This document shows positions 1 to 64,000 of a DNA stretch of 64,000 nt, one piece after another (within the stretch, counting starts at the first letter, position 1; the number at the start of each line of letters is the position of its first letter). The stretch is taken from positions 744,001 through 808,000 of the forward strand of contig CAJZHL010000031.1 in NCBI GenBank assembly GCA_916048055.1. Reading direction: 5' to 3'. Position numbers and translations under genes: made by a program. The stretch is from Pedinophyceae sp. YPF-701. Lineage: Eukaryota; Chlorophyta; Pedinophyceae. A model generated the notes under the pieces. It made no database searches. It was not told the DNA's origin and worked only from the letters and a program-made list of their open reading frames with translations.

Positions 1-1893
1 GGCACCAGCGACGTATCTCCAGTGCGACGCTCGCTACGCTTCAACCGCCCCGCAGAGATGCCCACGCGACGTTCTGCGGCAACGCGATCGCCAAGCCCCT
101 CCGTGCGGGCTTCATCGCGCTAGACGCTTCGCGGACATGGATCGCGTACTGGAACATTCACTCCCTCGCCCTCCTGGGGCGGCCCCTGCCACCTCCGCCC
201 AAGTCCGCCGGGCCCGAACGCGTCGCACAGGGCCCCACAGCCACCCGCGAAGCGCTCATCTCCTTCCTGGCGTCTTGCCAGAGCCCGCGCGGCGGGTTCG
301 GAGGCGGGCCGGGGCAGCTGCCGCACCTCGCGACCACGTACGCTGCCATTGCAGCCTTGGTCGAGCTCGGCGGCGATGACGCCCTCGCCGTACCGGACCG
401 CGGAGCCCTGTGGGAGATGCTCCTTCGGCACTGCGTTCCGCCAGAGGAAGGCGGCGGCATGCGGGTCACGGAGGGCGGAGAGGTTGACATTCGAGGATCC
501 TATACTGCCGTTGCATCGGCATACATGGTTGGACTCGACGTCGCAGAGCTCGACCGACGCGCGGGTGCGTTTCGCATTGCGTGCGCCGCTCGGCCTCACG
601 CCCGCCGACCCTGTCGCGGGCGGCGGCCTCATTTGGGCACCAACTGACAACCATGGCAGCAAGTCTGCATGTTGCAGGGATCGTCGACTACGTCCGGCGC
701 TGCCAGACGCACGAGGGCGGCCTGGGCGGCGAGCCTGGCAACGAGGCCCACGGTGGGTACACGTACTGCGGCGTTGCGTGCCTGAAGCTCCTCGGGAGGC
801 TCGATGCAATCGACACGAGCGCGGCGGCCAGGTGGGCGTCCGTCCAGTGCCAGGGCAGCACGGAGGGCGGCTTCCGGGGCCGCACGGACAAGCTGGTCGA
901 CAGCTGCTACGCGTTCTGGCAGGCGGCTGCTCTGCCGATCCTGCGCGACGCGGGCGTGGGGGGATGCGCGGCGGTGAACGCGGCAGCGTCCGGGACTGGC
1001 GGGGCGGCGGAGGCGTGGCGCGCGGTGGCGGATGAGGTGCAGAGTGCGGACCTGGCCCCGCGGAGTCTGAAGGAGCAGGCCGTCGGGCTGTCGGAGGCTG
1101 CAGCGGCTCAGGTGATTTCACAGTCTTGTTTCCTCGATGTCCGCGCCGTCCTTGAGAACAGGCGCCCTCGGCTCTGCGCGCGTGCATCGGCGCCCTCGGC
1201 GTGCGCTCCTGGGGCATTGATTGGCCCCCGCACCGCCCCACGCGTGCAGGAGGTAGAAACCGTGCAGTCGAACACCGCTGAAGTGCGCACCACCGACGAT
1301 GAGGCCATCGCGGCGTTCCTGCGCGCCGGACAAGCCCAGAAGGCAGCCGAGCTTGCCCTCGACGACGTCGCCACCGCCAGCAGCGCCGCGCCGGCCGTCT
1401 TCAGGCACGCACCCCCGCACCAGCGCCCCTTGCTCCGCCACGCAACGTCGGGGCGAACGAACCGCACGGCGCACCCTGCCCATCTCACGCCTACTCCACA
1501 CAACGCTCCGACCTGTCCGCGCGATGCAGAGAGATCCTCGGCACACAGCCTGCCAGCGGCGCACCGCAGGACGCGCCCGCGACGCCGGAACGCGCGTTGT
1601 TCGACGCGCTGTGTCTGCAGGGGTGGGTGCTCGCGTGCGGGCAGCCCGACAGCGGCGGGGGCCTGCGGGACAAGCCCGGGAAGTCCGTCGATCACTATCA
1701 CACGTGTTACGCGCTCAGCGGGCTCTCTGTCGCGCAGCACTGCGCCAGGGCGGGGCTGCAGGGCGAGGCGGCGGACGCGGTGCTTCTGGGCGGGCCTGGG
1801 AACCTGCTGCGCGCCACGGATCCCGCGACGAACGTCGTGACCGACAACTTGAGAGCTGCGTTGAGGTACTATGGCGAACGAGGGGGCGTGTGA
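1..1893 (+). CDS. FNTB: Protein farnesyltransferase subunit beta, 5' partial
   Basis: Catalytic beta subunit of protein farnesyltransferase, which works with an alpha subunit in the cytosol to attach farnesyl to CaaX proteins. Exons: <3-564, 678-1111, 1250-1404, 1530-1893; all phases agree. Exon 1 is open to the window edge, so the N-terminus lies outside. Visible family landmarks are LDASRTW near the start, SPRGGFGGGPGQLPHLA, GGEVDIRGSY, EGGLGGEPGNEAHGGYTYCG and GGFRGRTDKLVDSCYAFWQ. The zinc ligands D and C are in VDSCY, and the zinc ligand H is in DHYHTCYALSG. LRDKPGKS is the conserved C-terminal motif. Intron 3 (1405-1529) starts with GC (CAG|GCACGC), and using it restores the phase exactly. 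The region between VDSCY and the last exon is longer than in animal FNTB and carries an Ala-rich insert (exon 3). The identity is very secure; exon 3 is the least certain part. Confidence 0.93.
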
Positions 1894-2532
1894 GCGATGG
1901 TGCGGTGCGAGCGCGCCGGGGACCTGAGGGCGCTGCTATGGTGCTGTACGCGAGAGGGCAGAGCAGCGGAGACGGTCTTGAGACCGTGGCCGACCGCCGA
2001 CCGTGAACAGGCAGGTTCCGACTGTCTTCTCAGGTTGCCTGGAGGCCGCCACTCCAAGGTGTGTTCGACGTGACGTGGACCGCAGACGGCGTCAGACGAT
2101 ATGGTGTTTCCTTGTGCGCGCTTGTCTGCGCGGCGAGCAGCGTCCGGGGGGGGAGCGCGAGTCGGTCTGTGCGCTCATGTGGCAATGGGGGTCACCCGGG
2201 GTGCCGTTCGCCCTCGACAGGTCATGGCGCTCGCGCCAGGCAGCGCTGAGCAATAGCGAGACATCTCTTGGCCGCGTCACTGCCTTTCGTTGCTCGGAGC
2301 GGGAGGCTGGCGCTGGAGAGTTGCCGGTTCACGTGTTTGGAGGTTTGGAGCCGACAGGGGCGCGGTGAGTGTGCCGCCGCCGGGACGCGGACGCCGTTGT
2401 CTAGGACGCGGCCGGGATCTGCACTGACGCGTCCGATGTCGCGGCACACGCCTCCTGTGGCCTCGTTCCGCTCAGGGCTTGTCTCCTCACCCTCGCAGCG
2501 CATGCCGCATCCCGTGCGCGTAGGTCGACGTA
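1894..2532. other. Intergenic region, FNTB to kinase
   Basis: I see no gene here. It must hold the 3' UTR of the farnesyltransferase gene and the promoter and 5' UTR of the kinase gene. Short open frames are present on both strands, but none shows a domain or a splice pattern. Confidence 0.5.
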
Positions 2533-4852
2533 ATGCAGGCGACACTGGCCAGTGCCGTCGCAGAAGACCAGAAATGTGCCGGGGAAGACTCCATGCGGCT
2601 TGCGCGGGAGCTTGAGACGGCAGGGGGCTCCATGCAGCCCACTGAGGCGTCAGGGGCGGACCTCGAGCCCGTTCCCTCGGCCGCGAAAGTCTCCTTCGAC
2701 GAGGCGTGCCCGCAGACGCCGCCGCGTGACTACGCGAGCGCGAAGCCCGCCCGTGTGCTCTCCCCAGGGAAGACGACGATTGCACGCGTGAAAACGATAC
2801 GCCCGGACTCCGAGATGCGTTGGGACGACCTCGAACTCATCAGCGTGCTGGTGAGCTCCCCTTCGGCACGCCTCCCGCGCGCACACCTGCGCAAACCGGG
2901 CCCGACAGAGCGCAACCCCCGTTGCCCTGGCAACTTCCCGCGCACGATTGCCGCGTTTCTCCGCGCAGGGCAAGGGCGGGTTCGGCGAGGTCCTGCACAT
3001 GCGTCACAGGGACCCGATGTCCGGCCGGGAGCGCGATGTGGCGGTCAAGCTGCTGCTACCTGGACACGAAGCAAAAGAGGACGATGTGTTGTCGTACGTG
3101 CGCGAGGCAGAGATGCTGCGGCTGCTCGAGCACCCGCACATCGTGCAGTTCGAGGGCATCGGGCTCACGACGGGCGATCCGGACAAAACCGTCGCGCACA
3201 GAGACGCGCGGAGCTCGCTAGGTGAAGCGCCCTGCGCCATCGCCGCTCGGGCCGCACAAGCGATGAGACGAGGGAGCGAGCGGCGACGCGTCTCCGTTTT
3301 GTCGGCACCTGCATTCTGCGGCCCCGGACGGCCTATGCATTCCACCCATGTTGACTGCCCCTCAATTTCTCAGACTACAAGTGCGCGCACGTCTATCTCT
3401 CTTCGCAGCCTCGGAGGGCGCCGCGCCGGAGCTGGGCGCCCCGGAGCGAGTCACGGAGGGCACCGGCGCGGCCGAAGCGGGCGCCGCGCTCGAGGTGCTG
3501 CGCCTAGCGCGCCACAACCAGCTGGCAGAGGGCGCGGAGCGGCTGTTCGTCGTCCAGGAGCTGTGCCTCGGCGGGTCGCTGCGCGACCTCATCCGCAAGC
3601 ACCGCGTCGCCCACGGGAGCCGCAGCATGCCGTACCGGTGGGACGCGGCGTTCCGGTGGCTGTGCGGGACCGCCAAGGCCCTGCAGCACCTCCACCGGAA
3701 CGACATCATCCACCGCGACGTCAAGGTGGGCCCCTCTTGACCTGTCGGACGCGCGGGCGACGCCGCGGCGATGTCTGTCCGTGGTGGGTGCAGTGCTGCG
3801 TTGCGTAGTTGCAGCATGTGTATGTGGCGTCCGACGGGTGTCGGTCGCACGGCGTGCGCGCGTGCAGTTGGAGAACATTCTGATCAAGGTGCCGGACGTG
3901 GAGTCGAGGGAGTGCCGGGCGCTGCTGGCAGACATGGGGTTGGCCCGACTCATGGCCGACAAAAAGGAGCAGCTCATGCGCACGGTGACCAAGTGGATCA
4001 GCTCCGGCACGCGCCCGCGCTCCAGCGGCCTCCGCCGAGCCTCGGGGCGCAAGAGCGTCGACAGCAGCCGCGGAGAGGGGTCTGGGCTGGACACCTCCCT
4101 TTCAGTCCCCCGCCAGCTGTCCATCGCGCAGTACCGGCGCATGATGTCGCGCGGGCGGCCGTCGCAGCTCAACACGCAGGCGGACGTGCAGCACCACGAG
4201 GCGCTCGCGCTGACGGGCTGCACGGGGTCTCTGATGTACATGGCCCCGGAGGTGTTGCTGCAGAAGCCGTACAACGAGAGCGCGGACGTTTTCTCGTTCG
4301 GGCTGTGCATGTACGAGGTGCTCATGATGCGGCTGCAGATCACGGACGTCCTCGCGGCCAGGGGCTTCGCGGGCGATACCGGCTTTTCAAAGGTGCAGCA
4401 GCACGCGCTGCAGGTGGCGCGCGGGTACCGCCCGAAGGTGCCGCGGCAGTGGCCGGCCGAGGTGAAGGCGCTGCTGAGCGAGTGCTGGAGCCAGCAGAAG
4501 GAGAAGCGGCCCACGATGGCCCAAGTCGTGTCGGTGAGCTTCACTCGGCCGCGTTGCTCCTCCCGCGCTCAGCCTTAAGCGGTCTGGGAATGCGGCGACG
4601 ATGTGGGTGCGGCTAGGGGTGCTCACGCTGCGTATGTCCCCGGCCGCGCCGCTGCAGAGGCTGGAAGGGATGATGAGCTCAGGCGTAGTCAGCGACTACG
4701 TGCACACCTACCAGGTCATGCGGCCCGTTGGCGCCGCGACGAAGGGCCTCGAGGAAGGTCCGCTGCCTTCCATTCACTCGAGCAAGTACCACGGGCTGGA
4801 GATGCCCGGGCAGGACAAAGGGGACAAGCAAGGTTGTGGGTGCTTTGGATGA
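2533..4852 (+). CDS. TKL-like protein kinase with large inserts
   Basis: Serine/threonine or dual-specificity kinase of the tyrosine-kinase-like type, 582 residues. Exons: 2533-2850, 2969-3221, 3409-3725, 3868-4533, 4658-4852; phases agree. Residues 1-106 are a non-kinase leader. Visible motifs are the Gly loop GKGGFGEV (107-114), VAVK lysine (K133), HRDVK (D294) with the catalytic-loop N299, ADMG (318-320) in place of DFG, and MAPE (422-424), followed by DVFSFGLCMYEVL and the WP..V..LL..CW.....KRPTM ending typical of TKL kinases. Two insertions stand out: about 60 residues between the HPHIVQFEGIG strand and the LFVVQELCLGG strand, and a DMG-to-APE segment of about 107 residues rich in Ser/Arg. 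The C-terminus ends CGCFG, a possible palmitoylation site. All catalytic residues are present, so activity is likely. The substrate is unknown. The start is the first in-frame ATG of the open first exon. Confidence 0.88.
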
Positions 4853-5516
4853 CGCCATCGTGCCGCTCTCGGCGACCCCGCGCGGTAGCTGACCACGTCC
4901 ATCGCACCGCTGAGCGACGTCAGGCACTTGACGGTGCACTTCAATCCCCATGCAGTTGTGCAACGAAGACGAACCACATCCGCTAGTTGCTCGCTGGCCC
5001 GTAATTCTTTCGCATCATCGGCGTGCCGCAACGTTTGGTGCCTCGCGAAGGCCCTCTCTATCCCTGACGCTCGTGCCGGGTCAGTCTGCGCTCTCCGCTC
5101 TCCGCCAGGCCAGAAACGCAGTGATTGTGAAACATGATCCGACGCAATGCGCGGCCCGCACTCCACTGAACATGTCTGCGCGCGGCGTTCGAACGGCCAG
5201 GCTGTGACAGCCGGCGGAGGCTGGCGAGTGGAGTGCGGGCGGCACAGACTCCCCCTGAGGACCGTATGAATCATACTTTGAGGAGTCTTTCGGGGCGGAT
5301 TGAGCGGAATCGTGTAGACCGCTGCAGCGGGGACTGGACCAGAGCGCCGTGGTGCCCACGCCGGTCGTCGCCACCTCTCGAGTCCAAGTGAATCGGGCAT
5401 CAAGGGGGAGCGAGAGCCAAACACAGCATTGTTTTATTGCTGCCCTGTTGCGTCGTACTCACGGAATACGAGCGTTTCATTGCCGGCGCGCTGTACTCTT
5501 CAGCTTGTCATCTCAG
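4853..5516. other. Intergenic region
   Basis: No gene is supported. The base composition is less GC-rich than in the flanking exons, which fits UTR and promoter DNA between the kinase and the small protein gene downstream. Confidence 0.5.
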
Positions 5517-6490
5517 ATGCCGGGTGTTCCATCCTTGCCTCAGAATCCCGGTGAGGCAGTCGCGAGGGCTTTTTCAGATGCACAGAGCAAAGTCTACGGG
5601 CTCCTGAGTGGCGCCAAACGAGCAGTCAGCGAAGTTCTGCCGCAAGGCACCGGTCATGTACGATCTTCTTCTTGCTTCATAGCCCGCAATGTCGCTCCAC
5701 GCCTCGAGTCTGCTCGGCGAGCTGTGCATGCTTCAGTCTCACGTCCGCGTACGCGCGCAAATTCGCACCTGTTCACGGCTTCGTCATTGCCGCCTACATA
5801 CTTTGAGTCTGCAGAACGTTCGTCGGGGCCCGGCGGAGCTGACGGGCGTCTGGATCAAGGACAGACGAGCTTCAGAGTCTATGGACCGCGCAACCAAGGC
5901 CGCACAACTCAATTACGTGCTGCGCAAGGCCGTCCTGCTGCTCAAGGTACGAGCTCGACCACAGCCCGGAACGTTCGCTACGGCTCCGCGCCCGCCAGCT
6001 CCCATCCGCAGCCAGACGCACGTCAGTATTGCTCCATGTGCCAATCGTTCATAGGCCAACAACGCATGGCAGTTCGACTGCGAAAAGCCCAGTTCCCACC
6101 TGCCAGTTCGTGCCTCCTTGGCCGAGGAACGAGTTCGCGCGAATCGCCGTTGGGCCGCAGGGGCTGGAGATCCGCCAGACGGCGCGCGACATGCACGTCG
6201 ACCACCTGTCCGTCGTGCCGTGGTACAAGGTGCGCGAGGCGTACCCCTGGGACGGCACGCCGCGCCTGCACCGCCGCCGCGACCTCCGGCGAGGCAAAGC
6301 GCGCTCGAACGTGAAAGTCAAGGGGCACGGTGTGGTGGAGGTGCGGCACGAGTGGGACGACCCGCTCGGCGGCGTGATGGTCGAGGAGTACCGCCTCGAC
6401 GGGCAGGACACCATGCGGATAGCGTCGTCGCTAGTCATGGGCAGCAGCAAGCCGGTAGTCACGAATCTAGTATATCGGAGGAAACGATGA
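5517..6490 (+). CDS. Small conserved-looking protein, possibly lipocalin/FABP-like
   Basis: A 200-residue protein of unknown role. Exons: 5517-5657, 5815-5946, 6161-6490, all phase 0. The first 47 residues form a short, Ala/Ser-containing leader. After it comes one helix-like stretch (ATKAAQLNYVLRKAVLLLK) and then alternating charged and hydrophobic segments ending in NLVYRRKR. The phrases VVPWYKVREAYPWDG, RRRDLRRGKA and HEWDDPLGG resemble, from memory, a plant/algal family with a lipocalin or fatty-acid-binding fold, but I cannot confirm that. There are no transmembrane segments. The gene runs head-on into NOC2, with stop codons only 30 bp apart. The reading frame and splicing are well supported; the fold assignment is weak. 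Confidence 0.72.
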
Positions 6491-6520
6491 GACACGGCGA
6501 CGTCTGAGGTCACACGCGGC

Positions 6521-9500
6521 TCACCGCCGACCTTTCCGGCCGCGCCCGCGCCCGCGCCCGCCCCCGCGGCCCCCGCGCCGCCCCCCGAAGTCCACGCGCC
6601 GATTCTGACCCCGCCCGCCAGCCCCCTCCTCGTCGCTGTCGTCGCTCGCATCCATCCTGCGCTTCTTCGCCTCCTTGCGCACCTTGCCGCCCGCCTTGCC
6701 GCCGACTGGCGCCCGGGCGTCCTCGTCCGACTCCCCCCCTGACTCATCCTCGCTGTCAGACATGACAAAGTCCTCCAGCCGGTCTTCCTCGGCGCCGAAG
6801 TCCACCTCCGCACCCACACGCTCATCGTCCTCAGAATCCTCCTCCTCCTCCTCGTCCTCCTCCGCGCCATCGCTCCCGTCCGACTCCGAATCAGACTCCC
6901 CCCTCACTTCCGCCTCCAACTCCTCCTCATCCTCGCCCGACCCGTCCGCGTCCAGCGCGGCGTCGCCCTCGCCGGCCTTGAGCACCACCTCCGTCGTCCG
7001 GAGCGCCGCGGTGCGCTCCGCCGCCCGGGCCTGCATCTGCTTGTCCAGTTTGACCATCGCCAGCTTTCCAGTGGCCTTCATCTCTTCTTCGAACTTGTCG
7101 GCCTCCTCGACGTCCTTCGGGGAGAACGTCACGCTCTGCCGCTGCTGCCCGATGAACTCGATGTTGCGCTCCACCGCCGTGATGACCTCCTTCACGGGCT
7201 TGCGGACGCGGTCCTGCGCAACCAGGTGGGGGTCGCGCGGTGCGCGTCAAGGCCTCGGCGTGACGACGGAGCGGTGTCGCCCTGGTCGAGGCCACCACGA
7301 GCCGGACGTGTGATCTTTTGCGAGGCTTCGCGGAGGCTTGCAACGCCGCAGGTCGATCGCACGGCCATCGCGCAGAGACGGCAACAGCTGCTGGCACGCG
7401 AGGCGACGGGGCGCGGACGCACCAGCTTTGCGTCCTTGACGAAGCTCTTTAGGTCCCTGAGGATCGGGAAGGCCAGCTCGGGGAAGGCCACGGACCCAGC
7501 GTGGATGGCCAGGAAGTTCACCAGTCCTTCCAGGATGCCCTCGATCGAGGCGACCTGGAACGCGGCGGTGTCGACCGACTTCTTCGACACCTTGAGGACC
7601 ATGGCGAGGTCGGCTGAGCTCGCGTTCGAGCCCTTCGCGCCGGTCTTGAGCTTCTTCTTGAACCCAGAGTAGGTCAGCATGTCTTGCAGGAGGCGCCCGA
7701 CGGGCGCGTAGGTCTTCGTCGCCTCGAGGACGCGGTTCAGGATCCGTGCGCAGCGCAGGCGCAGCGGGAAGTACCGCGGCGTCGGGATCAGGCGGCCCAT
7801 ACCGAACAGAATCCTGCAAACCGACAAGCAACGAACCTTCATCGCACACAGCTCTGTCAAACACGGCTACGCGCCGGCCCACGCCCGCGGCCACGCAGGT
7901 GAGCGCCGCGAAGGTCGCCGGGGCGGGGGACGCACTCAGTCACTGGGTAGATGAGGTGCCGCATCTCGGTCTTGTCTGCGTGCGCAGCGACGACGCGCGC
8001 CCAGAGCTCGACGCAGTTCATGAACTGCCAGTTGTACACGTCGAGGTACGCGTCCTTCGTGCGCGCCGTCAGCGACGTCCGCAGCCGCTGCGCGAGCTGA
8101 CGGATGTAATTGTAGCCAAACGCGTAGGCGGTCTGGAGGTCCACGTTGAGGACCTCGACGATGCAGGTGCCCATGAAGCCCAGGTGCGGCGCGGACGACG
8201 GGTTCATGAACTTGGCCGCGCCCGCGTACGCGCGCACGAGCGCCTTGATCGCGTTGTCGAGCATCGGCTGCGGCAACGACATTGCCATCTCGCGGATGAG
8301 CATGAACGCCTCGAGGCGGGCGCTGCGCTCGCCCGAGGAGAAGACGGACGTGGCGGCGCGCAGGACGGCGCGCGTGAGGCCGGGGATCGGCGTGAGGAGC
8401 GCCACGGAGGGCCGCAGGCGGCGGAGAATCAGGATGGTGAGGGCGCGGTCGGTGGCGGCGCCGAGGAGGTGCATGGTGTTGCCGAAGTAGCTGCGCACGA
8501 GCGGCTCGATCTTCTTCCACTTGGCCCCGGCCTTGGTCACGGCCTGCGGCGTCAGCTTCTTGGCCGCCGGGTCAACATTGAGCATGCGGCAAAAGATGCC
8601 GTGGGCTTCGCGGAGGGTGAAGACGACGACGCGGTTGAACACTGACGCCGACGTCACGATCATGCGCGACCCCTCCAGGCCCTCGGGGTCCTCGTCGCCG
8701 TAGTGGCACGCCGCGCGGTACGCCTGAAGGAGGTGCTTCATGGCCGCGGGCGACCCGCGCGACGCGGCGTTGCGGCAGATCTTCTTCGCCTCCGAGGACG
8801 TCAGCGCCAACGCCGGAGGCCCGTCGCGGCGCTCGCCGGCCTCGTCGTCGTCGCCGCCGTCGCCCTGATCGCCCCCTGGCCCGTCATCGTCATCGTCGTC
8901 GTCGCTGTCGCTGCCGGACGCGCTGTCGTCCAGCATGCCGTCGTCGCCGAACTTGAGCAGGTCCTTGTCCACATCTTCGAGGTACTTGTAGAACTCGGGG
9001 TCGCGCGCCTTCAAAGCCTCGAGCTCCGCTCTGCCGCACACAAACACACAGGCGTACACGTTCGTCGCTGCGCTCGATTCCGGCCCCGAGTCCCCGCGCG
9101 AGGAGGAAGCGGGGAAAGGAGGAGATGCGCGCACAAACGGAGACGCAGGTCGGAGCCCGATCGGCAGCGCACGTGCCCGCGTGCGGTGGGCCCACAAGAG
9201 TGGGGCACGCCAGGGGGAGGGGGGGCGGACGGAGCGGCGGCGCACCTGTGCTGGTCGATCGCGCCGCCCTTGGCTTTCCTGCGGGCGGCGGGCGCGGGCC
9301 CCTCGTCCATGTCGTCACTGCTCTCAGACCCAGTGCCCTGCTCGTCGTCGGAGCCGTCCTCGCCGCTCTCGGAAGAGGACTCCTCGCTCGCGGACGGCTC
9401 GTCCTCGGACGAGATTTCGTCCAGGTTGCTTTCCTCTGCGGAACACGCGGCCGGGACGGGAGGAAGCACGTTGCAAAACAGCAACAACAACGACGCGGAA

Positions 9501-10241
9501 CAAAGCTCTAAGTGTTGCTCAGTGAGCGCGTCGCCGTGGTGCTGGGATACAGACAGAGCCCGTGATCGTGCTGCAAGGGGATGCGGGTGGCTCTGCTCGC
9601 CGAGAAGCGACGAGCGATGGCGTCGCAGAGGGAAGGGCCCGCGCGTCGTGCTCCCCTGTGCGCTCCAGGCACACGCCGCGATAGGAGCGTGTGTGAGCTA
9701 CACTGTCTTTCGCGCGCGTCGGATCATGCCGTGCGACGTTTCCATGACCGCAGAAGTCCCTTGTATGGTTGGCACGCAACTACATTGCCCGCACCGGCGT
9801 CGCGCCCGCTCTTCCGGACAGTATGAGCAACGCACGCATTTGGATACATCGCGAGCGGAGGCTGGGAGATTGAAACTAGACGTGCGCGGCTTTCTGTGGC
9901 GCCGGAGCCGTCGTCGGCTGCCTGGGCGGCTGCTCAGCACCGTCCCTCGGGGGCGCACCGTCGTGGTCTGACGACGACGCGTCGCTGGCCGGCCCGGGCT
10001 CCAGCGGATCGCTCGCGATGTCCTTCCAGCCGTTGTCGAGGAAATCGTCCACGCTCATGTCCTCGGGGCGCTTCTTGGCCTGTGCCTCCTCCTGCTCCAC
10101 CTCCCGGGCCTTGGCGACGAGCTTGGCGTTCTTCTCCGCCTGCCACCGCTTCCGCTTCTGGTTCTCATGCCGGCTCTTGATCGCATTCCTCAGGTGGCCC
10201 TTCTGGCTGAACTTCTTCACGCTCTTCTTGCCCTTGCCCAT
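6521..10241 (-). CDS. NOC2: Nucleolar complex protein 2 homologue (NOC2)
   Basis: Ribosome-assembly factor that pairs with NOC1 or NOC3 to move 60S precursors through the nucleolus and nucleoplasm. It has 889 residues in five exons (10241-9941, 9435-9246, 9030-7936, 7813-7423, 7213-6521), and all phases agree. The N-terminus is basic (MGKGKKSVKKFSQKGH) and is followed by the SVDDFLDNGW motif and acidic Ser/Glu/Asp tracts. The central NOC2 core is unmistakable: AELEALKARDPEFYKYLE, KWKKIEPLVRSYFGN, AYAFGYNYIRQLAQRLR, DVYNWQFMNCVELWARVV, HLIYPVTE joined to ILFGMGRLIPTPRYFPLRL. Exon 5 carries a helical VTFSPKDVEEADKFEEEM stretch, long acidic tracts, and a C-terminal RG/RGG tail that could bind RNA. 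The exon 3/4 junction must use the second GT (7935), because only that keeps phase and gives the conserved join. Confidence 0.93.
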
Positions 10242-11272
10242 CCTGCCTGGCCTCTCGGGCGCCCCTCAGGGCTCCCACTCCGCTTCGTGCACGAAGACCT
10301 GCCTGCCGATAGATCCTGGAACCGACCAGCTGCCTGCGTGCCAGGACCAGCCGTCCAATCCCGCAAAACAGGCCGTCAAGCCCGATTTCACTCGAGAGCA
10401 CCTCGGGCACTGCGGGGGGAGGGGGCAGCCAGGAGCCTGCGCGACGAGGGTCTCTGCGCCCGCTAGTGTCCGGCGAGCGCGAGAACGCGTCCCGATGTGC
10501 CCGCGCCGTGCGCCCTTGGTGCAGACCTCCACTTGCAGCCACACCCCCCCCCGGGATCGCTGGGCAGCCACGCCCGGCGTTCGCGCCAAGGCACCCCAGC
10601 GCCCGCGAGAGCCCTCTGCGGGCCTCGGTCTCCACGGCGCTGGCACGCGCCGCGGGCCACGTTACTTGCGGGCGACGTCACGGTGCAATGAGACGTCAAG
10701 GAGGGTTGTTCGGTTCACAATCGAGGGCGCGGAGGCCGACCGGGTCTAGCATCGCGGATTCCCGCGGGGCATCCAGTCAAGCGCCCCCGCGATTTGTGTG
10801 CGGACTAACGAGCAGGGGGGCTGTTCAGGGCAGCACGCCGCAGACATGGTGCTAGCCGGGGCGCAGGAGTCGCGGGGACACAGGTGGCGAGCGGGTCTAT
10901 CCGCCAGCACTTGCTCGATGAGTCGCGCGAAAGCGAAAACAAGAGGAGGGACCTGCCAGGCGATTTGCAGCCACTGCTGCCAGGTGGCCTCGCGGGACGC
11001 AAGGCACTGGCGTCGTGGCCGCTCTGGGCAGTGCAGGTGGCAAGCTTCCGTGCGAAGCGAGGGAGGAGGGGCGGGAGAGGGGGGCTGGGAAGGGGAACGG
11101 GGGCACCGAGGCCATGTCGGAGCAGCCCCGATAGCGACGTGGGGGTGGGGTTGTTGGTGCATGACCCCCCCCCCCTCCGCCTGGATTGAGAGAACGCCGG
11201 GGCTGACGTTGAACTATCCGTCCCGGAAGAATCATTGGTGGCGCCAGTCGCGTGCCTGGGCAGGCGTGCGAC
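10242..11272. other. Intergenic region, PDE-A 3' side to NOC2 5' side
   Basis: No gene is supported. It should contain the NOC2 promoter and the PDE-A 3' UTR, both on the minus strand. It has G- and C-runs, including a run of nine C at about 11165. Open frames here are composition artefacts without domains. Confidence 0.45.
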
Positions 11273-14200
11273 CTACGTGTTGGGGCCCTGGGTGTGGTCA
11301 GACGCGGGGCTGTGCCTGCTCCTCCCGAGGCCGGGCGCGTCGATCGACCCGCCGCGCCACCGCCTCCCCGGTAGCTTGGCCACCATGTGGCGCAGCTGTC
11401 GGTCCGTGTCCATCGTCAGCGCTGCGGCGCACACACAAAATGCACACAACCCGGTCAGCCGAAAATAATACCACACACATCCCGATCGCGCAAAGTCGCA
11501 CCGGCACCGCAGAGTGAACATAACGACGCAGGATCGTGTGGGGAGCCGCCTCCTCTTCTCACCTTGCGCGGGGATCATCTCCAGCGGCATGTACAGGATG
11601 CTCTGCTTCTTCATCACGTCCATGTTCCACCCGAGGTCCTCTCCGCCCGCCTCTGCAGCCACCTTGAGGGGCTCCTCCTCCGGGATCGAGTACTGCCGCT
11701 TTCGCTTCTCCGTAATGACGTCCATGGTCGCGCGCGTCTCGAGCTCCGACCGGTTCGAAGCCGACTTGAGCGAGCTCTTCAGCGACGACGACGAGTCGCG
11801 GAACGCGTCCCACACGATCTGTGCGAGCCCGAGGTCCTCGGCCGGAAGCGGCTGCGCGACGGACTCCCAGGCCGCGTGTTCGGCAAACTTGGGGCAGTGG
11901 ATCGAGTACTGCGCCGCGATGTTGCGCAGGCGCGGGGGCACCTCGGTGACGGCGATGGCCTGCTTGCGGAAGACCGTCTCGGCCATGCCGTCGTGCCGCT
12001 CGATCGAGGGGCGGTTCGACAGCGAGCTGCGGCGGGACTCGCTGCGGTTGGTGCGCATCATCGCCTGGTGCTCGCGGATGATCGAGAGCCACAGCCGGAA
12101 CGCAGACTTCAGACCGGGAATGATCCACTCGTGCCTGCGAGCGCAAGTGGGGGCGGGGGGGGGAGTTGGGCACGACTGGGGCGTGGGCATGCGGTTGTGC
12201 GGCGGCGGCGCGGCGGGGGCGAACGCACCAGGGCGCGACGCGGACGAAGGTGGTGTAGAACGGCCGGATGACCGCGTCGAGGAACCCGAGCTGGCCGTGC
12301 GGAACGTACTCGCGGGTGCGGTCCATCACGGCGGCAGGCGTGCGCCCCATGAGGCGCTCCTTGTCGCCCTGCACGAAGAACTCGGTGATGATCCGCGGCG
12401 TCCAGAGCAGGATGCAGCGCTTGCCGCGGATCAGGTGCGCCACGTCGGCGGCGTGCAGGGTCGCCTTGAGCAGCAGTGTGCGCGCGGCGCGGTCCGATGG
12501 CAGGACGCCGATCTCGTTGTGCTCCTCCAGGCGCTCCGCGAGCCGCTCGAGCTCGCTGACCATCTCGAAGTGGTGCTGCGCGGCGCGGGGGGCGGGCGGG
12601 ACGGGGTGAGCGCGAGTCAGGCGCGGTTTCGCACGCAGTGCAGAAAGAAGAGGGGGGGGGGTGTTGTTGGGGGTGTACCTTCATGTCGGTGCCGTGGATG
12701 AGCGCGATGATGGTCCCGCGGGCGAACGCGCGGTCCTCGGCGCTGTATTTGCTGAACACGTCCGTCTCCGGGGTGTCGGCCAGGGTGCGGAAGAGACGCG
12801 CGCAGTGCCCGTTCTCCTGCGGGCTCACGTCGTTGTACGTCACCGCGAGCGGGTGGCCCGTGTTGATCAGAAAGTCGTTCGTGAGGCCCAGGTGGCCCAG
12901 GTCGTGCGCCAGCGCCGCCACCAGCACGCACAACTTGTCCAGCTTGCTCCACCCGCTGCCCGGTGGACCTGGCTCCCTGCACCCACACGCGCACGCCGCA
13001 CGACACGGTCTCGCGCCCGCGCGCGCCGCACAGCGAAAGCGTCGTCCTGGCGGCCCCGAGCACGCACGGCGGGCGTTGTTGCACTTGCTTGGCATGTTGG
13101 TGGGTGGGTCACCTTTCGTAATCAAGGAGGAGCTGGAAGCACGAGTGGCAGACGTCGATGGCGTGGTACCAGTTGTGGTACGGGTTGTCGTCGTACTGCT
13201 TCGCGAGCGCCGACACGAGCGCCAGCACCGTCGCCTCGTCCGGCAGCTTGGACTTCTTCTTGTTGCGCGGCGACACCGGCGTCAGGAAGCTGTGCGTCAC
13301 CGGGGGGTCCGCCGCCATCCCGTCCGAGCGCGCGCTGTCCGTGCTCGGCGCGCTCGCCAGGTTGCTGTCGGCCTTCACCGGCGCCGTGCCGTCCCGCGAG
13401 GGCTCCTGACACACCAGTCCGAGGCGCCGGAACATCATCAGCACCGCGCGCGGCAGCGCGTCGTACGGCACGTCCAGGACGTTCCACTCCGGCGTGCCCA
13501 TGAGCTCGGGCTGCAGCCCGGACGCGGCCTCCTCGGCACGCACCGTCGCGGCGGCGTCGCTGATGCCCGACCCCATGGCGTCGTTGCATAGCTCGCTGTA
13601 CGACTGGTTGATGCGGCTCTGTCCGGACGCGGACGGCGAGCGCATCGAGTCGTTCGAGCGGCGGCCGGAGCTCGACGCCCGGCGGCGCCCGAGCGGACGC
13701 CGCCCGTACAGCTCCTCCCACTCCCCCAGCCCGAGGCCGGTAAACCCCCCCGTGCCGCCCTCGCGCGCCACGCGCGTCAGGACGCCCGCGCCCTTCAGCG
13801 TGGACTTCGCGACGCGCCGCACGGAGTTGCACATCCGCCGCAGCGCCTCGTCGAGCCCCACGTCCTCGTTGCCGACGTTGACGCCCTCCGGAACAAACTG
13901 AATCTCCCCCTCCTCGTCGAGCTGCGCGGCGATGTCCGCGACCTCCGCGAACTGCTTCGCGAGCGGCGTGAGGATCAGCATGTCCGTGATGGTGAAGAGC
14001 GCCGACACGAGCAGCACGGAGAAGGTCACCAGGACGATCTTGCGCAGCCCGGTCCACATGACGAGCGCGCGGGCCTCGAGCAGGCGGTCGAAGCCGACGA
14101 CGGTGCCGTCCGGGTGCTGGAACTCGACGGGCGAGACGGGCGTCGTCGCGTTCGCCGCGTAGGCCTCTTGGTACTTGCTGGTGGTGACGTACAGGAGATT

Positions 14201-15484
14201 CGCGGCCCCGAACTGCCAGGAGTGCTCGTGGGCGCTGCGGACGAGCGCCGCGGTGGCCCTGCGGCTGACCCCGCCGACGGCCGCGACGTGGCGCACGAAC
14301 GACTCCATGCGCCGGTCGTAGATGAGGAAGCTCTGGAGGGAGTAGAGCCAGCTCGTGAGAGCCATGACGAAGGTACTCAGGCCCGCGATGGCCAAGACTA
14401 GCTGGCGGATGCGCGCGGCGGTCCGCGCGCGCAGCTGCCGCGCCGGGTCCGTGCTCCGCGCGTCCGTCAGGACGCGATACCGCCACAGGCACGTCAGGAC
14501 CTTCTGGAGCGCGAGGGGCTGCGGAGAGAAGCGCGAACAAGCAGGTTCGATGTCGCGCCACCCCGAGGTCGTTCCCGGGCCCGCGCGGGCCGGATCTGCC
14601 CGGAATGCGGGCGGAGCGGGGAGGCAGTGTGCGTGCGGAGCGTGCGCGGGGGCGTTGCGGGCGTGCCTGTATCAGAATTCCGAGCACCGCGACGCCCACT
14701 GCGTAGGTGGCGTGGACGTATGCCACCTCGTTCACCGGCTGATGCGTGTCGTGGTACGGGTGTCGGTCCAGCACGAGCCGCTGCCAGAGGAGATTGATGA
14801 CCGGCCCCGCTGTCCCGACCGCGTCCATGATGAGCGTGAAGGCTGCAGGCACGGAGCCGTGTTGCCTCGTGTGAGGCTTGCACATCGCGGCGGTGCGCGC
14901 GAAGCACGCGAGCCACGGCGCAGCTGGAGGCCGGAACGCGCTGCTCGCTGCGGCTGTGCGGCCGTCGCGGCGGGATGGCGTCACGGGGGGGCGGCTGGAG
15001 CTCGAGCGTGCGTGGTGGTGGTGGTGGATGAGCAGGGCGTGAGAGCAGGGCACAGGGGGCTCTGGGAGGGCGCATTGCGGCCGGCGGTCGCACGGGCTCA
15101 CCGTTGTGCAGCACTACGTAGTCTGACGCGAGGACGGCGTTGATGGCGCTGTCCGCGATGAGGAAGAGCGCGAAACAAACGGCCATTGCCGAGCGACCTG
15201 TGGACGCATCCCAGGCCCCCGCCAAACTCCCCTGCCACACCCAGTAGTTCAAACTGTCCTGGAAGCACTGCGCCAGGGCGACCACCACCACGACGGAGAT
15301 CCACACGTACGACATGGAGAGCTGCACGCACGAGGACACCAACACGAAGTAGAGCGGCCCCGCCGGCGCAGCAGTGCCCCCAGCCCGCGGCGCGCGCGAC
15401 GGGAGACCGCTTCCGGGGACAGCGAACGCACCTTGACGCACAATCGTTTCCGATACGGCTCGGGGCGCTGCCGCCGCCGCTTGT
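11273..15484 (-). CDS. Multi-pass membrane cyclic-nucleotide phosphodiesterase, copy A
   Basis: Class I phosphodiesterase that hydrolyses cAMP and/or cGMP. Exons: 15484?-15102, 14842-14667, 14518-13113, 12955-12679, 12575-12229, 12134-11563, 11421-11273; all internal phases agree. The first exon is uncertain: the frame is open to a possible acceptor at 15485/6, no ATG is found in it, and a further 5' exon is expected. N-terminal exons encode hydrophobic segments (YVWISVVVVVALAQCF, AVCFALFLIADSAINAVLA). A third hydrophobic stretch lies in exon 2, and exon 3 has two more flanking a region of about 100 residues that may face outward (AIAGLSTFVMALTSWLYSL and KIVLVTFSVLLVSALF). The catalytic domain has NPYHNWYHAIDVCHS, the metal motif HDLGHLGLTNDF, SPQENGHCA, HAADVAHL, and FFVQGDKE. 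The intron between exons 2 and 3 begins GC (CAG|GCACGC). The C-terminal about 240 residues are unrecognised. Confidence 0.88.
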
Positions 15485-16507
15485 CTAAAGTCTCCACTCC
15501 AATCTCATCGTGCGCCCCGAATCCCACCGTGGGCTTCGCATCGTCGCTCGGCGGCCTCTTCTCGTCCCCAGAGAAGCGCCGAGCGACCGGGTGCAGGGCC
15601 GCCTTCACCACCGTCATGCTGCCTGGTCCGTAGCGCCTCTGCGTCCTCGTCACTGGCCGCGGCACCGCATTCTGCTTCCCCGGAGCACTCGCTACAAGTT
15701 CGTGGACGCGGCCGTTGCAAGCATTGTGCGCATATGAGCGCGAACACACCGCAGCTCGGCCCAGTGTGGCCCGGGCTGCCTGCGCTCGCACCCCGCATGG
15801 TCTGCCGCGCCGGCCGGGGCTGTCGCGCCGAGCTAAATCCCGCGCGCGTCGCGGAACATCGAGTCGCTCGGGAAACCATGCGGGGCCGACCCTCGCTGCC
15901 GGGCTGCCGCGCACACCCGCAGGAACGCGGCGCGGTCAACGCGCCAGTGAGAGGTCTGAGCCGCGCGCGTCCGGGGCCGCACGGGCCGTGAACCGGCCAC
16001 GAGTGCCTCAGGAGCGACGAATCGCAACACACGTCTGCTGCTCGCGGGCCGTTTCAAGCCATGCAACCCCGCGTTCGCCGCTGATTCGGCCCTTGTGCTC
16101 ATCGAAGCACACAACCACCTAGGACAGAGGCGCGACGAACGCTGCGGGTCACGTCTCCGCGGGCCACGGACCCCGCGCTGACGGGAGAAGCCGCGAGGTG
16201 CGTGTCGGACCCGCGACGGAATGCGGTCTTCACATGGAGCGCCTCTGATCATACTGCACACAAATTTGATGCGCCCACGTCCTGGCGGTCACCCAGAAAC
16301 CGCGAGGCGACGCAGCAGGGCCTCTCCGTCGCCCTGCCCCCGCGCGCATCTTCGTGTCGACGCCACTCGACTCCGTCTAGACAACTCTGCATGCTCTGCC
16401 AACACAAATTGTGGCGGCCGGGAGGTCGGCCCGCAGCTAGGGCTCCGCCGCAAGCGGTGGCACCTGGGGCGGAGTCAGGGGGGACTGTTCCCGGGCGGAG
16501 AGGGGTG
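15485..16507. other. Region between the two phosphodiesterases
   Basis: This should contain the missing 5' exon and promoter of PDE-A and the 3' UTR of PDE-B. One minus-strand ATG at about 15617 opens a frame (MTVVKAALHPVARRF) that overlaps the proposed acceptor, but I could not connect it in phase to the first transmembrane exon. Nothing else is recognisable. Confidence 0.4.
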
Positions 16508-19500
16508 TCAGGCCGTAGGGGCTGCCTGGCGCGGCGTTGGCAGCCTTGGCGTGGCCGCGGCCCCCGGCCGCCACGCCGTCGTGATGAGCCGCTGCACCAT
16601 CACCGTGTACTGCTTGTTCGTGTCCATCGTCAGCACTGCGGAGTCCACCACGGCGAGCGCACGCACGTGAGACAACACACACCTTGGCACGCAGCAGCGG
16701 CTCCGACGGGCCTGGCACGCGCACGCACCTTGCGCCGGGATCGTCGACGTCGGGAGGAACACCAGCGCCTGCTTGCGCAGCACACTCTTCTCCCACGGCG
16801 CAACCGCATCGACAGCGTCCTGCCCGGGGTTCTGCGCATCCCCAGTCGACTCCCGTGGCGCGGCGACGCCCTCCAGCGGCCCGGACGACACCGACGGCAA
16901 GAGCGAGGAGCGCGGCGTCCGCGCCGGCGTCCGCGGAAGGGCCACCTCGGGGAACGACCACTCCTCCTGTGTGCGGCGGGCCTCCGCGTCCCCCTGGTCG
17001 ACGAGCGCGAGGAGGTCCGGCGCGTCGTCGTCGAGCGGCTGCGCCACGCACTCGTACGCCGCCGTCTCCGCGAACTCCTTCGCGTGGATCGAGAAGTCCT
17101 TGGCAACGGCGCGCGCCAACGCCGGAATGGGACTGACCTCGACGCGCTTCTGGCTGACGGGCGCGCCGTTTCCGTTGCTGGCCGGCGTCACCGCGGGACG
17201 GCGCGCGACGGACGTGGCCTCCACGTCTTCGCACCCGGCCAGCGCCGCCTGGTGCTGCCGAATTACTAGCAGCCACGTGCGATACGTACACCGCAGGCCG
17301 TCAACCAGCCACCCGTGCCTGCGAACGCACGCGGGGCGGGCGGTACGCGGTGAACATCGATCTCGCTACGCGGCGGGGACCGCGGTGCAACCACCGGGGC
17401 TGTCGGGCGGCGCGCGGGGACCCACCAGGGCGCGACGTGCACAAGGGCGCAGAAATAAGGGCGGATGACGGCGTCCAGGAACCCGAGCTGCCCCTGCGGA
17501 ACGTACTCCTTCGTCCGGTCCATCACCGCCGCGGGCTGCGACCCCGCCGAGCGCTCCTTGTCGCCCTGGAGGAAGAACTCCGTGACGATGCGAGAGGTCC
17601 ACTCCAGCACGCAGCCCTGCGCCCTGGCGAGGTAGGCCACGTCGGCGGCGTGGAGCAGCGACCGGAGGAGCAGGCGCCGCTCGCGGTGGCCCTCCGGGAG
17701 GTTTCCCGCGGAGCCTGCGCGCGCGAGGTCTTCTGCCAGGGTCTCGAGTTCGCTCGTGAGGCTGAAGTGGTGCTTCATGTCCGTGGCCTGGATCAGCGAG
17801 ATGATCGTCTCGCGCGCGAAGACGCGGTCCGCGGCGCGCAGGTTCCGGAACACGTTGGCCTCCGCGTTGCGCGCCATGGTCTGGAACAGCCGCGCGCAGT
17901 GCCCGTTCTCCTGGGGGGAGTTGTCGTTGTACGTGATGGCCAGCGGGTGGCCCGTTTGCACCAGGAAGTCGTTCGTCACGCCGACGTGCCCCAGGTCGTG
18001 GCTCAGCGCCGCGACCAGCAGGCACAACTTCTCCACGCTCGTCCACTGCGTCCGCGCCTCGATCGTCTCGCTCCTGCAACGCACCGCGCGACACACGCAA
18101 CACCGGCTGAGCGCCTCGCAGCCAGCGGCCGGCCGCGGTGCAGCCTGGTGCAGCTGGGGATTCGCCCTCAAGCTGGGCTGGCAGTGCAACAACACGTTGG
18201 CGGGCCCGCACCTCTCGCAGTCGAGGAGCAGCTGGAAGCACGAGTGGCAGACGTCGACGGCATGGAACCAGTTGTGGTACGGGTGCTCGTCGTACTGGTC
18301 CGCGAGGAGCTCGATGAGCGCCTGCAGCGAGGCCTCCGTCGGCATGTCGCTCGCCGCCCCGTCCGGCGCCACCAGGCCCATCCGCGCGAACATGATGATC
18401 AGCGCTTTGGGCAGCAGCCCCGGGGGCACCTCGAGAGAGTTCCACTCCCGCGTGCCGATGAGGTCCGCGTACAGCTCGGGGTCCTCGACGACCTCCACGT
18501 CCGTGTTCGACGACGTCAGCACCAGGTGGGGGACCGTATGCCCAGGCCCGCCCTCCGTCGACGATCGCCCACTTGCCCGCGACACGCGCGCCCCACCGCC
18601 ATGCTTCGACCGCCGCGGGCCGTGCCGGCGGTGCCCGCTGCCGTACAGCTCGCGCCACTCCCCGAGCCCGAGCCCCGTGAGGCCGTCCTCGCCCTCCCGC
18701 GCGACGCGGCCCACGACGTCGGCGCCACGCATGCTCTTCTTGACAGCGCGCCACACGTTCTCGCTGACGCGGTGCAGGGCGTCCTCGAGGCTCAGGGCCT
18801 CCTCCGGGGACTGCGCGCTCTTCGCGAAGCCGTACTCGTCCAGCTGCGACGCCGCGTGCGTCACGTCGGTGAGCAACGCACACAGCGGAGCCAGCACGAG
18901 CGAGTCGGTGACGTACCACAGCGCGAACGACCACGCCAGCACGGTCAGCACGAGCGTGACCTTGCGGATCGCCGACCACCGCGCGAAGCTCAGGAAGAAC
19001 GGCTCGCGCGCGAACGCCACCGCCGCGGGGCGAGGCCCGCCGGCGCTGACCACGAGGTGGTGCTCGCTGGCGTCCGCCGGGCAGGTCTCCGGGGCGCCGC
19101 AGTCGCCGCGCAAGTACTCGCGGTGCCCGTCGAGCTCGAGGTACACCACGGCGTGCCGCCTGACCTGCCACGGCGTGCGACGGAGGTCCTCTGTGACCGC
19201 CCGGAGCGCCGAGGCGGCCTCCTTGCGCGTCGTGACGGCCGCGACGGTGCCGAGGTGGCCGACGAGCGTGGGGACCTCCCTGTTCCCGACGAGGTGGCTC
19301 TGCTGCGCGTACACCCAGTTCGCGAGCCCGAGGAGGAAGAGAGAGAGGCTGGCCAGGGTTAGCATCATGCTGCGGATCCGGGACGCGAACACGGAGCTCG
19401 TGCGCTGCGCCGCGGTGCTGTCCTGCGACGCCTTGATCGCGCCGCGCCGCCAGAAGACCCCGAGGATCTTGAACAGCGCGAGCGGCTGCGAGGAACAGGA

Positions 19501-20106
19501 CATCGAGGGGGGGGGGGTTGTGCAGCTGTGGAGGGTTGGATTGCTGCGTGCTGGGGCGCGGGCTGGCGGGGCGCCGGGCGGACCTGGAGGACGAGCGACG
19601 TGACGATCGCGCGCTGCAGGAAGCAGCCTTGGAGGTGCTGGAAGACTTCCAGGCCTATCTGCGGGTGTAAATAAGCGTGGTGGTCCACGAGGACGGCCTT
19701 GTAGACCAGCATGATGGCGGGCGCGGCCGAGCCCAGGGCGTCCACGGCGTACGCCGTGCCTGCGCGCACGCCGAAACTTGGTGTTCGGTTCGATCGTGAG
19801 AGCAGGAGATTGTTGCTGTGACCTGCGACGCGCGGGCGAAGGTGCCTTGCCTGCGACGAAGCCCTGGAGTTCACGCGTGACGCCGTACGTCACGGCTCCG
19901 TCGGCCGCGAGCAGCGCTGCCGCCCCGAGCGTGAGCCAGGAGCCGCGAGAGCTGGTCAGGGCCGTGGGGGCGCCGCCCGACGCGTGCGCGGCGATGAAGT
20001 CCGCAAAGACGCACGACACGGCAGTCGTGATGATCGCGAGCTTCCATAGAGTGCTCTCCGCCAGCTGCAGGTGGCGCGGGACGTGATGGTGTTGAGTGGT
20101 GAGCAC
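16508..20106 (-). CDS. Multi-pass membrane cyclic-nucleotide phosphodiesterase, copy B
   Basis: Tandem paralogue of PDE-A with the same domain order. Exons: 20106?-19851, 19759-19584, 19485-18212, 18073-17426, 17318-16729, 16635-16508; phases agree. The 5' end is open: the first exon frame has no convincing ATG, so at least one upstream exon is missing from this call. Hydrophobic segments include STLWKLAIITTAVSCVF, LTLGAAALLAADGAV, MMLTLASLSLFLLGLANWVY and VTLVLTVLAWSFALWYVTDSLV. Catalytic motifs are HPYHNWFHAVDVCHS, HDLGHVGVTNDF, SPQENGHCARLF, HAADVAYL, FFLQGDKE. The C-terminal region matches copy A at HGWLVDGLRCTYRTWL, AVAKDFSIHAKEFAETAAYECVAQPL and LTMDTNKQY. The first resolved intron starts GC (CAG|GCAAGG). 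The copy-A intron after the MK of TDMK is absent here, where TDMKHHF is uninterrupted. Confidence 0.88.
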
Positions 20107-21176
20107 GAGCAGTGGTGCTGCGGTTGTGGGCGCTTGCAGCGACCGTCAGCGCCGGAAACGCAACCTCCACGTGGGGTTTTGGCCGAAGCGAGGGGGCGCG
20201 GACGCCGCAGGGCCCAGGTTCGCGAGCACACGGCGCAGTAGGGTCGCTGCGTCAGGGCTCCCTCGCGGCAGCGCGCTCCGGGCTGGGTGGCCGTCGCGGC
20301 AGCGCGCTGAGCCCGTTGCACAGACAGCGTGCGCAGACGCCGAAAAAGGCAACGCAAAGGCCCGTTGATTCGGGCGGAATTCGGCAGTTGCGAGGGGGGC
20401 TGGCCAGGGTGCCCCGGGCATGGGGCGAACTTGCGCTGCTTTTGGCGGTACGCGGGCCAAGGCGGACGTGCGGAACTGACACTACAACGACATGCGAGTG
20501 AAACGCAGCGCACCTTCTGGGCAGCGACGGTGAGCCACGTTTTACGTCCCTGCTTGGCTTTGTTCGGGCGAACTGGGTTGAACGCAGCGGCACCGTACGG
20601 CGAGTGACCGAAGCTGACGGAGCTCCTCGTCTCGAACAGGCTGGGCACGGACACCATGAGCCTGGACAGCGCTGTGTCGATAGCGCCGCCCCCTTGCTTC
20701 ATGCTTGCATGCGCTCTCAACACTCGCCCGCAGATTGTGCGCTCATGGCCGAAACCAAGGGCCGCGTGCGGGCTGCGAGCGGATGTCGGCACTGGCCGCT
20801 GTGACTGGGCAGGCAGGCAGCTCCTGGCAAGCCCAAGGGCCGCGGAGCAGCCGCCCTGGCCAGGCCAGGCCAGTACCCCGTCCTGGCACGTGACGGCCGC
20901 CCTGTCCCACCGCACCACGCGCGCGGCCGCGCCCCGCCCATGCCCACCTCGCAACACTCCGCACCCGACCGGCGTCGCCCGCTCAGCGCGCGACGAGCCT
21001 GCATCCTCGGCTGACCCCCGCAGCCCACCTGCCCGCGCAACACCCAAACCTGGCCGCCGCCCTCCCCACGACGCAGCCCCCGCCCGGCAGGAAGGCCCCG
21101 TCGTCCCTGCGCCCAGCCACCACGTCGCCCGCGGGACGACCCGCGCTGTTTCAAGCGCGTGTTTGCACGTCACACT
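20107..21176. other. Upstream of PDE-B; 3' side of FAF1-like gene
   Basis: This probably holds the unresolved 5' exon(s) and promoter of PDE-B and the 3' UTR of the next minus-strand gene. I could not find a start exon that joins the first transmembrane exon in phase. No other gene is visible. Confidence 0.4.
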
Positions 21177-22806
21177 TCAAAACTTTGGGATTTTGAATTT
21201 TGGCCGGCCAGGGGCCCCACGCCGCACGCCGCCGCCCCCACGCCGCACGCCGCCGCCCGCAGCGCCTCCGCCGCGGCGCCTCCTGCCCGCGCCGTCGCCT
21301 GAAACGCGCAGCATCCCCGCCGAAAAGCCCCCTAGCTCCCCCAGCCCCTTGTCCACGCTGCGGGCGCGCTCCCGCCGCTTCGCCTTCCCGGACCCCTTCC
21401 GCTGCGCCATCCCGGTCTCGAACGCCAGGTCCCGCGCGGCGTCCTCCCGCTGCTTCCTGCGCGCAGCGCACCGAGCCGCTCCGCACGTGTCATGCGTCCA
21501 CTTGCGCGCCCTCGCGCGCCGTGGCCCGCGCCGCGCCCGGGAACGCATGCCTGCGCACGCACATGCAGGGGCATGCGTGTGCGGAGCCGTGCACGTCGCT
21601 GCGTGGCGTACCGCTTCTTCGCGAGTCCTTTGCCTATCGACAGAGGTATGCGCGGCCCCTTGTCGGCCTTGGCTCCGATCCGCTCGAGCTCCCGCGCCTT
21701 AAACTCCGCCAGCGCCTTCTTGTCCAGGCCCTTCGCTCCGAGCCTCTCCACCTCCCTCTGCGCGCGCGACAACCCAGCGGCAGCACACGAAGGGTACGTC
21801 GGCGCGCGGGGTCGCGGGCGAGCTTCCGAACGTGCCGGTCCGGCATGCGAGCCGGGCAGCATCGTTGCAGCGCACACCCGCGGCCAGCTCCGCCGTGGTG
21901 CGGCCGCGGGAGCCGAGCCCTGTCGTCAGGCCCGGGGTACAACACCTGCATCGCTTGGAACTCCCCCCTGGACACGACCCCGCCGTCCCCGGCCTCCCGC
22001 GCCGCGCTCCGGTCCACGCCAGATCCCTCCGCGCCCCTGGCCGCCGCGCTTGCCCTCCGACGCTTCAGGAACGGGTCCTCAAAGTCAACGACGCTCGGCG
22101 ACTGTTGCAGCGCCGCGCCTGCGTCGCCGGAGGCGCCGCCCGACGACTCGCTTGACGTGTCGTCGGCGCTGCTCGTCGTCGCCGACGACGTGGGCTCGTC
22201 GGACCGCTGCGCCCGCTCCGCGTCGCGAGCGCTGCTCTCCCCGCGAGTCGGCTTGGCCGAGGGAGGCTCGCCGTCGTCGTCGGAAGCGGGCGGGCTCGGG
22301 CCGCCGCCGCTGAGGGCCCCGCCGAGCAGGTACGCGCGGAAGTCGTCCTCGTCGAGCACGTCCTCGTGGCGGCGTTGCGCCTTGCGGCGCTGTCGTGCAG
22401 GCGGCCCCTCCTCTGCGGGGTCATCTGCGGGAGCAAGGGCGGGGCGGCAGGATCCTGGCAGCTGGGTGGTATGGCTCGCACGTGCAGCGATGGGTCCTGT
22501 CGGACACGGATGGAAGGTCACCGCCGGGCAGCAGTCCACAGGAGGGCCAAGGCGATGGCAGCGTGGTGAGGGCCCACCTTTGCTGTTGATGTGTGATCTC
22601 CTTGCATGTGGCGGGTTCTCCTCGCGGGTGATTGTCGCGAAACCGCCGTCCAGGAAGTCGTCCACGGTCATGTTGGCCGGCATTGCTGTCTCGGCGGCTC
22701 CGTTCGACGCGGTTCCCGTTCGATGTGGTCGTGTTCCTGGGCGCTGCTTCTTCTTCCCCGTCAAGCCATCCCGCGTATCGCGCTTCGGCGCTGAGTGCGG
22801 CGCCAT
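21177..22806 (-). CDS. FAF1/C1orf131-like nucleolar protein (DUF4602-type)
   Basis: Likely small-subunit ribosome-assembly factor of the FAF1/C1orf131 type, 377 residues. Exons: 22806-22578, 22424-21946, 21757-21612, 21456-21177; phases agree. Residues 1-55 are basic and include MTVDDFLDGGFATI, the same short motif as the NOC2 N-terminus. The middle (DVLDEDDFRAYLLGGAL, then Ser/Asp-rich) is disordered in character. The assignment rests on the C-terminal third: REVERLGAKGLDKKALAEFK, RELERIGAKADKGPRIPLSI, KQREDAARDLAFETG and GELGGFSAGMLRVS, which follow the order of conserved blocks I remember for DUF4602. The tail is Gly/Arg-rich and ends KFKIPKF. An upstream in-frame ATG at 22908 would add 34 residues; I chose 22806 because the added stretch has no conserved look. 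Confidence 0.68.
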
Positions 22807-23868
22807 GTCGCCCGCAAGCGCTACAGAAGTGCGACCCGTGCTCGTTGGCCGACACGAGCCTTGGTGCGGGTGATGCCGTTGTTTTTCACGTTCGCACGTG
22901 TCAGCCACGTCATCTACGACAGGGCCGATCTATTCAAACACTCCCTGCCGTCCCTGCGGTGCGGAAAAGAGCTTCCCAACTGGTGTTGCTCAACTCCACG
23001 CCATGCAGCGCGGCTCGACGCACACGACGTCCTACGCGAACGGTCCCGGCCGAGTGCACTGCTCCCGGCGCGCAGCATGCCTCGCCGCTACTCGCCACGG
23101 ACCTGAAATCACCGCCGTTTTTCGCGCAGGGGCTGTGTTGCTGCGAGTCCCCCGACATACCGCCCAGGACCTCGCCTTCCCCAAGCCGCGCCCCTCGAGC
23201 AGCAGACATGTGTGGCATCGCCGGAGCTCGCAGCGACGGAGCCACGACCAGCGAGTCGGGCCCTCGCGTCTCACCACAACCGACGCACGCCTGCGCAGAG
23301 CACCACGCGTGGAGCGCGGCGGGCACTCGGCGCGTTCCTACCGGTCTGGACCCGCCGGTGATGGACGGCCGTCTCTCCCAGGCCGACAATGCAGAGGGGC
23401 GTGCGAGCAGTACTGTTGCTGGTTGCGGCAGTGCGGGCTGCCACTGCACACAGCGGCACTGAGACGCTTCACTCGAGAATGGCCCCACGATTGAGGGGAG
23501 GTGGGATCACACGCAGGCAGGCAGGTTTCAAGATGAGGCATGTGCGCGAGGGAAGGCGGGGCGCCGGAACCAATGTGATGGAGGAGGGGGGGTCGGGGGG
23601 GGGGGTTCAGGTGTCATGCGCAGCCTCGCAGCAGCCAGGTGTCCCAGGCGTGTATGGATGCTCTTCCGCGCTCCATCACGCAGGACAAATGACCAGGCCT
23701 GCGCTCGACACACGTGCTTTAAGCATTGAAAAATTTTCAATCAAGCACGTGCAGATAGCGCACGGGGCACCCATACGCGGCTGGGCGCAGCGCAGCAGGC
23801 GCGACTGGTGCCAGTGAAGCCTGCGCAGCTGTCGGAGGGGCCTGCGCGGGGGCGGCCGCCATGTCCGG
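22807..23868. other. Intergenic region, promoter of FAF1-like gene
   Basis: I see no gene. It contains the FAF1-like promoter and the 3' UTR of the coiled-coil gene. A purine-rich tract of G-runs lies at about 23580-23610. Open frames show no conserved features. Confidence 0.45.
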
Positions 23869-26800
23869 CTAACCGACCGTGCCGGGCACCGTGACTTGGT
23901 GAGCAGCGGGCTGCCCCATCATGCCAGGCTGGCCCATCATCATCATCGCCGCGCCGTTGTTGCTGTTGTTGTTGTTGTTCTGCATGGTCAGGGGCTGGGA
24001 GGCATCCTTTCAGAACTGCGTCGCGCATCGCAGGCTTGCATGCATTGGTCCGCCGCAAACGGCCGCATCCCGCGCGCCTGGCGAAGCTGCAGCCCTCGCA
24101 GCCGTAGCCCTCGCTGTTCGGGATCGTTCCGTCACGCTGATCGACGCGAGTGAGTCAGATGTGTATGTGCGTGCATGTTTGGAAATACGTATGTTATATT
24201 TCCCGTACTCACCATCATGTTCATCATCATCATGTTCTGCATGAACTGCTGCTGCTGGCGCTCCGCGGCCTCGCGGCGCTCCGCGGCCTCACGGCGCTCC
24301 GCGGCCTCGCGACGCTCCGCGGCGGCCATGCGCTCGGCGTTGTCGCGGCGGTCGCCAGTCTCCCTGCGGGCCGGGGAGCAGCGCGTGGGGTACTCATGAG
24401 CGACACCGACCGCAGCGAGTCCCAGAGCATCGGCCCGCGCGCGCAAACACGACCTCGCGTGCGCTGGGAATCATAATCGTAAATCAAAATCTGTACTCAC
24501 CTGGCAGCACGGTCCTCGCGCTCCTGGTGGCCGCGCTCCATGCGGTCCTCGCGCTCCTGGTGGCCGCGCTCCATGCGGTCCTCGCGCTCCTGGTGGCCGC
24601 GCTCCATCATGGCCTGTGTTCACGAGGTGCGGTGCGGTGCAGTGCGTACGAAGCCGCTTGGTGGAACACGATCCGTGTTCCGCGCAAGTATGCATGACCG
24701 AGGGCTTGCAGGGCACGGGTGCACTGTGGCACTCCGCGGAGCGCCGGCCCCCGCGGTGGTGCGCGGTTCGCGCCGTGGTCGCGGGATGCAGTTGCGAAAG
24801 GCACGCCGGTACCGCACCTGCAGGTGCATGTTCTCGCTGGCAGCGGGAGCCTCCGTCTTGACAGCGGGCGCAGGGGGGGCCTCCTCCTGTTTGGGCTTAG
24901 GCACAGGAGTCTTGAAGATGGCCTTGCACTCGGCTTCGAAGCCCGCGATCGGGTTGTCGAAGCTCAGCTTGTCGTTGATGTGCTCCTGCGTCTCGCAGAA
25001 GCGCAACTGGGAAACTTCAGGTCGCGTACAATACAATTCAATATGTGCAGCAGAGTGGATCCATGCACCTGGGCGTGCCGCTCGGCAAAGCGGGAGGAGC
25101 GGGTGCGGTGCTCGGTCACCTTGAGCCAGGGCAGGATGGCGTTCAGCAGGGCCCACAGCTCGTGAGCGTGCTTGGCGTAGAAGTTGTACACCACCCCCCC
25201 GAGGTACTGGCGGACAGACTCGCGAGTCCTGCGATCGGGTTGCGGGCTCGCGGGCAGTCAGGGAGCGCGAGGTGCACCAGTTCTGTCGCAGTTGGACTGC
25301 GCGTCGGGCGTGGCGGCGGGAGCAGACATGACCCCCCGCAGGAAGCCGTAGCACGTACTCTTTGGCGACATCGCTGCAGACGGCACGCTCGTTCTCCGCC
25401 TTGGCCTCGAGCTTCTCCAGCTGCTTCTTGCGATCGCGGACCTCCGGATCGATGGCTGACACGAGCGCCTTCTGCTTTGCTGCGGCGAGGGCGGCCTCGG
25501 CTTCGTTGATCTCCCTCTCCCGAGCCCGGACCTTCAACACCGACTTGTGTTCTTCCTGCGGGGGGTTCGAACAGGCACTCAGGCTCAGCCATGAATTGAT
25601 CTTGCGCGCAATCCCGCCCGAACGGCACGCAGGCAGGGGCCGTCTCCGCCTGAGTGCGTCTCAGCAGCGACGCGGGGCACAGGCGCGCACCTTGACAGCC
25701 TCTCCCATCATCCCGAGGTCCATCTTGACATCGCTGTCGTCCCTGATGACCTTGACCTTCTCGTTGACGGCGTTGGCGAGCGTAGAGGCGAACGTTGCAA
25801 GGGCGCTGGCCTTTGCGATGGGGTCGGCGTTCGCCCACGCCTGCGCAGCACGTGACGGGAACGCCGTCAAGTCCAGGACAATGCACAGCCACGTGCGCAG
25901 CTCCCGCGGGCGTCGCGGCCCGGCGAGCCAGGTCAAGGATGCAGCACCAAGCGGCGCTGTTGGCAATCGCGCGGAGAAAGCTGGTGCCGGCAGCACACGT
26001 CCCTGTTTCCTGCCGCGTGTGACATCTGGCCGTGTCCGAACGTTCGTCGCGGTATGCGCGGCGCACGGCTGCCCCCCGCTCACCCCTGACAGTGCAGACA
26101 GTCCGACGCTAGGTACGCACCTTGTTCTCATGACAGCTCTTGGCGTACTCGTGCAGGTTGGTCATCGCCTTGCCGAGCGCGGTGGAGAACGTGCCGATCG
26201 CGGTGCCGAGGCCCGTCAGCGTGGTCTGCATCGTGTCGAAAGTGCCCATGTGGCCTTCGCCCGCAACCACCTTGCCGAGCTTGCGCGCAGGCGCGTTGTG
26301 CTTGTACTTAGCCGCGACGACGCTGGCGCCGCCGCACGCCTTGATGGACGCGGCGATGTAGTGGGCCGCCTTCTCGGCGACGGGCAGCAGGTTCTTGTTC
26401 ATCAGCACTTGCAGGATCTGCGCACCGGGACAGTCATGAAGCGGGTCGGTCACGCGGCGAGGGTCCAGAGAGGCCGGAACAGCAAATCGTGAGGCCCTGG
26501 CGCGCCGCGCGGGCTCCGCGGGGCTGCGAGCGTCGCGAGGGACGCACCTTGTTGCGCTCGGTGCGCAGGTCGGCGAGCTTGTCTCCGTACTCCTCGAACT
26601 TGCTCACGGCCTCGCCGAGCTTCTTCTCCGCCTTCTCGATCTTCTCCTCCTTGTCCTTGGCCTTGGCCGCGTCGAGCTTGCCCTGCGACGTGCCGGGAGT
26701 GCTCTCTGCGTCACCGCGGGCGTGCGGACGAGCTGGCACAGCGAGCGCCGCCCCCACTCCACCCGCGTGACCTGCGCACCTTGAGCTTCTCGACGTTCAT

Positions 26801-27421
26801 CTCGGCCTTCTGCTTCAGCTTCGCGGTGATGAGAAGGTCATTCTCGAGTTCCGCGCACCGCTCCACCGAGGTCAAGATCGCCTTGCAGTCCTTCGCGACC
26901 TTCTCGCCATCCTTGGCCGCCAGACTGACCTTGCTCTTCAGCGCAGCGCAAATCGCGGACAGCGCCACGTCGCCCTCGCCGGCACCGAAGTCCTTCAGAG
27001 CGTCCACGAAGAGCTGATGGCAGTCGCGCATCTGCGAGCAACGGGGCCGAACGCGGGGGTCGCGCGTCGTCCCGAGAGCCTCGAGCATGGCAGCGGCGCG
27101 GACGAATGAGCACGTGGGCGGCAACGGCGGAGGTGGGGCAGAGACGGACGCCGCGCTCCGCCGACGACGCGTGCTGTCAAGTTGCCGTGTTTCGCGCAGA
27201 TCGGGGCGCCGGACGCCTCGCGCGCCGTGTCATGCGAGTTTCTGTCTTCGTGACATCCACCGCGTGCATTTTCTGGGGCTCCGCGGCCCACGGCGCCTCA
27301 CCTGCTCGGCGAACTGCACGACGCATTGCATGTTCTCCTTGCACGCGGTCACCCTCGCGACCTGGATGGTGATGAAGTCGACCTCGACATTGGGATGGAT
27401 CTTCGAACAGAAGCAGCCCAT
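23869..27421 (-). CDS. Double BAR-like coiled-coil protein with acylation-type N-terminus
   Basis: A 607-residue protein I do not recognise as a named family. Eleven exons: 27421-27302, 27031-26780, 26682-26548, 26417-26121, 25840-25691, 25555-25359, 25228-25120, 25006-24818, 24613-24501, 24363-24213, 23979-23869; every phase agrees. It starts MGCFCSK, a classic N-myristoylation plus palmitoylation pattern. Residues about 35-210 and about 240-440 are two long helical regions that look like BAR modules: amphipathic helices, Glu/Lys-rich central coiled coils (AAKAKDKEEKIEKAEKK; AREREINEAEAALAAAK) and Cys/Leu-rich flanks. A Pro-rich linker (KTPVPKPKQEEAPPAPA) follows. Next come three exact MERGHQEREDR repeats, REAAER repeats, a Met run, an Asn run and a Met/Gly/Gln-rich end. 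The likely role is membrane curvature or trafficking at an inner membrane leaflet; this is inference from architecture only. Confidence 0.8.
24258..24320 (-). repeat. 18-bp coding repeat (AERREA units)
   Basis: Three near-identical 18-bp units encode AERREA, followed by a partial unit, in exon 10 of the coiled-coil gene. The encoded stretch is a charged single helix. Confidence 0.85.
24509..24607 (-). repeat. 33-bp coding repeat, three copies
   Basis: Three tandem 33-bp units encode MERGHQEREDR in exon 9 of the coiled-coil gene. They appear identical at the DNA level, so the expansion is recent or being homogenised. Confidence 0.93.
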
Positions 27422-30400
27422 CTGCGCAACCGGCGAAGGCGGGCGGCGCGACGCGGTGGGGGGCGCGAGATGCACTGCGACGGTAACCGCCAGACGAAGT
27501 CACGCGGGCGCGCTCCGGACAGTCCTCGGATGCTAGCGTTTGCCCGACATGCCCAAGGGTAGAGGGCGCAACGCTGCTCCGCGGCCGGGAGTCGCGCGGG
27601 AGGCGCAGAGCCGACGTGAGGGCAGATGGCTCGATGGGGCAAGCGGCGCGGTCCGCCGACGCGGGGTCCGATCACTGCCGCGGACCAGAGACGCGCGAAT
27701 TGTACGACGAGACGTCGTCTGCTTCGCGGCGGGTGCGTGGCGGGTCCCACTCAAAGGGCGCCGCGCCCCTGGCGCATGCGTCGTGCCCCGAACGCTCGAC
27801 CGGCCCGAAAAGAATGTCTTCAGCGTTTCACCTCACTTCATGGGAAAATTCAGTTGCGAATCATCTGGGTGACGCGCAGTCGGCTGCGGCGCAACGTGTT
27901 CCGGGCTCGCAGCAACGCATCCGCGAGCACCCAGTGCCGAGCGTTGAAACGGCGGACAGAACGATTTTACGGCACTAAGCCTCGCATTCCTGGAGTGGAA
28001 AAAGCTCAAAGTTGCGGAGGTCGGGGTGAGAAATCTTGACATGGTGTGCGTACCTCGATCTCAGATGATTCTGGCAGCTGAAGGGCAACAGGCTCGCTGG
28101 CTCGTCGAGAGGGTATGTCGCGTTCAAAAGGCACGACCGTGCCAGTATATGTGGGTATGTGGCGCACCGCGTGAGAGTAATCGCACATAGTGGCCGCAGA
28201 GCCGCTTTTTTGGTCGGGCAGAGTCCTGGATGCCCCCACACCAGACGTTGCGTCGCACGCGTGCCATGGTATCGTACCGTACATATGCGTGTCGCCTAGG
28301 GCGGCCACGAGGCTCCCCCACTGATGCGATATCTCGATGGCGACTCGGGCTGCCCGTCAAACGCGCGCAGAAGCACGAATGTCCAGCGCTACGCTGCGCT
28401 GCATCCATCGTGCACCAGCCCTCCAAAATCGCACGAACGCGCGTCCTTGTCATCTTCTCAAGGATACCGCTGGTTCGCAGAAGTGCACGGACGTCGGTAG
28501 CGTGGCATTGCAGACGTGGGCTGCCGACGGGCGTCCAGCCCCGCTACGGGTATGTGTGCGGCACTGCTCACCTCGCGCGTGGCGCTCGACCCGCGGGCAC
28601 GTTGCCAAGCAGTGGGCATGAACGGAACGCGGCCCTGCCCCTGCGCGTGCCTTCACGAGCACCGGCAGGGCGTGACGCACCTTGCTGCAGTGCCGGCAAC
28701 CCCCGCCATGCCCACACGGGCTCGCCTTGCGGCGCGCACGGCCTTGCGTTGCCCCGAAGACGAAGGTACGTCTCGTCCTCCGCCGCGCCGAGCTGCGTGC
28801 TCTGCTGTCGTAGTAGTCTCGGGAACCGCGCGGAACGCGATTGCAGATGCAGACTCCGCCCCCCTCCGTCCCGGTCGTGTGCGTTTCGCGCCACACCCTC
28901 GCACGGCGCGGCCGCTCGTGGCGCGCTGTTGCCATCGCCGGCACCCCGCGCCCGCGCGCCGCCCCCCCGCGCGCGCTGGCTGCGCGCAGCGCCACGCCCC
29001 GCACTCTTGCCGCAGGAGGCCGCGCCGGGCCGCCCAGACGCGTGCAACGCACTCAGCGTCTCCCCTGCCTAGGTGGGCCGCCTTAAATCCGCCGCTCCCC
29101 TGAGCATCCAGTAGCAGGATGTACATCAACATGCTGCTTCAACAAACGGCATCAATCAATCAATCAATCGACGCACAGCCCACGCTTCCTGCCCTTGGCC
29201 GAACTTTCATGCGCGTGCGTATCCACCAGGCGGGTCTTCGATCTCAGTTGACATAAAGCAGCGCGGGACAGCTATGCGCTGCTGCGACGTCGACGCACCG
29301 CCTCGGAAGCGCGCGGCTCCGCACCGAGGACCTGCGACGCCCGAGCGACGCGCGCGCTGAGCTGGAATAGCGAGACGCCGGCTGGGGCGGGGAATCTCAA
29401 CCACCGCGTAGGCCCTGTGACGATCGCGCACGGAGGGTTGGTGACAGACAGGAAACGGGAGTTGCCGGCTGACGACGCCTGACGTGGCCCCACATGAACA
29501 TGGTACGCGGCTCTCACGCATTGGCACGGCGCTTGGGGCGAGCGAGGGGGCGATGCTGGCCGCCTCGGGGATGTCCGCGGCGACGGCGGCCCTGAGGGCG
29601 GTTGGTGAGGTTGCTGTGGGACGCGGCGCGGTACATGGAGGCGGAAGGGCAGGAGGGGGTGAGGCGGGGGCGGGCGGGGAAGTGAGGGGCTGCCGTGTGG
29701 GCGGCACGACGGCGACGGTGGTGCGTTGCGAGCACGTGTTTCAAACCATCTCGACGAGCCCGCGCTGCTCTTGACGGCCGGTGTGGAGCCGGGAATATTC
29801 GTACGCGTTGGTTGGGCAGGCGCGACAGGAGCGAGCATCGCCGCGACGTGGCGCGGGCGGAAACCTGACAGCTCCTTGGGGGGACTGTGGAGCTGCATGA
29901 GCGTCGGTGCGCGCGTGGAGAATGCCGTGGGTCGAGCAAACTGCAGAGGCGCGGCGAGGTTTGCGGCGGCAAGCAGCGCGGCCGCAGGAGGCTGTTTCGG
30001 TTGGCGTTGCGCGAGTGCGCCCGCATGATGCGGCTGCCTTTGCGGCCGCAACATCCAGCGTCGCCCGGCCCGTGGAAGGAAAGCCTGCTCCTGACCGCTC
30101 AACCGTGCGACGCATCGCTCGGCTCATCTACCGAAGCGTCGTTCCGGCCCAGGAAGCGTCGTTCGCCGCAGGTGCAGGTGCAGTTGCGCGCCGCAGGTGT
30201 ATTGGCGGAGATACTTCACGCGCTGAGTAGGCACTGATCACCTCTGTTCCAGATATGTGCGGCTCGTGGTGGTTCGAGGGCGCTTTCGGTCGCCGGAACA
30301 GGTGCGAAGCCTGAGCTCACAGGGACGCCCGCGTGGCGTTGCGCCCGCAGGTGGCGTGGAAATCCACGGGGTGGACGAGAAGATGATGGAGGATCCGACG

Positions 30401-31208
30401 AGCTGCAGCAGGGCATGCTAGAGAGACGCGCTGAGCGCCCGCAAGCACCACTTGCCAACAGCTGCAACCGCCACCCGCTTCGAGAGGGCGAAAATCACTT
30501 CGTGCCTTCCTATGCGAGTCGACAGTCGTGCCCTGTGCCTCCAACAGCCCCTCGCTGCGCCATTGAAGACGCGAGCGGCCCAGGGAAGGGCGAACCCTCA
30601 TTGCATCAGTTGTGTCAGGACCCCCCCCCCCGGCGGTGCCCCGTCCGCCGTGCGCCGCACCGCCGCGCAAAGCCGTGCTCCCGCGCTGCACGTCGCGCCA
30701 CGAACGAGCTCACTAGCGTTCGGCGGTGGTGCTCGGATGTGGTCAGCGTCGGCGACACGAAGAAGTGCGAAGCTCGACAGTGTCGTGCCTCACGCGTGCC
30801 GGCAACGTGTTGCGCCCGCAGGGAGGTACCGGGCAGCCGGCGGCCGCTGACGATCTTGGCTTGCGCGGCGCGAGGGACGATCCGCAGCTCCGTCAGTGTT
30901 GCGGTATCTATCTAGTGCGGCAGAAAGCGCCGCCGCAAGACGGGGAAACGGGCGATTCCGCGCGAGAGCAGCCAGCACTGTAACGAATCAGCCGATCGGC
31001 GCGTGTATACGCCTCGGGCGCGTGAATTTGAGCGCACGTCGGGGGACAACATGCAACGCTGCCACCACCATGCACGTGCTCCGACGACGGACGAGGACCA
31101 CAGCGCTTCCGCACCGGCGCAAAACGTGCGCGCTGAAGGGAAGAATAGTGTGCGGACAGGGCTCCGATGCAAGAACGCACGAGCGCGTCGAAAGGAGCAA
31201 ACAAGTAA
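27422..31208. other. 3.8-kb stretch with no supported gene
   Basis: This is the largest gap in the window. It holds the promoter of the coiled-coil gene near its left end. I scanned both strands for domains, phased exons and RNA genes and support none. A short plus-strand frame at about 27970-28180 translates to protein-like text, but I could not extend it into a gene. A small ATCA microsatellite lies at 29151-29169. A non-coding RNA or a lineage-specific gene with many tiny exons cannot be excluded. Confidence 0.5.
29151..29169. repeat. ATCA tetranucleotide microsatellite
   Basis: Four full ATCA units plus a partial one, lying in the gene-free stretch. Confidence 0.85.
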
Positions 31209-31282
31209 TGCCAGAGAGCGGACTCGAACCGCCGACCTACTGGGTGTAAACCAGGTGTCATAACCATCTAGACCACTCTAGC
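31209..31282 (-). tRNA. tRNA-Val (anticodon UAC)
   Basis: A 74-nt cloverleaf on the minus strand. The acceptor stem GCTAGAG pairs with CTCTGGC, including one T-G wobble, with discriminator A. The anticodon loop is TTTACAC, giving anticodon TAC (UAC), which reads GUA codons. Four of five anticodon-stem pairs are Watson-Crick; the outer pair is mismatched. The T arm is GGCGG-TTCGAGT-CCGCT. There is no intron, and the CCA end is not encoded, as expected for a nuclear tRNA gene. Confidence 0.93.
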
Positions 31283-31807
31283 AAGAGATAGGCACAAGAA
31301 CGTGAATACGGAATTACGTGTCTTCCGTTGCCTCTCTCATCGCTATCTTGCCGGCCCGGCCTTGCTGCGCCGCTATTATCGTCGTCGGCAGCTGTCCTGG
31401 ACATATCCATTGACCTTCTACTCCGAAGGCGGCCGCACCTGCCTACGTCGCACAGCAAGTTCCGAAAACTGCACATGCTGTTCTTCCACGCGGCTCCCCA
31501 CGGGACCCGGTTCACCCACCCATGCCGCTTCAAGGGCCGCGCCGCCCTCAGCATCGACCATGCATGCATTCGCGCCAGTCCGGCGCTTGCACGGGCGCGC
31601 GCAAGGCACGGAAACCGTGACGATGTACCCGCGAAGAAGTCCGGGCCGTCCGTTCGCCACGACCAGGTCGTCACAAGTCACATCCGCCACGCCGCCGCGC
31701 ACCCATGCCCAACGATTTGCAGCGGCGGCCAGGGCGATATTTTTCGCGCTATGTACAACAACACCGCGTCGACGGAAACACATGTCGCGCTGATAGAACA
31801 CGCGCAC
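31283..31807. other. Intergenic region, subtilase 3' side to tRNA
   Basis: Holds the 3' UTR of the subtilase gene and the 5' flank of the tRNA gene. I see no gene. Confidence 0.5.
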
Positions 31808-34800
31808 TCACTCGTGGACCGTGTCCAGCTCCCCGCCGGCCGCCATCTCCTCGAGCACCTCCTGGATCTCCGCGTGCACGGCCGACGCCTGCCGCAGCGA
31901 CAGCGACATCATCCCGCTCTGCAACCCCCCCCGGTGCGTCTCCGGCGACCCCGCCCGCCCAGGCTGCCGCTCGGGCTCGTAGACCGGGTTGTCGTGCAGC
32001 GCGACGGCCGACCGCACGTCGAGGCCGCTCGGGGGCGTCGTCGGCGGCGACGGCGACACCGACCCCTGCCGCCCGAGTCCTGGCGGGCTGCGCCTCCTCC
32101 CTGCTTGCGACTGAGCCATCGTGGCCGCGCGGCGGATGGGCAGCGGCACCAGCGCCGGCGGTGTGGACGGAGACGGACTCCGGCTGTCGACTTGGGCGCC
32201 GGGGACGGCGGCGTCGTGCCGGGCGGTCGCCACCGGCGACACCGCGGACGCGAGGGAGAGGTGTTTGGTGAGCGGGGACCCGCCTGCGGGGCGCGGCGAC
32301 ACGGACCGGTGGCGCTGCAGGCCCGTGCCGCCGGCGACGCTCTCCGCGGCGCTGCTGCGCGCCCGGCTGTCCCGGGGGGGCACGAAGTTGGGACCCCCCC
32401 CTGCAGCGGAGGACTCTGCGCCGAACGACACGCCCCGCGACGGCGACGGCGGCGCCAAGGAAGGCCGGAGCGACCGCCGTGAGTCGGTCTTGACTGCGCC
32501 GGCGGACGACTCTGCGCCGAACGACACTCCCCGCGACGGCGGCGGCGTGGCCCCGTGCGGGCGCAGCGACCCCCGCGAGTCGGTCTTGGCGATGCGGGCG
32601 GACTCTGCGCCGAACGACACTCCCCGCGATGGCGGCGGCGTGGCCCCGTGCGGGCGCAGCGACCGCCGCGAGTCACTCTTCCACCCCAGGGGGTGCGACG
32701 GGAGGTCCCCGGGCACGTCGGTGGCCTGCGAGCTCGCTAGCCGCAGGAGGCGGTCCGACGGCATGGGCGGGAGCGGGGGGCGGCTGCTGCCCGGCGTGTG
32801 CGGCGACGTGAGCGGCGACGTGTCCGCGGGACTCATGACGAGGCCCGTGGCCGAGTCCCCCGGGGGCTGTTCCGCAGACAGCGCCTCCACGACGCTGTCC
32901 AGGTCAGACTGGAAGCGCGCGAGGTCGGTCTTCGTGCGGTCGACGTACTGCGCGGCAGGGCCCTGGTCCGGCCGCACCGGCGTCGGGACCGCGACGGACT
33001 CGACGTCGGCGCCGCCAGAACCACCGACGTCGGGCTTCGGCACCTTCGCAGCCTGCTCGCGGGCCGCGCCGGCGGCCCTGCGCTTGCGTGCGCTGCGCAC
33101 GGAGAGCACGATAACGAGCGCTACGGCGACGAGGGCGACGGCGCCGACGCCAGCCGCGGCGGCGTACAGAATGACGCCATCCAGCCCCAGGATTCCGCCA
33201 CCCGAGTCGTCGGCGCCGCCGCCACCGCCGCCGCCCGTCCCAGCGCGCGTGGTGCCGCCGCCGTCGTTGCTGGCGTCCGAAGGGGCCTGCGTGGCCGCGG
33301 GCGACGTCGGCTGGGCGCCGCCGCCCGTGTTTGCGGGTGCGTTGGTGGCCTGGGCGCCGCTGGTGACGCCCGTGGCCTGCCCAGGGCTGCTCGTCGGGCT
33401 CGCTGGCGCAGCAGTCGGGCTGTCGTTGATCTGCGCCGGTGCGGCCTCCGCGACCGGTGCGCTGACGCCCGACACCGTCACCGCGGTGACCGCGACTCCG
33501 CTGTTCGCCAGGGCGCCGCGAATGTCGCTCGCGACCGCTGCGGCGTTGCCGGTCAGCGCGGCCGCCGCGGCGCTTGCGCGCGATGCCGCCGCGCTGCTCG
33601 ACGCGTCCGCGGTCCGGACGGTCGCCGTCAACGACAGACGCACCGCCTGGAGACGGCGCGTGGCCGTCACCGCCGTCGCTGCAACGCTGACGTCCGCGGC
33701 CTGAGCGCCGACGGCGCGAGCCACGGCGCCGCGTGTCGCAGCAAGCGCCTGCGCCCGTTGCACCGACGTGAGCGCACTACCCGGCAGGTCCACGTCGACC
33801 GCTGCGGAGAAGGTGCGCACCGCTCCGGCGACGCTTGCGGGCCACGCCACGGCGCCGCTGGGCAGCGTCGGGCCAGGCGTCGCGACGCGCGCGGGCGAGA
33901 ACGCCCCGTCCGTCCACGGCGGCGCGGAGTTCGGCGGGACCGCCATCGTGCGGAGGTTCGCGGTCGACGGCGACAACGACGTCGTCATCGACACCTGCAT
34001 CAGTCCGGTGAACTCGAACGCGGCCTGGACGGCGTACCACCGGCCCGCCACGACCTCGAACGAGATCGTGCTCGCCACCGCGCACGTCGCGAGAGGGTCC
34101 TGGGAGCGCGTTTCCAGCCCGCAGGCTGTCACGTTGACGTTCGCGGCCATGTCCCACAGCACGGCGCCCACAGACGTGCCCTGGGCGCCGCCCGTGCAAA
34201 ACTCCACCGCCAGCGTGCACCGGTCTGTGCCGCCGCAGCCGTTCTCGAGGTTGAACGCCCACCACAGGTCGGGGCCCGCCATGTCCGTCGCGCCGCATGC
34301 CATGTCCCTGTCTTTGGCCGCACGGACGTCCCCGGCGAAGTCGGGGGTCGTCAGGGCGTCCGTGCGCGTCGCGGAGGAGCTCGCCTGCCACTCGTCGAGC
34401 ACGAAACGCGTCAGCAACGGCGCGGCGGAGTCGACAGAAGACCACGGCAACACGGCGGGCGCCTCAGGCTCGTCCCCGCGGATCGGCGAGGCCGGAGCGC
34501 GCACGGCGACGGCCCGGACAGCGCCGTCGTACGTCGGGTCGCTGCTCGCGGCGCGCAGGTCGAGGAACGCCACCGGCGCGGACAGCCCGCGCGGGTCCAC
34601 GGTCAGCGTCACCTTCTGCTGCGTCGTCGAGTTGCCCGCCGGGAACGTCAGCGTGCTCGGCGACGCCGCGAGCGTGAGGTCGTCCGATACAGCCACGTGC
34701 ACCGTCACTGCTGCCGCTCGAGCCCCTGCGGTGGAAGAAGAGAAAGAGAAACCGAGATTGAGTCAGGGACGTAAAGAAGTGTCTTGCTTGGTAAGGCTCT

Positions 34801-36927
34801 GTGCGCTCTTGTGCGCTCCTCGCGACCAGAGCGCTCGTCTGCAGGCGCTGGAGGCCTTGACTGCAGCGACGTAGCGCCGCACGCACCTGACAGCGACACC
34901 TGCACCGTCGCAGGCCCCCCCGAGACATCGACTGCGGTGACGTCGGTCGCGATCCCGGGGCCGTGCAGCGCCGCGACCTGCAGCGCGCGGTCCGTCCAGC
35001 GCGCGTCGAGCGCCGCGTGATCCGCCACGACGCCCGCAGCGCTCGCCAGCACCACCGTCCGCCCCGCCGCCTCACCGTCTGACACACCCTGACGCTGCAT
35101 CGCCAGCGCCGCGGCGCCGGCCACGAACGGCGCCGCCATGGACGTGCCCGTGCGCAGGCCGTACGCCGAGGGTCCGGAGCCTTCCGCCGCGTAGATGCGC
35201 GACCCGGGCGCAAAGAGGTCGAGCGTGGCCCCAAAGTTGAAGTTGGGGACTCGAGACACCCCCCCCGCGCCGTCGGACTGGAGCGCGCCCACGACGAGGC
35301 CGCGCTGGAGCTGCGCGGGCCACCGGAACGCCGCGTCCATGCCCTGGTTGCCCGCCGCGGTCACGACCAGCATGCCCAGGTCGTGTGCGTAGCTGATCGC
35401 GAGCGTGACTGCGCGCGCGACCCCCGCCACGTACCCTGCGCAGCACACGAAGCACGACGGGTTGCGGGGCCCATGAAACGAGAATCACCAAATACAAACA
35501 CAAAGAACAACAAAAAGGGAATCGAATGCAAAACGAAAGAGAGCGGATATGTGACGCGCGTCATCGTCCCGCGCCCCCCACCAGCCCCCTGTCCAGCCGA
35601 CGCCGCCACACCAGCGCTCGTCCGCACCTGTGAGCGACACGTTGATCACGCCCCTCCGCCCGCGCGCCACCGCATGCTCCGTGGCCACGACGATCGCGTT
35701 CACCACCGCCGCGAACGACCCCTGACCGTTCGCGTCCAGCACGCGCAAATCAAACACCTCCGCGTCCTTCGCCACCCCCACCGTGCGCCCCGCGGCCACC
35801 GACCCCACATGCGTCCCGTGCCCGTTCGCGTCGTCCTGCGCCGCCGGCACCGCATCGAACAGCCGCGAGGCCCGCGTGCCGGCGCCGTCGGCCGTCCTGA
35901 ACTCGTCGTGCGTCAGCAGCATCCCAGTGTCGACCACGTACAGCGCCTGGCCGGCCCCCGTCGCCGCGTAGCAATACCGCCCGTCGTTCGCGGAGCCCGG
36001 CACGCTGCCGCGGTCGATGTAGTCCAGGCCCCACAGCGTCACCGCGCCGGATGTGCTGGCCGTCGACTGGCACAGCGGCGCGCTCGCAGCCTCCTGGGCG
36101 GCGCGCCGCGCTGCCGCCGGGTCTTCTGGGGGCTGTAGAGTGCGGCCGAGGCTCGCGGGGAACGGCGGGAGGGACGGAGGGGGTGCGGTTTGTTGGGCAC
36201 GTGTTCGCCGGCGCGCCGTGGGGGGCTGCGGGGAGTCTTGGTTGTCGGTGTCGTCGAGAGATACCAAAAAGTCTTCTTCCACCGCGACGAGGCAATCGGC
36301 AGCTGCGGCGGCCGCGGCGGCCATCGCGCCCTCCGAGCAGTGGACTGCGAGGACGCCGAGGGAGCCCAGGCGGGCGAAAGGCAGCTCGAGGGCTTCGAGC
36401 TGGGCCACGACAGCCTGTGCAGGGTTCGTACAGGCGTCTGTCTGAGGCGCGAGCTCGAACAGCCACGTCGTCGTCCCCTGGGACGGAGAGAACGACCGCG
36501 GCTGAGCGCCGCCTGGCCCGGTCGGGGGCTGGTTGGCGCCCTGGAGAGTCAAATGGGGCGGAGCTCTGCAGGGGCAAAGACCGAAGGTCGTGTCGGAGGC
36601 TGCTCTCACGATGGGCGGGCCAGACGGTAGCTTGTTTCGAATATGAAGTTGTGCACGAAGCGTCGTGCGCGGAATGCGCCCCGGAACGGGACGGCTCGCG
36701 CGCCCGTGGTGGACGGAGCAGGCGGTGAGCTGGCAACGCCTGGCGTCCAAGGAGCGGCGTGAGGATGGTTGGATTTGCGTTTGCCGGGCGCTACGAGCTC
36801 ACCTTATGATGACGGGCAGCCTCGTGCCGGAAGTACGCGCCTCGATGGTGCGCAGCGCGAGCAAGACCAACAGCAACACCGCAACGTGCCTCCCGCCGGC
36901 GGCCTGGGGCCGGCAGGAGCCGCACAT
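31808..36927 (-). CDS. Membrane-anchored subtilisin-like serine protease
   Basis: Secretory-pathway S8 protease of the proteinase-K type, 1,509 residues. Exons: 36927-36803, 36565-35628, 35435-34887, 34725-31808; phases agree. Exon 1 encodes a signal peptide (HVAVLLLVLLALRTIEA). A propeptide-like stretch follows (TTTWLFELAP to CLVAVEEDFLVS). The catalytic residues are Asp in YVVDTGM (about 253), His in GHGTHVGSVAAG (about 291), oxyanion Asn in TAAGNQG (about 382) and Ser in GTSMAAPFVAGAAAL (about 452). Two beta-rich segments and a Cys-containing domain follow (CGGTDRCTLAVEFC). Then comes a Thr/Pro/Gly linker, one transmembrane segment at about 1053-1078 (VALVAVALVIVLSV, then RSARKRR as stop-transfer), and a Ser/Pro-rich cytoplasmic tail of about 430 residues with three copies of a DSRRSLRPHGATPPPSRGVS type unit. 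The likely site is the plasma membrane or an endomembrane with the protease outside. Confidence 0.93.
32407..32675 (-). repeat. Coding repeat in subtilase tail, three copies
   Basis: Three copies of a roughly 85-95-bp unit encode an SRRSLRPHGATPPPS-RGVSFGAES pattern, with the first two copies closer to each other than to the third. The conserved SRRSL and SRGVSF cores look like kinase or adaptor-binding sites, which is inference. Confidence 0.85.
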
Positions 36928-37515
36928 GGTGTCGGGGCGCTGCTCACGAGCGAACTCCCCCACCGCGCTCGCGACGCGGTCACTGGATCGCCCTCACGGG
37001 CCCTAGACTAGACTATCGTGAATCCATTATGCTAGGTGTGCAACTCGCACGGCTCCGACTCCCTCTCGCCTCCCAACGGAACGCGTTTGAAAGAAACTGA
37101 ATGTGGCGAACTGTATATCACGCACAGGCCGCGGGGCCGCCCAAAGTGACGCCCGGGCGGGCGCAGTGGTGCAACAGCGGCGACGAGCCCAGCTTCGCCA
37201 CGTGGCACCTGTGCCCGGGTCTCAGCGACTCTGGAGCCACCGCAACGCCTCGCCAGCGATACTGGCGTCTCGGTTGTGCAGCCAACGGCCCGCCACGGGC
37301 CCGCAAGGCGCCGCACCGGCCCGTCGGGCGGACGGAGGTGTAATTCGCCTTCGGTCAGGGATTCCTCGGCGTGAACGGCCCGCGCCGCCGCGCGCGCCGG
37401 CCAGAGCGCGCGGTCGCACGGCCGGCTTCCGGTGCGCCTGCGAGCGGCGCATCCCGGCGCGCGTCTTTCGTCGCGAAGGCTCCAAACAACCGCCCGCACG
37501 ACTCCAAAGCGCAAG
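36928..37515. promoter_or_regulatory. Divergent promoter region, subtilase / telobox protein
   Basis: 588 bp between the start codons of two oppositely directed genes, so both promoters must lie here. I recognise no specific element. The stretch around 37005-37090 is less GC-rich than its surroundings. Confidence 0.5.
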
Positions 37516-40500
37516 ATGGCGGGCCCGGGCGAGGCGCCGCAGTGGCAGCGGGTGCTCAGCGACGCGCTTGACCTCGCGCTGGTCGAGCTCGCCGCGGACC
37601 AGGTGACCTCCGGGCCCGGCGTGCAAACAGCCACCTGCGAGCTCTCTCTCGCTCCCAGCCCGCCGCGGCGGCGTATGCAGGCGCACGAACGAGCCACGCT
37701 TGCGCTGACCTGGATGTTCTGCCCCCTCGCACCGGGCACGAGCCTCTGGGGTTCTCGTGCGCGCCGCGCCAGGCGGTTGCCTCCAGCAGAGAGGACGTCG
37801 AGGGGCGGGCGGGCGGGTGTCCCCGGGGCGTGGCCCGACCTCGAGCGGCCCGTCTGACTGCGAGGTGCAGGCGGGAAAGGTCCGCGAGGAGGTGTCGGCG
37901 GAGCTGAACGCCGTCGTGCGGGCCGCGAATAACGTGTTTGGCTTCAAGTTCAGCGGGCGGGAGTTCGACCCGGCGGCGTATGTGCGCTTCCTGGCGGCCG
38001 CAAGCGCCTGCTTCAACCTCAGCGCGGATGACTTCGCGGGAGGCGACGTACTGGAGGTGCGGACGTCGCCGTTCATGGCAGCGGGGGCCAGCAGGCGCGC
38101 GCTGTTGAGGCGCGACGTGCAGCCTGTGGCTCTGCGCGCGTGCCCTGCGCTTTCCTGCGTGCGGACGGTACCTGGCTGGCTCATATACTACCGCAGGCTG
38201 CGCGTGGCGCGTCGCTGGTGCGTCGACGCGGCGCGCGCAGCGCGTCGGGCGCAAGTGTGCAACAATGTCTACTTTCGTCGTCCGCGCTCCTCAGCCCGGC
38301 GCCCTCCCGCCCCGCCCGCCGCCGCAGATCCACGGATACCTACGCTCGATCATCGGGGAGATGACCACGTCCTTCCCCGCGGCGCACGACGCCCTCGAGC
38401 GCACCCATGGAAAGGACACCATCGATCAGTGCCTCAACAAGTGCCGCGTTGCGCGCCCGCTCCTCGTCAAGGTGCGCCGTTCGGCCAACCCCACGCACAG
38501 CGACCTCTCGACCCGCCCCCGCGCCGCGAAACCGGTCCGCGGCGGCGCCGAGAGACGGCTGCTCGGCCAACAGCGCTGCGTGTGCTGCGGCAGTGCGCCC
38601 GCTCCGCTGCCCCGTTCGCGGCGGACGCGCCGCCTTCCGCAGAGGCATGTTGGCGGAGATCCCACGGCCGAACGCGCTCCGCGCCCGGACCTCGCAGACC
38701 GAGATCCTGGAGGCGCTGTTACCGTTGGGGCTGAAAGTGCCCGAAGAGGTCGGGGGGGCGGACCGGGCCGCGAAGGACGCGCTCACGCAGCTCGAGAGGC
38801 TCGAGACGTACAAGCAACAGGTCGCGGCGAAGGCCAAGGCCGGCAAGAAGAGCAAGCTCGCACCGATTGTTGCGAGCGTGGAAACCATCCAGGTGCGCAC
38901 GCGCCGCGCACGCGCCGCGCCGGGCCTCGCGCCCGGCGTGTTCCGGACGGGCGCTGTACAGCGTGGCGACGGCCGCGGCGCCGGCCCTGGCCGCTGATCG
39001 CGTGCGTGCGTGTGCGTCGAGTGCAGAAAGCAATCGTGGACGCGCGGCGCCAGCCGAGCGGAGATCGGCAGCAAGAGAGCCTGGAGAAGGTCCTGCATGA
39101 CTACGTGCAAAGCGAGGGCGCGAGCATCCAGGCCGGCATGCGCGCGTGGGGGTGGAAAGCCCTGCAGGTGCGCGTCGCTAGTGGCACGTCAACTGACCTT
39201 GAATTGCCTGCCCCCTGAGGGAGCGCCAGACCTCGAATTGCGACGTGATCCTTCGCGCCGTCGCAGGCCGTCATGGACGCGTTCCCCCGGCAGGCCCGCG
39301 CCCCGGACGCGACCCCGCCGGCGACCGAGGCCCAGGTCGCGACGGACGCCGCCAACCCCACGCCAGGCGCGATCTGGCTGCCAGACGCGCCGCCGGCTCG
39401 CCGCGGCGCCGCGACGGCCTCGCCCGCGCGCCCCGCTTCCGCCGCCACGGCGCAGCGCGGGCCGCAGTCGCCGCGCCCCGCGGGGGGGTCGCCGCAAAAG
39501 TCCCCCCACGCGAGGGCCGTCCAGGCCGGCACCGCGGACCTCCGCGAGTGGCCGGTGGACACCAAGTGGCGCTGCCATCGCACGGTCCCGTTCGGCCTCG
39601 AGCAGGCCCCCGCCGACCCGGAGTCCTGCACCTACTGGTGTCGCGTGTGTGGGCGGGGCGGGCTCGCGGTGGCACAGCTCACGTACCACGTCAGGACGGC
39701 CCACGGCGACCTCGTGCGTCGCAGCCGGCGCGTCGTCGACGGCGAGTCGTCCTGGGACGCCGACCCGCGCCCTCTGTACCTGCCGCTCGCCGCAGATCCG
39801 ACGACGCGTCCGGCGGGGCGGCCCCGCGTCGCCGCGAGCTGCCTGCACCCGGGCAGCTCCCAGGCCGAGCGCGCGGCCGCGACCGCCGCGCCCGAGGGGC
39901 GGGCGCGTGTTATTGCGCAGGGGGGAGGAACGGCGACGCCGCGCTCGGGCTCGAAGGGACAGGCGCTCGCGAAGGCTGCGCGGGTGGCCGGGGAGGTAGC
40001 GCCGAGCGGCGCGGCCGCCAGGCAGCGGCCGCCGTCGACGAAGGCGAGTCCGGCGGCGCTGCAGCGGGCGCGAGTGGGCGGCAGCGCGGCGGCGTTGCCT
40101 GCGCGGCGGGGGCCCGCGGAGGGCGGCGGCAGCGTGCTGGAGAAGCTGCAGCTGCGGGCGCCGGTCTCGGCGAAGGCGGCGATGAGCGGGGGTGTCGCGT
40201 TCAGGGGCGGAGCCCCCCCCGGAGCGTCGAAGATGACGTATGGCGAGAAGATGCGCGCGGCAAGGCGGGCCGCGGGGCGAGGAAGCTCGTCTAGCTCGGA
40301 GGACGGGGGCGGCCGGGACGACGAGGTGCGCATGCCGGAGAGTCCCCCCGATGGCTGCTCTGGCGGATCGTGCTTGTTGCGCCGGGGTCGCGAGAGCGTG
40401 CAAATGACCGTGCGTCGCTTCGTATTCGTCGTTGCCGCTGCAGCCGCAGTTCACGCCGCAGGCGCTCGTGGTCGCGAGGCGGCCGGAGGCGGCGCGCGGG

Positions 40501-42128
40501 GCAGCACAGGGGCGCGCGCCGGGCGCGGGGTCGGCGCGGGCGACGCCGGCGCGCGACGAGGCGGGGCAGGCGATGGACGACTTCCTGGACGCTGTGCTCG
40601 CGTCCGGCGGGCCGCGGCCCGCGCGGGCGGACGCGGCGCACCGCACCCCAGAAGGAACGCCGCAGCGGGCCCGGGAGGTGGGTTCGGCGCGGCCGACGCC
40701 GCGGAGCGGCGCAGCGCGCAGCTCACCGCAGTTGCAGGGCGCCGGGGCGGCGGCCGTCGTCGGCCTGGGCGGCGCCAGGCAGGCATTGCACAGAACGCTG
40801 CAAGGCCTGCCGGACGCGCTGGGTGAGGCGATGATGCGCGCCGACGCCGTGGTTGGACGCAAGGACGCAGGTGAGGGTCGGAGGCGCGCGATCGCGTCCT
40901 CCGCAGACGAAATTGGCCCCGCGCACGTGGTTGAGATGGCAAGCCGGTGTTGCGCCGTGCGCGTCTGTACATTGCAGCGGTGAAGTTCGGAGGCCGGGCC
41001 GAGGGCCGGCAGGAGGCGCGGTGGAAGACCACGCAGGAGGAGCTCGCGAGTCCGCAGGGCCGAGGTACGCCGACGGGCGCAGTCTCGCCGCTCGACCGCA
41101 CGCACTGCACCTTCAACGCGCACCACTGGTTGACTTTGTCGCTGCTTGAGACTTCCTCGTTCGCCGCTCGCGCTCTTCGCAGGCACAGGCCCGCAGCGCG
41201 AGCTGTCGCTGTCGCCCCCGCGGCCCGTCGTGCGCCGGGAGTCGCACCGGTCGATCGCGCCACTACGTGCGCAGCCAGCAGCGGGCCGCACGCCGCAGAA
41301 GGGGGACGCCAACAAGCTCGCGCTCTCGCCACAGGGTGTGACGAAGCGGAAGGCCTCCTACGCGCTGGGTAAGACACCCCGCCGCGGCTGCGCGTAAGAT
41401 GGGAAAGCTCGAGTAGTTTGTGCGCCCGACCGCGGCTTCTGGCCTGCGCGTCCGGCGGTCGCGCCGCGGAACGTGCCGTGCGGGACGGCCTCCGCTGGCT
41501 CCCCGCACGCTGCGTGGCTCTGCTCTTGTTCGGAGGGTGGCGGCGGATTCCGGACCCTGCAAACCCGAGTGCCACGTCCTCGCACCTTGTGTCTGCGTCG
41601 CAGGCGCGGCGAGCCCCAGCAGGCCCGGCGGGCCGCGGCGGATGGCGTCGCCGTCGGAGATCCACGATCCCGGCGCGGACTCGAGCGACGACGAGCGCAG
41701 AGCGCCCCCGCTCAAGCGCGCGAGGACTGGGAAAACCCTGCGCGGGTGCTGGACGGACGCCGAGTGCGACACGCTCGCAGGTGCGCCTGCGCTCACAACG
41801 CCTCGCTCCACCCCGCCGCCCTGCGGCCCTCGCAGCGGCTGCACGCCCCCGGGGGAGTGCTGCCATCCCACCCGCGCCCGCGTGGTGCCCTCTCGGCCGC
41901 GTCGCAGAGCTGGTGGCTGCATGGTACGCGACGGAGAGGACGAGGCGGGGCAACACGATATGGAAGTGGGTGTTGCAGCAGGGGTGGGAGCGCGGCGCCT
42001 TCGCGTTCCTGCAAGACGCATCCAACGCGGAGGTGAGGCTGAAGGACAAGTACCGTAACATGGAGATGCACCGCGGGGTGAAGAAGCTGGAGGACTTCAA
42101 GAGGGAGGCGCGCATGGCGCAGGGGTGA
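37516..42128 (+). CDS. Telobox-type Myb protein with helical N-terminus (TRF-like)
   Basis: A 969-residue protein in eleven exons: 37516-37602, 37871-38056, 38328-38471, 38698-38892, 39027-39167, 39267-40325, 40444-40870, 40978-41064, 41183-41368, 41604-41780, 41908-42128; phases agree. Residues 1-251 are all-helical in character (VREEVSAELNAVVRAANNV, HGYLRSIIGEMTTSF, DALTQLERLETYKQQVAAK). Then follows a long Ala/Pro/Arg-rich linker holding one C2H2-like finger (CRVCGRGGLAVAQLTYHVRT-AH) at about residue 365. The C-terminus has a Myb/SANT domain: GCWTDAECDTLAELVAAW, NTIWKWVLQQG, then VRLKDKYRNM, which matches the telobox third-helix consensus VDLKDKWRN. Helical dimerisation region plus C-terminal telobox Myb is the layout of TRF/Taz1-type telomere proteins. 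The telobox is seen directly; homology of the N-terminus to TRFH is only a suggestion. A generic Myb transcription factor is the alternative. Confidence 0.8.
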
Positions 42129-42473
42129 GGGAGTGCGTCGTCCGTCGCGCGCAGCGAAGGGTGCGCAACGTGTGCGCGCGGCGGTGCGAGGACGCCGGGG
42201 CAGCCGAGGCCGCTGGGGGCGCGGGCGGGCGCGGCCCTGTTTGTTCGCGCCCTCGTCGCGGCGGGAGGGCTGTCGTGACGTGTGTCTGACGGCGTGGGAG
42301 ACACCCCCTGTGCGTGTGACACTGGCGGTTCGAGGGGCGCTGTCGCGGCAGGGCGCGGGCAATCACGCAGCGAGCGGCCCCGGCGTGCGATTGCTGGCTG
42401 GCGTGGCGTTCCGGGGGAGTGAACGGAGGGTGTTTGACGGCAAGGTCCGCGGTGGAGGGTAGGTGCTCACGCA
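42129..42473. other. Intergenic region, telobox gene to TIM23
   Basis: 345 bp between two genes on the same strand, holding a 3' UTR and the TIM23 promoter. I see no other feature. Confidence 0.5.
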
Positions 42474-43780
42474 ATGGGGCTCCGGGACTGGGTCTGGGGG
42501 AGGAAGAAGGAGGATGCTGCGCCGAGCGCGGTGCCGTCGGAGTCGCTGACGCTCCCAAGCAGCCCCGCGCCCCCCGCGCAGCCGGACCCGGTCACCGCGC
42601 CGGCCGCCAGGATGTACAACCCTTATGACGGTGCGGCCTGCACGCCTGCGCGGCCTGACGTGGTTTTCCTGCCCGAATATCGCTGGTCTGTTGCAAGGTG
42701 TATCGCGTCGCGGGATTTCGACGGTGGTGCGCGGGCTGCACGGCCTCGGTTCGGCCTGCGGGCTCCTGCAAGGTGAGCGTGCGGTGCGGGGTCCCGATGC
42801 GAGAAGCATCCGCGCGGGGGGTGCTGGGCTGCGCAGGTATGGACACGGGGGGCATCGGGGGCATCCGGGCGGTGCAGAGCGTGTACGCGATGCCACAAAG
42901 CCCGCAATTCCTCTTTGACGCCGAGGCGAAGATCAAACGGCGCTCCTGGGGCGACAACCTCGCGTACTACACGGGCGTGGGCTACTTGTCAGGTACGCCG
43001 CGGCCCCCCGGGTCGCGCTCACGGTCGCATCCGGGCGCACAGCGATGGTAGTGCGCAATCAGGGCGGCAGCGCCGTCCACGCTTGCCCTACAGCGCGGTG
43101 CACGGCCGCTGCGTCGCTCATGCGCTCCGAATAATCGCGAAACCCAGTGCTCACGAGGTTTCGGAGCACGGCGCGGCCATTCTCATGGCGGAATCGGCGA
43201 AATCTTGGACGTGCGGGGCGCGTGCAGGATGGCTGGGCGGTGGAGCCTTCGGCGCGGCCACGGGCATCGCGTCCTCGCCCGAGCCGGGAATGGTCGACAC
43301 CAACCGCCTCAAGATCAACCGCTTCCTGAACAGCACGGCCTCCCGCGGAACCCGCGCCGGCAACGCCCTCGGCATGGTGCGCCCCCCACAGCCACCTCCC
43401 GCGCCGCGGCGCCCCGCGGCCCCGCCGCCCCCGCGCGGCATCGCCGCCACGCATCCCAGATCGACCCTCTCCCGTTCAGCCGAGATCCGACCACGCCGCG
43501 TCCGCACAGACCCGGCTCGCTCAGCGCCCCGCACCCCCTCTCTCCCGCGCCGCAGGTGGGCATGATATTCGCGCTCTCCGAGTCCGGCCTGTTCTACGTC
43601 GGCGAGAACCACGTCCCAGTCGACTACCCGGACGCCCTCAACACCCTCGCCGCGGGCTTCCTCACCGGCGCCCTCTTCCGCGCCCCCCGCGGCCCGCAGC
43701 TCGCCGCCGTGGCCGGCGGGGCCGGCGTGGCGGCCGCCGCCGCGCTGCTCGCGGGCCGCAGCGTCATCAAGGGCCTGTGA
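42474..43780 (+). CDS. TIM23: Mitochondrial inner-membrane translocase subunit TIM23
   Basis: Channel subunit of the presequence translocase of the mitochondrial inner membrane, 228 residues. Exons: 42474-42630, 42837-42992, 43228-43376, 43556-43780; phases agree. The hydrophilic N-terminus (MGLRDWVWGRKKED, then Ser/Pro-rich) fits the intermembrane-space domain. Membrane segments correspond to LAYYTGVGYLSGWLGGGAFG, the conserved loop DTNRLKINRFLNSTASRGTR followed by AGNALGMVGMIFALSES, and ALNTLAAGFLTGALFRAPRG with a last hydrophobic helix VAGGAGVAAAAALLAG. The RLKINRFLN-RGTRAGN and AAGFLTGALF blocks are the Tim17/22/23 signature, and the pre-domain length favours TIM23 over TIM17 or TIM22. 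Confidence 0.9.
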
Positions 43781-44328
43781 GACGCCTCCGCGCGCGAAAC
43801 GACGTCGCCGCAGTCATGTTTTGCAGTGTCGCAGCACGGGGCGTATGATGCGTGCGTGGCGCGCCGGGGCGCTCAGAACATGCGGAACGGCATGCCGCGC
43901 GGCTGTAGGGGCGCAGCAGCGCAGGGAAACGCCAGGGAGACGGGCATTCAGTCACGTGAAAGAACTGGTGTAGATGGTTGTCGTCAGAAAGCTGGCGTGC
44001 GAGCGGGCGGTGGAGGCGCGCAGCGGCGCGCAGCGTGGCGGAGCAGGCGGGACCGCAGGCGCGGCGCTCCGCGGTGCAGCACGCGGCCTGGCGCTCCGCT
44101 CCACGCCTCCGTCCGACTGGCCAACACAGGTGTCACTTGAGCAAGTTGCTCCGTGCGTCCCAGGGGGCAATTGAGGGGTCGGGGGCGGCGGGACGCACGT
44201 AGAAACGAGAATCTCTGGCACAGGAGCCGCGAGTTGTTGGATCGCTCCGTGGATTCGTTGCTTCGTGGACGCGGAGCGGGCCCCCGGTAGGATCTCAGGC
44301 CGGGGCTCGAGCACCGGCGGGGAGTGCG
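43781..44328. other. Intergenic region, TIM23 to chloroplast-type gene
   Basis: No gene is supported. It should hold the TIM23 3' UTR and the promoter of the next gene. Confidence 0.5.
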
Positions 44329-45807
44329 ATGCGGGCGTCGACGGGGACGCAGGTTGGGCGTCGCGCCACCCTTCGGATTCACTGTAGCCGGCCGGCGCGG
44401 CCGATCTCGCGGAGATGCGCGGGAACGGCGCTGCGGCCCGTGCGACGTGGTTTGCGGCCCAGAGTGGGGTGCGCTGCGTCGCGAGACGACGAGAAGAGCG
44501 CGGGGACGACGACGACGACGAACCTCGACGCGATGCTGGGCGACGAGGGACGCGAGGAAGCGGCTGGGAAGGCCCCGGAGAGCGGCGGAGCGGCGTCGAA
44601 CCAGGACAGCGCAGCGCCTAGCAAAAAGGAGGGGCCTGTCTTCAAGGGACGTCGGTCTGGCCGCGTGAGCCTCGCGGAGCCCGGGTCCTACGATCCTGAC
44701 GCTATTCCGGACGAGTACAAGTGCGTGACCCCCTCCAACACCACACAACGGCCACGCGCTGCCTGCTAGGGCTCCGGGCCGTTGCGGCGCGTTTCCGCGT
44801 TGTAGACGGTCCGAATCCACACGCGACACGCGCTGACGCGGTGCGCAGGGTCATGCCGACGCTCGGCGGGCAGGAGGCCGGCGAGACGATTCGGTCGGAC
44901 AACATCGTGTTGGTTACCATTGCCGCGACGCTGACGACGGCCTGTTTGATCGGCGTGAACCTCATGACGGGCGAGTCGCTCCTCGACGACCTCATCTACG
45001 GCGAGGACGGCCTCGGGGGCGCGTGGGAGGGCCTCCTCGACGGCTTCGGCATCCCCCAGTTCCTGGGTGCCGCCATGTGGGCCGTGTCCCTGTGGTTCAT
45101 CTCGCCGCTGCAGATCCTGCTGCTGTTCCTGGGCCGCGTGGACGTCGAGCGCCCGAGCGACTGGGTCCTCGGGAAGCTCGGGCGCGCCGCGGGGCTGGAC
45201 GTCGACGACGTGGGCTACGTGCCCCCCGGAAACATCAAGGCCGGTGCCTACGCGCTGTTCGTGCTCGGCGGGCTCGGAATGTCGGTCGGCATCAACGCGC
45301 TGGTGCAGGTGAGGGCCCCGACGCCGCCTTCGCGCGTTCGCGGCCGTTTTCGTCCATTGTGCGCCGTTTCGACGACTGCGGTCAGGTGTGACGCTCCGCC
45401 GGCGGCTGCGTGTGCTGGCGCAGGACGCGACGTGGGGGCTGAGCACGGGCATCGGGTCGCTGATGGCGGCGGGCGTGTACGAGGTGGGCCGGCCGCGGCG
45501 CGTCGAGGGCGAGGAGGCGGTTGCACTGGAGAACCAGTACCAGGACTTTTGCAGGTTCGCGGACAAGTTCCTCGAGCAGTCCGGGCAGTGCCACGAGTCC
45601 GACGTGTTCGTGCTGTTCCGCCGGGAGTTCCCGCGGTACCGGGACGCGGACAGCAGCGAGCTGCCCGACAAGGTGTTGCGCCAAATGGTGCGCTCGTGGC
45701 ACCCCGGGTCGCAGCGGACGTCCACGGGGTTCCTCAAGGGCGTGTCCGTGAAGCCTGTGGTGGATCCGTTCACGGGGAAGGCCGCGCGGGGGTCCCGCGG
45801 GGCGTAG
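44329..45807 (+). CDS. Chloroplast-type membrane protein, unknown function
   Basis: A 411-residue membrane protein. Exons: 44329-44720, 44849-45308, 45424-45807; phases agree. The first about 55 residues are rich in Arg, Ser, Ala and Thr with almost no acidic residue (MRASTGTQVGRRATLR ... GCAASRDD), which suits a plastid transit peptide. An acidic, Ser/Gly-rich region follows. Hydrophobic segments are NIVLVTIAATLTTACLIGVN, FLGAAMWAVSLWFISPLQIL (continuing LLLFLG), YALFVLGGLGMSVGINALV and STGIGSLMAAGVYEVG. The soluble C-terminus has FCRFADKFLEQSGQCHESDV and a conserved-looking VRSWHPGSQRTSTGFLKGV. I do not recognise the family. Its placement beside CCB1 may be chance. An alternative is a mitochondrial target. 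Confidence 0.72.
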
Positions 45808-46227
45808 GTGCGCTGTGATGCGCTGTGACGTTGATGCTAGTAGTAGATGCTGTCGACGTGTTGGAAGAGCTGCAGTGGTGGTCCCGGGCGGCGTGCTCGT
45901 GACACGCGGCTGCGTGGCCGAGGTGCGCGCGTGCCGGCTAGCAACGATGCGGCCCTGCTCGTGCGAGCGCGTGCGAGGATCGTGGCCCGATGCGACGGCG
46001 GCGCAGCGACGAGCCGCCCGCTGCCGCACGGCGCCCGAGCGCGCAAGCACTCTGACCACAGCACCTCCACTTATCTCGCGACTTCGACCCGCACGCAGTG
46101 CCCGCACAAAAAGTGTTCATTGACCACTCAGAGTAGTAACTGACCACCCGTGTCACACAGCGCTCGCTGCCCGCCGCCGCAGCAGCCCCCGCACGCGCCG
46201 CACGCGCACCACCTTGCTTCGGTCCGT
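45808..46227. other. Convergent intergenic region
   Basis: Lies between two converging genes and holds their 3' UTRs. I see no gene. Confidence 0.5.
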
Positions 46228-47696
46228 TCAGCCCTCGAGCACGCCCTTCACGCGCACCTTGCCCTTCTCCACGAAGCCCAGCTCAAACGCAAAGCGCTCG
46301 AGCTCCTCCTTGTCGCCCTCGACGATGATGTCCGTCGTCATCTCGTCGTCCGCCGTCACCATCTTCACCTTGACCTGCTCCTGCCGATCCCCGTTCGACC
46401 AGTAGTAGTACCCCGCGAGCGGCGACAGCAGCACCATCGAGTACCACCAGTTGCCCACGTCGGGCACGACGATCGACAGGACGAGCGCGATGGACGCGAG
46501 GGAGAAGAGCGTGTACGTCGTGATCGCGAACGCCTGCGACTTGGACGCCTGGTACGTCCCCTCGAAGGTGATGACCTCGCCAGTGCCCGCCACGTTGTAG
46601 TTGTACTTCAGGAAGTACGCCGCGACGCCGCGCGCGACGTCGTCGAGCGGCTTCGCGCCCTCGACCTTCGGGCCGTCGATCTGCGCGGACCGAGCAGGGC
46701 ACGCGTCCGCGGTGGGCCGCGGGCGCAGCTGTGCAGCGCAGCGCACGGATGCGCCGTTCGCGCGTGCGGGGGCGTGGAATGGGTTGTGCGGGCTGGTATC
46801 GTGTGCTGGGAGGGTTGGAGTAGGGGTGGGCGCGCGTGCGTGGCTTGGCGTGCGCGGGGCGTGCGCGAGCGGTGCGAGGAGTGGCTGTGCTGCGCACCTC
46901 GAAGGTTTGGCGCTTGACTGCGGCCTTGGGGGCGCGCTTGATGAGGGACCACAGGCCCGGGGCGGTCATGAGGAAGAGGCCGAGCGTGACGTAGTACGAG
47001 GAGTAGGAGCCCTGGAACTCGTAGGCCTGCAGGGAGCGAGAGCGGCCTCTGTGGCTCAGACACACGCCGCGTGCCGCGCGCTCGGCGCCGTGTAGCCGGG
47101 CGCGTGGGAACGCAGGGTGCGGGCTGGTGAGTGGATGCGGCCAGGCGCCGCGAGAAGTGCGAGAAAAGGTCGGGGCGCGGAGGGCGGGCGTCAGATCAGC
47201 CACAGCCAAGCTTTTCTCGAGTGCGCTCGCGTGACGTCAGTGGTTAATATGGGGGGGTTTCCCGCCCCTAATCTCATAGTTGTACTGGTGCTTAACGCTA
47301 TGGTGCGGCGGGAGCTGGTCTCAACGCGGAATATGCGGGCCACGCGGCTGGAAGGAGTGCGGGGGCAGCCTGAGCGCACAGGCTCGAGGCGTGGACGTGG
47401 GGGGAGCGGAGCGCGAGGTGCTGATGGCGGGGCAGGGCCCGTGCGATGCGCACCTGCGCGGGCATGGCGCTCGCGAGCCAGAGCGCGGGAGCGGCCTTGA
47501 GAGCAGTGGAGGAGAGGAGGACCGGGGAGGACGCGCCCTGCTGGCCGTCGCGCTCCTGGGCGGACTTCTGCGCGCGAACGGCGACAGAGAGGTCCCGGGC
47601 GCGCCGCGGAGCGACCTCGCCGCCCACGCGCGAGCACACCGGCTGCGCGCGCGTCGAGGTGGCGAGGCACCTGAATCCCTGGATCTGTGCGTTCAT
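46228..47696 (-). CDS. CCB1: CCB1, cofactor assembly of cytochrome b6f complex
   Basis: Thylakoid membrane factor needed to attach heme c(i) to cytochrome b6 (system IV); 274 residues. Exons: 47696-47454, 47026-46898, 46680-46228, all phase 0. The first about 55 residues are a transit-peptide-like leader (MNAQIQGFRCLATSTRAQP ...). The mature part follows the CCB1 pattern I know from plants: YEFQGSYSSYYVTLGLFLMT, APGLWSLIKRAPKAAVKRQTF, then NYNVAGTGEVITFEGTY, SLASIALVLSIVVPDVGN, WWYSMVLLSPLAGYYYW, EQVKVKMVTADDE and a C-terminal LGFVEKGKVRVKGVLE. Its presence is strong evidence that the host has a functional photosynthetic plastid. It is divergently placed against the SDR gene, about 300 bp from start to start. 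Confidence 0.92.
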
Positions 47697-48001
47697 CTTA
47701 GCCGTATTCCACACAAGGAAATATGCCACGTCGTCCCATCGCGCCGCCCATTCTCGCGGGCAACCGCCCTGACGCGGCGCAACGGGCGCTTCGAGGGGAG
47801 TCCCAACTTCATGCCTCCCGTGGAGCGGTTACAACGCCAGGCACGAGCATCACAGGCGCGTACATTCAAGCTCTACACTCAAGGAGTCTACGACGTCCTT
47901 CTTGTCTCTGCTACACGTCGTCCCCGGGCAGCAATCCCTCTCCCTGTTGCTCCCAAGCCTCCCGCTCGCTGGCCAGGCACCGCGTCCTCGCGGCGCACGA
48001 C
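47697..48001. promoter_or_regulatory. Divergent promoter region, CCB1 / SDR
   Basis: 305 bp between the two start codons I chose. The SDR frame is open back to an ATG at 47723, which would leave only 26 bp between the genes and give the reductase a basic leader of about 93 residues. I consider that less likely but possible. Confidence 0.5.
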
Positions 48002-49169
48002 ATGGGCGACGCCGCGCTGCATAGACTGTCCGAGCGGTTCGGCCTGGCGGGGAAGACCGCGATCGTCACAGGTGCGCGCACGGCTCGCTCCAGTCGTCTC
48101 ATGCACGCCAATCACATCATCCGCACGTACCGGCGCATGAGGCTCCAAACGAACCGTTTGTCCCTCACGCCCGCTCGAACGCTGCCTTACCTCGCTTGAG
48201 CCGCGCTCTCGATGCTCGGTGCAGGGGGCACGAAGGGCATCGGACATGCAGTGGTGGAGGAGTTGTGCGTGCTCGGGTGCACCGTGCTGACGTGTGCGCG
48301 CAACAAGGAGGACCTCGACAAGTGCATCGACGAGTGGAGAGCCAAGGGCTACCAAGTCCTGGGCATGGCCGTCGACTGCAGCGACAGCGCCGGGCGGCAA
48401 CTGCTGCTCCAGGGCGCCAGCACCGCGTTCGGCGACACGGGACTCGACATGTGCGCGCCCGCACCGACGCGCACCCGCACGACGCAGCGCGGCTGTCCCG
48501 AACGGCCGCCGCCACATGGCCCGGAAATCGCGACGTGAAACTCATGTCCTTGTTTTCACCTGTCCGTTGTGCAGTCTGGTGAACAACGTCGGAACGAACA
48601 TCCGGAAGCCCACGGTGGACTACACGGAGGACGAGGTCGGCAAGGTCATGTCGACGAACCTCGACTCGGCCTTCTTCGTCTCCCAGGCACGCGCGCTCTT
48701 GTCGTACCATCTTCGCCCCCTCACCCGTCGCCCCGGCGCCGTGCCCCACGTCACGGACCCCTCCGCGCGCCCGCAGATGTGCCACAAGCTGCTCCGGCAG
48801 GCCAAGGGCTCCGTCGTCTTCGTGAGCTCCGTGGCCGGCGGCCCCCTTGCGATGAAGTCCGGCACGCCGTACGCTATGAGCAAAGCGGCGATGAACCAGC
48901 TGACGCGCAACCTCGCGGTGGAGTGGGCCGGGGACGGCGTTCGCGTCAACTGCGTCGCGCCGTGGTACACCGCGACGCCGCTCGCGATGCAGGTGTTGCA
49001 AAACGAGCAGTACAAGGATGCAGTGCTGTCGCGGACGCCGATGGGGCGGATCGCGACGCCGGAGGAGGTGGCGAGCTGCGTCGCGTTCCTCTGCGGCAAA
49101 GGCGCGGGGTTCGTGACCGGGCAGGTGCTGTCGATAGACGGCGGGTACTCGTGCATGGGGTTCTTTTAA
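48002..49169 (+). CDS. Tropinone-reductase-like short-chain dehydrogenase
   Basis: Classical SDR oxidoreductase using NADP(H), 266 residues, the usual family length. Exons: 48002-48071, 48225-48450, 48575-48686, 48777-49169; phases agree. Motifs are cofactor-binding TGGTKGIG, LDILVNNVGTNIRKPT (NNxG), catalytic Ser in VVFVSSVAGG, YAMSKAAM (Tyr-x3-Lys), and the substrate-side VRVNCVAPWYTATPL, ending GQVLSIDGGYSCMGFF. The ILVNNVGTNIRKPT and PWYTATPL blocks are typical of plant tropinone-reductase-like proteins, whose real substrates are often unknown carbonyl compounds rather than tropinone. The third intron starts GC (CAG|GCACGC, 48687-48776). Reading through it in frame would insert 30 residues in a conserved helix, so splicing is preferred. 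Confidence 0.92.
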
Positions 49170-49226
49170 CCATGACGCGCGCGAACGCGAAGACCTAGTA
49201 ACAAGTCTCCCTGTGCGCAGTGGTCA

Positions 49227-51074
49227 TCACACGCCCGCCTTCGTCTCGGCAGCCGCCTTCTTCGCCATCGTGTCGCTGCGTCCCTCGAGAATCACCTCCT
49301 TGAACGCGTTGCTGACCGTCGCGTTGTCCGGCTCCAGCCGCATGGCCTCGTACAGCGCCTCGGCCGACTCCTGCCACATGCGCTTGCCCCGGAGAGCCAT
49401 GCCCTCCCTGTACCACGCCTTGACGTTCGTGGCGTCGATCGTCCGCGCGGTCCGCGCGTCCGTCAGCGCGCCGTCCCAGTCTGACACGCGCAGGCGGCAC
49501 GCGGCGCGGTTCGCCCACGTCACCGACAGCGACGTGTCGTGCCGCAACGACGCCGTGTACGCCTCTATCGCTTCCCTGCAACGGCCGGGGCGGAGCAGGC
49601 CACACGTCGCACCCGCGCCGAGCAGGACGCAGTCAACAAACAGCGAGGGCGCAACAGACACGAAAACATAGCTCCGGAGCAACGTCGGGCTCTTACTCCA
49701 TCTTCCCGCCCACGAACGCCGCGTCGCCCTCGCGCTTCCGCTCCGCCGCCCGGTCCTTGTCCGGCTCCTCCGCCGCAGGCACCTCCGCCCGCTCGTCCGC
49801 CACCCCGCCCGCCTGCTGGAACTTCTGTTGACCTCTATACTCGTCCCCCCACGCCATCAAGCCGTCCACGGTCCACTCGCGCGCGCGCCCGCCGCGCCCC
49901 TCGATCGGCCCCTCGGGGCACCGCTCCAGCAGCACCTCGACCACGTTCCGGTGCTTGTTGATCGCCGCCACCTCGGGGGGGGTGTTTCCCTGCTCGTCGC
50001 GCGCACCGACGTCGGCGCCGGCGTCCAGCAGCGCCCGGACCATCGCGACCTCGCCGCGGTCCGCGGCGGCGTGGAGGCAGGAGAACCCGCGCGGCTGCTC
50101 CGCGTTCGGGTCGCATCCTGCCGCGAGAAGTGCTGAAACCGCAGCGGCCGTGCCTTGCGCGGCCGCCATCAGCAGCGCCCCGATGCCGCCCTCGGCGCGG
50201 TAGTTCGCGTCCGCGCCGGCGTCGAGGAGGGCCTTGATGGCGTCCACGGACCCCGACCCCGCGGCCCACGTCAGCGGCGCGCCAGTCTTAGATGGGGCGT
50301 CGACGTCGCTGCCGGCCTTGATCAGCGTTGTGATTATGCCGGCGTGGTTGGACGAGGCAGCGCGGTGTATCGGCATGCCACCGAGGAGGCCTGCTGCGCG
50401 TGGACTGGCGCCGCGCGAGAGGAGATAGTCGACGACGGCAGCGTTGCCATTCGCGGCAGCTACGATGAGTGGCGTGTCGCCGTCCTCGTCGGGGGAGTCC
50501 ACCTCGCACGCGCGGTGCTCCACCAGGTGGCTCACGAAGTCCACGCTTTGGGATTCGGCTGCGGGAGACGAAAGAACGAAGAACAGGGTATTTCAAGTGC
50601 CGAAATGCCGATGTTCCGGGTGCAGCGGCGAGCGCGCGGGCCCGTCGCATGCTAGCTGCGTGGTGGCTGACGCAGGACCGCGTTTCGCGTGGGATGCAAT
50701 GGCGTGCCTGCGACGTGTAGCGGCGTTCTCTGGGTGTCATCTTTCAATGTCCGGATCTCCTGGCTCTCGGGGAGCTCTGCGGCAGCCTTCTCGAGCCGCT
50801 CAATATTCCCCGTCTTGCAAGCTTTGTACACAAGGTCGCGAGCGGCCTGCAGACAACGGGTTCAGCCAGCATTCTTCTTAGCATCCTTCTTCTAGCAGAC
50901 CACGCGCGCAGGGGAATACGACTGCGTAATCGCAGAAGGAACGCTAGCTCCTGGTTCTATGAGAGTACGCCCTGCCGTCGACGTAGCAATCTTTGATCTG
51001 TAGCGCGTGGAGGACCGACAGTCCGCCTTTCGTCCCAGCCGCAGTCGCCACCTCTCCGTTCCACGTACCTCCAT
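49227..51074 (-). CDS. Ankyrin-repeat / TPR protein
   Basis: A 451-residue scaffold-type protein. Exons: 51074-51069 (only ATG GAG), 50846-50708, 50558-49697, 49575-49227; phases agree. The N-terminal two-thirds are about seven ankyrin repeats (TPLHVAAES, DGDTPLIVAAANGNAAVVDY, GAPLTWAAGSGSVDAIKALL, GFSCLHAAADRGEVAMVRAL, and others). A linker (EWTVDGLMAWGDEYRGQQ) follows. Then comes a three-motif TPR domain beginning KREGDAAFVGGKMEEAIEAY, with TWANRAACRLRVSDWDGAL and AWYREGMALRGKRMWQESAE. The combination resembles plant ankyrin-TPR co-chaperone-like proteins. The TPR could bind Hsp70/Hsp90 tails, which is inference. The intron after TPLHVA starts GC (CAG|GCACGC). The 6-nt first coding exon is inferred from ATGGAG|GTACGT in the right phase, so the start is less certain than the rest. 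Confidence 0.86.
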
Positions 51075-51385
51075 TGCGCCGCCTCAAACCAGCCACCTCA
51101 CCACGTCCGTGTACCCCAGTGCGTGACTGTGCCTCGGCCGAGCCCTGCTGCCCGCAATCACGCCAGGGACGCGGGCAGAGCCCCCTGCTCGGTCTGTCAG
51201 CAACTTGCATCAATGAGGGGCCCTGATTCCGCCCGCACGGGCCCTCCGCGGACCTTTCCCGCGTCCCGTGCGCACGCCACGGACACACTGTCCCGGATGC
51301 GCATCGGCATCGACAGTATCTCTCCCAGACACGGCCTCAGCTCGCGAGCCATCATCAGGCTGTTGCACCGCCGTCGCCCTGCCCC
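51075..51385. promoter_or_regulatory. Divergent promoter region, ankyrin-TPR / thioesterase
   Basis: About 310 bp between divergent start codons. I recognise no specific elements. Confidence 0.4.
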
Positions 51386-52318
51386 ATGGGCCGCCTGTTG
51401 AACGCCGCGACCATCACGATCTGTGCCAGCTGCGGCTTCGCGCGCCTCCCAGTCCGCGCTGCACCCACTCCACGGCCGACCCGCGCCCCCTTTGCCTCCC
51501 CACTCTCCGCCCCCGTCTCGTCCTCCTTCCGCGCCTCCAGCTCCAAGGGCCCCGCCGCCATGGGCCTGAACTACAGAGGTACTCCCTGCCCCGCAATCTC
51601 ACTCACCGCAAGCCCCACCGGCCCCCACAGGCACGTGTCATCTTGCACCCGCCCTCCCCGGCGCCCCGCAGCCCCGCTGGTCCGCGAAGCGCAGGACGAG
51701 CACACGGCGACCGTCATCTTCCTGCACGGCCTCGGCGACACCGGCGCGGGCTGGTTCGACGTCGGCCAGATGCTGTCGCCCGCGCTCCCGCACGTCAAGT
51801 TCGTTTTCCCGAACGCCCCGGACCGGCCCATCACGCTCAACATGGGCATGCGGATGCCTGGCTGGTACGACATCGCCGCGCTCGACGCCATCGACGCGAA
51901 GGAGGACGCGGACGGCATCAACGAGTCGGTGCGCTACGTCAAGGAGCTGGTGGCGGCGGAAAAGGTCCCCAGCGACCGCGTCGTCGTCGGGGGCTTCTCG
52001 CAGGGCGGCGCGATCGCGCTTGGTATGCTGCGCACGGACGTGCCGCTCGCGGGCGTGGCTGGGCTGTCGACGTACATGCCGCTGCACACACAGCCGGGCG
52101 TGGTGGCGGCGACGCACAAGCAGACGCCGGTGTTCCAGGCGCACGGGGACGCGGACCAGGTCGTTGCGTTCTCGTTCGGGACGAACACGAAGGCGCTGCT
52201 GGAGAAGGAGGGCGTCGACGTGACGTGGCGCGTGTACAACGGGATGCCGCACAGCGCGTGCCCCGAGGAGCTGCAGGACCTCGCGCAGTGGCTCGCGAAG
52301 ACGCTGCCGCCGAAGTAG
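51386..52318 (+). CDS. Acyl-protein thioesterase / carboxylesterase (APT1-like)
   Basis: Alpha/beta hydrolase that removes palmitate from proteins and may also act on lysophospholipids. Exons: 51386-51578 and 51672-52318, 279 residues. Catalytic residues are Ser in VVGGFSQGGAIALG, Asp in QAHGDADQVV and His in NGMPHSACPEE. Family blocks are TVIFLHGLGDTGAGW, HVKFVFPNAPDRPIT, MPGWYDI and GLSTYMPL. The first about 58 residues are Ala/Ser/Pro/Arg-rich and look like an organelle transit peptide. An internal ATG at 51560 in a near-perfect context (gccgccatggg) would give a 221-residue cytosolic form of the usual APT size. The N-terminal glycine after that internal Met (MGLNYR) is compatible with acylation. 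The first ATG is used here. Confidence 0.92.
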   Translation: MGRLLNAATITICASCGFARLPVRAAPTPRPTRAPFASPLSAPVSSSFRASSSKGPAAMGLNYRGTPCPAISLTASPTGPHRHVSSCTRPPRRPAAPLVREAQDEHTATVIFLHGLGDTGAGWFDVGQMLSPALPHVKFVFPNAPDRPITLNMGMRMPGWYDIAALDAIDAKEDADGINESVRYVKELVAAEKVPSDRVVVGGFSQGGAIALGMLRTDVPLAGVAGLSTYMPLHTQPGVVAATHKQTPVFQAHGDADQVVAFSFGTNTKALLEKEGVDVTWRVYNGMPHSACPEELQDLAQWLAKTLPPK

Positions 52319-52547
52319 CGCGGGCCGGGCCGGAACAGGCGGGCTTGGGGTGAGGTGTTACATTCCTCGCGTCGTCTTGTGACCTTAACACCCACGCAGC
52401 GATGTGCTTGTTTTTGTGCTTGCGAGGGAGTGGCACGCATCTTTGGTTCTGGTCTTGCTTGTCACATGAAGCACACGGACGGTAGCCGCGCTGCGGCGGC
52501 GTGCGCGGCCGTCCCGGACGCGACGTCGTGCGCCGAGAGCGCTCTGC

Positions 52548-54622
52548 TCACCGTGCTTTCCGGGGGAAGATCCGCGCGGGCACGCGGTGCTCGAGCTCGC
52601 AGAACGGGCTGTCGCTCCACGCGACCCGCTTGTCCAGCAGCTCCACGTGGTACCGCGAGAACAGCGTCGCGGCGAACACCTTGATGGCAAGCAGAGCGGC
52701 GTTCTGCGCGACGCACGCGTGCATCCCGGCGCCGAACGGCACCCACCGCTGCGGCCGCGCGGCTCCTGCCGCGCGCTCGTCCTTCCTGTCCGACTCCTTG
52801 AGCCACCTGTCAGGTAGAAACCCCTCATCGAAGTCCATGTGTGCAAAGTGCGTCCCGGCCGCCGCCATCGGGCACCGCCCCTCCGCGGCCCCGAAAGCCG
52901 GGTCCATGTGGTGCGTCAGAGATATGGAGTAGAAGAACATGGAGTCCTTGGGGAGCTGGTACCCGCCCACCTCCAGTGGCCGCGTGGCGACGCGCATCTG
53001 TGCCGTGGCGATCGGGCGCACGCGCATCGACTCGCGGACGCACGCGTCGAGGAAGGTCAGCCGCCCGTTGATGTCGTCGAACGTGGGCGACCGCTGCGAG
53101 GGCCCCGGGGGCCCCAGCACCTCGTCGAGCTCCTGCGGCAGGCGCCGGCGCACGTCTGGGCGCCGCGCAATCTGGAACGCGAGAAGCGCCATCGACACCG
53201 CCGGCACCTTCTGCCCGCCGATCTGGAGCCCGATCTGCGCGCGCAAGAGCCAGGGCCGCCGAGACTGAGTCAGGCAGCGCGAGTGCAGCACAAAGCTGGG
53301 TGAAGGCCGCCGGGGCGGCGGTCGCGGCTGGGACGAGGTGGCTGGTTCCCCAGGGAGCGCGCGCGCGCCGTCTCGCGACGCCGCACACGCGTGGGAGGGG
53401 GGAGGGGGGGTGTGTTGCGTCACGGCAATGGTGGGTGGTTTCTACCTCTTGTGGGGGCGTACCATGAGGTCCACGGCGAGGTCCATGTTGCCTCCGATCC
53501 GCGGATCCTCGTGCGCGAGCACCGCGTGCGCCACTCCCCCCCACCCGTCGCTGTCCTCGTCAACACCCCCCTCCCCCATCCGCGCGGCCAAGTGCGCGCG
53601 GTGGAACGCCTCGATGCGCCGCTTCGCGGCGAGCGCGGTCCGGAGCGCCGTGCCCGGCAGCGGGAACGGCACCACCGCGAAGAAGCCCTGGTACACCCGC
53701 TTGATGTCTGCCAACATGTCGGCGCCGCCCGCGGCCTGTGCGGCACGTGGGCCGATCGCGAGCGGCAGCGCGGTGTCGCACGCGAGCGCGTCCGCGCCGT
53801 CCGCGATCTTGACGCTCTCCGCGCCTGCGCCGCGCGCGGGTCCGGTCACGGCCGAGTCAGTTGGCTCAGGATTCGAGAAAAGGAGACTGCGTGTGCGACG
53901 AAGGACCAGACAAGTGGAAGAGGCGCGTCTGGGGCTGCGCACCTGCCCACTGCGCGAGGTGCCGGTCGACGATCGCCTGCGCCACCGGCACGAACTTCGC
54001 GAGCCTCTCCGGCGTCATGGCGAGCGTCAGCGCCTTGCGCACTGGCGTGTGAAGGCTCTTTTGGAGGCGCAGCGGGTGCAGCGGCCCGACGAGCTGGCGC
54101 ATCGTGCCCGGCATCCACATCTCGAGGCCGTCCCCCCCCTCGCGCGCGGACAGCAGGCGGCGCGCTATGTCGCCCCCGCAGAAGACGGCAGGGCTGAAGT
54201 AGACGTGCGACCTGAATATCGCGCCGAACTGGGCGATCTTCGGGCCGTACCACGCGTGCTCGACGTTGCTCGTGTAAGCTTTCAGGAGCTTGAGCGTCTC
54301 GCCGAGCAGCGGGACGCCCGTGGTCCCAGGCGGGTGCGGAGGCAGTCCATCCTTCTTCTGACCTCCGCGCGTGACGCCGAAGAGCAACGCGCAGGCCAGC
54401 GCGGCGCACAGGACCGTCAGCAAAGGCGTGGAGCTGAGGCTGCAACGGGGCGCGAGCGTCACGACGCGTGGGACTGTGCAGGAGCGGCCAGGGCTGCGGC
54501 ATAGGGCACGTGGACGTGGTGCGCGCGGTGGGCGAGCAGCGGAGCCGGACGCACGGCCACGAGCGAAAAACAACGGTGTACCTGGATAGCACCGGTCGCA
54601 GGGACCACGCCGCCTCCTCCAT
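52548..54622 (-). CDS. Cytochrome P450, CYP85-clan type
   Basis: Heme monooxygenase of the clan that contains CYP26, CYP120 and plant sterol/brassinosteroid P450s; 528 residues. Exons: 54622-54582, 54439-53943, 53824-53463, 53234-52548; phases agree. An N-terminal anchor (LLTVLCAALACALLFGV) precedes the Pro-rich hinge GLPPHPPGTTGVPLLGETL. The C-helix WMPGTMRQLVG and VRKALTLAMTPERL follow. The K-helix ExxR is in CVRESMRVRP, PERF-like FLPDRW is present, and the heme loop is WVPFGAGMHACVAQNAAL (Cys ligand). The I-helix reads QIGGQKVPAVSMALL. The usual acid-threonine pair (A/G-G-x-D/E-T) is missing, which may mean altered oxygen chemistry. The substrate is probably a sterol, terpenoid or apocarotenoid, by clan only. 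Confidence 0.92.
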
Positions 54623-55157
54623 GCCGCCCCAGCCCGCAACCACCAGAGGCACCAGCACGGAGCCGCACGCGCACGCGAATAGCGGAACGACGCGCATCGC
54701 GCCTCGCGAGAAGCAGCGGAACAGGCGCGGCTCCTCGGACTTGCACTAGGCCTGCAACGTCTCGTCAATCCCGGGCCGCTGCCATCCCGTAGACCAACCT
54801 CCCTGTCGCGATACCGGCGCCGTGTCTCGCGAACAACCGCCCGCCGATCCAGCAGGCATTCCACCGGGACCAGGCGTCTCGGCGCGCGCTTCGCGGCCCC
54901 GCAGGGCCCCGCGGCGCCACGTAATACCATTGCCCCCCGCGGCGAGTCAGCGCCCCCGCTGACCGACCTGCAGGGCCGCCGACGCCCTGATGTCCGGCGC
55001 GCGCGGCGGCACGCACGCATACCACTCCGGCACGGCCGTGCGCCGACCACCTGCCCCTCCGCCCCGATCCGGACTGCCACAAGCAACCTAGCACGCAGAG
55101 CCCGGGCGATCCGAAGCCACGAGGTGGACCGCGGCGCTGCGTCGCGCCCCCGGCGAG
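54623..55157. promoter_or_regulatory. Divergent promoter region, P450 / elongase
   Basis: 535 bp between the divergent start codons of two lipid-related genes. No recognised elements. Co-expression is possible but not shown. Confidence 0.45.
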
Positions 55158-56530
55158 ATGTCGATCTACGGAATGAAGTTCGGGGACGTGGGGAACGAGA
55201 TCGTCTCGAAGTCCCTGCGGACGGCGCTCGACTTTGAGAAGGACTTCAATGGGTGGAAATTCATCCAGTTCTCCCAGGAACACACCGAGATCCCCATCTT
55301 CGCCGTCACGGCCTACCTCTTCTTCGTCTTCTACTTCCCCGGCCAGGTCCGCCCCCCTCACCACCCCCGCGCCCTCCCACGCCACCGCGCACCACCGCAA
55401 GCCCGCAACGCGCGCGGATGCGCGTCCCCCGGCCCGCGCGCGCCGCGCAAGCGGATGGTTCCTCCATGTCCAGGGCGTCGCGCCCCAGCACGGCTCTCTC
55501 CCGGGCCTACACAGCCCGCGCGGCCCCCTCCCGCCGGCAGCGTCTTCTGCCTTCGCGGCCCGCCACGCCCGCCGCGGCCGCACCAGCGCCCAACGCGCTC
55601 CGCGCGCGCCCTCTCCTCCTCCCGCGCGAGCCATCAGCGGCGCCCGCGCCCCTTCATCACGCCGCACGGCCCGCCACGCGCCCCGCGCGCTGCCTCCCGG
55701 CGCTGCCCATCTCTCGTCGCGCTACGTCCGCGCGCGCGCAGATGGTCCACCGGTCCGCGTGGAAGGGCACGAGCTCGATGCTGACGGTCGCGCTGTGGAA
55801 CCTCGGCCTCGCGGCGTTCTCCCTGTGCGGCGCCCTGCGCATGGCACCCTTCCTTCTAACCAAGGTCCACGAGGAGGGCTTCCGCTGGACGGTGTGCACG
55901 GACCCGGGGGACTGGTACATCAACGGCCCCGTGGGCTTCTGGATGATGGCGTTCATATTCTCGAAGATCCCCGAGCTCATGGACACGGTGTGGCTGGTGC
56001 TGAAGAAGAAGCCCGTCATCTTCCTGCACTGGTTCCACCACCTGACCGTGCTGCTCTACTGCTGGCACTCGTACGTCAACCGCATCGGCCCGGGCATCTG
56101 GTTCGGCGCCATGAACTACTGCGTCCACGCCATCATGTACTTCTACTACTTCCTGGCAACAGTCCCCTCCCTGCGGAAGCTCGCGCGCCCGATGGCGCAG
56201 CTCATCACGACGGTGCAGATCCTGCAGATGGTCGTCGGGTCCACCGTCACCGTCGCCTCCGCGTGGTACGTGTACGTCGGCGGCGCCGCGTCGTGCCACG
56301 TCAACTCCGCGAACTGGAAGATGGGCCTCGCGATGTACCTGTCGTACCTCGTGCTCTTCTGCGTCCTCTTCATCGACAAGTACCTCCCCAAGGACAAGAC
56401 CGGGCGCGACAAGGCCGAAATCTGCGGCGTGGAGGTCAACGCCAAGCAGGTCGACCGCGCCGGGTTCTTCCACACGGACGAAAACAAGGGCAGCAACGCC
56501 GACCTGCGGTCCGCGAAGAAGCGCAAGTGA
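55158..56530 (+). CDS. ELO-family fatty-acid elongase (3-ketoacyl-CoA synthase)
   Basis: ER condensing enzyme that extends fatty acyl-CoA by two carbons; 325 residues. Exons: 55158-55346 and 55742-56530, separated by a 395-bp intron, long for this window. Family motifs are KIPELMDTVWLVLKKK, the histidine box HWFHHLTVLLYCWHSY (HxxHH) and NYCVHAIMYFYYF, with LRKLARPMAQLITTVQILQM after them. Multiple hydrophobic segments agree with the usual six to seven membrane helices. The C-terminus ends SAKKRK, whose lysines may serve as an ER retrieval signal. The HWFHH box and NYCVHAIMYFYYF fit the ELOVL6/ELOVL3-like group acting on saturated and monounsaturated chains, rather than the polyunsaturated group; that is inference from motif memory. 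Confidence 0.93.
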
Positions 56531-57256
56531 GCGCGGCCTGCGGGGCCGGGCGGGCTCCCGCCGGCGGTGCGGCCGGGGGGGGTGTTGAGGCTGACGTTGC
56601 GCACCGGTGTGACCGAGGCGACCGTCCGAGGGGCCTCGCGCCGGGAGTTGTGCTGAGGGGATGCGTTGGAGCGGGCTGCGTGCGGCGACTCTGAAAGGCG
56701 GTGTGTGGGGGGGCGGGGGGTTGTCGGGGGTTGTGCGAGTTGGTGGAGTGGCCTGCGTGTCCGTGCGGCGCGCGACGGCGATGGAGTCGCTCGGTGCTGC
56801 GCAGGGAGCGTTGGCGCGCGGCCTCGGGGCTCCGCGCGGCTGTGCTGCGTGTGGGGCGTAGGGAGGTGTGTTGGGAGAGGTCTGACGGACGCGTGTGTGC
56901 GCTGGGGCGCCGCGTCGACATTACTCGCCGGCGCGTGGCGTCGCGGCAGACTCCAGGCTGTCGCACAGAGGCTCCTGGCCGCGTTTGATCGTCGACCAGC
57001 GCCGGACGTCGCCTGTGACCTCCTCCGAGAGGATCCACGCGCCCTCCTGCGCCTCCTAGGGAGAATACGCCCGTGTGCGCGCACTGACGTCGATCTTTCT
57101 GATACGGTCCGTACGTTTCAGACCAGTTCAGACGCATCCAGGCGCGCTGCGCCGCGAACGGGAGTGCGTAGTCAGCGCTCCCGGCCTTTCCGGGCGTGCC
57201 ACGGCGCGTGAGCGCCGCTTCGGAGCCGGGACACGCGCGGAGAGGAGCGGACCACG
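56531..57256. other. Intergenic region, elongase to PG-rich repeat gene
   Basis: No gene is supported. The left half is G-rich on the plus strand. It holds the elongase 3' UTR and the promoter of the next gene. Confidence 0.45.
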
Positions 57257-58878
57257 ATGGAGCCGAAGGTGGTGGCGGGGACTCGGTCCTCCTTCGGGAC
57301 CCAGCTCGTATCTAGCAAGGAAACCGCACCGCAGACTTCTTTCGGTAAATCGCGGCGCGAGGCCCCCCTATACAACGAGGTGCGCGTTTCCCGGGTCTCG
57401 TCGCGCGCTCCTATCATGTATCACCGATCCGCGAGGACCAACGCGCGTTTCTGCGGCCCGCGGCGCCGCACGAGCGACATCACATGCCCCGGTTGTTCAC
57501 CGGCCCATGCTCGGGCCGGAGGGGCTTGGTGCCGCGCCGAGGCGTGCTGACCGCTCGCGTGGCTGGAGTTTGGTTGTGTGTGTAGGTCATGGACGACACC
57601 ATGAAGGGGCGCACGGGCCCGGGCGCCTGCTACGCGTCGAAGTCGTCGTTCGGGTCACAAACTCTGGCAGGGAAAAGGACCTCCGCGTCGCACACGTTCG
57701 GAACGAAGTCGAACAAGCCGCTGAACAAGGAGGACGTGCCGGGTCCTGGCAGCTACGGCATCGAGAACGGCTTCGGGAGGTGAGTCCGGCGCGGGAGCGA
57801 CTGCGTTGCTGTGCTGAGGGATCTCGCGGAGCCCCTGCGCTCCCGACATGGCGCGAAGTGGCGATTTCCGCCAACCCGCGTCGCAGACAAACGCTCAGCT
57901 TGCGGCAGAGCGCGCGAACGGCGGCGTTGGATCGCGGAAACCGCTGGAGCGAGCTCAAAAAGGACTTTCGCCAGTCCGAATTCACCCCAGGCGAGTGCCC
58001 CACGCCGCGGCTGCCCCACGACACGAACGCCCAGCCAGCACCCTACCCTGCGAGGCACGGCGCCCGCTCCGGGCGCCCCTCCGGCCCCGTCAGCTCCCCA
58101 GCAACAACAAGTTGTGTTGCGCTGGTCCGCGCAGGCGCCCTGAACCCCAAGGTGCGCGGGCAGGTCGGCGACGCGCCCGGGGTGGTGATGCACGGCAAGG
58201 GCGGGCGCTACGACATGAGTAAGGGCGGCGTTCCGGGCATGAAGCCGACCGCGCTGCAGACCCCAGGGCCGGGCACGTACGGGCTGGACAGTACCTTCGG
58301 GCGGCAGACCGTGGCGCGGCACGCGACGAGCGCGACGGCGCGCTTCGGGCGGGCCACGCGGGAGCAGTGCGACAAGCAGTACATCTCGTGAGTCCCCTCA
58401 TTACACCCCCCCCCCAAGGATGGAAGCCGCGCACGTTTATGTTCTGGGCTGTTGGAATGCCCGCTTCTCAGCGGACGGCCGGCCGCAGACTGGCTCGCCT
58501 GGCCGTTGCTGCGTGATTGAGGGCACTCCTCGTGGTCGGTGGGGGGTGTTTTGACAGCTCGGGGTGTGGAGGGCTGCGGGATGGGGACTGACGCCGCCTG
58601 TCTGTCTGCGCTGGCTCGGGCACTGCAGGTTCGGGCACGAGAAGGACATGTTCGGCAAGCACTCGCCCGGTCCGACGACGTCGCGACCGGGCTCGGCGTT
58701 CGGCAGCCAGGCACCCTCGGGCCGGCGGACGACGGCGGCGTTCAGCTTTGGGTCGGGCGACAGGTTCAGCGACTTCAAGCCGAGCCAGCGCACCCTCAAG
58801 AAGACGGGCGGGGACCCGAAGAAGGTCCCTGTCAACAGCATAGAGCGGACTCCCGGCCCGGGCGAATACCTCGTGTAA
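57257..58878 (+). CDS. Sperm-tail PG-rich repeat (SHIPPO/ODF3-type) protein
   Basis: A 307-residue repeat protein of the type found on or in ciliary microtubules. Exons: 57257-57379, 57586-57779, 57887-57990, 58135-58387, 58629-58878; phases agree. PG repeats visible are TGPGACYASKSSFGSQ, VPGPGSYGIENGFGR, TPGPGTYGLDSTFGRQ, SPGPTTSRPGSAFGSQ and TPGPGEYLV at the end, each with the following SFG/FGR motif. Intron 3 (57991-58134) would start GC (CAG|GCGAGT). The frame is also open through it, so retention would add 48 Pro-rich residues. I prefer splicing, because the inserted text lacks repeat character and ends in a good acceptor. The protein implies axoneme-related structures, or cortical microtubule use, in this organism. 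Confidence 0.87.
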
Positions 58879-59094
58879 GTGCCAACGGACAGATCCCCGG
58901 CGACACCATCCTCACGCACGTTCTCGTATTTACACGATCTGCAACATCCCAGTACGCGCTTCGCACCAGGGCATCAAACCCGCGTGGCCAGGCCCGCGGC
59001 ACGAGCAGAACGACGCACGTATTATACATACATGCCGCAACTGGTGCCATTGCGGCGCATCCGCACAGGGCGCGCCGCGGTGCGTGGGAGCCCG

Positions 59095-61025
59095 TCAGCG
59101 GCGCGGGCCTGCGACGCGGACCACGTACCCGCCCTGCTCAGTCTCGAGCTCCGCGAGACGGTCGGTGAGCTTGCGACTGAACTTCCGCAAGACGCCGCGC
59201 GGCCTCGCGCTGGCCAGAGCGGTGCGCGACGACACCCGCCGCACGGCCCGCCGCGCGGGCTGCGCTGCGGCAGGGATGCCGCACGCGCCGGCCGTCGAGG
59301 TGTCGATCGCGGGCGACGGCTCGTGTCCACACGCCTCCTCAATCGCACGCACTGCCGCCTTCACGCCCGGCTCTCGCGCGACCTGCTCGAAGCACGGAAC
59401 ACCCCTCGACCACGTCTGATGTCGATGTATGCTTCGAGGATCACGTGATCGCGTCATGGGACGTGAATGCGCACCTTGAATGCGACGTCCGCGGCGGCGT
59501 TGCGCATCCCCGAGCTGAAGAGCGCCTGGATGAGGGCTGCCTTGATGCGCTTGGTGGACGCGCGGCGCGGGTGCGCCAGCGCCAGCCCGCACCCCATCTC
59601 CTGCACCCTCCCGGCGAAGAACTGCTGATCCGCCCAGAACGGCGTGATGATCTGCACACACACAACCACGCCGTTGCAGCCTCATGGTTCGTGGCGCGGC
59701 CTCGAGGGTGAGTCAGACAAGCAAGCAAAGATCAGTCCCCCCACCCCCCAAACTGCGCCCTCTCCGTCCTCCGTGGCAGGCACAGCTTCAGCGGGACGGC
59801 GGCGTCGTCTCACCTGCGGGACCCCGGCCTTCATGCACGCCGCGGTCGTCCCCGCACCGCCGTGGTGCACAACAGCTGCGCACCGCGGGAACATCTGCTC
59901 GTGAGGGCACTCCTTCACCTCGATGACGTTGGACGTCGCGTACGCCACGAGCTCTCTGTAGTCCTTCGTCTTCTTCGGGTGCAGCCGGTGCAGGCCGATC
60001 CCACCCCAGCCGCCCAGGAGCACCAGCCGCACGCCGGCGTCGCGGCCGGCCCGCAGCACGCGCTCCGTGAGCCGCCGCGACAGCTTCTCGGACACCGTCA
60101 TGCTGCCGAACCCGACGCACACCGGGCGGAGAGCCTTCGGGCCCTGGGGTTCCAGGAAGCAGTCTAGCTCCTTCGCCATGATGTATCCTGCGCTTTGGAA
60201 TCGGGACATGCAGTCAAGTCGGCGAGCAGAATTCGAACCCCGCGCGACAGGTTTGAATAGAACGAGCGCACCTTGCTGCTCAATGTACCAGAAGCCCGTG
60301 CAGACCGCCTCGCGCGGGTTCCAGTCCGCCGGCTGCCGCAGCACCTCCCCGGACCACCCGTACACGGATCGCACGCGCCACACGTGGCGCTTCCAGTCCC
60401 CCCACCTGACCGCACCCCACGGCAGACGCAGCCGCCGCGCGAGCCCCGCGACCTTCCCCCGCAGCAGCATCCACGTCTGCTGCTCCACGACGACGTGGTA
60501 GAGCATGGAGAGCCCGCCGTTCGCTGCCCGGTCGAGAGGATCGAGAAAACTAAGATCGTGTTCCCACGCATAGTGGCGCACGTAACGCGTGGGTCGCGTC
60601 TGGGGCTGCAGCGCCGCCTCGAGTATCGCGCTGGCATCGAGGCCGTACGCATGCGCGACGGGAATCGCGCAGAACTTCGTCAGGGGGTGTGTTACCAGCA
60701 GGTCGGGCTGGAAGGCCTGAAACGCCTCTTCTAGCACAGCCGCGTCGGCGTCGAAGTGCCGTTTGATGACGCGGACGAGGCCGACGCCGTACGCGAGCAT
60801 CGACCCCGTCTCCATCGCGCGGCGCACGAAAGGGTCGCTGAAGCGCGTCTGCGCCGGGACGGGAAAGCGGTGGCGCGCCGCGAAGTTGTATGCGGCGAGG
60901 AGGGACGCGTGGCCCTCGTCGGTGACGAACTCGACGACGTGGCCGGCGACATGGAGGGACCGAGCCAGAGCGAGGAGGGGCTGGACGTCACCACGCGTGC
61001 CGTTGGCGGCTACTAGGACGCGCAT
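59095..61025 (-). CDS. UGT80-type glycosyltransferase (sterol glucosyltransferase-like)
   Basis: GT1-fold enzyme that most likely moves a sugar from a UDP-sugar to a sterol or other lipid; 530 residues. Exons: 61025-60272, 60187-59814, 59651-59475, 59382-59095; phases agree. The protein begins MRVLVAANGTRGDVQPLLAL, the N-terminal glyco_transf_28 motif (GTRGDVQP). The C-terminal donor-binding part has CVGFGSM, VRLVLLGGWGG, CPHEQMFPRCAAVVHHGGAG, TTAACMKAGVPQ joined to IITPFWADQQFFAGRV, then GCGLALAHP. The C-terminal extension is basic and runs KFSRKLTDRLAELETEQGG. An acceptor of the sterol class is the best guess; bacterial-type rhamnosyltransferases share the fold. The ATG at 61025 starts directly at the first beta strand, so there is no leader. 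Confidence 0.9.
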
Positions 61026-61624
61026 TGAGGCTCTCCGGGACGCCTGGGGGCGGACGGAGGTCTGGCAGGAAGCGAGCACGAGGGGGCGGCGCAGGCGCTG
61101 CGTCCCGGCGGGTCGGCAAGTGGGGTTGAGTCAAGAAAAGGGAATTCTTGTTTGAATGTGGCTTCTCGTTTCGATTCGAGGGCGGTTGCGGCGTTCGAAG
61201 ACCGAGGCGGGCGTTTCGAGCCGGTAAGTGTCGCATCGCGGCGGCGCAGCGGAGCTCATCAGTCGCTGTGGGGCGAGCGCGGGGTCAGCGCTGAGCTGGA
61301 GGGGTGTGTGCTGGCGGCCACCTGGCCACTCCCTCGGGTGTCCGACCGCGGCTCTCAGAGCCTCGCGAGACCTCCAGTCGTGGACGGGATCGTGCTGAAG
61401 CCGTCGGTCATGGCGCGAGCGCGTTCACGGCCCGGGGGGGTGTTGCGGAGTCCGTGACATAGGGGGCAACAGAGTCTTCCTGACATATGTTGGGAGAACG
61501 AGATCGGAGACGCGACCTCTGGCATAAATCAGCACGTCACCGCCGCAAATAAGAGTCTTCGTGCCGCAGATGTCGTAAGTCTGACGATCTGCCGAGCGGC
61601 ACGAGATACGGCACCGCGGGAGCA
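61026..61624. promoter_or_regulatory. Divergent promoter region, glycosyltransferase / trypsin-like protease
   Basis: 599 bp between divergent start codons. The right third (about 61470-61580) is less GC-rich than its surroundings. I recognise no element. Confidence 0.5.
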
Positions 61625-63884
61625 ATGGGGAGCCTCGCCAAAGAGAGGCTCTTCGCCGCTCTCCTGCTCGCGTGCGTGTGCTTTTCGGTCGCCCTGCGCG
61701 CTCCAGAGAAGGACCGCGACCTGTTCATGGTCCGGACGGTGGATCGCTTGTCGCGGAGCACGCTAGGACACGTCGGCGAAATTCTGAGAGGTGGTCCGAA
61801 CGCGCACGCCGCACGCACCCGCGAGCTCGGCTCGCTGCGCGCGCTGGTGCGCCGAGACCTCGCGGGCTTTGCGGAGGAGCAGCGGAACGGCACCGCCGGA
61901 TGGCGGATCTGGAATGGAGGCGATGCGCCACGCGGCAGGTGCGTACACTGCGCAAGGGGGCGCGCCCCGCGGCGTTCGCAGCTTTCTGCGACTCCGTTGA
62001 GATGCTAGAGGCAGGATCATTGTGTTGCGGTGACGGATGAAAGCGCAGGTACCCGTACGCGGTCAGTCTCCGCGACCAAAGTGGGAATCACTTGTGCGGT
62101 GGGACGCTCGTCACGTCCGAGCTCGTCGTGACCGCGGCGCACTGCGTCCACGAAGAGACAGGTACGTTTGCAAAAAGTGTGCCGTTCGAGCGGCCGAAAT
62201 CGCGCGAGGAGAGAGGCAGAGCCGAGTTTTGGTTTTCGGAGGCTTGAATGCGCGCAGGGCTGATTGACGGCGTCGAGGAGATCGTGGCCTGGTGCGGGTG
62301 GTACGACGTGAACGACGATCCATCGCAGTTCCAGAAGATCCCGTCGTCCCGCGTCGCCATCCACCCGGCGTTCGACAGCAGCACTGCCGAGTTCGACATC
62401 GCTGCCGTCCACCTACAGGCGCGCCCGTCACCCTGCGTACCACAATTCAAGAACAGGCGCCTCGAATACTCACCCGCCGTGCCGCATCCGCCTGTGGCGC
62501 AGACCCCGTGCAACCAGCGCCCCGTCGCGGCCGCCACCGACCCCGGGATGCCAAACGACGGCCACGTCGTCACCGTGCTCGGCTGGGGCCGCACCGAGAC
62601 CGGCCGCCGCGCCGACCGCCTGAACCACGTCGACATCATGGTCACGGGCGACGCCGCGTGCAACTCCCCCCAAGCGTGGGACGGCGCGATCACGCCCGCG
62701 ATGTTCTGCGCGGGTGGCGGCATCTTCGACTCGTGCGACGGCGACAGCGGCGGCCCGGCCGTCATCGCGGGCACCGCGGCCGCGAACGACGTGCTCGCTG
62801 GGGTGGTGTCCTGGGGCAAGGCGGTCCGGTGCGGCGAGCCGGGCAAGCCCGGCGTGTACACGAAGCTCAGCGACCCGGCCATTCGCAGCTTCCTCGAGCA
62901 GGAGGCAAACGCCGCGGCGCCGGCGCCGCAGGACACCATCGGCCTTGTGGCATCAGCGCTCGCCGCAATGGAAGCGGCGTCCGACCGCGACGCGGATCCG
63001 ATCCCTCCTGCATCGGGGGGTGTGCCAGGGGGAGTCGAGTCGGCGTCGGCTGGGCCGCCCGACGAGGCGCCGGGGGGCTACGCGGCGCTCGTGGCGGAAG
63101 TCAACGCAGCGCTTGCGCGGTCGCCCGGCCTCAGCGCGCCCGACGTCCCGGGCTTCGCGTCCTTCCGCGGCAAGGACATCACCACGAGTGCGCGCGGGTT
63201 CGACCAGCCATGCGCCGAGTCCATCTGGCCGAACGGCTGCCAGGTCGAGCGCCCTCCGCGCCTGCCGCATGAAAACCTTCTGATCCGTTGTGCCGAGTAT
63301 GCATCTGCGTCGCGCCGAGCGCTGAGCGCTGGTGCGGCGGGGGGCTCGGATCGTGAGCTCCCCCCGGGGTGTGCGGTCGCGGTGCAGGTCCTGGGCGACG
63401 CACAGCGCCTGGCGGAGCTGTGTCGGCAGTACAGCTGGTGCTCGGCGTTCTCGTGGCTGCCCGAGGGGTTCGGGGCGCGCACCGAGTCCGTGGGGTTCTT
63501 AAGGGGGGGGTTCGGGTGGACGACCGACGCCATGGTGCGCAACACGTACGCAGGTAGGTCCACTCACGACTGGGCGTGCTGCAACGCAATCGAGAGTGAC
63601 ATGCAAATGCATGTTGAACAACCGGCAAGTCAGCTGTTCAGGCCTTGTGGTGCTGTCTTGCGCCCACGACGGTCTCCTGGAGCTCGTCGAAGTGCATCGC
63701 GGCCCGACCGACGCACGCGTGCGCCCCCCGTGCAGCGACGTACGTGCGTCAGGACCCAACGAGTCAGGCGCAGGACACCCCCCCCGCGGCGTGGCCTGAG
63801 TCGTGGTTCCGGTCCGGCGCGCCGCGCGCAGGACCCGCGGCGAGCGACGCTCCGCGCGGACCGGGCGGGGAACGGGGCGCGTAG
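61625..63884 (+). CDS. Secreted trypsin-like serine protease with Cys-rich C-terminal extension
   Basis: S1A (chymotrypsin-fold) protease, 623 residues. Exons: 61625-61938, 62049-62161, 62258-63553, 63736-63884; phases agree. A signal peptide (ERLFAALLLACVCFSVALR) and a propeptide-like region of about 80 residues precede WRIWNGGDAPRGRYPYAVSL, a variant of the IVGG activation site. The catalytic triad is His in VVTAAHCVHEETG, Asp in EFDIAAVHL and Ser in CDGDSGGPAV, with GVVSWGKAVRCGEPGKPGVY following. The protease domain ends at about residue 390. A linker and a Cys-rich domain of about 130 residues follow (CAESIWPNGC, LIRCAEYA, PPGCAVAV, LCRQYSWCSAFSW, then GFLRGGFGW), which recalls PAN/apple folds. 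The long third exon frame is open throughout. The last exon is the least certain. Confidence 0.9.
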
Positions 63885-63937
63885 GACAACCCCCAGACCC
63901 TGGCATGCATGTGACGTAGTGAGACTCGGCGCGCCGG

Positions 63938-63959
63938 GCAGCGCAGCGCAGCGCAGCGC
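63938..63959. repeat. GCAGC pentanucleotide repeat
   Basis: Four tandem GCAGC units plus a partial copy near the window end. Confidence 0.8.
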
Positions 63960-64000
63960 TCTCGCTTTACAGGCCGCCGGGCGCCTGCACGCTGCAGGGG

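Follow-up and report, generated by a model that had tools for sequence, protein, structure and literature searches.

The window, a 64,000-nucleotide stretch of nuclear DNA from the green alga Pedinophyceae sp. YPF-701 (assembly of 27.9 Mb), carries genes for a farnesyltransferase beta-like protein, two tandem phosphodiesterases (PDE-A and PDE-B), a tropinone-reductase-like SDR, an ankyrin-TPR protein, a PG-rich protein and a trypsin-like protease, with each of which a protein-supported or candidate GC-AG intron is associated (Table 1). The six such introns of the original prediction all start with GC, end with AG and leave the local spliced frame open. Five of them are required by deposited NCBI proteins; the sixth, in the PG-rich protein gene, is unproven. 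The length of this candidate is a multiple of three and it is stop-free, no deposited YPF-701 protein was retrieved for its joint, and no stop-free version of a longer spliced gene model was found among the exons tried. The intron of the protease gene, also required by a deposited protein, had been missed and is the seventh.

Table 1. GC-AG introns of the window and the GT-AG partners of those in the phosphodiesterase genes (a slash marks the cut)
Feature	Positions	Strand	Donor	Evidence	Gene-model value
Farnesyltransferase beta-like gene, GC-AG intron	1405..1529	+	CAG/GCACGC	required by deposited P0128	0.74
PDE-A (PF00233 phosphodiesterase), GC-AG intron, pair 1	14519..14666	-	CAG/GCACGC	required by deposited P0123	0.91
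PDE-A, GT-AG partner intron, pair 2	14843..15101	-	ACG/GTGAGC	P0123 and PDE-A/PDE-B alignment	
PDE-B, GT-AG partner intron, pair 1	19486..19583	-	CAG/GTCCGC	P0126 and PDE-A/PDE-B alignment	
PDE-B, GC-AG intron, pair 2	19760..19850	-	CAG/GCAAGG	required by P0126	0.46 (0.98 with learned GC class)
Tropinone-reductase-like SDR gene, GC-AG intron	48687..48776	+	CAG/GCACGC	deposited P0001; gap-free joint	0.99
Ankyrin-TPR gene, GC-AG intron	50559..50707	-	CAG/GCACGC	joint TPLHVA/A; required by deposited P0125	
PG-rich protein gene, candidate GC-AG intron, unproven	57991..58134	+	CAG/GCGAGT		0.85
Trypsin-like protease gene (PF00089), GC-AG intron	62419..62502	+	CAG/GCGCGC	required by P0124	0.98

Comparison with deposited proteins and homologs points to genuine introns. 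No register of the joint gives GT-AG in the PDE-A, PDE-B, ankyrin and farnesyltransferase genes (P0123, P0126, P0125 and P0128, respectively); the same holds for all 12 GC-AG introns that could be mapped in 11 deposited proteins. The family alignment does not test the farnesyltransferase intron because it sits in a linker. The GC-spliced SDR model and the deposited P0001 match with 100% identity, and the joint SQ/MCHK stays uninterrupted when aligned with 11 relatives; P0125 contains ankyrin Pfam domains. Fragments spanning GC joints retrieved a deposited YPF-701 protein containing the joint in 10 of 15 cases, and none of the four AT, GA and AG control joints was found in any retrieved protein (P0121 contains the right half of the AG joint only). 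Further, the SRP54 joint at L011:2133-2306 aligns gap-free to chloroplast SRP54, and the joint of a NEK-like kinase at L015:4380-4528 aligns to Nek7 with no gap where the exons meet.

Donor usage was surveyed in 257,162 bases from 20 contigs of YPF-701, window included, with a GC content of 69.1%. Under the main gene model, in which all 16 donor dinucleotides are treated alike and share the GT flank model (class-fair), 17 GC and 244 GT donors are called, with at most two for any other dinucleotide; the expected counts are 17.1, 246.4 and, for the next best non-GT class, 3.7. A second design, with equal priors across the 16 classes, yields 196 GT, 21 GC and 6 for the next best class. In the control context AG/XYRNG, the class-fair calls number 15 for GC, 129 for GT and 6 for the 14 other dinucleotides together. 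The class-fair calls divide into 6 GC and 71 GT in the window and 11 GC and 173 GT elsewhere, so that GC accounts for 17 of the 261 GT and GC calls, and for 11 of 184 outside the window, well above 1%. These designs superseded an initial self-training run in which the pool of non-GT donors was learned and the GC introns ended up in a "CA" class displaced by three bases. With neutral flanks for the non-GT classes, there is no GC excess (3.2 vs 1.7–6.4 for other classes). In runs with a single free class, CA (28 calls) surpasses GC (24 calls), totals that are left unused because one class learning its own model inflates every class; restricted to the context AG/XYRNG, the same runs give 17 GC, 2 AT, 1 GA and none for the 12 other non-GT classes.

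A rival reading, in which the GC donors result from artefactual or mis-phased joins, has to be weighed against these counts. The six GC calls of the model in the window (1405, 14666, 48687, 57991, 62419 and 36216-36094) differ from the six predicted originally; the ankyrin-TPR intron is never called in the class-fair, learned-class or equal-prior runs. Apart from the unproven PG-rich intron, what speaks for artefact is that some model calls are doubtful, such as 36216-36094 (donor ACG/GCGCGC, a multiple of three without a stop, no deposited protein), or wrong, such as 39396-39524 (0.63 in a learned-class run), which is exon in the deposited P0131. However, deposited proteins, homolog alignments and paralog positions agree with one another and the 14 control dinucleotides remain at noise level, which makes a general artefact very improbable. 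Estimates of the GC-AG share range from 4.5% to about 10%, with roughly one intron in fifteen as an overall figure; the lowest (10 of 222) is obtained when stop-free introns with a length that is a multiple of three are removed from both classes. In seven deposited proteins not chosen for GC, none of the 29 introns is GC, a count biased against GC because six of the seven are the window genes left over once the genes with GC joints had been set aside. The share of 8% proposed originally lies inside the intervals computed from the sample calls, and the accompanying statement that this greatly exceeds the roughly 1% known for most eukaryotes is, judging from the class-fair counts, true of YPF-701, albeit unsurprising, given that GC-rich algae with 7.7% to 65% GC donors have been published.

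Among 18 GC calls, eight are stop-free multiples of three, compared with 39 of 251 GT calls (p=0.005), and therefore some of them may be exon; outside support is available for four of these eight (48687, 62419, L005:5730 and L011:2133). The same excess, along with the extensive intron retention in Emiliania huxleyi, an alga rich in GC donors (PMC4028052), would fit a scenario in which a large part of the GC-AG introns are in-frame retainable stretches, with the GC donor marking regulated or inefficient splicing. We consider this unlikely: multiples of three are similarly represented in the deposited introns (4 of 12 GC vs 18 of 61 GT), read-through is impossible in 10 of the 18 GC calls, and the stop-free class is where false calls come easiest. 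A shade less likely still is a related model, in which GC-AG introns form a retention-prone class, the weakening mismatch at +2 being kept where retention leaves the frame open, so that protein variants would arise under splicing control in a lineage whose donors switch between the GT and GC states while intron positions stay fixed. An introner origin is rejected: the GC introns of the 257 kb sample, 18 in all, do not group into a family of similar sequences, and a single match of 32 bases pairs one of them with a GT intron (E 0.001).

The donors themselves are less uniform than the single shared sequence CAG/GCACGC originally envisaged, which is present in four of the six introns in the window but in only 5 of the 18 sample GC calls scoring above 0.4 (6 of 19 if the ankyrin intron is counted). 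Of the two GT donors taken to be the commonest, GTGCG indeed leads with 131 of 244, but GTGAG (40) is second and GTACG (22) third. The proposal that the GC donor looks like the GT signal with C in place of T at +2 is supported by the tandem phosphodiesterase genes. Alignment of the deposited proteins identifies two introns at identical position and phase in PDE-A and PDE-B, and the GC-AG intron of each gene corresponds to a GT-AG intron of the other, i.e., the two differences are reciprocal and run in opposite directions. In the equal-prior calls, CAG precedes the cut in 17 of 21 GC donors vs 73 of 196 GT donors (p=0.00025), A occupies +3 in 10 of 21 vs 30 of 196 (p=0.0012), and the Watson-Crick pairs with U1 outside +2 average 5.67 vs 4.75 (p=6e-5). 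As in U2-type introns, the rest of the GC donor is close to the U1-pairing consensus, and it is closer than in GT donors.

An altered U1 snRNA, suggested originally together with an inspection of its 5' end, is not supported: the only U1 locus found has the usual 5' end, AUACUUACCUG, and a search pattern left free at U1 positions 5 and 7 matched only this canonical gene. U6, read by eye in L021, contains ACAGAGA. A broader version, in which the alga accepts C at +2 through a U1 that is variant or modified, or through an altered U1 protein (such as U1-C or LUC7), could account for GC-AG use beyond the usual 1%; Iwata and Gotoh did not find an explanation in the U1 sequence and suggested base modification or U1 proteins (PMC3033335), and one LUC7 locus was found in YPF-701. 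Nonetheless, with the single canonical U1 and with GT donors still at about 90% or more of the GT and GC calls, this version appears quite improbable. That the GC-AG introns belong to the minor (U12) spliceosome is barely conceivable. The U12-type donor is RTATCCTT, which the GC-AG donors do not resemble. Searches for U12 and U6atac genes gave no match, but the same searches gave none in any control genome either and carry no weight.

High GC-AG use in GC-rich algae is already published and is often stronger than in YPF-701. Iwata and Gotoh (2011, PMC3033335) give GC-AG shares of 7.7% for Chlorella sp., 22.2% for Micromonas pusilla and 39.6% for Aureococcus anophagefferens. The canonical U1 5' end AUACUUACCUG is present in M. 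pusilla and Aureococcus, the two of these high-GC-AG algae where U1 was examined, as well as in Micromonas RCC299. YPF-701 resembles these algae in its very high genomic GC, raised GC-AG use and U1 sequence (the last shared with Aureococcus and both Micromonas) and, at about 5–10%, is nearest to Chlorella among them. Their introns derive from EST and Unigene alignments, whereas those of YPF-701 derive from prediction and deposited proteins; the present analysis also covered the GC/GT exchange between paralogs and the U1 pairing outside +2. Base composition alone is insufficient because Micromonas RCC299, with 64.1% GC, has just 2.7% GC-AG (PMC3033335). Emiliania huxleyi also combines a GC-rich genome (65%) with GC donors and canonical AG acceptors but, unlike YPF-701, has a GC majority (56–65% of donors), some junctions proven by RT-PCR and common retention (PMC4028052). 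In animals and plants, U2-type GC-AG introns stand at about 1%; they share with those of YPF-701 the GC donor, the AG acceptor and the single U1 mismatch at +2, but are some five to ten times rarer (PMC7072748, PMC7242645). None of the papers searched mentions both pedinophytes and GC-AG introns; the YPF-701 genome paper (Repetti et al. 2022) may already give a figure.

The GC-AG introns of YPF-701 appear genuine and are probably excised by the ordinary splicing machinery. Donors on many contigs, deposited proteins, U1 complementarity, differences between paralogs and a single canonical U1 are observed, and with a probability that we put at roughly 85%, these are U2-type introns with C for T at +2, tolerated by normal U1 in a GC-rich genome, the GC and GT states interchanging and about 5–10% of introns being in the GC state. 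In a 69% GC genome, T-to-C changes at +2 would be frequent, assuming that this is the usual direction and base composition the driver, and C would be tolerated where the rest of the donor, with CAG preceding the cut and with A and G at +3 and +5, pairs well with normal U1. Over evolutionary time, one donor could then give way to the other at a given intron position, with about 5–10% of introns in the GC state, provided that splicing occurs as modelled and U1 is used in the usual way.

With YPF-701, a pedinophyte joins the short list of GC-rich algae in which GC-AG introns are numerous and, once more, such usage does not require a changed U1 sequence. As a natural experiment on a small scale, the PDE-A/PDE-B pair allows GT/GC exchange to be examined where intron positions are fixed. 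A gene finder that accepts only GT-AG would disrupt about one intron in ten to twenty in this alga.

All six GC-AG introns of the original prediction begin with GC, end with AG and keep an open local frame across the joint. The SDR protein spliced at the GC donor is identical over 266 residues to a deposited YPF-701 protein, P0001, and the joint aligns without gaps to 11 relatives. A search with joint fragments, followed by exact-match placement on the DNA, links the genes of PDE-A, PDE-B, ankyrin-TPR, farnesyltransferase and a trypsin-like protease to deposited proteins (a few terminal residues of P0001, P0121, P0125, P0128 and P0133 lack placement). All five and P0001 demand the GC intron, and shifting the joint never yields GT-AG. 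For the PG-rich candidate, searches of deposited proteins with joint and in-exon fragments gave no protein. Outside the window, two more GC joints fall within conserved domains: that of SRP54 lies in a gap-free alignment, and that of a NEK-like kinase in an alignment without a gap at the joint.

GC-AG introns of the window and the GT introns at shared PDE positions
Gene	Coordinates	Class	Deposited protein	Remark
Farnesyltransferase	1405-1529	GC	P0128	
PDE-A	15101-14843	GT		LHN-A / FVA-G, phase 1
PDE-B	19850-19760	GC	P0126	LHN-A / FVA-G, phase 1
PDE-A	14666-14519	GC	P0123	Q-PLAL, phase 0
PDE-B	19583-19486	GT		Q-PLAL, phase 0
SDR	48687-48776	GC	P0001	
Ankyrin-TPR	50707-50559	GC	P0125	
PG-rich	57991-58134	GC		candidate
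Trypsin-like protease	62419-62502	GC	P0124	additional to the original six

Altogether, 10 of 15 GC-joint fragments match a deposited protein; the other five come from the sampled stretches L007, L014 and L016 (two) and from the PG-rich gene. Twenty in-exon fragments yielded 7 YPF-701 proteins, the 13 without a match including those from these same genes. None of four control joints (AT, AT, GA, AG) is present in any deposited protein found, the kinase P0121 containing only the right half of the AG joint. P0121 also needs a second GC-AG intron, L015:6428-6523, with a weak donor (GCGCAC after CCG) and a length that is a multiple of three. Two calls with AT donors after CAG and AG acceptors (L012:5382-5477 and L009:4405-4511) are probably errors because their joints are absent from the deposited proteins found and the latter presumably cuts an AAA+ motif wrongly.

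The frequency of GC donors was estimated in the window, which spans G000:C31:744001-808000, plus L001-L020 (20 contigs, 257,162 bases, 69.1% GC; the genome has 32 contigs and 27.9 Mb), using a purpose-built intron-aware gene model that reproduces the exons of the SDR and PDE genes. When the priors are fixed (GT 0.85, other dinucleotides 0.01 each, one common flank model), 246.4 GT and 17.1 GC introns are expected, and no other class exceeds 3.7; calls above 0.5 number 244 for GT, 17 for GC and no more than 2 for each remaining class. Outside the window, this run gives 173 GT and 11 GC (6.0%, 3.0-10.4), and inside 71 and 6, the latter including the doubtful 36216-36094 and the unproven PG-rich intron and omitting those of PDE-B (score 0.46) and ankyrin-TPR. 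Equal priors give 21 GC versus 196 GT (9.7%, 6.1-14.4; next class 6). When introns capable of read-through are dropped, calls above 0.4 comprise 212 GT and 10 GC (4.5%, 2.2-8.1). Deposited introns number 32 GT and 12 GC in 11 proteins chosen via GC joints, and 29 GT and 0 GC in 7 chosen otherwise, both counts being biased, the second against GC because 6 of the 7 are leftover window genes; the full set of 12 deposited proteins that map to the window holds 46 GT and 6 GC introns.

That GC introns form a retention-prone class appears quite improbable. In its favour, open multiples of three make up 8/18 GC versus 39/251 GT calls (p=0.005; the 251 include three pairs of alternative calls of a single intron), but among deposited introns the share of multiples of three shows no such difference (4/12 GC versus 18/61 GT).

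The 17 GC donors (GCACG 7, GCGCG 5, GCGAG 3, GCAAG 1, GCGCC 1) and 244 GT donors (GTGCG 131, GTGAG 40, GTACG 22, among others) indicate that GC donors parallel the GT range, with a bias toward A at +3 and toward CAG as the last three exon bases. In the equal-prior run, CAG precedes 17/21 GC versus 73/196 GT donors, +3A occurs in 10/21 versus 30/196, and U1 pairs outside +2 average 5.67 versus 4.75. Because the GT-shaped flank of the model favours CAG, and G over A at +3, the +3A enrichment is the safer result. The adjoining paralogues PDE-A and PDE-B (39% identity) carry GT and GC, respectively, at one shared position and the reverse at another, in a comparison that covers these two genes.

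An altered U1 as the reason for GC donors is not supported: the sole U1 locus found (score 70.2, cut-off 69.5) has the canonical 5' end AUACUUACCUG, and neither a DNA search nor a pattern in which U1 positions 5 and 7 were left free detects a further copy. U6 contains ACAGAGA (read by eye); U12 and U6atac had no match in the genome, in searches that lacked a working control. A single LUC7 locus turned up (G000:C11:476304-477355); in animals and plants, LUC7 proteins affect which donor is used.

Several other features were observed. Eight kinase-domain matches in G000:C6:715334-778578, all spanning profile positions 2-259 and lying on one strand at ~8-12 kb spacing, are a tandem array of paralogous kinases. 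Three L003 introns (1257-1154, 5849-5726, 9583-9462) are 72-90% alike within 10 kb, a similarity that suggests tandem gene copies. A tRNA gene (window 31209-31282, minus strand) lies in a ~27.4-31.8 kb region where the model calls no coding exon.

The typical GC-AG level is ~1% (PMC7072748, PMC7242645). Shares given by Iwata and Gotoh are 39.6% in Aureococcus, 22.2% in Micromonas pusilla and 7.7% in Chlorella; these authors tied the share to GC content, yet Micromonas RCC299, at 64.1% GC, has only 2.7% (PMC3033335). In E. huxleyi, 56-65% of donors are reported as GC (PMC4028052). Aureococcus and both Micromonas have a canonical U1 end (PMC3033335), as does YPF-701. Thus, given these published GC-AG-rich algae, YPF-701, a chlorophyte lately named Akinorimonas japonica (PMC12574857), is another case of a known phenomenon.
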